NCBI GenBank assembly: GCA_032358255.1
Contig: JAULBX010031371.1
Span: 1-64,000, forward strand
DNA: 64,000 bases
Origin: Heterotrichella gracilis
Lineage: Eukaryota > Sar > Xanthophyceae > Tribonematales > Xanthonemataceae
Direction of reading: 5' to 3'
Shown here: one piece after another, positions 1 through 64,000 of the stretch
How positions within the stretch are numbered: position 1 is the stretch's first letter
Layout of the letters: every line of letters starts with the position of its first letter
Notes under the pieces: generated by a model
Told to the model about the DNA's origin: nothing
The model's database searches: none
What the model saw: the letters and a program-made list of their open reading frames with translations, nothing else
Program-made: the position numbers and the translations under genes

Positions 1-341
1 GGTGGGGGGTGGGGAGGGGGTTTTAGGTGCCAGGTTGGGGTGTTTAGGTACCAGGTTGGGGTGTGCCAAGGTGCTGGTGCTTGGTTGTGCTTGGTTGTGC
101 ATTGGTAGGGGGAAAGGGGAGGAAGGCATGCCTAGTGGGGGTTGGGGACAACCTGGTGCTTGCACTGCGACCTGCACTCCGTTTCATGCATTCCAGACAT
201 TCAGCTTCAAGTTAAGTTTCAGCACCATACTCACATAAAGTTACCCCAGGCACGGAGGGCAAGCAAAAGTAAACCCAACCTCATCCAAAACCCATCCCCA
301 ACACTTTTCCCCAACATCCCTCAACCCCCAAACCCCCGCAG

Positions 342-3300
342 GCGACGCCATCGCCATCGCCATGCCCATGACCCCCCACAGCGTCATCCTTTACCTGGGG
401 GTGGTACTGGCAGGGTGTGCGGTGGTCTCCATAGCAGACAGCTTTGCGCCCAAAGAGATTGCAGCTAGACTGAGGATTTCTGGTGCAAGGGGGGTGTTCA
501 CCCAGGATGTGGTTCGGAGGGGAGGAAAGGTGCTGCCCATGTACGAGAGGGTGGTGGCTGCGGGGGCGCCGGTGGTGGTGGTCGCGCTGCCGGCTGTGCC
601 TGGTGGGAAGCTGCAGGTGGGTGGTGGGGGAATGGGGGCTGGAGGTGGGAGGTGGGTGGTGGGTGGTGGGGGAACGCAGAGGTATGGAAAGGAATTTGGG
701 TCAGTAGTGGGTCTAATTGGCTGCGGTTAGGGAAATTTTGGGGTTCCGCTGGGCAAAAATCCCACAATGGGTGCCTTCCCAGTGCTTTTTGTGCCCATGC
801 ATGTACACTCCCCTGCTTAAATAACGCACAGGATCTAAAAACCTGTATATGCCGAAGCTCAACCAGCTGTTGATTGTCACCCCAATAGGAATTTCTAGGA
901 CCTAGGCTTTGGGAACAACGCCCTGACTGTGCGTGCAGGTGCCTCTGCGCCAGGGGGACATATCATGGCGGGAATTCCAGGGGAAGGCACAGGGGCGGGG
1001 CGACTTTCCCCCCTACAGCGCAGACGCCTATGAGGTCACCAACATCCTGTTTTCCTCCGGAACCACAGGTGCGACATCGTGCTATTCCCCCCCTTGTGCA
1101 AGTGTGTACCAATTATAAACAGCGGGCCATGGCACGCCACCCCTGCGGCTTGCAGCACAGAGGTCTAGACAGAAACGTTAGGGTCTCAGGATGCTAGAAT
1201 TCGGTTGGATCAGAACCCATTAATTGGGGGTGCATTTGCACTCAGCGTTCAGTGGAGCCTAGGGCACTAAAGTACAGCTTCAAAACGTCCACAAAGCAAC
1301 CAAGGCAGGTGCATGGCCACGAGAGTGAAAGCAAAGGATGCCCCTGTACCAAGGAATCAAAATCCAAAACTAATATCCCTTGTTTTTCTCCCCTTTGCAG
1401 GCGACCCCAAAGCCATCCCCTGGACCCACATCACCCCCCTGCGCCCGGGCGCAAATGCCTGGGCCCACCAAAACGTGACCCCTGGAAATGTGGTGTGCTG
1501 GCCCACAAATCTGGGGTGGATGATGGGTCCCTGGCTGGTGTACGCCTCCCTGTTGAACGGGGGCACAATTGCGCTGTACGAGGGGTCCCCGCTGGGGCGG
1601 GATTTTGGCAATTTTGTGGCGGCGGCGGGGGTGCATGTGCTGGGGCTGGTGCCCAGTATTGTCAAGGCATGGAGGGCCTCGGGGTGCATGCAGGTGGGTG
1701 GGGGGGGTTGAAAGGTATTACCATGCAGGTTCAAGGGGTTTGGGGGGTGGACACCAGGGGTTGCATCATCATTGCCATCAATAAAGTAATCACCCTAATC
1801 TGGTTTCTTGAACCCCACACCAGCACAAGGTTTGACCTGGTCCATGTCTTCACCGGTTGCCTGCACTGTTTCAGCTCTTCTTGAAGCACAAAATGTGACG
1901 TGCACCCCTTTCTTGATGCAGGGTTTGACCTGGCCCAGCCTGCACTGTTTCAGCTCCACCGGGGAGGCGTCCGCTCCCGAAGACTACCATTGGCTGATGG
2001 CACAGGGGGGGTACATCCCAATCATTGAATACATAGGGGGCACTGAGATTGGGGGCTCATTTTTGACGGGGTGCCTGCTGCAGCCCCAGACCCCCTCCAC
2101 ATTTACCACCCCCTCCATCGGGGCCACATTTGCGCTGCTGCAGGAGGGGCGTGAAATCAGCTGGCATGGGGCGGACGATAGGGCTATCACAGGGGAGGTC
2201 GCGGTGGGGGTACCCTTGCTTGGGGTGTCGCAGCGCCTGCTGAACAAGGATCATTACGAGGTGTATTATGAGGTGGGTATGGGGCAATGTTTTGTTGTGC
2301 ATTTCAAGGGCATCACCAGTGTTGCAATCAGTGCGCTTATATAAAGAGATACTGCACAAGGTGCATGATGTTTGGAGGTTGGTGGGAGAATGAGCCTGCA
2401 GGTCCATGGGTTGTCTTGCTTACAAGGATCTTGAAATGCATTTCCTTGCATTCTGTTAATTATTGCAAGGTGGTTCATGTGGGAATTGCCTGATGGCTCA
2501 TACATTCCAACGCACCCCACCCCCATCCAGCCTCACCCCCCCCACACACCTCCCCTCCCCCAGGGCATGCCCCCTGCCCCCCCGGGCGGCCCCCCCTTCC
2601 TGCGCCGCCACGGTGACGAGCTGGAGCGGCTGCCAGGGGGGTTCTACAGGGCGCTGGGGAGGACGGATGACACCATGAACCTGGGGGGGGTCAAGGTGGG
2701 TGGCGGTGATGGCTGTGAGGAGGGTATATGTGAGGAGAAGGCTGTGTATTGGTTTCCACTTTTGAGATTGTTTGAGACATACGCACACCCTGCCGGCTGT
2801 GGTGTGTATAGTCCCGTCAGGCCTATCCATGCATCTTACACATGGATACATCGTACACAAATAGCGTCTCTGCTGCAGGCTTGACCCTGCCGGCAAGTGT
2901 CAGTGACCACACCAAAGGTGGCACAATTCTCACCCCCATTTGATTAATCCACCTCTTGACCCCAAACTCACCCCGCTCTACAGGTCAGCTCAGTTGAGAT
3001 CGAGCGCGTGTGTGTGGCGCATGTGGCGGGGGTGGTGGAGGCGGCTGCCATTGCGGTCAACGATCCAGGTGAGCACACCCTGGCACAAACCCTAGCACAA
3101 ACCCTGACGGTGGTACTAACAGCCAACACATTTGTTGCTGGTACATCGTCATGTTGTGCACGCAACTGCATGGGCCGCCCACATACCAAATGGTCCTGGT
3201 ACCCTAGCTCAGACCCTAGCACAAAGCCCGACAGCGGTCTGTGTAGTGCGTGCAATTGCATGGTCCGCGCATTTCTGAATTTACCCCTCCCACCCCCTAT

Positions 3301-3874
3301 TGCCAGGCGGCGGCCCCTCGCGCCTGGTGCTCGTGGTTGTGACAGGTGGCGGGGCGGGCAGCGGAGTCGCTGATGCTGCGCTGCTGCGCGAGCGGTGCCA
3401 GGGAGCAATCCGCACGCACCTCAACCCGCTATTCAAGGTAAGCCTTGGGCAATTAAATGGCAATTCCATTTCTTTCAACATGGTCAAAGAAAAGGAATGG
3501 TTTGTGAAACCCTCCTAGGGTGTGCGTGTCTTGGTACCAGCTATAATCCAGAATAGCAGGGAAGCACAAGCAGACATATTGACATTCTGGCATCATCTGT
3601 TGATAACTATTGTATTGTCAATGGTTGACACGGGCCTCTTCTCAACCCCGAGGACTGTGGGTGGTTCAAGCACGACGGTCCCTCCCCGCAGGTGTCCCGA
3701 GTGGTTGTCTCCCCCTCCCTCCCCCGCAACGCAGCCAACAAGGTCATGCGCAGGCTGCTCAGGGATGCGGTTGCGCCACCCAGGCCAGCCACGGGGTCGA
3801 ATTTGACTTCAAAGGCGAATTCAAGCGGCGGGGGACAGTCAGTCAGCGGCACTGGTCATCGCGCCCGCCTGTGA
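342..3874 (+). CDS. AAE17/18: Peroxisomal acyl-activating enzyme, AAE17/18-like (5' partial)
   Basis: ATP-dependent acid:CoA ligase of the ANL adenylating superfamily, probably peroxisomal. Exons: 342-616, 939-1068, 1401-1693, 1922-2272, 2564-2695, 2984-3068, 3307-3437, 3692-3874; all junctions are phase-consistent. Visible motifs are the P-loop-like SSGTTGDPKA across the 1068/1401 junction, the [12 protein letters not shown] block, FSSTGEAS and [10 protein letters not shown] in the fourth exon, the hinge region [11 protein letters not shown], and a C-terminal NKVMRR carrying the expected catalytic lysine. These blocks match plant AAE17/18 better than generic acetyl-CoA synthetases. The last residues are ARL before TGA, a PTS1-like tripeptide. 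The N-terminal part lies upstream of the window; bases 1-341 look like intron. The substrate cannot be read from sequence (Arabidopsis AAE18 acts on an auxin precursor analogue). Confidence 0.92.
1829..1883 (+). repeat. Intronic echo of the fourth visible AAE exon start
   Basis: This intron segment repeats the start of the exon beginning at 1922: both contain ggtttgacctgg followed by ctgcactgtttcagctc. The copy lies about 90 bases upstream, is diverged, and breaks the exon's reading frame. It is best read as a partial tandem duplication spanning the acceptor. Confidence 0.75.
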
Positions 3875-4896
3875 CCGAGTCCTGATCCTGTGGCCGGTGG
3901 TCAGCTGGAAACCCCAAACCCTAACCAGTCTGGGACCCTGCAAGCTGACCTTGCAAGGATCTGCAGAGGAGGGGCTGGGATACAACCGCCATCGGCCAGG
4001 AGGGCATAATCATTATAATGGCACGACTTGCCAATGGCGACACAAGGTGTTTTTGTGCTACCGTATAGGCTAAGCATAGATGCTTTGCCCATGGCCCAAA
4101 GTTTGGGAACGTTGCACATGAAGCCATTGTGGTTTACTTTACAAATATTATACTGGAAAGAACACAAAATTCAATGCGGAGTGATGCAGTCAGTACTATT
4201 GAACCCAATTTTCTAATGTAAACAAAAGCAGACCAGGCCAGGGTAACCGTTCCAACAGCCTAACCGTGCAAGCCTCACCACAATCCCCTAAACTGCTTGC
4301 AAACCTTTTGATTTCTGACTGCACTTCAACTGGCAATTGCAATTATTGAATTTTCCACAGAAATGCCCGCAGCAGCTACATAATATGATATTATCTGGCT
4401 GCCTTGCTAATACCAATGTCGTACCATGTTGAAAATCCATCCAAGGGTTCCCAGGCCAGCTGAATCTACCAGGTAGATAGATAGAAAGAAAGAAAACGCC
4501 CACAGGAGACAGCCAGGCACAGCACACACAACAGGGTATTTAGCCCCACCCGCCCAATGGCCCCATATTGCGCAGCCATTCCAAACTGGCCTACACGCCC
4601 GCCATGCACCAGGTGATACTTGCAAGACTCTCCCCAAGGCCCTTGGCAAGGGTTTCTCCATGCCCCACACTGCTTCCAACAGGAAAACCAAAAGCAACAA
4701 GGAACAACAAGAGTAAGTTCCATTGCAAGACCTCGGATCGCGCACGATGCGCAATTTGGACTTAGACCGTGCAAAAGTATAAATAACATCCAGATGCACA
4801 ACGCCACGTATTTATGACTGGCTGCAAATATGACTGTGTTGTTGGGATGCGTATGACCAACCAAAGTGCCGCAAATGCCTAGGCCCCTCGCAGGTA
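3875..4896. other. Convergent intergenic region, no gene seen
   Basis: Lies between the AAE stop and the stop of the membrane-protein gene on the other strand, so it should hold both 3' UTRs. A TGTAA, the usual green-algal polyadenylation signal, occurs near 4217. The open frames here show no recognisable protein. Confidence 0.5.
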
Positions 4897-7053
4897 TCAT
4901 GGCTGCGCCGCCAGGTGGTAGTAGCACGACCAGAGTGCGCATAGGAGCACGACTGCCCCACCCACCACATGCAGTCGAGTCATTGCCGCGCACCTGGCCC
5001 ACTGGCGCTCCACCTGTGGGGTTGAGGGGGTGAGGATTAACCATGGGTGAAGGGCTGCATAGCGCGGGCACGGGGAATATGATAATAATACGACCTTTTA
5101 ATATCTTATCACCTTTGGGAAGGACGACGAGAATCGGGGCCAGCATGAGAGATACAGATGCATCACAGGGCACAGCATGTGCACACATAGTGGTACATCA
5201 GCACTTGCCCAGGGGGCTGACAATTGTCAAACAAATAAACCACAGATGAAAGTTGCAGGCAATTCCTTTGCCTTCATTTGCAACAACATCCTCAGCATCC
5301 ATGCAAGCATTTCATTCGCGAGTATTTCAATCATTCAACAGGAGTCCTCCCACGTACCTCCACAGTCGCCGCATGACACACATCCCGCCCCGCCCCCGCC
5401 CCGCCCCCCCTCGCCAGCCACCCCCTCCGGTCATGCACCTCCCGCACACAGCTCACCACCACAACAACCAAGTGGCACAGTATGGCAAGGGAGGTGCGCG
5501 TAATGATACAGCTCCCGTAGGAGGGGAGGGGAGGCGGCGCCTCCCAGGCCCCATGCTGTAGGGGCTTGAATGCCGTGAGGACCCAGAAGGCCGCATTCTG
5601 CATCGCGCGCAGCAATTTGGGCTCCAGGGTGTGCACGCAGGGGTCCAAATGCTGCTGGACGGCCTCGCAGTGCGCGGGCACCAGCCGCAGCACGTCGTTC
5701 ACCCCCGTGGCGGCCACCAGGGGGAGCAAAAACCCTAGGTTAGGGCGCATGAACAGCGGCACGGTCAGCCGCACAAACACGGTGGCGTGCACCACAAGCT
5801 GGACGAAGCTGCGGGCACAGGCGGCGCCCGCGACCCTAAACCCTAGCCCCTCGAACCCTAGGGCACCCCGCTTGTTGCTGTACAGGTGGACTACCCCGGT
5901 GGTGTGCTGGCTCAGGGCAAAGGTGCAGACCCACAGGGAGGCCACTAGCCAGTCCCGGCCGCGCGCCCAGCCCGCGGGGTGGCGGGGCTGCAGAGGTGGA
6001 AATGTACGTGAGCATGGGTATGGATCTTTTGGCATGTGAGGCAGCATGATTATGTGGAGGCACATGAGCTTACGCTACAAGTCTGTGGGCACTTAAGAGC
6101 CTGCATGTGGTTATTTGAGGGTAAACAGGGTACACTAGCACGCTGGTGCAGGCACACATCAAGGCCACCAGTTAGTCCCTGCCGCGCGCCCAAGCCGCGG
6201 GGTCGGTGAAGGGAGAGGGTTCATGTGTTAGGGGTTTCGGGGTGCATTTTGGTACGAGGGGTCACAGACACCCTGCTGCAGGAGGTGAATGGATTTGTGG
6301 GGCCAATGCAGCATGCAACACATGGGGAAGGTATGTGTGGGGCGTGGTGCAGACCACATGTTTGGCAGCTGGTGTCCTGCTAAATTCTGAACCCAAAACC
6401 CTGAACTGGGTCAGTGCGCCAGTTGCTCGTGTTCACAGTGGGCTAGCTGCGCTGGGTTTAGGGTTTAGGGTTTGGGTTTAGGGTTAGGGTTTAGGGCTGG
6501 GTTCGACGGTACCTTGGCTAAAGCGTTGGCCGCGAAGAGTGTGAACTGGAACAGTGCTGCGGGAGTGGCAAGAAGGGCGGGGGGTTAGGTATCTATTGCC
6601 TCCCAGGGGTGAAGGGCTGCGATCCGGACCAACCATAGGTGTGTGTCTTTATGAAGTACTGTGACACACCAAAGGATGTACTAGTATACAAAGGTAGGAT
6701 GTTGGCATACCCTAATACTGTATAGTTCCACCTAGTGGGTCCCTTTCATCCTAAAAACCAACTTGTACTGCCCACAGTTGTATATGCATGCATATGCTGA
6801 CCGCCATGCAGGGCTCGCCCACCCCTGCAGCCTCACCTATAACGGTCGTGGTAGCCACTACAGCCGGGTTTTCCCGTTGGCTGATCCCCAGCATGGGCCA
6901 CACCAGCACGGCCGACACCAGCAGCGTGCACGCATCCATTCCCCGCATCGCCCCCCACCGGTCCACCTGGTATTGCTCCTCCAGTTGCGCGTCGCCAAAG
7001 GCCAGCAGCCGCGGCCGCCGCTTCCACAGCGGCCGCCGCCTGCCAGCAGACAT
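4897..7053 (-). CDS. Multi-pass membrane protein of unknown function
   Basis: Four minus-strand exons: 7053-6837, 6556-6513, 5987-5358 and 5013-4897 (TGA). The total is 1008 nt, 335 residues. Phases agree at every junction and donors are good (for example GAG then GTACGT at the end of the long exon). The N-terminus is basic, followed by FGDAQLEEQYQ and a hydrophobic segment. The long exon has several hydrophobic stretches (WLVASLWVCTFAL, FLLPLVAATGV, LAILCHLVVVVV), and the last exon encodes a final membrane helix just before the stop. I do not recognise the family beyond a resemblance to uncharacterised algal membrane proteins with an F-x-D-x-x-LE-x-x-(Y/F) N-terminal block. The start at 7053 is the best ATG after a possible acceptor; an upstream exon is possible. 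Confidence 0.68.
6157..6205 (-). repeat. Intronic echo of the long exon's 5' end
   Basis: Repeats, with substitutions, the stretch at 5935-5985 that encodes the start of the third exon (gccgcgcgccca core). It sits in the intron just upstream, so it is another partial exon copy. Confidence 0.6.
6452..6497. repeat. Interstitial telomere-type repeats (TTTAGGG variants)
   Basis: Run of five to six TTTAGGG, TTGGG and TTAGGG units inside an intron of the membrane-protein gene. Other clear clusters are at 9540-9560, 11157-11190, 17565-17592, 34942-34966, 38215-38275, 41023-41045 and 60140-60215. Confidence 0.9.
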
Positions 7054-8320
7054 CACCTGGCCGCCTACCGCCAGGAGCCTGTTGCACAGGGTGCGTGTGG
7101 GCGCACTTTGTGCCAGGGTTTGGTACCCGTTCGTACCGCAGCCTGCTGCCCTTGGCAGTCTGATGCCTTCCAGCCCTCACAACAAGTGTCCTTCTTTCTA
7201 GCGATAGAATAAAGTAGCACCGTGGTCCTGTTCCAACTGCCTAGTCAGTTCTGTCCTGCCCTAACCTACCACTCGCATAGGTGGGCTGGAGCTGGTGCTG
7301 GTGCTGGTGCAGCGCAAGCAGACGAGGGTTGATCGACACAATCCAGGCCAAGTCCCAGTACCTCCCGACCCAGACAGCACAGAAGCTTAGCTCACTTCCA
7401 AAGTTCGCCGTTCGTTTCAACGTTGTGGGCTTGGCAGTTCGTTCGACTGGCAGATGTACAGTGTCGAGTGCTAGAAAAACCCTTCAGAAGGGTTTTTGAC
7501 AGCCTGGGTTTCATATTTGGGTTAACCCACTTAAAGGTTAATCTCAGCAGTTCAACCAGGCCAAGCCCTGAACCTAGAATTCAAAAGCAAGCTATTGGAT
7601 ACCTGCTGTGACACTCTGATTAGTCCTCACACCCTGTGGGTCACTCTGAAGCATTGTGCATGGCAGGCTTCTTGCTTGTGGCTTTTTGCCTGGCAATTGG
7701 AAAAGTCTGTGTGTTGTACCTGGAGTCTTCACCTGTGGGTTTTCCCTTTTCTTTCCGTTATAAGTAGCCTGGGCTAAATCATTGACAACGTCATACCATG
7801 CTGGGAAGAATATGTAGTAGAAAATGATTGTTATTGTGTAGCTCTGATATATCTGATATCCTCAACGTCATACATACCCTGCAAAAGTACAGTATTCAAC
7901 TTCCAATTATTAAGCACCATGCATAGCGATACTGGTATGTCAGGAGGCTCACGTGAATATACTAAGGTACTCTTGGTGCGTAAGGTATTCCCACAGCATC
8001 TTTAATAAAAAAATAAAAAAATTGCAATACATAAATGGGCAAAATTGGCAGAAAGAAAAATAGATGGAACACACTCGTCGCAAGACAAGGCGGCTAGTCA
8101 AAGCCCCCCAGCCCGTTGAAGGCTTTGACTCGAAGCCAAAAAAATACTTAGAAGTCATCAATTTGGTAATAAAATTTAAATGGCAGTAATGCCTACCTAG
8201 AATGCAAAAATAAATGCGTGTGCACAGAGATTCACTGTGCGTAGCAACGAATAACATACAGTCAGGTCAGGAACGGTCACGCATAAGGACATACACCTAC
8301 TGCCCAGCTGCCCTCTTTGG
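7054..8320. other. Intergenic region, no gene seen
   Basis: AT-richer than the flanking genes. It contains a short perfect hairpin at 7475-7497 (10-base arms aaaaaccctt/aagggttttt around cag). No coding segment could be supported. Confidence 0.45.
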
Positions 8321-8858
8321 CTATGGTGATTGCTTCTGCTTCCTGTGGAAGGGCTTTCCACCAAAGCGCCTTAAATACTCCTGGTACAGCTGGGGTGTGA
8401 TGCCCGCACGCTTGATGAACGCATCATCATACTGACGGAACAAGTAGTTGATGCTCATGCATAGCGGGACGCCACTGTCATCAGCCTTTTTTGCACCCTG
8501 CTTGGAAGTGAAAACTCCTCCAGGCCCTGCTCTGGAATCAACTGGTAGCGAGCCTCCATGCGCGGCAGCTCAAAGCCAAGCAGAGTAACAGCGTATGAGA
8601 TGACCTGGGACGGCAACAGACCAATGGTGCCATGCAGGAAGCTCAGGCGCTTGTCCAGTTTGCTAGCTGCACTCCGCAGGGCGATACCACCAGCTCCCGA
8701 AGAGCACATCTGCTGCACAACCTGCTCATCGCTCCAACCCCGCTGCAGGAATGCATCCACCTTGGGATACAGGGTTTCAGCTCGATTGGCAAACACGCTG
8801 GGGTTGCGCACCAGGGTTTCCTTCAGCCGGGCAAATCCTGGCAGGCATGATGATGTGT
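8321..8858 (-). pseudogene. mTERF C-terminal fragment with frameshift
   Basis: Minus-strand reading from about 8858 to 8455 matches the last third of the two intact mTERFs in this window (blocks such as GWSDEQVVQQMCSS, LPSQVISY and LPRMEARYQL). The frame then stops at 8455-8457, while the conserved tail (ITPQLYQEYLRRFGGK) continues in another frame to a TAG at 8321-8323, consistent with a one-base deletion near 8458. No N-terminal half is present on either side. It could be the last exon of a longer gene, but an isolated duplicated fragment is more likely. Confidence 0.75.
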
Positions 8859-9077
8859 GAACCCAAAACCCGACACCCTAACCCCTACAGCCTATAGGCT
8901 CCGGCAGCCTGAGAAACCAGGTAAAGGTGTAGCCCAGCCCAGCCACTGTTAGCAACATGCAAGTCCATGCTCCACCTTGAGACTGTCCCTCTCTCAACCC
9001 GACTCCTCCACTGCCAACGCCTGGGGTTTGAGACAAGGCGCCTGGGTATTCCCCGTTACTGCATCCTTTGGTGATGC

Positions 9078-12000
9078 ATGTGCTCATTTTTCCAACTTGC
9101 AAGTGCAGACATCATCCCAGGGAGCCGCCTCCTGGGGATGGACCATTTCCTCCACTTTGCAACACACTACCACGGCCCCGAGCCTCCCAACCAGGACCAA
9201 GCCCCCGCTTACCCTGAGGACGCCATCAAGCACGTACTGATGAGCGAGCACAGGCAGCGCCAGCCTGGCATCAACCCCACTGTGACCTACCGGGGGCAGC
9301 TGGCGGTGGTGGTGCCGTGGCTGGCGTAGCGGTGCAATGTGGGCGCTGGGGGCCGCCACAAGGAGGGTCTGATGCCTTCGTTGAAGGCGCTGCTGAGGAT
9401 GTATGAGTATGGCCAAGTGACAGATGGGCAGATGCAGGTGGGTGGGATTAGGGGCTTAGGGGTTTGGGGAGCGGGTGCAGGTGTGCGGGTTTAGGAAGGA
9501 GGGTGCCAGGTAGGTGGTTTAGGGTTTAAAGGCTTCTGGTTTAAGGTTTAGGGTTTAGGGTGATAGGATGCAGGCAGGGGGATTAGGGCTTAATGTTGAA
9601 GGCCGATGGTTTAGGGTTTAAAGTTTAATGATCAGATGTAGGTAGTTGGGATGTCATGTCATTAGCACGATGTGCTTTGCGCTCTGACTCTCTTTTCATG
9701 ATATATATATGGTCTGGATGTGATGTGGTGATGCTTTGGGTAAGGCTCACCCTGAGGATTAGGGATGCCCTGTCTGTCTACCTCGCCACCTGCAAAAATT
9801 GCAGGCGCAAGCTCGCGAGCTGCAACCATACCATGGCATTTTCAAATCCCTCGCGCTGCCCCTTTACTATGTGTCTCCCCCCATCATGTCCCCTCTCCTT
9901 CATGCCCACATGCATCCCTTCCCCTCAGGATCTGGTGCTTTCACCCCTGGCAACCCACCTGTCCAACCTCCCACTTGCCCCCCCGAGCCCTCACGCCATG
10001 CAGCCCGGAGTCTTCCAAACTGCACCTGACATGGGCCCCATTCTATAGATGTATGAGCGCGTGTTTCACGTCACCGAGGCATTTGGGAACGCAATATACA
10101 CTGCGCAAGAGCCGATGGGACAGTTCTCAAACTACGTGAAGGTGAATCAAGATGTTAAAATTAGGGTAAATTTATTTATTTAATTAATTAACAGATGTCA
10201 GTTGTGGATTCTGACGCCAATTCAAAGTTTGCCTCTTCTTGACCAAGGACGGTTCTGACACTGATTCCAACAGAATGGGAAATGAATATGAACCATCACC
10301 GTGTGGAGATGCGCCTGGCTCTTTTGATCTTTCTCACTTATTGCACCTGACTCTGCATGCGCTGTTTTGCCTTCTGGACCTGGGAGGCGATAGTATTTAT
10401 GTACTCAAAGATGGTACCAGTGTATAATTTAAAGTCCATTTGCATGAGTACATGAATATGGCAGTTACAATCAGAGTTTGTAACATGTGTGCATTTTATA
10501 TCTGATCAAATATCCTATCATCATTCATTTATGTACTTGTCACCTGGCATGTTACTAAAGTGCACTCACGCAGCAATGCAGCTGGCATTAATTGGATTTG
10601 TTTTATTGCAATTGGGCCCCCTGGTGCATCTCATGTACCGCACCAGGCTGCTGCACGCGCTGGTGCGCCTACTGGATTCCTCCTCCGACATGGTGGTGGA
10701 GAACGCCGTGGACATCCTGTCGCGCGCAACCCGCCTGGCTGCATGCGGCGACCAAGGGCTGAGTGAGTTGCTGTACCAGGATGCTGACATCATGGGGGGG
10801 CTGTATAGGTGGGTGGTGCGGGGGTGGGTGACCGGTATAAAACCTTTGTAAAGAGTAGGAGGGGGCGATTGAAGACCACTGCAATCGTACTTTTAGAAAA
10901 AGGCACGGAAGGGAATGGATACATGGTCTCAGACTGTGGGCATTGGCAACCTTGACAGCGCAACCCGCCTGGCAGCATCCGCATTGCTATGGTATGGTGA
11001 CAATGATCGACCACAATGGCGCAGGTTCACAGTATCGCCCTTCTCTGGCTGCGAACTGGGTCAGCTCCACACAGTTGCGTATGATGTGCTGCCGCTGTAT
11101 ATGGACATAGCAGTCATCGGCAAGTTCTGCAGGGGCGCAGGCAAGTTGGCCACCCAACCCTAAACCCTACCGCTAAACCCTAAACGCTAAATGCCACTAG
11201 GGGCTAGTGTAATGCGCTGTACCTAGGCATGGCTGGCAATAGCACATTGCACGACAGCCCACTGTGTGTGATAAGATGAAATAATTCTAAATCGTGCATC
11301 AATGGGGGGTTGTGATGGAGGGAAGCGCACAGAGCGCCGGGTGTTTGATATGTATTGCGCATCACATTGTGAAAAATACTGACATTCTAAAGATGGTGTG
11401 TTGTTTGGTCCCCAAGACCCTTTTAGGGTTTATGATTTGGGAGGGTACCTTATTTTCAACCCTCGATGCACAAATTGCCCCGCAGTGCTTCCAGATCACC
11501 AGATTCATCGTGTACAGAGTGGAGCATTACCTAAATATTGAGGGTAATTGCTTCACTTTTGCAGATCACACGGGCCTGACTTTGATTGAGTGTCCAGATG
11601 GTGGGTGGCAGCCCCTGGCACAGGTTGCGCGCAGCCTCCCGCCTGGCAAGGTGGTGTGGCACCCAGACGTGGGAGAGTTTATGGTGGCCAAGAACCTCAA
11701 GGAAAAGGTAAGTGTTTCGGCCCCCCACTTTTTGAATTGTGTTTCATTTTGTTGACATAGGTACTTTGCTTTTGGTAAGGAGCACAGCAGCAAGGAAAGT
11801 CATGAAGCAAAGCCTACAGGAAAGCTGAAAGAGTCCATTTCCAATTGGGTCATCTCTTGTACCAGTCTCTGTCTTCAACCAACGCCCGTATCTGAGATGT
11901 AACGCGTGGTAACCTCTGTAGACCATTTACATATTTACCTCCATACCCCCCACTGCAGGTGAAGAAGCTGAAGGCGCTTATGGCCGGCCGAGTCCACCTA

Positions 12001-12826
12001 CCTGGCGGGGGCACAGGCAATGACAGTCCCGGGGATACCCCACCTCCTAGGGAGAAGGTCCACACCATCGATGATCGCCAGTGCAGCATGTGCGGAGCCA
12101 GCTCGGGCGTGGTGCTGCGCAGGTGTGGCAATTATTACATTAATTATTTCATATAATTTTGAAAAAATATCATTTATAATAAATATCATTTATAATGAAT
12201 CATTTATAATAAATAATTTGGGCATAGTACATCAGTTGTGGTAATGCGCAGGTGGCCCATGACTCAGCCCAACTCACTGTGGGGATTCCGCGTATGTATA
12301 TTTATTCTTTTGTTTATTCTTTTCTTCATTCTATGTTTGTTACGTATTGGGCTGGTGCGCTGCACCTAAGCGTGGTACATCTGCGGCCCAACCGGTCTTT
12401 GGGATCACATGGGAGCAAGGGTAGTAAGATAATAAAATATAGGACTGTCATTTTAAATGTAATTGCCCTTGATGCAGTGACTAACCTCTTTCACTCTTTC
12501 ACTATTTATTATCTCGACCTCAACCAGATGTACCTCAACCTCAACCTTTCTGGGGAAGGAGCGCATATGAATATTATCTTTCAGATGTTCTCTAGTGCAT
12601 TATTGCAGAAAATTTATATTGCTCCCATATTATATGATTGTTTTGTGGTTGTACATCTATATATTTGCGCAGGTGTGCGTGCAGCACCACACGCTACTGC
12701 GGCCGCGACTGCCAGCGCCGCCACTGGCTGGACCACAAGCAGGCCTGCAAGGCCATATGCGCAAGGCAGAAGGAGCTCGCACAGCCAATTGCATACGTGA
12801 TGCCCTACCACAGCAGCTCATGTTGA
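9078..12826 (+). CDS. MYND-type zinc-finger protein with two in-frame TAG codons
   Basis: Exons: 9078-9437, 9805-9870, 9929-10141, 10582-10808, 10959-11140, 11565-11707, 11959-12122, 12673-12826 (TGA). Phases agree throughout, giving about 502 codons. The last two exons form a complete MYND finger: C-x2-C, then C-x-C, then YC-x3-C, H-x3-C, with residues CSMC, CACSTT, RYCGRDCQ and HWLDHKQAC. MYND fingers are protein-interaction modules, common in algal proteins of unknown role. The middle part is helical and Leu-rich, possibly armadillo-like. The intron at 11141-11564 has a GC donor (GCAAGT), required by phase. Two TAG codons lie in frame, at 9327-9329 and 10046-10048, each followed by sequence that continues the same open frame. 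This is a pseudogene, a readthrough gene or a mis-modelled splice pattern. The start at 9078 is uncertain. Confidence 0.66.
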
Positions 12827-14629
12827 GCAGGCACTAAATTTTGCTCAGCCAGACGTGTATGGAGTAGCCTAACGCAATAGTAACAGCGCATAGTGAGTCA
12901 GGCAGGGGAAGGATCAGCCTCAGAGGCCCAGTCTCCCTAGAGCATGTGCAGCCAGTAGGGTATGTGATCTTCTGGACGGCATAGCGGCTCATCCTGAGTC
13001 AAGCAGAGGGAGGTTGCCACATGTGTGGATGTACTACCACTATTGCGGGTGCACATCTTGGGCAGGCAGTCGATTTCTGCACAGCCAATATTGATTAATC
13101 GCGTGTATGAGATTTTACCACAGTAGCGCATCTTCAGCAGGAGCAGAGGAAGAGCTAGTGCACAGCCTTTGCCGTGTAACTCATATTACAACCTATCCAT
13201 AGTAGCACACGGGTGAACCGGGCACGCAATCCATGGAATAAATACTGCTATGAGACTCAATAGTGTCCACACAGGGCAATAAGCCGATGACGGCTTGGAA
13301 CGTCTTTTTGTTTGTTTGAAACTCATAGTCTATGAACTGCTACGAGGTGAGATGAGATGCCGTGGGAGGCGTATGACGCCCCTGTGATAGACTCCTGTTT
13401 CCAAAGTGATTGCCAATCAAGCTGAGTGTAAATGACGGCTGGGAATGCCCTTTTTGTTTGTAAGTGATGCACAAGGTGCCTTGCAAGGCACAAGGTCCAG
13501 CCTGGTGCCAGGTGGCGGACCCAGCTGGCGTGCAGCTGAGCCTGGTCCCACCAGGGACCCAGCAAGCTAACATGGGCCACAAGGACGCATTTGAGCGTAT
13601 ATCCCGTGCAGGGTGTAGGGTTGGGTTGGGATGGTGCAACTCCTCTTGGCAGGGTTTAGGGTTTAGGGCTTGCTACTCAGGGTTCCCTGAGCTTGGCATA
13701 ATCCTGCCCAAGCCGGACTGGAATCGCCAACCTGCATCCCAGCTATACAGCCAGCTGAAAGATTAGGAATACAGTACTATCCCCATCAACGCATTTATTA
13801 CAATTGAATTCCTGTAACACAATGCTATTTTGGCTGCCACATTCGCAATACCAACTTGTACTCCTACTGACTAGTTCAATCCGCTGCTGTGTTGTGCATG
13901 ACGCAGTGCAGAAAGGTAGCAAATTGCATTGAATGTCCTGTGCGCCTGTGCATGTGACAATTTGCTGTGCCCATCTGCTCCCTACCCGCCCCATAGACAC
14001 TGACGCCAATAACCACCAACAATCTACGCAAAATGCCCCTGCAGCCCATGCTGCGCCGGTTTGACTTGTTGTAACAACATTGCTATGTAGCCAATGCCAA
14101 CAATTATCATATTATATCTATATAGAAAAAAGAACATAGACAACTGCTGCCCTTGCCTAGGTCAACTGCAATGCTACAACATGTGCACGCATTGGAAAAC
14201 CAGATGCGGCAGTCGCTGCAATGCCATCAAAGTGAAGCGCATCAGAGCAGTGACTCATGATCAACTTGCATTCAACCGCAGTCACAAACCCATGTCATAT
14301 AGTTTGCATAATATCATTGTGCCTGCCACCGCCTTCCATCATCCTTTGAATGTCATTGTTCCAATGCTCTGGACCACCAACAATGGATTCTCATGCGCAT
14401 GCCCTAGCTCACACATCATGTGGCCTACACCAGTTGGCTATTACCAGGCAGCAGCCTTCCTGTACAAACCCCAGCTTGTGTACAGCCAGCGCTGCGCACA
14501 CCTCCTCCTCGCTCGTGGCCACAGCGCATCCATCGCAAAGCCTCCTCAACAAACATGCGCGGCCCTGAAACTCCTACAGATTTTAACCGTTCCCCCACTT
14601 TCAACCCACCCCCTTACGGGCGCCCAGGC
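12827..14629. other. Convergent intergenic region, no gene seen
   Basis: Separates the MYND gene end from the GH5 gene end. Open frames here have no recognisable domain. Two similar stretches near 13284-13322 and 13430-13465 (both with tttttgtttg after a tgacggct block) suggest a small local duplication. Confidence 0.45.
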
Positions 14630-17600
14630 TCAAGGGTTTTCATCTAGGGTGTAGGCGCCGGCCAGGCGCCTGCGGCGCCCACTGGCACTCACCCCCGCCG
14701 CAGGCGCCGCAGCGGGTGCACTCCCAGGAGCACCACCAGCACCAACTCCCCTTGCTGCTGCTGCTGCTGCTCCCAGTGCTGCTGCCGCTGCCGCGGGCGC
14801 CGCTGCTGCGATCTGGTCGCATGACTTGCCGTAGAGGGAGGCGGAGTAGTAGGACTGCCACACGCCGCAGTCGATGGAGTACTTGACGCCGCCGTCGTCG
14901 GTGCTGTTGCAGACCGAGCGCGGGGCCTGGGGGGTGAGGGGTGGGGGGCTTTTAGTAAGGATTTTGGGTTTTGCGTGTTTGGGGTTTAAGATGTTTTAGC
15001 AGGGTTTAGGGTTTATGATTTAAATCAGGTATTTTGTTGCCCCCACAGCCGGCGCTGTTGCAAATTGTACAAGGGGCCTGGAGGCGGGGGAGGGGGGGGG
15101 CTTAGCAGGGTTTTGTTAGGTTTTTAACGGGTGGCACAGCAGGAAAGCCTTTCTACTCTGATTCCATTTCACATTCAGGCCCTCAATCCCCCAACTTACC
15201 CCACAGTTGTTCTGCAGTGGGCACTGGCCCCCCTTGAGGCAGCACTTCTGGAGCGCTGCGTTGAAGGAGAAGGAGGTGCATCCCGCGGCGGTGGTGCACG
15301 CCATCTGGCACTGGGTGAGCGTCACATTGGTGGTGGAGCACTGGCCGCTCTGGGGGTGCAGGGAACAGGGATGAGAGGAGAGGGGTGGGCCCGTGGGGGA
15401 AGGGAGGGTACTATGCCAGGAACAGACTGCTCTGGAGGGGGCTAAATCATTATTGGGTTGTGGCTCACTGTTGGGTGGCTAACCATTGGTGGCTAACAAA
15501 CATACACATGCAGTCAAGTGGATAAATTGATCTCTCAGTGACGACCTTTGCCTGCAGTGATGTCGAATCGCGGCCAACCCTTTCCACGACTCACGTCATC
15601 CCACAAAGCCAAACCCACCGTCCTTACCCCAGGGTCCCACCCCCCACTCACCAAGGTTGCATTCCTGGCAGACTCTGGCGGTCTGGTGGGTACCTTGAAC
15701 CTTGGGGTCACTGGCCTAGTGCGCATATGACTCCATGCGCGCATTCCAAATGCGCCCGAGGGGTCATACACCATCCAGGCAGATAAATCCAGGATTCAAG
15801 GTACCCACCAGACCGACAAATCTACCCTAGCCACACATCAGGAGGCTCCCACAAATACAAAGGCAAAACCCCCCCTTCCCCCCACACGCCACCACCAAAC
15901 TCCACCTCCAGTGTTCTTCCCCCCACCCATCGAGGTTGCATTGCTCCCAGAGAACGCGGCCGTGGGGCCATACACGTACCCACGCCTGTGACCCCAAAAT
16001 TCACACAAATCGGACCGCGAGTTCAACCTTCACCACACACCAGCTCTCACCAAGACAAAGGCAAGCCCCCCATCTCCCCCCCGCCACAATCCCACCTCTG
16101 GGTTTCCATCCCCACTCACCGAGGTCGCATTGCTGCCAGAGAACGCGCCCGTGGGGTCATACACATACCCAGGCGCGTCCTGCGGCCAGGGGATATCCAC
16201 CCCCGCCACACAGGACGCTCCTTCATCCTCAGTCTTGAAGGCAACGCTGAGCGCGTTGAGGGCCCCCATGTCGGGAACGCATTCCTTCACGCCATCCCCC
16301 TTGTACCCGTAGAAGCACTTGCACTGGAACCCGCCCTTTGTGTTGAGGCACGCGGCGTTGTTCGCGCAGCCGGCGGTGCCCCACACGCACTCGTTGATGT
16401 CGATGTCGCAGTTGGGGCCGGTGTACCTGCATGCCGGGTTAGGGTATTGGATAGGGTTTCAGTTGGGTACAAGCTTGTAACCAATCTGGGTTGGCTGCTG
16501 GGCCAAACCAGATGTCTAGGCTTTTGAATAGAGAAGGAAACACAGGGCAGGGTAGATAGCAACAGCTAGGCTATGCACTGCAATGCAGTGACCCACACGC
16601 ATGCTTTTCTGTTGCTGTTGCAGTCGGGCAAATGACCTGAAAAGTGCCACCACATACAAAGACAATTCATTCATGGATAATCCATAATCACGCACCCGGT
16701 GTCCTTCACCCCGTTCACCCATGTTGATGAGCAATCCTTGATGGACACGCCCTGCACTGCCTTGGGAGCTGGGCAACCAGCGATAGGCCCTCCAGTGAGC
16801 CCCGCCACCTGTGAAGGGGGGAAATATGTGATTAAATATTATAAACAGATACATAAACACGCTCCCCACCACAAGTATGAGGGCATTGGTTGATCTCAAG
16901 AGACAAAGTGAGAAGAGCCAGCCTTGCAGGCTTGCCATTCCCCACCATCAAGGTGGATGGTGGGGTTTGGAGAGGCCATGTAACCATAAACATGGCAGGG
17001 GTTGCCACCAGGGTTTGATGTAATGTAAATAACTGGGTAACCAAACATTGCCATAGCCCTAGCCCTGCATTAAACCCTACCCAAGGGTTTCCTTACCTGC
17101 TTGGAGAAGTCCTTGATGATGCCATAGGTGGAGTCCTTGCCATACACCCCGTACAGCCCCGCACCCCCTCCCTGGCTGTTGGGTGCTACCTGGCCATCGT
17201 AGAAGTTCTGCCAGTAGAGCACACCCTGCGCAAGGGTTTTTGCACACGGTGAGGAAAACCCTACGTTATAAGAGCATTGCAGGGTGTGCCGGAGCAACCC
17301 TGGCAGTGGTGTTTAGGGCAATGAGGAAACCCTAGGGGTGGGTTTCAAGGTGCACAGATTTGGCTACAGGGTATTTTGCAGTTGCAATACCCCAAGCTGA
17401 AGTAGTACGATGGCCAGGTTGCCCACAACAGCCTGGGGTAATTCAACAGCAGAAATGACGCTCGCGTCTAGAAGAACAGTACCAATGACTCCAGCCAAGA
17501 CTGAGCCGCTGACAAATGATTGGTTGAGATCCCAGTCTAGGCCGTCTTGTAGTATGCGTCGCGGTCTAGGGTTTAGGGTTCAGGTTTAGGGTCCTCGACC

Positions 17601-20600
17601 TACCGTGATTGGGTCGCTTGCCTTGATCCCCGTGAGCACCTGGTCGTATGCTGCCTTGTAGTATGCATCACGGTCCTCCTGGTACTTGCCAAACTCCTCT
17701 AGGAGGACCTGCATATATTAGAGTAAAATTTAGGGTTTTCATCCTGATTAGGAGTTAGGGTTCCTGTCCAAGCTAGGGTTTGACGTCCGCGGTTCTCCTG
17801 GTACCTGCCAAACTCGTCAAGGAGGACCTGCGGGGTTTAGAGCAAGCTTTAGGGTTTTCATCCTGATTAGGGTTAAGGGTTTTGTCCAAGCTATAGGGTT
17901 TTACATCCGGGGTTCTCCTGGTACTTGCCAGACTCCTCAAGAAGGACCTGCAGGCCGTGGCCCACTTTGAATATGGTTTAGGGTCCAATCGGCAGGAGAT
18001 GGAGTAGGATCCAGGGTTTGATCACTAGCTGTAGGAATAAGGTAGGGCTTTCATTCCGCGCGCATGGATGCACTTTGCCTGTGAGCCCCTAAGCCGCGAC
18101 GGGTATGCAGTGCTGTTCTTTTTTGTCTGCTATAATGAGTATTATTCTTTGGGGCCTGGATAGAATTCTACGACTTGTTGGCACTCCCCTTCAGGACCCT
18201 GCCGCACTTGTAATGTGAGCTGCAATGAAGCAATGCTGCGGCCCTTCACCCATTGGGGTTCAAGCCCCGATTCCAGGGCTTCGAGCTGGAAAAAAGGAAA
18301 CCCTACGGGTTACAAACCCTTACCGGCTTGTTCTTGAGCTGCTTTGAGGCGTCGATGTGGCACTTGACCCACTGGGATTGGAATGCCTCCCCGCTTCCAA
18401 TGTTGCCTGGGTACTTGATCACACCCCAGTTGTCGGCCCAGGAGTGGAAGCTGCAGGAAAACATCCAAGGGGAGGTCAGCAAATTGACTCAGGTGAAATA
18501 TTACCCGCTCCCTTTTCCCTAGTACTAGAGTTGAGAGGGAGGGCTGCACTCATCAACATTTTTGTGGACACAAACAAAGTATATTTGCACCTACGTTATC
18601 ACAATTGATTAACAGATGGCATTGACTTTTGCCAGGCTGGACTTTTCGGCCATCATGCATGCAGGGTTCTCAAATCAATGCAATGCAATGCACTGTCAAC
18701 GGTTTAAGTTTTGTGTTGACTACCTGTTAAACTATTCAACAAACAATGCTTGCATTCTGGCTGCGTAACTTAAAATCCACAACCCAGAGTTACCGGAAAC
18801 AAAAACATATGGGGTAATTACAATCCCAACAACTAATTACTTACGCTCCAAAATCGATCGCATCCGATGAGTGGTCAGCAATGAAGTCCTGGCCCACATT
18901 AATTGGGAAAGCGCTCCCCACGCCATACTGGGGATTGCACACCGCGTTCCCTTGCCCAAAGAATCCGTCCTCTCCCACAGTCAGCAGCTGGTTAGGGAGT
19001 ACGGTCTTCACATAGGGCGCCACATCTTTCACCCAGGACTGCACACAGCAAGGGGGTTGGTGAGTGCCAAGGATGTAGTCTCTAGGGGAAACAAGGTTCA
19101 GGGTTTTAAACCCTAACTTAGGGTTAAAATTTGCGGTCTCCACATAGGGTGCCACATCTTTGACCCAAGACTGCACACACAGCAGGGGGGTGGTGAGTGC
19201 CAATATAACATGCGTTTATGGTCATCAAATTGAGGTCAAGAATGTGAAGATATCAAGGTCCGGGGTTTGGAATTAGGGTCTACGGTCTTCATGTCAGGGT
19301 GCAGTATCAAAGTAAGTAGAGGGAATATGACATTTAGATGTGGGTGCCACCCTAGCAATCCCTCTGGTTCAGGGATCTGTGAAGTAGCTGCCGAGCTTGA
19401 ATGCGCTGAAGCACGGATGGGGTGTCCCTGCCTCAGCACGACCAAACTCAATACCTACTTCACAGTGCCAAGAACCAGGACAGGATGGATCGCTGCGGGG
19501 GCACGCACACCTGTGCCTTGGTGGAGGGTTCAAGGTTAGGGTTTGAGGTTCATGAATAGGGTTTATAATTGAGGCAATGGTCTGTACGTAGGGTGTAACA
19601 TCAGTCACTTAAAAGCAATGTGGAAAGGGTAGTTGTAAGGACATTGGAGGTATTACGGGACATTAGGGATGTTTTGGACTAACGCGTAGGGAATTAGGGT
19701 AATGGCAAACGTCTCAGAACGCTACAAATGTGGGTGCCACCCCAGCAACATCACTGGTTTAGGCCAGCGTACACCAACCAAGGAGGGTGAATATGCTGAG
19801 GCGGTGTAGGGTATCACTGCTTCAGCACAACCAACCCCATGGGATGGTGGAAGTTGCCCAGAAGGAGTGGGATTGCTGGGGTGGCACCTGCATCTGTGCT
19901 TAGGTGGAAGGTTGGGATGTTAATTCAAGACCACAGCCTTTACGAGCAAGCAACATCAGCCACAGGACCGCACGCAAGAAAAGAGCGTGGGAGGGTAATC
20001 GCAGGGCATGCTAGAGGTTTTGCACACCCTAACTAGCTACATTTCGTCCTAAAACCCCAGTCAAGCTTTTTGTGGCCAACCCTACCCAGGGTTTCCAGCC
20101 CCCCCTTACCGCAATCTCCCCGTTGGTGCAGTTCTCACACCTGGGCTCGTTGATGAGGTCCCATGCAAGGATGGTGGGGTCGTCCTTGTACCTGCACCAG
20201 GGTTTGAAATAGGGTTTTAGGCTTGTGGTTTAGGGGTTAGGATATAGGGTTGCACAGGTGATGAGGTCCCAGCATGATGCAAGGATGAGTGGGGTTGTCT
20301 TGTACCTGCACAACAAAATTGGCTATGGGTGTAGGGTTTAGGGCCACACAGGTGATGTGGTCCCATGCAAGGATGGTGGGGTCGCTCTTTTACCTGCACC
20401 AGGGTTCTGGACTATCATTTAGGGCTGACAGGTGACGAGACCCATGCAAGGACAGGTGGGGTCGTCTTTGTACTTGCACCAGAGGAATGTGCTAGGGTAC
20501 AAGTGAACTCTTGCGCTCTGGTTTGGGTCTGAGCATCCTTTACAGTGTTGTATGGGATGGTGATGTCCACTTATAAAAACAGGATGATGTGAATAACTTA

Positions 20601-23600
20601 ACTACACTTTCATGCAGGTGATGATGTCACCCAGGCACCATCATAGGACCTTATATCTAAACAGCTAATGAACCCTAAACAGGCAGCTGTACTCGGATGA
20701 TGTGTCTGAGGTGTTGTTGAACTTACTAAATTTCCCAGGCACTGAGAAACCTGCGCCGTACGATTGCCACAATGACAACTGTCTGGTGCAGGATCTCATT
20801 GTCAGCGGAATCTAATACGCTCACCAACGCCTCAAAGTTCAAGCACAGCTGCCTGTTTAGGGTTTAGGGTTCAGGTTCAGGCCTCAGGGGTTAGGGTCAA
20901 CCATTCAGGGTTTAGGATTCCAGCCACTTATTTAGGGTCTAGAGACAGTGTTCACGGTCAGGGGTTTCGAGTCCAGGGGTAATAGTCCAGGGTTCAAGGA
21001 CCAGGGTAGGGTTTCCGCTTATGCGCACCCCGTGTAGATGTTGACCCTAATGACCAGCACCTTGACATATTCCTTGATACACCTTATAAGGGGCTAGGGA
21101 AGGTTCTTCATCACGCACGCGCACCCAGGCCTCAGGGGTTAGGGTTTAATGATCAGAGTTTAGGGTTTCCACTTATGTGCGCCTCGTGGAGATGTTGGCC
21201 CTGTTGGCCAGCACCTGGGCATAGTCCTTGTACACCTTAGTAGAGCCCAGGAAACAAGTGTTCATGGTCAGGGGTTTTGATTCCAGGGCTTAAGAGTCTA
21301 GGGTTCAAGGTGCAGGGTTTAGGGTTTTCTGATCACTTACGCGCGCCCCGTGTAGATGTTCACCCTGTTGGCTAGCACCTTGACATAGTCCTTGTACATC
21401 TGCCTGGCAGTGGGATCGGTGTAGAAGTCGTTGTGGTTCTCCTTGCCAGCCCATTTTACGTATTCGTCTATGGACCCGGTGGATCCCCAGTTGGTTGTGA
21501 GGGCCAGGATGACCTTGAGACCGCGCTTGCGTGCCTCATTTAGGGCGTAGTCCAGGCCGCGGAAGACATCCTCGTTGTACTTGCCTACAGATGAAGTTGG
21601 GAAGTAGTGGTGGGATGCTGGATATAGTAGGGGTGTAGGGTTGAGTAGGGGTGGGGTGTTGGGAGGCCACACAATGGGGGCGTTAGAATTTCTGAGGGAT
21701 TATGAGGGCTAGGATGACCTAGAGGCCGCGCTTGCGCGCCTCGTTGAATGCATAGTCCAGGCTGCGAAGACATCCTCGTTGTACTTGCCTGCAGGTAGAA
21801 TCACCGTGGTTGTGGGGTGAGGGGGGTAGGTGGAGTAGGGGTTGTGGGATTAGTGTGTGTGTGAGTGGAGAAGGCACACAATGGGGGGGTGACAAACTCT
21901 GAGGGGTTCAAAAGGTCAGAATGGCATTCAAGCCATGCTTGTGGGCCCTGTAGAGTGCATAATGCAGGCCACAGAAGACCTCCTGGTTGTAATTGCCTGC
22001 GGGTGGGGTGGGTCATTAGTGGGTGGTTGGGCGCGGGTACGGGGTTACATATTGGTGGGGATGGTGCCATGGCATGGTGGGAGAGGAATACGTTGTTATA
22101 CACCATACATATTGCTCTTTCACACAATGTTACCAGATAACACTGAATGTGCAGTACTACCCTTTCATGTCTGACACAGTACCCATGCGGTACCGATGCA
22201 GCACAAAAGGGGAGTTTCTGCACATTCAAAGTCATCTTGCTATATTGTGTGAAAGAGACATATGCATACAGCGTACTACCACAAGACTGTGCCACACTAA
22301 TCATGACAATGACACAACATAGTACACGCACACCCCCCCTCCCACACACAATGTGTAATCAGCACATGCGCCTTCCCCCCCCTGGACCCCTCACCTGGCG
22401 AGGTCTGCAGCGCAAACTCTGGCGACACCGCGTGTGCCCATGTGCGCACCACGTTGATGCCGTCGCCCTGCGCCTGGTCCATCACATTGCGCAGCAGCTG
22501 CAGGGGTGGAGTGTGATCGTGTGAGGAGGATGGAGAAGGGAGGATGGCAGATGCAAGGTGGGTGGGTGGGCATGAGGTGGCAGGAAGAAGCCAAGTGCCC
22601 AAATGGGGAGATGAGAGCTGAGACCTAGTAGTATTGTACAGATGACATCTACTTTGGTGTTTCCACACCCTACCCTAGCACGCATCTGAGGCCCTGTGAG
22701 GTGGGACCAGCATGTATGCAACAGTGAGATACAGGGTGTTGGCGCCAGACCTCAAATCTACCATATACCTAGACCCTAGACACTAAACCCTAACCCGCAC
22801 CTGGGGTTCTGTGAGGTTAAACAGCCCCATTCAGGTAGGGGGCGCCAGTGGCAGACCTCAACCCCATAATATACCTATACCCTAGACGCTAATTAGGGTT
22901 TAAGCGCAAGCCGCTTAATAGGAATCAAACCCTAAGCCGCACCTGGGGTCCCGTGAGGTTGACTGGCAGTGAAGCCCCGTTGAGGTAGGGGGTGCCGGCG
23001 CCGGACTCAACCACCTCCCACCTGCGCACCAGGCACAAATTGTGACTCATGAAAGGTGAGGATGATGGCCACGGCAGGAGAACAGGTGTCGCATCAAAGG
23101 TATTTGCCAAAAATAAGCGGCGACTGGGGTTAGGTAATTGGGGCTTGCCATGACTGGGTGTGGTTTTCTGGGGCGGATTAGCCACACCAGCGGGGGATTG
23201 CCCATGCTGAGGAATGGAGTCTGGGTGACACTGTGATGGAACCAGTGCAATGCAAACGGCGCAATCAGAGCATCTGGGTGCAATCATAGCATCATCATCA
23301 TGCAATGCATGCCACGCACTGGTTGAGGCCCGACACCAGAAACTCCTTGCAGCATGCGGAGAAGGCCCCATTCACAACCTCCACAAAGCACTCCCCGCTG
23401 CTGCTGCCGTTGCCAGCCTGACGGAGCTGCACATGCGCACACAGTGGAAACCCTTAGGGTGTTTGAATTTGAGAAACCTTGCTGCAGGCTGGCTGGTGCA
23501 GAAAGTGTAAAGGTTCACATGGACAGAACCCTTAGGGTGACTGCCAATTTAGCCTACTGCAGGAATGCATATGCCATCATTGAATTTCACATGGAAAGTA

Positions 23601-24374
23601 ACTGTAATAATGCAATTGGCTGCCTGGAAGTCTTAAAACTAATCTATGTGCCATATTAATACAGGCATGGAATTTTGCACACAATGCAAAGTGCGTACAG
23701 CAACTGTCACACTCTGGAGGAAATTGCATGCATACACGCGTGCTGCCCAAGTGCGCCCATGTACCCAGCAAATGTATACAGATTAACATACATTGCCTGT
23801 GGCATGCACATGCTAGCCTAGAAATGATGTGGCGGTCACACCAAGTCTTGGTCTGTGCTCACATGGAAGGCACATGTGCACAGGGTTTCCAAGTAGGTCA
23901 TGCGTGGGTTTAGGATACAAACTATGCGTCCAAGGCCATAACCTGTACATGCCAAGGTAAACCGTTTTGGGCTGCAGTTTGGTGGGGTGTCAAGCGTTTA
24001 AAGACAGGGGGACTACTGCCTGCTGCAGAAGGTGCCACCATTGGTCTAGGATCTACAGAGTCTCAGACTGCCCTAAGTACACAGTGTGCTGCCAACCACC
24101 CTTAGCCTTGCCTGTCACACCAGCAGTGCCCTGCTCATTGCCTGAAAGGAGCTTGCTACCTCATGTGGATTCTCTACCACAGGAGTTCCCAACGAGGGCT
24201 GGCACCGTCCCATGCGCGCCCATGCAAGTTGCTGCGGTGCCACCACGACCTACACATGGTCTGGAAAACTAGCTAGGACCCAAGGGGGTGCGTTACCTGA
24301 CGTGCACTGGCGGCGGTGGCCAGCGCCAGCAGCGCGGTGCCCAGCAAGCACCAGGAGGGGCGGCGGTGCGTCAT
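14630..24374 (-). CDS. Secreted GH5 mannanase-like protein with EGF and PAN/apple-like domains
   Basis: Fourteen minus-strand exons: 24374-24297, 23417-23320, 23021-22943, 22497-22395, 21584-21341, 20191-20110, 19038-18845, 18450-18324, 17708-17604, 17225-17097, 16808-16696, 16426-16120, 15349-15200, 14926-14630. The sum is 2106 nt (701 residues) and every junction is phase-consistent. Residues 1-24 form a signal peptide. Residues about 58-410 are a GH5 endo-beta-mannanase-like barrel: INVVRTWAH, then WDLINEPRC with acid/base Glu near 216, then VLLEEFGKY with nucleophile Glu near 340. Next come a calcium-binding EGF-like domain (DINEC start, about 455-505), a Cys-rich PAN/apple-like segment (554-603) and an Ala-rich tail. 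It probably hydrolyses mannan-type wall polysaccharide or binds it outside the cell. Introns contain many decayed copies of neighbouring exon ends. The glycan substrate is inferred only. Confidence 0.9.
15645..15985 (-). repeat. Two echoes of the EGF exon's 3' end
   Basis: The end of the exon 16426-16120 (encoding VYDPTGAFSGSNATS plus its donor) recurs in diverged form at about 15920-15985 and 15645-15775. The nearer copy has lost the GTGAGT donor. The farther one keeps a GTGAGTGG-like donor but carries an internal insertion. Confidence 0.75.
17791..17952 (-). repeat. Two echoes of the catalytic-nucleophile exon start
   Basis: The acceptor and first codons of the exon 17708-17604 (encoding LLEEFGKYQE) are repeated at about 17791-17831 and 17911-17952. 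Each copy still has CTGCAGG- or CCGCAGG-like acceptor context and gives a degraded version of the active-site peptide. Confidence 0.8.
19131..19185 (-). repeat. Echo of the SWVKDVAPYV exon start
   Basis: Near copy of the beginning of exon 19038-18845, including the upstream acceptor tract, with the peptide SWVKDVAPYVE still readable. A weaker copy (VTDVTPYVQT) is readable near 19570-19608. Confidence 0.8.
20262..20480 (-). repeat. Three echoes of the YKDDPTILAWD exon start
   Basis: The first part of exon 20191-20110 with its acceptor recurs at about 20262-20308, 20350-20396 and 20429-20475. All share tgatgaggtccca- or ggtgatg-type blocks followed by caaggat...ggggtcg, with substitutions and small indels. 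Confidence 0.85.
21023..21235 (-). repeat. Two echoes of the barrel exon's 3' end
   Basis: The 3' end of exon 21584-21341 and its donor (tgtagatgttcaccctgttgg core on the + strand) is repeated at about 21023-21090 and 21174-21235 with substitutions. Confidence 0.85.
21703..21998 (-). repeat. Two echoes of the barrel exon's 5' end
   Basis: The 5' half of exon 21584-21341 is repeated at about 21703-21790 (closely similar, including ttgcctgcag acceptor context) and 21920-21998 (more diverged). The same exon therefore has copies of both its ends in both flanking introns. Confidence 0.88.
22090..22302. mobile_element. MITE-like imperfect inverted repeat
   Basis: Two roughly 95-base arms (about 22092-22185 and 22205-22300) are inverted, imperfect copies of each other. 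The left arm has ctctttcacacaat and gaatgtgcag; the right arm has the complements attgtgtgaaagag and ctgcacattc at matching distances. It sits in the intron between GH5 exons 22395-22497 and 21341-21584 and has no coding capacity. It is a candidate miniature inverted-repeat element; target-site duplications were not resolved. Confidence 0.6.
22689..22862 (-). repeat. Two echoes of GH5 exon 3
   Basis: Exon 23021-22943 with its donor is repeated in the following intron at about 22799-22862 and 22689-22752 (shared ctgtgaggt and ggcgccag blocks), increasingly diverged with distance. Confidence 0.75.
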
Positions 24375-25501
24375 GGTGTGGCCGTGGCGGGGTGGTTGCG
24401 TCCTGAACACCCAGGAGCTCCTACACTTCGAGAAAGGCTCACCAGCTATTTGGGAAACGGTGGTTGCCCACAGAAAACCGCTGGCTACAAGGGCCTGGGT
24501 GACAACAGCCTTGTCTGTCCCTCCAGCCTTTGCTTTTTGGTCAGCCTTGGACGGCTCGGGGATCTCTCAAGTGCCGGGACCCGTACAACGAAGTTGCCAA
24601 ACCCTCCTGGTTTGAGGCGAACACGGCTGGTTGGAGGAGGGTTCTATTCCTATATACCTGCCAGCTTTGCCGCTCGTCCACCACACACATATAACAGTCT
24701 GTTAAATACTTGCGGTTTGTGCGATAGCCCACTCTCGTGCAACACACAGTTGTTCTGCCACCCACCAAGGCCCGCTGCCAGCTGTTGCACACGCGGGATC
24801 ATCCAAAGTTGGATGACGCACAGCCGATCACGCGGTCCCATGTGAAAATACTTGCATCAGCGACCGGAACGTCAGCCCAGCGCCACCAGACCGACGTGGG
24901 CGCCCATGTCGGCACATCCAGCGCCCCACACGAGTGGGTGGGCGGCGGTGGTGCGCGGCGCCATGCAGGGAGCGTCACATGACGATCAGATCACATGGGT
25001 TGGGCGTTAAAGCATATGCTGCAGACAGTCTGAGGCAAGACTGGCTTCAGAGAGAGACGCATACACAAAGGTCTCACCGGGTTGTTGGCATCGAGTGCTA
25101 CTGTAACAGTACTAAGAGTAACTAAGCCTGCAACACTGCGTTGGTGTGGCACTGTGACAGTTCATTTACAACCAGGTTTTGCATCCCTCACACAATCGAA
25201 GATAGCACTTTGACGCATACACATGCTGAAGTCCATTAATTCTCCCTCTCCTGCCCATGTTGGACACAGAATAGCTATAAGTTATTATGCACCTGAAAGC
25301 ACCGCTCTTTGTGGCAGTCTAGACCCTTTGAAGTAGCAGCAAGACTAGCTTCCATACTCTCAGTGCTGTATTACCAACCCAACACTTCAAGTCAGGCATT
25401 GGCACCTCTGTGTGTAGCGAGCCTGTCCCAAAGCCAGTGGGCCCCACAATGACTGCCACTGGGTGCGCAGCCTTGAGGAGCTTGACACTGCTAGAGCGAG
25501 C
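24375..25501. other. Divergent intergenic region between GH5 and mTERF genes
   Basis: Should contain the promoters of the GH5 gene (-) and the first of the two intact-looking mTERFs (+). I see no recognisable coding segment or conserved motif cluster. Confidence 0.4.
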
Positions 25502-27671
25502 ATGCAGGCCAAGCCAGCTGGCGCCCATGGGCGCCATGTGCACCACCACAGGCCCTGTCACAGTGGCCAAGCCCCAGCTACCGGCCACATGAGGCACCGC
25601 GACACACAAGGAGTACTGAATGTCACTGACCCGCACCGAGCATGGAGTGGCTTCAGTGCAAAAACTTGGTAGGTATGCAAAAGCCTTTGTTAAAACATGA
25701 ATATTTTGCCATAATGGTAGCTATATGTGTATATACTTGAGATGCGATGCTCAGTAAAAAAACAAAAAAAATACAGATTGCGCGCATGTGAAGGGTGTTG
25801 GCCCACTGCGGCAGTGGCTTGCGTGCGCAGCTGGATATGGTCAGTAACTGTTGTACCAGGGGTGTTAATATATAAACCAGGAATATATAGGGAATTCCTG
25901 GTTTATATGTTAACACCCCTGGTTGTACTTCAGCTAGGCTGTAGGGCTAGCAAACAGTCCAGTGCAACATTAAGCTTAATGACCACAATTTCCAGTAAAT
26001 TGTGTGGACTGACTGTCCCTTTCTGTTCCAGGCGTTGCTCAATGGCGAGGTGCACATGGTGGGAAATGCGCTCCTATGCTGAAATAACGGGGGGCTCTGT
26101 GGCGGCTGGTCACAGAGTGGGCAGCAGCAGCGGCACACAGCCAGACAGGGAGCCACAGCAAAGCATGCTACAGCAGCAAAACTCATTTTCAACGGGCACA
26201 AAGGGGGTGTCAGACAAAGATAGGCGCAGGGAGGAGCTTGCCCATGTGGAGCAGCTGCTGGTGCAGGAGCTAGGCATGACAGAGGATGATGCCCAGGGGG
26301 TACGCAAGAGCCTGAGCAAAACTTATGGCTCCATGAAAGCCAAGGGTCAGCTTCCAGAGTCAATGATTTTGGTGGAAAATGCTGCAGCTGTGCTTCAACG
26401 TCTCCTGGAAGAGGAGAAATTTCCACAAGCGGTGGTGGTTGCATGGGTGAAGGAGAAGCCCTCAGTGCTTTTGTACTCGCCACAGCAGCTGCTGCAGTTG
26501 TTTGCTGGGAAGGAAAGCAAAGATTCCCGGGGCACAGAGCTTGGATACGGGGAGGAGTTGCTTGTGCAGGAGCTGGGCATGACAGCAGCAGATGCTCACA
26601 AGGCACGCGAGAACCTGAACAAAGTCTATGGCACCATGAAAGGCAAAGGCCAGCTTCCACTGTCATTGGATTTGCGCGAGAATGCTCCTGCGCTACTCCA
26701 GTGCTTGATGGGGGAGGAAAAGTACACACGGGCGGGGGTGGCTGCATGGGTGAAGAAGGACCCCACGGTGCTTGTGCGCACGCCACAGCAGCTTGCGCGG
26801 GTGGACGCAGCGCTTGCCGGAGTGGGGATGGGTCGCGAGCAGCGGCGCCGCATTTTGCAGTTTGCCCCTTCCGTCGCCGCCAAAGGAGCAGAGGTGGAAG
26901 AGATCATTGCAATTCTGCAACAGTTGGGCATGAGCGACAAGGGCATTGTTCTCTCCTTCCAGAGGTACCCCCGCTTGGTGCTGGACCCTCCATCCAAAGT
27001 GCAGCGCGTGGTTGACTGGATGCACAAGGACAGGGGCATGAGTGCACAGGATGTGGAGCAGGCATTTAGCCGCTATGGCGCCCAGCTGTGTGCGTCATCG
27101 TTGGAGGCTGTACAGCAAAACATGGCAGCATTCAGTGAGCAATTCCCAGTGTCCCAGCCCACGCTCAACTCCATCCTGCGCCTCAGCCCCAAGGTGTTCC
27201 TCATGCAAAAGGATACCTTGTCACAGAAGCTGGATGTGTTTCTGCAGCATGGGTGGAGCCGAGAGGAGGTTGTGCGCCTGATGTGCTCCTCCGGATCCTC
27301 TGGTACCGTGCTCAATGGCTCAGCACCCAGCCTGAAGGAGCGCTTGACCTTCCTCCACGACACGGTTGGTATGTTGCCTTCCCAAATCATCCCTTACCCC
27401 TCGCCGCTTCTTGACCGCCACCTGCCGCGCATGAAGGCCCGCTACCAGCTGGTTACAGAGCATAGCCTGGAGGACAAGTTTCCTGCTAGGCGGATGAAAG
27501 CATCGGCAGACGCCGCTGGCACCACTTTCCGCAATGAGCGTGGCTAGCTTGTTTCGCGACAATGACGATCTGTGTATGGCGCGTGCAAATATCTCGCCGC
27601 AGCTGTATAAGGAGTACCTTGTGCGGTTTGAGGCACTCATTCGAAAAATGCAATTGAGCCAGCAGCAATAA
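25502..27671 (+). CDS. mTERF-family protein, C-terminus frameshifted
   Basis: Likely organelle-targeted nucleic-acid-binding protein of the mTERF family. Proposed exons are 25502-25668 and 26032-27547. The phase-2 junction and the TTCTGTTCCAG acceptor match those of the paralog at 29207-31096. The second exon holds two copies of an N-terminal module (LLVQELGMT...VAWVKxxPxVL) followed by mTERF-type helical repeats. The frame ends at 27545-27547, but the conserved tail (ISPQLYKEYLVRF) continues one base out of frame to a TAA at 27669-27671, next to an extra A in CGCAATGAGC near 27531. The loss is about 45 residues, so the protein may still be made. The first exon is uncertain: an ATG in another frame at 25449 gives a more transit-peptide-like start. 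Confidence 0.75.
25855..25923. repeat. Near-perfect 30-base inverted repeat in mTERF intron
   Basis: Arms 25855-25884 and 25894-25923 are reverse complements with one mismatch, around a 9-base loop. The arms contain aaaccaggaat/attcctggttt. It lies in the intron between 25668 and 26032. It is probably a foldback element or a recent palindromic duplication. Confidence 0.9.
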
Positions 27672-29206
27672 TAAGCAGCAGTGAGAATATCTAGCAAAGG
27701 GTTCGATTAAGTGACTACAAGTGGCTGTTATTTTCAGCGAGCACTTTGGTTTCCCAGAAAGATAGGGATATCTTTCTGGATCCATGACCTTTTTAGTGTG
27801 GTACTTTGTATCAATGACTTTCAATATATTCACATTCATGCAAATTCTTTACAGGCAAGTATATTATGCTCAAAATGCGCTGCCACAACTTGTTGCACCT
27901 GTACACAGCTGTAGGCACTTTCATTTCTGAATTTGCAGTACTGTTCCATGCTAATCCCTCTTGTGTGCCGTTTATGGGCACACAGGGCAATGCGCCGCAG
28001 TCTACAGTCACTCAGCCTGGGCTACGCAGTCCGTGGTATTGCGTGTCACCCCTCATCTGCCAGTGCCGCTGCACCCAGCGCCCACCTGCTGCCGCTCCTC
28101 AACTGAAGGCCGCTTGTGACGGACCCCTATTGCCCCCTCCCCCCGGAAAAACAGATACCAGGCTCCTACTTGCAGAGAAATCTATTTTTGGGCAGTTTGG
28201 GCCAGCGCGCGCCTGTCTAGGGGCGGCTAGTGACAGCACACTTGACCTGGGTTGAACCCCTCTGTTGTTACATGACCCACTGCCCCTCCGCAGCTGCAGC
28301 TGCAAGGCAGCTTGTGTGTGGCCCCTCGCTGCGCATGGCGCTGGACTCTAGTGCATACGGGGCGGTGACGAGCCAGGTGGTGGCATAGCAGGCTGCTGCT
28401 GGAAGGGCAGGTTGCAGGGTGCAGCAATAGCTGTTGCAATGGCAGTGGCATAGCTGTTGCCACTGGCAGTGACTGGTGGTATATAGCCCGGTGCCCTTGT
28501 GTCAGAGATGAAACTAACACCTTTCAACCAATGTAAAGCGGGGAAAGTACTTGTAGTGCTGGTTGCTACTGTAGACGCTTGCGTTCTGATGCTGCTGGGT
28601 CTGCACCAAGGGATGTTTGCAAGCCAACTTTGCTGGTCCGCTCACAGCAGTGTCCCGACCCGCCACCAGTGCTTCAATAACCAGGATTGACGCAACACCA
28701 CGCTATAAAGTTGCAGCATGGGCAGGGAAAGCTGGGCAAAAACTTATGCAAATGGGCATCTTGCATGCATGCATGCGCCAGCCAGAATTGTGCTGGATTA
28801 AAAAGGGGTGACAGAAGGGTGATACCCAAATAAGACTTACAAACACTTTATTAAACACTCCAGTCAGTTGCGGTTATCAGACAGGAACATGACTGCACAG
28901 AGTCTTCGAATGGCCCCTGGAGGTCACAGGAGTGGGGGCTTTGCCTTGCTTTAAAGCCCAACAGTGGGCAATTACAAACCGCAGAAACGGCAACACAAAC
29001 GGCAGTACGACTTCGACTTGACGCACACAAGACACCAACCAGCCACGCTGCTGCGCCTGGTGCTGCATGGTGATGGTTCTTTAGCATGTCCTAGAATACA
29101 TGCCTGTTGTACTGGGACACTGCACAAGTAACAGCAACACCCTTTGTCCATACAGATCAGCAGACAACGGGCAAGACCTCGTTATTGTCTCCTGTTACCC
29201 ACGGCT
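27672..29206. other. Intergenic region between tandem mTERF genes, no gene seen
   Basis: Holds the 3' UTR of the upstream mTERF and the promoter of the next. A TGCATGCATGCATGC block occurs at about 28761-28776. No coding region supported. Confidence 0.45.
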
Positions 29207-31096
29207 ATGTTTGCAACAGGCCGCCTGTACCTGACCAACTTGCCTGGATGCAAGCTGGTCAGGCCTGGCGCGCCCCCAGGAGGTGCAAGCACCCGCCCTC
29301 TCCATGCACACACCAGAGCTGCACAGGGAACCTTCACAACCAGGAGTGGGTTCGGGGAAAGGTACGGTATGATGAAACAACTTCCATCAGAACAAGCACA
29401 TGCCATGCCATGGCCTGTGACCTGGCAGTGCATAGACTGTACAGTTGGACATCCTGAGCAAAGAGTTTCGAAATATCAATTATATGCTGTGGTGAATGTC
29501 GTTTTCTGTCCCAGGGGTGGATTACGGTGGGGAACGCGCCGCAATGGTCAAACGGTGGGGGCCGCTGTGGCCGGTGGTATGGGCATCACCGTCACACCGC
29601 CGGCAGCCAGGAAGCCACAAGGAGAGCAAACGCCACCTTCACAAGACACACAAGGGGTGCTTGACAAGAGGAAACGCAGGGAGGGGCTTGACCGTGTGGC
29701 GCAGCTGCTTGTGCAGCAGCTAGGCATGACCGAGGCTGAAGCACAGGAGGCACGCACGCGCCTGAGCACAGCATCTGGTAAACTGCAAGCTAAGGGCCTG
29801 CCTCGAGCAACAATGGATCTGGTGGAGAATGCTGCTGCGGTGCTCCACTCTTTGATGGAGGTGGCCTCCAGCCAGCAGGTGGTTGCGTGGGTGAAGGGGA
29901 AGCCCTCGGTGCTCCTCTACACGCAACAACAGCTTGCGCAGTGGGTGTTGAAGACAGCTGAGAGGGAAGGCAAGGAATCCCGGGGTTTGGAGCTTGACCA
30001 TGTGGAGCAGCTGCTTGTGCGGGGGCTGGGCATGACAGCGGCTGAGGCTCAAAAGACACGCAAGGTCCTGAACGACACCTATGGCTCGATGAAGGCCCAT
30101 GGCCAAGTTGAAGCCACACTGGACCTGGTGGAGAATGCTCCAGCTGTGCTGCACTACTTGATGAAGGAGGAAGGATATTCGAGGGAGGAGGTGGTTGCGT
30201 GGGTGAAGAAGCACCCCTCGCTGCTTGTGCGCACGCCACAGCAGCTTGCGCGCGTGGTGGCGGCGCTTGCTGGAGTGGGGATGGATCGTGAGCAGCGCTG
30301 CCGCATACTGCTGTCTCACCCTACAGTGGCCACCAAAGGAGCTGAGGTGGAAGAGATCATTGCCTTCCTGCGGCAGTTCGGCATGGCTGACAAGGGCATT
30401 GCCTGCACCTTCCACAGGTTCCCCCCCTTGGCACTGTACCGCCTACCCAAGGTGCAGCGCGTGGTCGACTGGCTGCACAAGGACATGGAGATGAGTGTGC
30501 AAGAGGTGGAGCAGGTGTTTGGCCGCTATGGCGCAAGGCTCTGCGCGTCTTCCTTTGAGGCTGTGCAGCAAAACATGGCAGCGTTCTGTGCCCGGTTTTC
30601 AGTGTCTCCCCCCACACGGAATCGCATCCTACTCCACAGCCCCCGCTTGTTCACGATTCCACACGAGGCGTTGCACGGGAAGCTGGATGTGTTCCAGCAG
30701 TGCGGGTGGAGCCGCGAGCAGATCGTGCAGCTTCTGTGCTCCTCATCATCCCCTGGTAGCGCCCTGATGCGCACAGCTGCCAGCCTGGAGGAGCGCCTGG
30801 GATTCGTGCACGACATCCTGGGACTGACGCCCCCCCAGGTCATCCCCTACTGCTCACCGCTGCTGGACTACCACCTACCCCGCATGGCGGCCCGCTACCA
30901 CCTGGTATCAGAGCATGGCCTGGAGGACAACTTCACCACCGTGCAGAGCGCAGCATCGGCCGATGGCGTTGGCTCGGCGTTCCGCATGAGCATGATCATG
31001 GTGTTTCGCAACAAGGATGGTGCATTTGTTGCGCGTGCGGGAGTCACACCGCAGCTGTACGATGAGTACCTCGACCGCTTTGGGGCAAAGAGGTAG
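29207..31096 (+). CDS. mTERF-family protein with duplicated N-terminal module
   Basis: Two exons, 29207-29361 and 29515-31096, giving 578 residues. ATG 29207 starts a basic, hydroxylated presequence (MFATGRLYLTNLPGCKLVR) suited to mitochondrial or plastid import. An acidic linker follows. Then come two copies of a module of about 100 residues (LLVQQLGMTEAEAQ...VVAWVKGKPSVLL and LLVRGLGMTAAEAQ...VVAWVKKHPSLLV), then a run of mTERF-like helical repeats (GVGMDREQRCRILLSHP, QFGMADKGIACTF, LGLTPPQVIPYCSPLL). It ends in VTPQLYDEYLDRFGAKR and TAG. mTERFs bind organellar DNA or RNA and act in transcription termination, splicing or ribosome assembly; which applies here is unknown. This is the only copy in the window with both halves intact. 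Confidence 0.88.
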   Translation: MFATGRLYLTNLPGCKLVRPGAPPGGASTRPLHAHTRAAQGTFTTRSGFGERYGMMKQLPSEQAHAMPWPVTWQCIDCTVGHPEQRVSKYQLYAVVNVVFCPRGGLRWGTRRNGQTVGAAVAGGMGITVTPPAARKPQGEQTPPSQDTQGVLDKRKRREGLDRVAQLLVQQLGMTEAEAQEARTRLSTASGKLQAKGLPRATMDLVENAAAVLHSLMEVASSQQVVAWVKGKPSVLLYTQQQLAQWVLKTAEREGKESRGLELDHVEQLLVRGLGMTAAEAQKTRKVLNDTYGSMKAHGQVEATLDLVENAPAVLHYLMKEEGYSREEVVAWVKKHPSLLVRTPQQLARVVAALAGVGMDREQRCRILLSHPTVATKGAEVEEIIAFLRQFGMADKGIACTFHRFPPLALYRLPKVQRVVDWLHKDMEMSVQEVEQVFGRYGARLCASSFEAVQQNMAAFCARFSVSPPTRNRILLHSPRLFTIPHEALHGKLDVFQQCGWSREQIVQLLCSSSSPGSALMRTAASLEERLGFVHDILGLTPPQVIPYCSPLLDYHLPRMAARYHLVSEHGLEDNFTTVQSAASADGVGSAFRMSMIMVFRNKDGAFVARAGVTPQLYDEYLDRFGAKR

Positions 31097-32277
31097 CAGC
31101 AACCACCACAGGCAGCAACCTGAGCACTTGCTGCATTATTTTTGGCATTAATGCCAAAAACCAATATTGGTTTCTGGCAGAGTTTGCTATTCAAAATTCC
31201 CATTTTATTGCTATTTATTGCGTATTGCTGCTATCAGCAAAACACCTTCATTCTTTTAAGTGCAGCCAGGCTTTTCTCGTATGTTTCCAAATGCACCCAT
31301 ACGGATGTTTATTTACATGGAGTGATTGCAAATCTAGCTGACACTGTCTCAGCCATTTCAGATGGAAGGTCTTGAGGTGACATGACGAAGCATTTATATC
31401 TTCTTATCACCTGTGGCATTCCCCGGGATGCCTGCTCTATTTATGAATCCCTTTGTACACCTTGACGGTGTGTCCTAGGCGCATGTCCGCAACCATACAC
31501 TGGACAGCGTATGGTATTATTACCCGGTATACTATACTATATGAGTGGTGCGGTATTATGGCATTGTCACAAGCCTTGGCGGCCTGTGGCCAGCCATGGC
31601 GTGGCACAAGAAAGAGGAAAGAAAGAATTTTTAAAGGGGACGCTCATGAGGCGTAGTTAGGGCCCGACTGATCAGAGGCGTAGTTGGGGGGCCACTGGCT
31701 TTCTTCCAATTCCTTAATATAGAATTTAATTGACTTAACACCTCCCGCCTGCTGCAGCATGCGCGGGCCATGCAAATGCTGCAGAATGCCAATAGGTGCG
31801 GCATTGCCAACCCACGACAGCAGTACGGCGCCTTGGCCTGCTTCATTGATGAGAAGCAATTGCATTGCCTGTCAAGTTACAACTGCAGTGATCGTCAATG
31901 CAGTGGCTGTCCATCGCTGCAGCACTTGCACTGCAATTATCTAAATAAAACACTTTGTCCAAAATTTGAAAAGGTTGCTTGCCTGGCAGCAGCACACCAG
32001 CCCTCTATTCTGACGCACCACGCACAGTTGCTGTGTTCTCAGAGAGGGACAACACAGGCAGAGGGTCACAGCTAGGATTTTGACCGCACCCCGCCTGCTT
32101 GTCCCCCACCCCCACCCACCACCCCTCCTCTTGAGCACCCCTCCACCCCCGCCCCACCACCTCCCTGGACTAGGGGGAAGTGTCTCCCCCTGTACAAACA
32201 CCCGATGGCACGGTTCTTACGTCTGTGGTGTGCCTGTGTTTTCTAATGGCCCACATCTGCAAATATATATTATTAAC
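31097..32277. other. Convergent intergenic region with overlapping palindromes
   Basis: Separates the mTERF stop from the H-protein stop. Two overlapping perfect palindromes occur at 31139-31160 (centre ggcattaatgcc) and 31158-31173 (aaaccaatattggttt), 43 bases after the mTERF stop. No gene seen. Confidence 0.6.
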
Positions 32278-34018
32278 CTAGTGCCCGCCCTCCTCGCAGT
32301 GCTTGGTGTAGTCCTCGGAGCCCATGAGGTCCTCTAGCTCTGAGGGGTTGGCCAGCTTGACCTTCATCAACCACCCGCCAGAGAAGGGCTCGCTGTTGAC
32401 CTGCAGCACGCACACCGCCAGTCAGTAATATTCTTTGAAAATAGTATTGTGAACCAAAGTGCGCCTGTCCCTGTGCGTTATTGCACAGGCGCAGCCGCGT
32501 TTGCAATCTGAAGACAGCATAATTGCAACGTGCCCCAGGTATGATGAAGCCATCTAACGGCATAACGCTCATGTCTTGTAGTGAATCCAAGTTCACAAGG
32601 ATTGACTGTGGCTGTGGCGCCACGTTTGCCACACACCAAATACCCCAGAGCGTTGGGTAAACACCCATACTATCTACCTCGCGCACCAAAGCCCTGCAGC
32701 CAGCTAAAGTGCACTGCAGCCAGCTGTCGCACTGTGCTAGGCTAGCATGGCTACCGCACCTTGGATGGGTCGCTTGTCAGGTCTGCGTTAGTCTCCACCA
32801 CTTCGCCGCTCACTGGGGCATAGATGTCGGAGGCGGCCTGCGGGGGGGAGGGGTGGGGGTGGGTGACCAGGTGAAGCCTGGGATTAAATGTTGACAGGAC
32901 CTGCTCCATTTCCACAGTGCGTTGCAAGGGAGGCGCGCACAGACGCATAGGTTGCAAGGATGTACTAGCCATGGCAGCGCCTAATTGGGCCACTGAATAT
33001 GGCCAGTGGCCCACGGCTAGTCTCCAGCCCGCTGCCACCCCTACCAATGCTGCAGACTGGCAACTTTGCATAGAGAATTGTGCGGAACGACAGCTGTAAC
33101 CTGTGCAAGGGAGGTTGCTGGCCAGGCTGTGTACGTTCACCACTATGCATGCATATGCACGGTCTGCAGCTAGTGGCGCTGGCCTTGCTGAGTGCTAAAA
33201 GAAACCCACCGCAGAACTCCTTCACCCAACCCTGCTCCAAAATCCATTGAAAGGTGAACGCACTTTCCACAGCGTTGACATCTTGCAATGCCACCATCAT
33301 CGCCCATCACCTGGCTGTCCCACCCCCGCCCCCACCCTTTCCATCCCACGAGCCATCCCCCAGTACGCCGTTCCCCATACTAAATCACACACCGTGCGCC
33401 CTACTGAGCCCCTTAGATGGCGTGTTGCCTCACCTTGACGGACTCTACTACACCAAAGGTCTCGCCCTTGGTCACCTGGCTGCCCACCTCGGGTAGCTCC
33501 ACATATACCACGTCACCCAGCTCGCTCTGCAAGACAAATAACCCACCACGATTAGCACTAGGTGTGGGTTATAGGCAGGGTTGATGGGGGTGTAAAGGGT
33601 GTCAGGGATCACCTGTGCGAAGTCGCTGATGCCAACCGTGGCTGTGTCGCCATCCACCACAGCGTACTCGTGCGACTTTGCGTACTTGGCGCCGTCCAGC
33701 ACTGCGGGGAAGGAAAGAGGGAACGTCTTAGTCAGGGAATGGAAACCTTGAGCACGAAACACGGTCAGAATTGCACCAATTGGTGCAAGCAATGCTAGGC
33801 CAGGAATGTGCCACTAGTCCGGCTGTCTCGTGCAGAAGTGCCCCCAACTGACTAGGAGCAAGCCAGGCAGGAAAGGGTCAGGATGGGTGCGCACCAGTGG
33901 CGTATGCCCTGCTGAACGCAGCCCGCAGGCCTGTGGCTGTGCATTGCTGCATTGCTGGTGCAGCGAACTGCAGCCCCATCCGGGGTGCCAGTTGGCTAGC
34001 TGCTTTCCTGAGAGCCAT
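32278..34018 (-). CDS. GCSH: Glycine cleavage system H protein (mitochondrial)
   Basis: Lipoyl-carrier subunit of the glycine decarboxylase complex, shuttling the aminomethyl group between the P and T proteins in mitochondria; in photosynthetic cells it serves photorespiration. Minus-strand exons: 34018-33895, 33701-33613, 33526-33434, 32837-32760, 32400-32278 (TAG). The sum is 507 nt, 168 residues, phase-consistent. The first exon is a Met/Ala/Arg-rich presequence ending near SRAYAT. The mature part has [28 protein letters not shown] and [20 protein letters not shown], where Lys102, at the exon junction, is the lipoylation site. The C-terminus [10 protein letters not shown] matches the family. 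The TAG here is a normal terminator. It is divergently arranged with the kinase gene starting at 34611. Confidence 0.96.
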
Positions 34019-34610
34019 ATTGGGTGGGTAGGGGAGAGGAGGAAGGGGAATGGGGTGGGGTTGCGTGGCGTACGCAACGGAGAATGTGAGTGGGGTGCTC
34101 TGGCCAAGCATGCGCTTTGTGTCATGGCCATATCTGTCTGTGGTCGACCCCAGTCTCCCCGCTTAATCTGATCGCCCAGGGTTATCACCACCTTGAAAGT
34201 CCTTGCATTCGTGCCAGCACGACGAAAGCAACAAGGCCCACCTTTGTTTCCCGTGCCACAGTTCCTGCGTGCGGACAGAAGTTTTCGGGCGTTTTTGGTC
34301 CTGTGAGTGTGGAAAATCGTGCAGTACATCAACCCACGCGCATGCATGCATAAAAAGCACACAAGTCGAAAATATATGCATGCATCGCAGCTACCCAACA
34401 CCGCCGCCCACCAACCCTCCCGTGCCACCCACGTTTACTTACCCTTCGCTGCCTGCACTTTGCGCGCAACCATTTTCACCCCTTGCGCACGCCTCTCCTT
34501 TCCACCCACCCACCACCAACACCACCTACCCACTAAACCCCAGCGTGTGAACAGACGCGTTCCACCGCCGCCCGTCACCACGCGCCCCCAGGTGGTAAAT
34601 AGCCTACACA
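34019..34610. promoter_or_regulatory. Putative bidirectional promoter with paired TGCATGCA motifs
   Basis: 592 bases between the divergent H-protein and kinase start codons. Contains gcatgcatgcat at 34340-34351 and atgcatgcat at 34376-34385. These resemble plant RY elements (CATGCATG). The function is inferred from position and recurrence elsewhere in the window. Confidence 0.5.
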
Positions 34611-37600
34611 ATGCCCGCCACCGAGGTCGATGTGGTGCTGTTGCAGAAGCAGCCGCTTGAGGCGCTCTTCCCAGTGCTGCAGCGAGTCCCTGGGTGGGAG
34701 GAGGTGGGTTGAAAACCCTAGGTCCTAGCTCTGGTATCGTGATACCTGTAACCGTTCATCAACCTACCCACGGTTTGCACTTGAAGGGGTGGGGATAATG
34801 AAACGGGTGGGCTACCTCGTAACGCACCCTCGTGGCCCTACTAGGGTTTATCAAACCAGTCAGTGCGCGCTTTCAAACAGGCGGAAACCCGTCAATTTGC
34901 GCCACCCTATTGACGGTTGTTTTGACCCCGCCTGTTTGCACATGGGTTTAGGGTTTAGGGTTTAGGGTGGCAAATAGCACCCCGCACGCCACAAAACCCT
35001 GTGTCAGAACCCTCTGTCAAAACCCTATGTCAGAACCCTATGTCAGAACCCTGTGGCAAAACCCGATGTCAGACGCTGAAAAGCTGCTCGCTCCAGGCAA
35101 TAGGAACTGGCACCTATTGTAGAGCCAGCAATGCCCATGCAATGTATGCCCATTTGAATTGTTAAGGACTACCTCGGTGTGGGTTCCTTGTCATCGAATA
35201 CTTTGGGGCAGTTGCGCCAGGATGCGTTTGCACAGGGGTGGCTTATCATCTCATAAATTTACGCGAACTGCTCCGTACAGGGAGCGACTCACTCCATGTA
35301 ACCTTACCCCAGCACACTGTCCAAAGCACTCACTGGGCCACACCAAACCCCGCAGAAGACCTGTATACAAAGCTCGGGGGCATGGCCAACCTAGGGCTCT
35401 ATGTCGGTCATCCCATTTCCACCTTCTTGTTGCAGGCCACCCCCGCAGACGTCGATGTGGACCAAATCTCGGGTGCCATGACCAACCTGGTGTTCCGGTG
35501 CCGGTACCGGCGGGAGGGCGGCGACTGCTACGTGCTTGCCCGGGTGTTTGGCAGCAAGGGAGAGCTTTTTAATCGGGAGGAGGAGAGGAGGACCTTCATG
35601 GCGGTGGCCCGGGCGGGGCTTGGGCCAAAGCTGCTGGTGAGGGTGTGAGGGTGTGGGGTGTGGGGGCGCATGTGGAGTTCTGGGGCATTAGCTGTTGGTA
35701 TCCATATCGTTTGTTGATGGTCAGGCCAATTTCTTAAGCAAAGCAATTTTCCCATGGTGTTGATTGCTCGTGCTGATTTTTTCCACGTGGCCAGTGTGGC
35801 CTCGGGCCAAAGCTACTGGTGAAAGTGTGTGCGTGGGTGGGGGGGATGGGCATGCATGTGGGAGCCTGGGGCATCGATTATTATAAGTGGCTTGTGATGG
35901 CTCAGACAACCCACATAGGCTTCCAAAGCACCTCCATTGGGTGATTAGAGCACCTTGAGGTGAACAGCACGCCCCATGACTGTGAAAACCAAAACAATGA
36001 AGTGACCCAAGGTTGTGTTACCTCTTGACCACTGTCCCCTGCCATTACCCTAACCCTTCCCACATTACCCTAGGTGTTGTTCAAGAACGGGCGCATGGAG
36101 GAGTGGCTGTATGGCAAGGGGGTGACAGCAGAGCAGATGAAAGAGGAGGAGGCAGCTGACTGCATCGCCGCGGCACTGGCGCACTTCCACTTCCTGCTGC
36201 AGAAGAAACTGATCGAGGGAGGAGGTAAGGTCAGGGATCCCAGCATATGTATGGGGAAGTTTAGGGTTCAGGGTTTAGCTGCACTGGCGCACTTCCGCTT
36301 CCTGGTGCAGAAGAAGCTGAGCGAGGGAGGAGGTAGGCTCAGGAATTCCAGCATAATTCTCGGGGAATTGGCCGCGGGGGGTATTTATGGAGCTGCATTG
36401 CAGGCGGAGGCAACATGTAGCATCAGTAATGCATGAATGTGCGCAGGGCTGACTGCTCGTCTGGTGCATTGCTGCTTACAATGGCAAGGAAGGAGCCAAG
36501 CGCCTTGTAGCGCATTGGCATAACTTTGTATCTGCAAAACAAATCAGACATAAAAATTGGCATACATGGCATGTACCGTACTTTGTGTACAGTGCGTAGC
36601 TACAAAATAATGGTCCCGTTGTTGTTGGCGCAGGTGCTGGTGTGTGGCGGAGGCTGCGCCACTGGCACGCCACCGCCTGCCAGGTGGCGACACCAGAGGT
36701 GGCCAGTCAGACAGGGCTGCAGGAGCTGGGGGAGCAGGTAGGGTTTGTGGCGGGATGCCTAGTAGGGTTTGGTGGGTAGGGTGTCTGTCGTGTTCATTGG
36801 CAAGGTGTGCATTGTTCGCGGGTTGTGCAGGGATCAAAAGCTGGAGGTTCTCAGGATTTGAATTCACCAGCCGAATAACAAGATCCAGCCCCCTTTACCA
36901 GCTCCATGCTCTGGAAGCGAACTTGACTACCGCCTACCTCGCACGGCCATGTTTCTCCAATCCACATCAAATAATAATAATTACCCTGCCATGCGCAATC
37001 GACGCCCTGGAGGCGCACCTGACCAGCGCCTACCCCACCTAGCCGCCATACTCCTTCTCTAAATCAGAACCATTATACACATCAACACCCTGACTAAACC
37101 GTGTGCAGATCGACGCCCTACGGCGCATCTGAGCAGCGCCTACCCCACCTGACTGGGCTGCTGCCACAACAAAACCCTAACACAACAAAACCCTAATCCT
37201 CAAACCCCGCCCGTCGCAGATCGATGCCCTGGAGGCGCACCTGACCAGCACCTACCCCACCTGGCTTGGCTTCTGCCACAACGACCTGCAGTACGGCAAC
37301 ATGCTCATGTTTGATGAGTCGGTGCCCGCATCGCTGCTGGCGCTGGACACAAGGCCGGTGGACCTGGCCAGGGATAGTGGCGCCTCGGGGGCGAAACGGG
37401 GAGGAAAGGTAGGGGCCTTTACCGCACCATAAAGAACGATGCAGATTTGATTGAAAACATCTATAGGAAGATAAATTGTGAGGTGTATGTACATTGTTCA
37501 GTCATCCCCTGCTATTCAAATTTGGCAAATTACCTGCAGCGGGCTCTTTGTCATCATTCCATTGTACTGTTCCGTGCGCTTTTTCTTTGGACATGCAGAA

Positions 37601-39177
37601 TTCACATTTGCAATGGGGGTAGTAATATGGTGCATCTGACCACTGCGTCTGCCTGGCAATAACCCTAGTTTGTTGTTTCACAGGGCGATGCCAAGGCCGC
37701 TGCACAACCACTCAAGCAAACCGGGGAGGACTCGTCCCCTGGTGGCAAACCTCGCGCCACAGGCGAAACCCTCCACCCCCCCACGCCCACCCCAGCCGAT
37801 CCACCGCACCTTGCATCGGCCTTGGATCAGTCCCCGGTCTCCGATCAGCTCCAGATGGAGCCAATCCCCATTCCCCCCACGCTGGATTTCTCCCATGTGA
37901 GGGGGGATTCAGATGGGAGTGAAAACGGGGAGGTGGCGGGGGGCAGCCCCAGGTCCTTTGCAGTCAGCATGAGCATGCGCAGCGAGGGGTCCATCGGGGA
38001 TTTCAACGACATTTGCATTTCAGACGAGAAGGGCACATTCATGAGGTTCATCGACTATGAGTATGCCAGCTTCAACCCCGTGGCCTATGACATCGCCAAC
38101 CACTGGTGCGAGTACGCGGCGAACTACCACACAGGTGGGGCGATGCTGTGTTCTCAAATCCTAAACTTCAAACCTATGCTGCAAACTACCACACAGGTGG
38201 GGCGATGCAGTCCCCCCAAACCCTAAACCCTGGGGCGGTTTAATGGCCCTTTGTTATGAGCCCTAAACCCTAAACATATAGGTAGACAAGAAGCTGTGGT
38301 TTTGTACAACCCGTTATCCAACCCCCAGCCATCCCGCCATTGCAATCAGCCATACCTATCCACCCTCACACCACCCCCACCCGCCACCCGCCACCCACCA
38401 CCCCAACGCCGCAGTCCTCAACACCCCCCACCCCTCCTCCCGCAGACACGCCCCATCTGCTTGACTACTCCCACCTCCCCTCGGCCCCCCTGCGCCTGCG
38501 ATTTACTCGCTGCTATCTGGAAGCAGTGAGCCAGCTGAGCCGCTGGCAGAGGTCCCCGGCATCTGCAGCCTTCCTGCCCAGGGGGGGCGCAGGGAAGGAG
38601 GGTGCAGGGGAGGGGCTGCTGCAGGTGGTGGAGGGGGGCGCTGACCTGGACGAGCTGGCGGTGGTGCTGCAGGTGCGTGGGGGAAACCCTACCAAAACCC
38701 TCCATACTCTGTCTTTGGTCTCACCTTGATACCAAGGTGGATGCCGAATCCGTGCCAAAATGGTAAAGGAAATTCGAAGGAAGGGAAACGTCCATAAGTA
38801 CACCATGATTTTGGCTGGAAAGAAACCCTCTATAGGAATATTGAACAAATCTCTGACCTCATCGTGGGCCCCTGCCAGCAGTCAGTACGCTAGGCCTGGC
38901 ATACATGTCTGTCCCAACTGTGGCGCCTGCCACGCGTTATGATCCGCATCTACCTGGCATGCGCCACCCTTCCTGAACCCTCTCAGTTGACCCCGTCCCT
39001 AACATCCTTGTATCCCTCTTCTCCAAGGCTGCATCCTGGGCCTACCTGCCTGTCTCCCACCTGCTGTGGGGCCTGTGGGGCATCATCCAGCACGCAATCA
39101 GCGACGTGGACTTCGACTTCCTGGCGTACGGGCAGCAGAGGCTGGACCAGTACCAGTTGACTAAACCCCTGGCCTAG
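34611..39177 (+). CDS. Choline/ethanolamine kinase
   Basis: First step of the CDP-choline or CDP-ethanolamine route to phospholipids (ATP-dependent phosphorylation of the amino alcohol, cytosolic). Exons: 34611-34703, 35436-35636, 36074-36224, 36634-36737, 37220-37408, 37684-38134, 38446-38672, 39028-39177 (TAG). The total is 1566 nt, 521 residues, with all phases consistent. Motifs: [10 protein letters not shown] near the start (nucleotide-binding loop), [20 protein letters not shown] with catalytic Asp near 205, and [23 protein letters not shown] with the metal-binding Asp near 370. An acidic, Pro-rich insertion of about 110 residues separates the last two motifs, which makes the protein longer than typical family members. 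Choline versus ethanolamine preference cannot be decided. Introns contain echoes of three exon ends. Confidence 0.94.
36281..36341 (+). repeat. Echo of kinase exon 3 end
   Basis: Close copy of 36171-36228, including the gtaggc donor. It reads [18 protein letters not shown] against [18 protein letters not shown] in the real exon. Confidence 0.9.
36903..37172 (+). repeat. Three echoes of kinase exon 5 start
   Basis: The start of exon 37220-37408 ([15 protein letters not shown]) is repeated upstream at about 36903-36945 (weak), 36994-37043 (reads [14 protein letters not shown] then TAG) and 37106-37172 (acceptor kept, reading frame broken by TGA). Similarity rises toward the real exon. Confidence 0.88.
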
Positions 39178-40000
39178 GGTTTCGGTTGTGGGGCCTGTAG
39201 TTTGTGGTTGGGGTGCGACCCTTGCTGTAGGTGGAGGGTAATGCCAAGGTCACATGGAGTCCTGGTCGAATCGAGCTTGTTGCATATGCGTCCCAATTAG
39301 CACAGGGCATGCCGTGCACAGCTGGTGTTTTGAGGGTTCCAACACGGATCGTGGTTCGCACAAATAGGGTCGGGGTTCCACCACAAGCGAGCTTTGCCTT
39401 GCCTAGCCGGGTCTTAATGGTTCAGGATTTTCATGCAGCGCCTTTGGTGTTTGTTGGGCCTGCTTGCAATGTCAGCAAATTTGACAGCTCTAAGACTGTC
39501 TGTGACTGTGTCATATGAGCGATTTTAGACTGTTACCATATGTGAGGAGGTGGTTGGGTGCAGCTGGCATACAAGCTGCGCAAGACTTGGCATCTGTGTT
39601 TGACAGTCCTCGGGAAGCTGAGCTATGCTCATCGTGACAAGGGTATGTAGCGTTGAGGGTTTTGGGTGCACCCAGGGTTTTGGGCGCACCACATGGCTGC
39701 TGGCTGCACTGTAGCTAGGGTATTCTGCAAGGGTTTAACCAAATGGTTTACCAACTGAATACGGTAGAGTCTTCTTTGCTGCTCGTATCTCAAAATCTTC
39801 CAATCGCGAAGCTTTTTCGGCAAAGGAACAAGTGGTCCACGCCTTGTAACACCCACTCTCTTACGCCGCAAGTCATGCCCTCGACACACAACCCTGGTTC
39901 ACCTGTCAGACCAGTTCCGCCAGTTGAGAAAACAGCCTCGTTCGCTGCCACTATCACTGTTTCTGCTTCCCTGATGATGAGACCTTAGTTTAGAGCTACC
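39178..40000. other. Intergenic region, no gene seen
   Basis: Runs from the kinase stop to the GCN2 start. Contains the GCN2 promoter by position. No recognisable coding or motif cluster. Confidence 0.4.
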
Positions 40001-51166
<11,166 letters not shown>

Positions 51167-52157
51167 TGGGCTCCCAGGGGTGGCCAGCGGTGGGTGATGG
51201 GAATAAGTCAGGTATTGAAGCATACACCAACCTTTGTGGCCAGGTTAGTATTGCTGGATATGCTTGGCCGCGATCAACATGCCGGACGCTGTGTCCGCTA
51301 ACATAGTTGCATTATAGGCCCCCTGGGGCATTCCAAGGTGGCCAGGGGTTGGTCATGGGAATAAGTAAGGTATTGAAGCCTGCACCTGGCAATATTGTAA
51401 ATTATAACCTGCGCCTTGATGTTTGGAGGCAGGCTATCAGCCTGATATTGTGTGTGTCAGTCCCGTGCTACTAGCTTGCCTTGCCTAGAAATTCATTGTA
51501 TTACCCCGGTATATCCTGTATTTCCCTTGCCCCAATGGGCATTATAGACGGTGTGCAGTTTACCATACTGGGAGTCAGTTGTGCTCCATGATGGCAGCAA
51601 CAGCATGTGTAGTGCAATGCATGGCAGCTTCAAAGCCTGCATGGCAGCTTCAAAGCATGTGTAGTGCAATGCATGGCAGCTTCAAAGCTCAAAACTAGCC
51701 CCGCGCTCACACACACTTGTTATTGGCGCCACTGGCATTAGTGTGATGCTAGTGAGGCTGAGCCTCATGTAATCATCTTGGCTCCCAGTCTCGACAGCTA
51801 CATCCGCAGCATGGCTCCAAGTATACGTCGCCCCCAAAACCTCGCCACTTACCCCACTCAATGTAATAGACAGCTGCAGCGCAGTACGCATTTACAAAAG
51901 GGAACCCGGGTGTTGGCCCCTGCCTGCCCCAACACCTACAGAAATCATTATGCAATTGGCGGAGCCCCCATTTCCCACTGATACAACCAACATCAAGGTA
52001 GAGAAAAACTAGATGCCTGTCCCACCCCCATGGATCATGTTACCATATTGACTCACAAATATACATAGTCTTATATGCGGTAAGTAAGTGGCGGAACCAG
52101 ATAATACGCAGAGCAAATGATCATAAGTTCATACATCGACGAGCCTACGAGGTATCC
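51167..52157. other. Intergenic region with short tandem repeats
   Basis: At about 51602-51690 a unit of about 25-40 bases (gcatggcagcttcaaagc with gtgtagtgcaat) is repeated three times. No gene seen. Confidence 0.6.
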
Positions 52158-53236
52158 TCATAGGCTTCCTAGCTCTATATATACTTTTCTGGCATGTTCC
52201 ATTGCCACCAATGCGCACTTCCTAGCTCTGTATATACTTTTCCGGCAAGTTCCATTGCCACCAATGGGCACACCATAGCCAATCACCTGCTTCACATCTT
52301 GCACACTCATCCCCATATCCCTGTGCAGCCAGTCAACCGCACTCTGCACCTTGGATGGGGGCACAGCGCCAGGCGGGGGTTCCTTTGGAAGGAGCAGGCG
52401 ATGCCCTGGTTGGTCATGCCAAACTGCTGCAAAACTGAGATGATCTCTTCCACCTCCGCGCCTTTGGTGACCACTTCAGAGCAAGAGTCCAGTATGCATC
52501 GGATCAGCTCGATGTCCATGCCCACTCCGGCAAGCGCTCCGACCACATGGTGCACCCGCCCACGTGACCGAGGCACTTGCACCAGCACTGAAGGGTCCTC
52601 CTTCACCCACGCTGCCATCACCGCCTTGGGACACCCTTCCACCTGCATGAAATGGTGAAGCACAGCAGGGGCATTTTCCCGCCGGTCCATTGTTGGTGGG
52701 AGCTGACCGCTGCCTTTCAGTGTGCCATAGGTTGCATCCAGGCTCTTGCGCACCCCCTGCGCTTCAGCCTGTGTCATGCCTAGCTCCCGCACCAGCAGCT
52801 GCTCCACTTGGTCAAGCTCCTCACTGGCCTTTTTCAGATAATGCTCCCCCTGTGTGTCTGTTGCAGGCGGGGTTTGGTCTGGCGTTGTACAATGTCTGTC
52901 CAGCACGCTGGACCAACTACAGCTGTGTGCACCACAGCACTACCAGCATACAGGCCAGGCAACCTCAAATTGATCCACTCACCATCTGTCCTGTTGGCCT
53001 CAAACCATGCCTCCCACGCCTGTCAGTTCGTACCTTGTCCAGGTTACTTCCCTTGGGCCTAACAGCACTTCAGATGTGTGCCTCAGGAGGGCGGGAAGCA
53101 GGGCTGGCCCACCATGGTGTGAGCGCAGGGCACTGGCCTGCACACACCCTCGCGCTGAAACGCTTGCCAAGGCTGCGCTGTGGCCTGTGGCAGGTCCAGC
53201 GGTGGCCAGAAGGCGACCAGCAAAGAGGCGAAGCAT
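52158..53236 (-). pseudogene. mTERF N-terminal copy, frameshifted and truncated
   Basis: First exon 53236-53034 (MLRLFAGRLLATAG presequence, phase-2 donor gtacga). The body lies at about 52890-52158 and resembles the copy at 55053-56446. The expected second-exon start is missing: intron-like sequence runs straight into coding sequence near 52870. A one-base deletion near 52358 shifts the frame (ALCPHPRC against ALCPPSM in the sister copy). Both copies lose the mTERF C-terminal half after the peptide GYGVPIGG. A tandem duplication of about 55 bases lies at 52167-52270. Not expected to encode a working protein. Confidence 0.8.
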
Positions 53237-53639
53237 GGCACAAGCAGAAGGAAAGTGGGGGTATTACTCCTGGCGCAGTGCTATGCGACCCTGCCCAGCT
53301 TACGAGGGGTACAATATGGGAGCCAGGTGTTGTAGACTGACGAGTGTGTTTTTTATGGGCTCAAAAAGGTTGGACACGAGGCGGGGTTGGTACTCCTGTC
53401 TGAGCTATTGCCCCCTCCCTTGTTCTCACCAGTAGGGCAATGGGTGCAGCAAGTGAGCAGCGTGGCAGACTGAAGGCTACGCTAGATGTACGTCGACGCA
53501 GCGATAGTATTGCCGTTTATGTTCCTCTTTGTGCCTTTCTTGCTGGCCGTTTGGTCTGGCGAAACTGAGCAACTGCACGGCACTCCCGTGACTGCCACTG
53601 ACAATTCCCCTAGTCAAAGGGACGCCCAACCCAGTTCCC

Positions 53640-53880
53640 GTTCATACCGTCCCAGTCTGATGGCATACTAACTTTAAACTTTGAAACCTTGCATGTAGCT
53701 GACCGCGCCACGGAAAGGTGCTTTATCCAGCACTGGGTTGACCCGTGCATGCATGCATGTGCTTCCCACAATGCATACAATGCATGCATGCATATGTTGC
53801 ACCAGTTGCAACGCTCGTGAATACCCTCTCGCGGCCACAACTGAAAATCCCAACATAATATGAGGGTCCAGGGCATGGTC
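53640..53880. promoter_or_regulatory. Duplicated divergent intergenic module, copy 1
   Basis: Between the mTERF pseudogene (-) and a lipase first-exon relic (+). Shares the order accgtcccagt, a block ending gttgacc, then two TGCATGCATGCA motifs (53746-53759 and 53780-53793), then caccagttgcaac, with copies near 56835-57010 and 61812-61980. Confidence 0.72.
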
Positions 53881-53889
53881 AGCGTTGCC

Positions 53890-54185
53890 ATGGGCACCGA
53901 GATCACCGCCGCCCCCTGCAGCGGGGTCTGGGGGCGGAGGCAGTGGGTGATGGGGCGGTGTCGGACAGCGTGGCGGTGCGCAGGCTGTGCGAGGCGTTCC
54001 GGGTACACGATGTGGCTGGGTTACAGGTGCGTGGGGGGGCCGGTGGCAAAGGCCAGGGCCTCCCAAGCAAGCTGTGTATGATATATCAGCTTGATCACTC
54101 ACACTACGTGGCTACCTTCACCTAGTCAGTGGGTGGAATGGGGAGCTGTGAATGCGGCGCTGGCACGCATAGGTATGGCGCGGCT
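53890..54185 (+). pseudogene. Relic of lipase-like first exon, copy 1
   Basis: Starts ATGGGCACCGAGATCACC, parallel to the intact first exon at 62050. The frame shifts after a few codons, but VSDSVAVRRLCEAFRVHDVAG is readable in another frame from about 53955. At 54150-54185 a stretch like the end of GCN2 exon 20 (gcactggcacacatag) follows. No other lipase exon was found nearby. Confidence 0.72.
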
Positions 54186-54479
54186 GGGAACCCTACAAGC
54201 GCATTGCTTGCCATGGAAACCCCTGTTCCATGTGCAGGGACAGGGGATCACACTGGAAATGCACGTCACCCAAGTTTTACTCTGCTGTATTGCATCACCC
54301 CTACCAAGAGACAACATCCTATATGTAGTTCACCCCAGAACTCAGGTCAAACGTCAAAACCTATCGCAACCCCTCTACATCGCCCCTGACCCCACACCCT
54401 TATTTCACGCCCATGAGCTCCCCCGCCACTCCCCGCAGAATAGCCCAGTATAATCTCCAAACCTGCAAATGTCTCCCTT

Positions 54480-55052
54480 GCAAAATGCGCCCAGTCCATT
54501 CGCCAGATATAGGCTGTCCTACAAAAGTCACAACCTAGCCAATCATAAACAGGCATCACTCAAGACCTGTGCAGCAAAGCCCTCTAGCAGCTGTCCTCCA
54601 TTGTTGCCCCCTCACCCACCACACCCCAAACCCTACCCAGGGTACCGCACCGCACTTGCACCACACGTCATGTGGCTAAGCACTTCCACCCTGTATCACA
54701 CCCTGAAAAAAAGAAAACTGTCCTCAAATTCCCATCTCAGATGTCCCTAGCAAGCTACGATGCCTTCCGATGCTTGCCATGGAAACGATGCTTGCGATGC
54801 CTTCCAGCAGTACACTTGCACAGGGGCGTTCCTATTGCCTCCAGCCTGTCCACCATCTACAGCAACGCAATTGGCTCACCCATTTGTGCACGTGACATCC
54901 TCATCATCAAAGCGACAATTGGCTGTGTTAATGGAAAAATAAGAAAACCGTTACACCCACCTCTATCAAGCAGATGATATCCATTCCACTACTTCATCAT
55001 ACCACATTATCAGATCATCAGTGCATTACTATACCAAGTTGAAAAGCTAAGG
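54480..55052. other. Spacer between duplicon copies, no gene seen
   Basis: Open frames are short and unrecognisable. Two gatgccttcc-type repeats flank 54759-54805. Confidence 0.4.
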
Positions 55053-56446
55053 TCATGATGGAAAACCAATAAAGGTCCCGCTCGCGAACAAAGATAGTGA
55101 ATCCACAACCGACATTGGGGGTGAACCATCCTGTGGCCCGCAGTGCACACCAGGGCCACATGGGCCTTCCCTTTCTTCCGGGCTCAAGGACTTGTCCACT
55201 CCCTTGCCACCAATGGGCACACCATATCCAATCACCTGCTCCACATCTTGCACACTCATCCCCATGTCCTTGTGCAGCCAGTCAACCGCACTCTGCACCA
55301 TGGAAGGAGGGCACAGCGCCAGGTGGGGGATCCTCTGGAAGGAGCGGGCGATGCCGTGGTTGGTCAAGCCAAACTGCTGCAGAATTGAGATGATCTCTTC
55401 CACCTCCACGCCTTTGGTGACTACTGCAGAACTGGAGCGAATTATGTGCCTAATCAGCTTCCTGTGCATCCCCACTCCGGCAAGCGCTGCAGCCACCCGC
55501 GCACGCGACTGTGGTACCACCGGTGCTTGTAGCTGCACCAGCACTGAGGGGTCCTCCTTCACCCACGCCGCCATCACCGCCTTTGGACACCCTTTCACCT
55601 GCATGAAGTGGTGAAGCACAGCAGGGGCTTTCTCCACCAAGTCCATTGTTGGTGGGAGCTGGCCTTTGGCCTTCATTTGTGGGTACGATGTGCTCAGGCG
55701 AGTGCGCACCCCCTGCACGTCAGCCCTTGTCATGCCTAGCTCCCGCACAAGCAGCTGCTCCACGCGGTCAAGCTCCTCACTGGCCTTCTCCTTAGCACAC
55801 AACCCCATTCTACAAGAACATGTGCCCAGTGAAGGGGGTGTTTGGCCTGGCAGTGTGCTTCCTTGTGGCTTCCCGCCTGGCTGTGCGCTGATGGTGCCCA
55901 CACCGTTAGCCACAGGGCCCCCCACCATCTGAATGTAGCCGCGAGCTCCCCACTGTGAGCCATCCCTGCAACAAAAATAGACGGTTAGCACCTACATTTT
56001 AACAAGCGGGGTGACTTTATTAAGCACCTCCAACAGCCTTGTGAGCCTGGGTTGGCTCCCTGAAGGTGTGGCTGTCACGTAATCTTGTAAACAACAGGCC
56101 CTAGCCTATGATTGTTTATCCAATGCTGACCAACTACAGCTTTGTGCCCCACGGCACTATCGGCATAAAGGGCCAGGCAATCTTGAGCTAGTGCAGCCAC
56201 CATCTGCTTTGTTGCCCCTTTAGTCATGCCGCACCCTGTCCAGAGAGCACTCTTTGCTTCCCTTGGGACGTGCAGCACTTCAGGTGTGTGCCTCAGGAGG
56301 GCGGGAAGCAGGGCTGGCCCACCATGGTGTGAGCGCACCAGGGCACTGGCCTGCACACACCCTCGAGCTGGCAAGCTGCCCACGGCTGCGCGGCCTATGG
56401 CAGGTGCAGCGGTTGCCAGAAGGCGACCAGCAACGAGGCGAAGCAT
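55053..56446 (-). CDS. Truncated mTERF-like protein, N-terminal half only
   Basis: Exons 56446-56235 and 55965-55053, 374 residues, with the phase-2 junction shared with the other mTERFs. Residues 1-60 are an Arg/Ala-rich organelle presequence (MLRLVAGRLLATAAP). It has one N-terminal module (LLVRELGMTRADVQ...VMAAWVKEDPSVLV), whereas the intact paralogs have two. After three to four mTERF-like repeats, similarity stops at VEQVIGYGVPIGGKG and a short unrelated tail follows. The frame is open, so a short protein could be made, but the C-terminal helices that complete the mTERF superhelix are absent. It could also be a recently arisen pseudogene. Confidence 0.7.
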
Positions 56447-56819
56447 GGCGCAACGACGGTGGGGGTGCTACTCCTGGCGCTATGCTATGCAACCCTGACC
56501 AGCGTACGAGGGGTACAATAGGCGAGCCCGGTGTTGTAGAATGACGGGTATGCTTTGAAGTGGGGCAAAACGTTGGACACGAGGCGGGGGTGGTACTTGC
56601 TATATATTCGTCCTGTTCTCACCAAAGTGGCAATGGGTGCAGCAAGTGAGCAGACTGAAGGCTACGCTAGATGTGAGTCGACGCAGTGGTAATATTGCCA
56701 TTTATGTGCTGTTTGTGCCTTTCTTGCTGGCCTTTTGGTCTGGCGAAACTGAGCAGCTGCACGGCACTCCCTTGACTACCACTGAGAAGTCCCCTAGCTA
56801 TAGTCAAAGGGACGCCCAA

Positions 56820-57050
56820 CCCACTTCCCGTTCAGACCGTCCCAGTGTGAAGGCACGATAACGCTTGATTTTCAAGCCTTGTACATCGCTGACAACTGCG
56901 CCACGGAACTGTGCATTGCTCCAGCACTGGGTTGACCAGCGCATGCATGCATGTGCTTTCCCAACAATGCATGCATGCATATGCGAGCACCAGTCGCAAC
57001 ACTCGTGTATACCACTTTGCAGCCACCCTGACAATAAACACGTAGTTTGA
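56820..57050. promoter_or_regulatory. Duplicated divergent intergenic module, copy 2
   Basis: Same module as at 53640-53880: accgtcccagtg, gttgacc, paired TGCATGCATG motifs at 56941-56953 and 56966-56981, then caccagtcgcaac. It lies between the truncated mTERF (-) and the lipase relic (+). Confidence 0.72.
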
Positions 57051-57076
57051 GTGCCCACCGCTAGGCCTGCGCCACC

Positions 57077-57735
57077 ATGGGCACCGGGATCACCGCCATC
57101 TCGTTGCTTGTGCAGCGGGGCCAGGGGAGCAGTGGGGTGGTGGCCAGTGGCGGTGTCGGACAGCGAGGCTGTGCGCAGGCTGTGCGAGGCGTTCAGGGTG
57201 CAGGATGTGGCGGGGCTGCAGGTGGGTGGTGGCGGCGGTGGCAAAGGCCAGGGCCTTCACAGCAGTGTGCCCAACCATATGCGCCACCATGTTAAAGGTC
57301 TGCTGCAGCACTGGGCCCGAACCGCACAGCAGGCCAGCAGGCTGAACCAGAACCACACAGCAGCTCACGTGTTTGGCACACTGCTGCGCAGTGGTTGGTG
57401 CCTGCTGTCCTGGTTGTGTATGCAAATTCTTAACCCCTCGGGAATTTGTGCGTAACCCTAGCTAGGGTATTTCATCCCGCAGGTAGCTGTCTTTCACAGT
57501 ACGTGTGCATGCGCTTCAGGGGCCGTGCAAGGAATTGTGATGATTTCGCTGTCAAGATACCCCCAGGACTGCTGGGTACCAAAGGAAGCCAATGTAATCT
57601 AGATCTTGGATGCCCTAGGGCAACCCTAGGGCAACCGTTGGGTCAGGGACCCAGGGACTCTACGAGGTTTGGCTGGGCCACCAGGGCCCTGCTGTCCAGA
57701 TGCGGCGCTGGCACACATAGGTAGGGCGCGGATCG
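57077..57735 (+). pseudogene. Relic of lipase-like first exon, copy 2
   Basis: ATG 57077 and MGTGITA match the intact copy at 62050. An indel then shifts the frame, although the bases encoding SDSEAVRRLCEAFRVQDVAGLQ and the GTGGGTGG donor (57222) are still recognisable. Around 57658-57735 lies a decayed match to the end of GCN2 exon 20 with its gtagggcgcgg donor region. No complete lipase exons follow. Confidence 0.75.
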
Positions 57736-58080
57736 GAACCCCTAGCAAGGGTATAGCTACAAAGTGTAACACACTCGGTTTTCAGACCATGGGAGGCCAC
57801 ACGGTGCCATCCCCAGAAAATCCATGTACTGCTTGCCGTGGGAACCCTTCTTAGGTGCACAGGGACAGGGACCACCACTCTAAAATGTAGCACCCTACAA
57901 AGAACCTACATCTGTTGCAGTCCATCCAAAAACCCTTTGAAGGCGTTAAAATTCTGACGCAACCTCTCTGTCTCGCGGCTCGAACCCTGACCCAACACCC
58001 TTATTTCACTCCCTTGAAACCCCACCGCCACCCCCCCAGAAAAATAAAACATTGTACCTCCGGACCTGCAAAACTTTTGC

Positions 58081-58449
58081 AGGATGAGCCTTGAGAATTG
58101 AGAAAATGTGCCCAAATCAAGGACAGGCTTCTAGGCAAGATGGGGCCCATGCCGGCAATAACAGTGTGACTCAACTGTACACAAACTGGCAATACAGTCA
58201 AGAAAGCATGCTTGGCCCAGTTGACAACTTGCAGGCTTTGACCAGTGTGAATAAAGCTTATGATCAAGCTTGCAAAAAGCTGTAAAAAACATCGCTATAC
58301 AAAAAGCAATACAGCAGCACGAAAACTGACACAACGACGTCGCGGTATTATTTAGGCTGATGGCATACCCCTGCCCCTGGAAATGTGTCGATGTGCGATC
58401 CGCAAGCAGGCAAACCTTCAAACTTCCACCAGCTTGACCTATACATGCA
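58081..58449. other. 3' flank of the O-fucosyltransferase-like gene
   Basis: Should hold the minus-strand 3' UTR and polyadenylation region. Open frames show no recognisable protein. Confidence 0.4.
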
Positions 58450-61400
58450 CTACATGAAATGGCCGCCCAATTTTGTCCACATTCTATCCTGAGCAATGGC
58501 GGTTGAAAAGCTAGAATCTTTAGTCCCAATGAAAAACTGCGACCTTGCTGCAATTTCCTGCTCAACCAGGGCAGCTACAAAATTAGACGGGGCTAGTTTG
58601 GAATGTTGAGTGACATATACTTTTGCATGGGTTCTGGTTTCCAAAAGAAGCTGCACGTTTGATCGGATGCTAGGCGGCGAGAGTAAAAACACCCTCGAAA
58701 TGTTGAGTTGTTCCATTTGCAAATTTACAGCATCTGGTAACCGCTTACTCAGATTGCTTGAATGATAATGACAATTCTTGTCCAGTGAATCACCCTCAAA
58801 ACCAATGTTCTTGCGCTCCCAATTGCGCATGCATGTATCTGGGAAAGGCCGCACATGCACCGCAATGTACCCTTCTGCCCCAAAAGTGCGGTCCACAAAA
58901 TCCTGAGCCGCTTGTTTGACGATGCCAGATTTCCGTAGCGCCTTGCATGCGTACACAAATTCACTTTGGCATGGCGTTCTGTCCCATCCCCGTCCCATAG
59001 ACCTCGTTTGATAAATCTTATCAACAAAGATGCCCTGCACATGTGGGCGCGACGTCATTGTGGGTTCACTTGCACAGAGCAATAAACCAAATGCATTTGC
59101 CAACTTGGCATTTACAGCAACATTCAGCCGTGCCTGTCAGAAGCATTGGATGCTGATAACACCTATATCGTTCAATTACCCCCAAAACCATCACTCCGCT
59201 GCTGTAGCCCAAACCTATGTAAATACAGTATCTAAAGATATCATTTTCAATGACCTTTTAGCAAGCGGAGTGACTTATTGAAGCACTCTCTCCGAACGTT
59301 TTTGTGAGCCCAGCTTGGTTTCTTGACTGCGAATGTCAACTAATATCTGTAAGTAACATGAATGCATACATGGTTCTAAGGAAGCAAAATTGTCATCGAA
59401 ATAATAAAGCACTGCCATGGTGTGTTTGTGTTTAATTTTATTACGTATTTCAAACTTTATTTTACTACCTAACTTAAAGTTCATGTTATTACACCACCAA
59501 ACCCTGTTTACTTCTACGAGTGTACTAATTTGTTCTTGTCCTTCGTGATTCCATCTTGGTCCAGGGTTTGAACATGTGCTTTCCCCATCAGCCCACCCAC
59601 CTGGAACACCAGCATTGCGTACTCATGCCCCAACACCGCCTGCTGCAGCCATTCCAGGCCCATTTTGCTGCATCGCTTGCACTCGCTCTTGTCGGTGCCA
59701 TTGCGCGGGGACTTCCAGCAGGAAGCAATGCTGGTGTTGATGGCACGGGCCGCGTCCAGCCCCAGGGCATGCAGCTGTTGGGGCTCGTACAGGGCGTGGT
59801 AGGCCTTGTCCGACGCAACTGCAGAAATTTTTGAGACAGTCAAGAAGGAGCCAACCCGGGAGGAGCCAGTCACCCCGGGAGGAGCCAACCCGGGAGGAGA
59901 CAGTCAAGAAGGAGCCAACCCAAGGAGCCAATTTTTGAGACAGTCAAGTGGGAGCCAACCCGGGCTGATTACAATGTTGGTGGTGTTATTGCAAGAATTC
60001 ATCTCGCTTACTAAAGCAGCTGCACGCGGTGGTTCACCACACTTGTCAAGGGTTGCGCAGTGCTGCATTGTGAGGCACGTGGTGAAACAGAGCTTTCAGA
60101 GGTGTGGGAACCAGGGCTTGGTAACATACCGCTATTACAACCTACAAACCCTAAACCCTACGCCCACCCGCACCTGGGTGGTACACCCCCACCCTAAACC
60201 CTAAACCGTAAACCCTAAGCCCGACCGCACCTGGGTCGTACACTCGCACCCCAAAGCTCCCATCCCATCCCCGTGCCTTCAGCTCCCCCGCTTCCACCAC
60301 CCGCACATACCCGTCCAGAGCCGCCCGGTCAAACGCGTCGCTGAACCCTACACAAAGGTTTTGACCCGAAACAGCAGTGGTGATAAGTGTAGAACGGAAA
60401 CAGGTAGAAGTTAGTGAGCCGAGTCCGGAGCATGGACCCAGTCGGTGCGGGGCTGCGCCTCAGTGCCACATTTCAACGCAAGCTCCAGTATAGACACAAA
60501 CCTGTGGAAGAGTACAAACCCTTTAGTAGTGGCCTAAATGGGGGGACCTTTAGGCCACCACTAAAGGGAGTGGAATCGGGGAATACTGGGGAAACCCTAA
60601 AGTGATGGGTACAAACAAGTGTGTTTGTGAAACACCAACAAAGAACCTGAAGCTCACCAAAGGTCTTGGAGTCATTGAGATAGCCCCACTCTGACCACAC
60701 GGGGAGGACCAGGGTTCGATTGAGCAGGTGGGCGAGCGCGGCACCCTCCTTGAAACCCATGAACTGGTTGTTGGGGCCGGCAAATGGGACCTTGAACAGG
60801 TAGCCCTGCATCATACACCCTTGTCAGGGTTTTCTGGCTGTGGATGTGTGGGCGAGGAAGTGCGCACATGCGTATCCCATAACAGGTAGCCCTGGGGGGC
60901 ACACCCTTGTGAGTTTTCTGAGCCGACGGCAGGGTAGTCCCTGCTTTGCTCAATGTTCAACGGACGTGAGGGTCTGTGCTCAAATTTGTGAGGGTGCACA
61001 TAGGCAGTGTGGTTAGCGTGGAATAGCAAGGAACAACACAAGTGCATTTAGGAAAGGTCTCAGCCTAGGGGTTCTCCAAGGGTGTGCTGCAAGGGGTGTG
61101 CCAGGACCGTCCACTTTCACAGCAACAGCGCAGTTGTGAGGACAGAACAGTGTCAAGGGTTGACAGGCAGCCACTGCTGAAGCAAGCACGCTGTGGCTCT
61201 ATGTGCAACCTGAAACTGCGAAAGAACCCAAAGACCTCGTTTTGAAAAGGCAGCAGGTAGTGCCGTGCATGAACACAGGCCTATGGTATATGCACATGCC
61301 GCAGACCGCAGGGGTGTGAATCAGAGGTTGTGCTAGGGGACCGTTCAACACCTGTTGACCAGTGTACACTCCTTGTGGTGCAACAGCACAGTCCTTCTGG

Positions 61401-61468
61401 CCCTCAGCTACCTCCACAATCGAGCCCATGACTGCCATCACCATCAGCATGGCCCAAACTGGCACCAT
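58450..61468 (-). CDS. O-fucosyltransferase-family protein
   Basis: Five minus-strand exons: 61468-61352, 60805-60658, 60347-60231, 59818-59601, 59133-58450 (TAG). The total is 1284 nt, 427 residues, phase-consistent. The first exon encodes a hydrophobic signal or anchor (MVPVWAMLMVMAVMGSIV), so the protein should enter the secretory pathway. Conserved GDP-fucose O-fucosyltransferase features: FAGPNNQFMGFKEGAALAH, LLNRTLVLPVW, SDAFDRAAL, then GYIAVHVRPFPDTC with the family's HxRxxD-like region (here HVRPFPD), and SQFFIGTKDSSFSTAI near the end. Several Cys residues suit a lumenal fold. The acceptor protein is unknown. It is divergent with the lipase-like gene at 62050. Intron 2 holds a 20-base hairpin and intron 3 a tandem repeat. 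Confidence 0.85.
59825..59970. repeat. Tandem GGAGCCAACCCGGGAG repeats in an intron
   Basis: About five imperfect units built from gagacagtcaag, gaaggagccaacccggg and ggagccagtcacc lie in the intron between the exons at 59818 and 60231. Confidence 0.9.
60519..60568. repeat. 20-base inverted repeat in O-fucosyltransferase intron
   Basis: Arms 60519-60538 and 60549-60568 pair with one mismatch around a 10-base loop. The arm ends read ccctttag and ctaaaggg, close to the telomeric heptamer. Confidence 0.88.
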
Positions 61469-62049
61469 GACGTCACGCCACTGTCGTTACATATTCCTTA
61501 CATGACCTGAAGGCAATTGCCATGCTTTGGCGACTTGCGCTGCCAATTGACCACTGCAAATAACGATGAAGGCCACCAGCTGGCAGGTACCTACATGCTG
61601 CAGCACAACGGGTGACTATTGTTGTATAGCACAGCTGACGCAATAGGACGGTCCTTGTGTGTTGACAGAGCTCGGTGGTTGCGCTTTGAGGGTGGGACTG
61701 GAATAAGGTTGTGTCGTTAAGCTCTCCAGCCTCAAAAAAATGGATAGATAGTGGGACCGCTCGTAGCAAAAGGGTTTAACGGGAACCCAACCCACTTCCC
61801 ACCCCCTATACCGTCCCAGTCTGATCAGGACAAAGGGGGTGACGCATGTTACATGTTATTTCACTGACACTGCGTCTCGGACGCAAATGTATGGTGCTCC
61901 AAGTCTATTTGACCCGCGCATGCATGCATGTTCCCAACAATGCATGCATGCATATGCATGCACCAGTCGCAACTCTCGTTTAAACCCTCTCGAAGCCACA
62001 CTTGACAATACCAAACAGTATGAGTGATAAGAGCTAGACCTACGCCGCG
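61469..62049. promoter_or_regulatory. Divergent intergenic region with paired TGCATGCA motifs, copy 3
   Basis: Third copy of the module seen at 53.7 and 56.9 kb (accgtcccagt, TGCATGCATG at 61919-61930 and 61939-61962, caccagtcgcaac). Here it faces the O-fucosyltransferase-like gene on the left instead of an mTERF, and the intact lipase first exon on the right. Confidence 0.7.
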
Positions 62050-63916
62050 ATGGGCACGGGGATCACCGCCGCCCTCACGCAGCTTGTGCAGCGGGGCATG
62101 GGGGCGGAAGCAGTGGGTGGTGGGGCGGTGTCGGACAGCGAGGCGGTGCGCAGGCTGTGCGAGGCGTTCCGGGTGCAGGATGTGGCGGGGCTGCAGGTGG
62201 GTGGTGGCGGTGACGAGGAGCTGCACAGCCCGAAGCGGTATCTGCAATGTGTTACTTCCATGTAATAACTTCACTCAAGCCCTCTCTGTGTCTTTCTTTT
62301 CCCATTCCCCTCTATCTCCCTCTCTGCCCCACCCCCTATCCCCCTTCCCCTATGCCGTACCCCCTTTGTAAGGTTTCCCACCCCACCCCCCCACCCCCAC
62401 CCCCAGGACGTCATGGATGCCCTCCTGCTCTCTGAAGCCATCTACAAGGTGATAGACGTGGGTGTGGACATGGCTGCCTCCTACCTCACCATCCTCAAGG
62501 GATACTTCCCCCCACAGCTGGTCACGCTCAAGAGCTTCCAGTGCGCACTGCCGCACGTACCGCACAGGTAACATATGTAATAATAACCCTAAATCCTAAA
62601 CCCTAGACAGCTGGTCATGCTCAAGAGCTTTCAGTGTACCCTGCCGCACGTGCCGCATATGTAAAAAGTGTACTAAGAAACCCTAAAGCCTAAACCCTAG
62701 ACAGCTGGTCACGCTCAAGAGCTTCCAGTGTGGCCTGCCGCACGTGCGGCACAGTTGAAAACCCCAGATCCGAGCCTTCAACCCTCAACGCTCTTAAGGG
62801 CTTTCAACATGGCCCTGCTATATGTGCCGCGTCAACAACCCATGTCCTGCATAGCTGGAACCCCACAACTCCCAATATGTTGGTCCACAACTGCCATGGC
62901 TGTATAGAGCCTGAGTAGGGGGGTTGATCATGCAGGGTTAAGCTGGCCGATGGCTTGGTTCCCTGCTGCCGCTGTGTTTATAAACCCTACAAAGGGATCC
63001 AGGGTTTAGGTGTAGTGCAGGGACACTTTGCCAACCCTAACCAGGGCACATCGCACCCATTCTCACAGGTATGCGTTAGCCGAGGGTCCCTGAGTCCCTG
63101 CTGGTTGTGTTCCTGGGCACCAAGCAGGGACGTTGTTTCCAACCCTAACTAGGGTGTTCCATCCCGCAGGTATGCCCTAGCCGAGGGTTCTGGGTCCCTG
63201 CTAGTTGTGTTCCTTGGCACCAAGCAGGCGCGCGACCTGACAGTGGACATCAACCTGTGGCAGGAGGCGCTGTGGAGCGATGTGGCGCAGGGCGAACAGG
63301 TGAGGAGGCACTTTGCCAGGGTTTTGGAAACTCGTGTAGTACGAACAAAGTGGATATATACCCGCCGCGGCTTGTATAACTAGTAGGGACCCTACGGAGA
63401 TTGCGTAGCATCCTGCAGCTGAGGTGTGCGGAGCATCTATGCCATATGCAAAAGTATGCGGTCCAGAAACGTTTAGGTGGGATGCAGGCGATGGTTGTCA
63501 ACTTTAAGCCCATCCCCATCCCCATCTTTTTTCCCATCCACTCCTCACATCCCCTTCTTGCAGTCCCTAGCGGCGGCGCACCGCGGGTTTGTTGGGCGGG
63601 CCAGGCGAATCCCTGTGGAGCGCCTGTACCTGCATGCACGGGAGAAGGGCTTGCGGCTGGTGCTGTGTGGTGCGTGAGAGGAGGGGCTCCGTAGCTAGTC
63701 ATTCTGTTACTTGCGTTGGGAAAACAGCCCGTTCTACGAGGTTAATTGCCGTGTTTTTCTGTACCTCATTTCCATACCCAGCCCCTATGAACCTCTCACA
63801 CCCTTTCTGGAGGCCACTTTCTAGGCGGCGCAGTTGCCATGTTCTGCACGCCGCAACTGCTACCATCATCCAAATTTCAGTATATCATTGCTTCACCCCC
63901 TCCATCTGAGAGTTGA
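62050..63916 (+). CDS. Lipase class 3-like protein, nucleophile position altered
   Basis: Exons: 62050-62196, 62407-62567, 63170-63299, 63564-63669 and probably 63813-63916, phase-consistent. The middle exons read as an alpha/beta-hydrolase of the lipase class 3 type: LLVVFLGTKQARDL, AAHRGFVGRARRIPVERLY, then GLRLVLCG. Joining to 63813 gives LVLCG-HFLGGAVA, where the family has GHSLGGA. The nucleophile Ser codon is TTT (Phe) at 63818-63820. The frame then stops at 63914-63916 before the expected Asp and His. It may be an inactive relative, a decaying gene, or the true exon may be elsewhere, possibly beyond the window. Two first-exon relics upstream show this gene's 5' end was duplicated. Confidence 0.72.
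62608..62757 (+). repeat. Two echoes of lipase exon 2 end
   Basis: The stretch 62516-62570 (LVTLKSFQCALPHVPHR plus donor) recurs at about 62608-62662 and 62701-62757, each preceded by ccctaaa...ccctagacag. Telomere-type heptamers separate the copies. Confidence 0.92.
63060..63128 (+). repeat. Echo of lipase exon 3 start
   Basis: Near-copy of 63163-63231 (acceptor, then YALAEGS...LLVVFLGTKQ), with a frame-breaking change (gtccctgag). Confidence 0.9.
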
Positions 63917-63935
63917 GTCTTGAGTTCAACTAAGC

Positions 63936-63968
63936 AAGGGGTCGCAGGTTCGAATCCGAAGGGTAGCG
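63936..63968 (+). other. tRNA B-box-like sequence
   Basis: Contains GGTTCGAATCC, a perfect Pol III B-box match, within ggggtcgcaggttcgaatcc, typical of the T arm of tRNAs. The 3' side does not pair as a T stem and no A box or acceptor stem was found. Perhaps a tRNA-derived fragment or SINE edge. Confidence 0.35.
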
Positions 63969-64000
63969 ATATTTTTCGAATTTCCCTGAACTTTGCGACG

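What the first reader, a model, noticed from the sequence alone, without database searches (positions are those of the whole stretch)
1829..63128. Pervasive 'exon echoes': degraded copies of exon ends inside the adjacent introns
At least seven genes in this window (AAE, membrane protein, GH5, choline kinase, GCN2, O-fucosyltransferase weakly, lipase-like) carry intronic partial copies of the neighbouring exon end including the splice site, usually 40-90 bases long, often two or three in a row and more diverged with distance. Both 5' and 3' exon ends are affected. The copies rarely keep the frame. This is not an ordinary transposon pattern. It suggests repeated junction-spanning tandem duplication, possibly during break repair, and could be a route for creating or moving introns.
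Basis: partly seen in the sequence, partly recalled or inferred. Interest (0 to 1): 0.88.

Follow-up and report, generated by a model that had tools for sequence, protein, structure and literature searches.

The report
Splice-junction tandem duplications in algal introns
In this green-alga-like genome many introns carry decayed extra copies of the neighbouring exon end, apparently left by small tandem duplications across the splice site, often beside telomere-like repeats; this lengthens introns and gives a way to study how introns grow.

Summary
In 314 kb (window plus 250 kb from seven other contigs) I modelled 378 introns. Exon ends match their own intron at 64 of 756 ends (score 36 or more), against 0 of 2268 comparisons with other introns and 1 of 756 with the reverse complement. 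Of 58 stronger echoes, 56 align through the splice site. Sixty of 378 introns carry an exon-involving near-copy.

The pattern fits direct duplication (period 65-361 bp) across a junction, then neutral decay of the spare copy: pS 0.245, intronic part 0.21, pN 0.131. It is not introners, nor selected alternative exons as a class. The AGGT intron-birth signature is absent (0 of 378). Much of the exon-end bias is survivorship: uniform placement predicts 53-76% exon-involving copies; observed 82%.

Unexpected: heptamers of the genome's own telomere repeat peak 10-40 nt inside both intron ends and go with echoes at that junction (odds ratios 4.5 and 6.4). Telomere-linked break repair is possible but unproven. 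No comparison genome or RNA was available.

The parts
1829..1877 (+). AAE gene: echo of the exon that starts at 1922, inside intron 1694-1921
   Evidence: 34/49 identical, score 48
6155..6203 (-). membrane-protein gene: echo of the exon bounded at 5987, inside intron 5988-6512
   Evidence: 40/49, score 62; not among the 378 introns because one flanking exon is 44 bp
15854..15908 (-). GH5 gene: echo of exon end at 16051, inside intron 15350-16050; the extended copy spans about 190 nt
   Evidence: extended score 156; 39/55
16585..16628 (-). GH5 gene: echo of exon end at 16426
   Evidence: 33/44, score 44
17671..17953 (-). GH5 gene: tandem array, period 119, 2.4 copies, covering the acceptor at 17708 and two echoes in intron 17709-18323
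   Evidence: TRF score 399; extended echo score 125; two echoes
18207..18260 (-). GH5 gene: echo of exon end at 18324
   Evidence: 39/54, score 45
19134..19170 (-). GH5 gene: echo of exon end at 19038 with telomere-like filler between the copies
   Evidence: 33/37, score 58; filler shown
20252..20482 (-). GH5 gene: three successive echoes of exon end at 20191 in intron 20192-21340
21007..21237 (-). GH5 gene: two echoes of exon end at 21341, other end of the same intron
   Evidence: 49/56, score 84; second copy score 83
21730..21788 (-). GH5 gene: echo of exon end at 21584; a second copy lies further out
   Evidence: 52/60, score 85
22801..22846 (-). GH5 gene: echo of exon end at 22943
   Evidence: 38/54, score 48
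35348..35399 (+). choline kinase: echo of exon starting 35436
   Evidence: 41/55, score 45
36278..36367 (+). choline kinase: copy of exon end 36170-36258 (called a short exon by the gene finder, probably an echo)
   Evidence: cluster score 92, identity 0.91
36899..37170 (+). choline kinase: successive echoes of exon starting 37220, in intron 36738-37219
   Evidence: 43/46 best copy, three copies
44302..44331 (+). GCN2: echo of exon end at 44254, donor GTGGGT also copied
   Evidence: 27/30, score 48
46702..46761 (+). GCN2: echo of exon starting 46866
   Evidence: 51/60, score 84
60174..60198 (-). O-FucT gene: weak echo of exon end at 60231
   Evidence: 21/25, score 34
62514..62761 (+). lipase-like gene: tandem array, period 94, 2.7 copies, covering the donor at 62567/62568 and two echoes; AACCCTAAA-type motif inside the unit
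   Evidence: TRF score 361
63069..63128 (+). lipase-like gene: echo of exon starting 63170
   Evidence: 53/60, score 89

Best explanation
Small direct tandem duplications (period 65-361 bp, median about 132) have repeatedly copied a stretch that spans a splice junction. One copy keeps working as exon end plus splice site; the spare copy, now inside the intron, decays without constraint. The exon half stays recognisable longer because its partner is held by selection, so what remains looks like an 'exon echo'. The same junction can be hit again, giving rows of copies, and each event lengthens the intron. Shown here: direct orientation, junction spanning, neutral decay of the spare copy, recurrence, longer introns, spread over several contigs. 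Inferred: origin by end joining of staggered breaks with fill-in of the overhangs. More speculative: telomere machinery (telomerase, or CST with polymerase alpha-primase) takes part, because the genome's telomere repeat is enriched near splice sites and between or next to the copies.
For: Alignments cross the junction in 56 of 58 echoes. Decay: exonic part 518/3227 mismatches, intronic part 370/1759; pS 0.245, pN 0.131, ratio 0.53, as expected if only one copy is constrained. Windows of score 44 or more: 472 direct within 500 bp, 118 direct at 3 kb, 35 inverted within 500 bp. Introns with an echo median 442 nt against 272. Echoes in 26 of 42 modelled genes, no significant clustering by gene. 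Second copies at 21 of 58 junctions, nearest better in 17 of 21. Telomere link: heptamers 23/kb in echo introns against 7/kb; donor-side echo with donor-side motif odds ratio 4.5, p 2e-4; acceptor side 6.4, p 4e-6; motif in 19 of 52 gaps between copies against 7 of 52 outer flanks. Whole-genome hits of a donor-like pattern plus TTTAGGG include closely spaced same-strand pairs: by eye 9 adjacent pairs 41-112 bp apart among the roughly 100 rows listed of 774 hits.
Against: Thirty-three of 52 gaps hold no telomere-like heptamer, and 13 of 28 donor-side and 13 of 30 acceptor-side echoes have no motif within 60 nt of their junction, so telomere involvement cannot be general. The cross associations are also positive (acceptor-side echo with donor motif 3.9, p 9e-4; donor-side echo with acceptor motif 2.4, p 0.05), so the link is only partly local. 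At donors the motif occurs in both orientations, which the simplest telomerase model does not predict; near acceptors the CCCTAAA bias could reflect selection on splicing or branch sites. Only 11 of 49 gaps match the sequence next to the other copy at p<0.01, so contiguous tandem units are shown for a minority. Few very similar copies (3 of 57 with exonic identity 0.95 or more), so hardly any fresh event was caught. Part of the 3-kb control is not zero (118 windows), which I put down to repeated genes without checking each. No RNA, reads or relatives were available.
Confidence: 0.78

Rival explanations
1. Ordinary small tandem duplications fall uniformly over genes and nothing special happens at splice junctions; only the visibility of the exon half makes them look junction-linked. 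(Compatible with the best explanation; it differs on targeting and on the telomere link.)
For: Simulation with uniform placement and slower decay of the exon half gives 53%, 64% and 76% exon-involving copies for units of 80, 130 and 200 bp; exon-only duplications would mostly be removed by selection; purely intronic copies exist (13 introns; 33 of 150 clusters).
Against: Observed 60 of 73 (82%), p 9e-4 against the 130-bp expectation, though close to the 200-bp value, which I did not test. Local association with a motif that itself sits 10-40 nt from splice sites. Intergenic DNA shows little: 4 of 150 clusters, coverage 1.46% direct against 1.32% inverted, but only 38 kb was called intergenic.
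Confidence: 0.45
2. Intron birth by tandem genomic duplication: introns here arose from duplicated AGGT-containing exon segments, and the echoes are the traces.
For: Known mechanism (PMC3443670 and PMC2891723, passages); a junction-spanning case with a new intron is described in a potato gene (PMC4974935, abstract and results section read).
Against: First 30 nt of the intron against first 30 nt of the downstream exon, and the mirror test: 0 of 378 with 20 or more matches. One acceptor-side echo begins 11 nt after the donor (C189 intron 208), but its copied acceptor lies further inside the intron.
Confidence: 0.05
3. The copies are functional: alternative or mutually exclusive exon ends kept by selection.
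For: Splice dinucleotides intact in 44 of 56 echoes; extension length a multiple of three in 24 of 56.
Against: pN/pS 0.53 fits one free copy, not two constrained ones; only 6 of 56 would be in frame and stop-free; splice-site positions in echoes vary about as much as their neighbours.
Confidence: 0.04
4. Introner-like or other transposable elements carry the copies.
For: Some introns match one another across genes over short stretches.
Against: All-against-all intron comparison finds 93 pairs; the 85 between genes are 63 nt or shorter, many of them with a few introns that hold telomere-like arrays (I did not inspect each); the longer ones are within one gene model in C13 that looks like a tandemly duplicated gene. 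The copied sequence is the local exon each time.
Confidence: 0.03
5. Assembly artefact (haplotypes or read errors laid in tandem).
For: Draft assembly of 903 contigs.
Against: Copies differ by 0-30% in the exonic part, 54 of 57 by more than 5%, with different constraint on the two copies; partial copies end inside exons; found on seven of the eight contigs sampled.
Confidence: 0.02

Closest known systems
Junction-spanning tandem duplication in the potato RdRp gene (PMC4974935; abstract and results section read)
   Same: Direct duplication that crosses an intron-exon boundary and carries the splice site and flanking intron with it.
   Different: There it made a new spliced intron, shown with RNA-seq and relatives. 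Here about one intron in six shows exon-involving copies, they look unused, and no new intron is demonstrated.
Small tandem duplications from fill-in at staggered breaks (CST, polymerase alpha-primase, end joining; PMC8355091, abstract and introduction read)
   Same: Direct orientation and small size; telomere-associated CST offers a link to the telomere-like motif.
   Different: Those are experimental events in human and mouse cells; enzymes cannot be tested here; many copies here are separated by filler or by sequence too diverged to align.
Interstitial telomeric sequences inserted at repaired breaks in mammals (PMC2246262, passages including its table 1)
   Same: Telomere repeat at an internal site, sometimes with duplication of flanking DNA (6 of 130 rodent and 4 of 25 primate loci in its table 1).
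   Different: Here the repeats are mostly short and concentrated 10-40 nt from splice sites.
Intron gain by tandem duplication of AGGT segments (Rogers model; PMC3443670, PMC2891723, passages)
   Same: Tandem duplication inside genes involving splice-site sequence.
   Different: Its signature is absent here (0 of 378).
Introners (PMC9860276, passages)
   Same: Genome-wide effect on introns; that paper reports finding them primarily in fast-evolving lineages such as green algae.
   Different: No shared element found here.

Membership tests
Small tandem duplications by break repair | copies in direct orientation, close together, small unit | tested here: met
   472 direct against 35 inverted windows within 500 bp at score 44 or more; period 65-361, median about 132
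Small tandem duplications by break repair | copies contiguous or separated only by filler | tested here: inconclusive
   gap 0-10 nt in 8 of 58, others with unduplicated filler; divergence blurs many edges (11 of 49 testable gaps match the flank of the other copy at p<0.01)
Small tandem duplications by break repair | dependence on end-joining and CST/polymerase alpha-primase | not testable with these tools
   needs mutants
Rogers-type intron gain | intron start resembles downstream exon start and intron end resembles upstream exon end | tested here: not met
   0 of 378 in both tests, control 0
Potato-type junction-spanning duplication | duplicated segment crosses the intron-exon boundary | tested here: met
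   56 of 58 alignments; 45 of 58 by 10 or more intron bases (counted)
Potato-type junction-spanning duplication | a new intron is spliced out | not testable with these tools
   no RNA data; 10 clusters where both copies overlap called exons are candidates
Introners | many introns share one element sequence | tested here: not met
   between genes only matches of 63 nt or less
Interstitial telomeric sequences at breaks | motif is the organism's telomere repeat | tested here: met
   TTTAGGG arrays within the first 10 bases of contigs C70, C140, C526, C609, C717, C770, C824 (other arrays in that list lie elsewhere on contigs); heptamers 7.6 and 2.9 per kb of intron against 0.7 and 0.6 shuffled
Interstitial telomeric sequences at breaks | absent from the orthologous empty site in a relative | not testable with these tools
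   no relative's genome is held
Alternative or mutually exclusive exons | copy under coding constraint | tested here: not met
   pN/pS 0.53 and 6 of 56 in frame without stop

The most novel reading that the evidence does not exclude
Splice junctions in this alga are preferred sites of DNA breaks that are mended with telomere machinery: overhangs spanning the junction are extended with telomere repeat and filled in by CST and polymerase alpha-primase, then joined, leaving a junction-spanning duplication with telomere-like filler 10-40 nt inside the intron. Introns would thus grow, and sometimes be reshaped, by telomere-type repair at exon borders.
Probability: 0.2. Interest if true: 0.85.

Novelty: new variant of a known kind. 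Interest (0 to 1): 0.6.

Why it matters
How introns grow and how their ends are renewed is mostly inferred from rare single cases. Here roughly one intron in six carries a datable duplication touching its own splice junction, with a built-in clock (constrained exon half against free intron half), so rate, size and decay of such events can be measured in one genome. The link to the telomere repeat at splice sites, which I did not see described in the listings of the searches, makes a specific repair hypothesis testable.

Tried and rejected
Self-BLAST of the window with a very loose threshold timed out; replaced by an offset scan. A first gene-finder setting predicted many spurious short exons; penalties were raised and the model retrained. 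The homologue search with an mTERF reading frame found nothing. The GCSH protein search placed the organism only broadly: the best-scoring named hits over the full length are Picochlorum, Coccomyxa and Myrmecia at 61-66% identity, with closer hits unnamed, so a trebouxiophyte-like green alga is my inference.

Considered and rejected as general explanations: AGGT intron birth, introners, functional alternative exons, assembly artefact, inverted or dispersed repeats. The whole-genome pattern counts are not used for orientation: patterns such as CCTGCAGG read the same on both strands, so donor-like and acceptor-like hits mix; they also do not prove that a hit is a splice site. The random-intron p values printed are not relied on, because the random pool could include pieces of the same intron. 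Paper searches returned no paper; the listings showed nothing on the point.

Rows dropped: 378 introns are those with both flanking exons 60 nt or longer and length up to 2000 nt; low-complexity windows were skipped; two of 58 echoes whose alignment did not reach the junction were left out, leaving 56, 49 of 58 gaps were long enough to test, and, 52 of 58.
Full report
SAMPLE AND GENE MODELS. The window is contig C876:1-64000 of a 68.5-Mb draft genome of 903 contigs. Its GCSH protein is closest, among named full-length hits, to Picochlorum, Coccomyxa and Myrmecia, so I take it as a trebouxiophyte-like green alga. I added 100 kb from C13, 100 kb from C189 and 10 kb from each of five more contigs, 314 kb in all, about 0.5% of the genome. 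No annotation exists, so I wrote and self-trained a gene finder. It converged on a donor consensus AG|GTGNG and an acceptor TGCAG|G, median intron 280 nt. Spliced window proteins match AMP-binding, Cellulase (GH5) with EGF and PAN domains (PAN just under its cut-off), Choline_kinase, RWD plus Pkinase (GCN2), O-FucT and mTERF in Pfam, so the exon calls are good enough for this purpose.

THE OBSERVATION. Direct near-repeats at offsets of roughly 50-400 are far above the level at offsets of 2 kb and more in the window and both 100-kb samples. In the gene-aware test the last or first 60 nt of exons were aligned to their own intron: score 36 or more at 31 and 33 of 378 introns, against 0 of 378 in each of six comparisons with introns of similar length, 0 and 1 of 378 with the reverse complement of the own intron, and 2 of 336 with the next intron of the same gene; exon middles give 2 of 137 and 1 of 147 where exon ends give 16 of 137 and 19 of 147. 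With score 48 or more, 39 of 378 introns carry an echo: 10 of 67 in the window, 29 of 311 elsewhere, none of 9 in L029. With a scan that counts any near-copy involving exon sequence, 60 of 378 introns do; 13 have intron-only copies, 2 exon-only, 303 none. Grouped without reference to introns, the near-copies form 150 clusters: 57 intron/junction, 31 exon/intron, 10 junction/junction, 1 exon/junction, 1 intergenic/junction, 33 intron/intron, 13 exon/exon, 4 intergenic.

WHAT THE COPIES ARE. For 58 echoes of score 40 or more I extended the alignment. 56 run through the splice site; 45 of 58 by at least ten aligned intron bases (counted). The period is 65-361, median about 132. So the copied unit is a piece of DNA spanning the junction, not an exon end as such. 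The exonic part differs at 518 of 3227 positions, the intronic part at 370 of 1759. Synonymous and nonsynonymous differences are 0.245 and 0.131 per site, ratio 0.53 (56 echoes). That is what one expects if the working copy is constrained and the spare copy is free: free positions carry changes from both copies, nonsynonymous ones mainly from the spare copy. Splice sites in the spare copy are neither clearly kept nor clearly lost; 44 of 56 still have the dinucleotide, but only 6 of 56 would give an open, in-frame extension if used. Hence the echoes as a class are decaying by-products.

SURVIVORSHIP OR TARGETING. Because the exon half decays more slowly, spanning duplications stay visible longer than intron-only ones. 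Simulated uniform duplications scored with the same detector give 53%, 64% and 76% exon-involving copies for units of 80, 130 and 200 bp; observed is 60 of 73, 82% (an earlier version gave 56%). So most of the bias needs no special cause; a modest excess, about 2.6-fold in odds at 130 bp (p 9e-4), remains but shrinks if true units are longer. Second copies (score 30 or more) occur at 21 of 58 echo junctions, more often than first copies (score 40 or more) at 58 of 756 junctions, though the thresholds differ; the nearest copy scores better than the farthest in 17 of 21. So junctions once duplicated tend to be duplicated again. Echoes are spread over 26 of 42 modelled genes without significant clustering by gene (p 0.56), although GH5 has 7 of 14 introns affected. 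Introns with echoes are longer (median 442 against 272 nt), consistent with growth by one or more units, although longer introns also offer more room for a match.

THE TELOMERE LINK. TTTAGGG arrays open at least seven contigs, so this is the genome's telomere repeat. Its heptamers occur in introns at 7.6 (CCCTAAA sense) and 2.9 (TTTAGGG sense) per kb against 0.7 and 0.6 in shuffles. In introns without echoes they peak 10-40 nt inside both ends: near the acceptor CCCTAAA-type is about 17 per kb at 10-30 nt and 0.6-1.9 beyond 80 nt; near the donor the two orientations together are 16-23 per kb at 10-40 nt and 3-7 beyond 80 nt. In echo introns the acceptor peak is four to six times higher (65 and 92 per kb at 10-20 and 20-30 nt). 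A donor-side echo goes with a motif in the first 60 nt (15 of 28 against 64 of 316; odds ratio 4.5, p 2e-4) and an acceptor-side echo with a motif in the last 60 nt (17 of 30 against 53 of 314; 6.4, p 4e-6); the cross associations are weaker but also positive (donor-side echo with acceptor motif 2.4, p 0.05; acceptor-side echo with donor motif 3.9, p 9e-4). Between copies the motif is found in 19 of 52 gaps against 7 of 52 outer flanks, and in 24 of 50 intronic parts of the working copy. In several well-preserved cases (L032 intron 359, C13 introns 149 and 163, C189 intron 211) the gap is a telomere-like filler that does not recur after the second copy, whereas in others (window 62568-63169, C13 intron 74, C189 intron 263) the motif is inside the duplicated unit. 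Non-echo junctions with the motif show a slight excess of sub-threshold similarity to their exon end (p 0.017). Against a general role: 33 of 52 gaps have no motif, and orientation at donors is mixed. The motif may also serve splicing (for example CTAAC-like branch sites, my own knowledge), which could explain its place near acceptors without any repair.

MECHANISM AND PLACE AMONG KNOWN THINGS. Small direct duplications by fill-in of staggered breaks and end joining are described, with CST and polymerase alpha-primase as the fill-in enzymes (PMC8355091, abstract and introduction read). Telomere-repeat insertion at breaks, sometimes with flank duplication, is described in mammals (PMC2246262, passages including its table 1; PMC6410037, passages). 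A junction-spanning duplication that made a new intron is described in potato (PMC4974935, abstract and results section read). The classical AGGT model (PMC3443670 and PMC2891723, passages) is not met here (0 of 378). Introners (PMC9860276, passages) are not met. My reading: recurrent small break-repair duplications across splice junctions, seen through unequal decay, in a genome whose splice-proximal intron DNA is rich in telomere repeat. What is shown is the duplication and its decay; break repair is inferred; telomere machinery is a hypothesis.

LIMITS. No RNA, reads or relatives; my own gene models, which fuse some neighbouring genes (for example O-FucT with mTERF); no other eukaryote could be run through the same test, so I cannot say that the rate is unusual. 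The 3-kb direct control is not empty (118 windows of score 44 or more, against 472 near and 35 inverted); I put this down to repeated genes such as the one in C13 but did not check each. Whole-genome pattern searches do show closely spaced same-strand pairs of donor-like site plus motif, mostly on contigs outside the sample (by eye, 9 adjacent pairs 41-112 bp apart in the roughly 100 listed rows of 774 hits; 4 pairs 103-286 bp apart in the roughly 100 listed rows of 521 hits).

Noticed in passing
introns of window, L001-L020, L029-L033: Telomere-repeat heptamers peak 10-40 nt inside both ends of introns, also in introns without echoes.
   Followed up: yes
window 26066-31096, 52350-52857, 55151-55965, 8497-8837: Several mTERF-like reading frames, some nearly intronless, some fragmentary, suggest a local mTERF family (Pfam tested on one; the others by eye); the homologue search with another of them scored nothing.
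   Followed up: partly
starts of contigs C203, C234, C301, C464, C580, C613, C694, C786 of the same genome: GTAAGT/(GTAA)n tracts on the minus strand about 45-85 nt from the contig start; could be a subterminal repeat or an assembly end effect.
   Followed up: no
L002-L003 (C13 introns numbered 87-100): What looks like a tandemly duplicated gene whose corresponding introns are still about 65-90% alike, useful for dating intron change.
   Followed up: no
window 14630-25537: GH5 cellulase-type gene with EGF and PAN-like domains; 7 of its 14 tested introns carry echoes, the highest count of any gene model in the sample.
   Followed up: partly
window 59826-59964: Tandem repeats of GAGACAGTCAAGAAGGAGCCAACCC type at the edge of the O-FucT exon.
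   Followed up: no
C354:137488-141032 (L021, L022, L025, L027): A second choline kinase gene in the genome, a possible paralogue for dating echoes.
   Followed up: no
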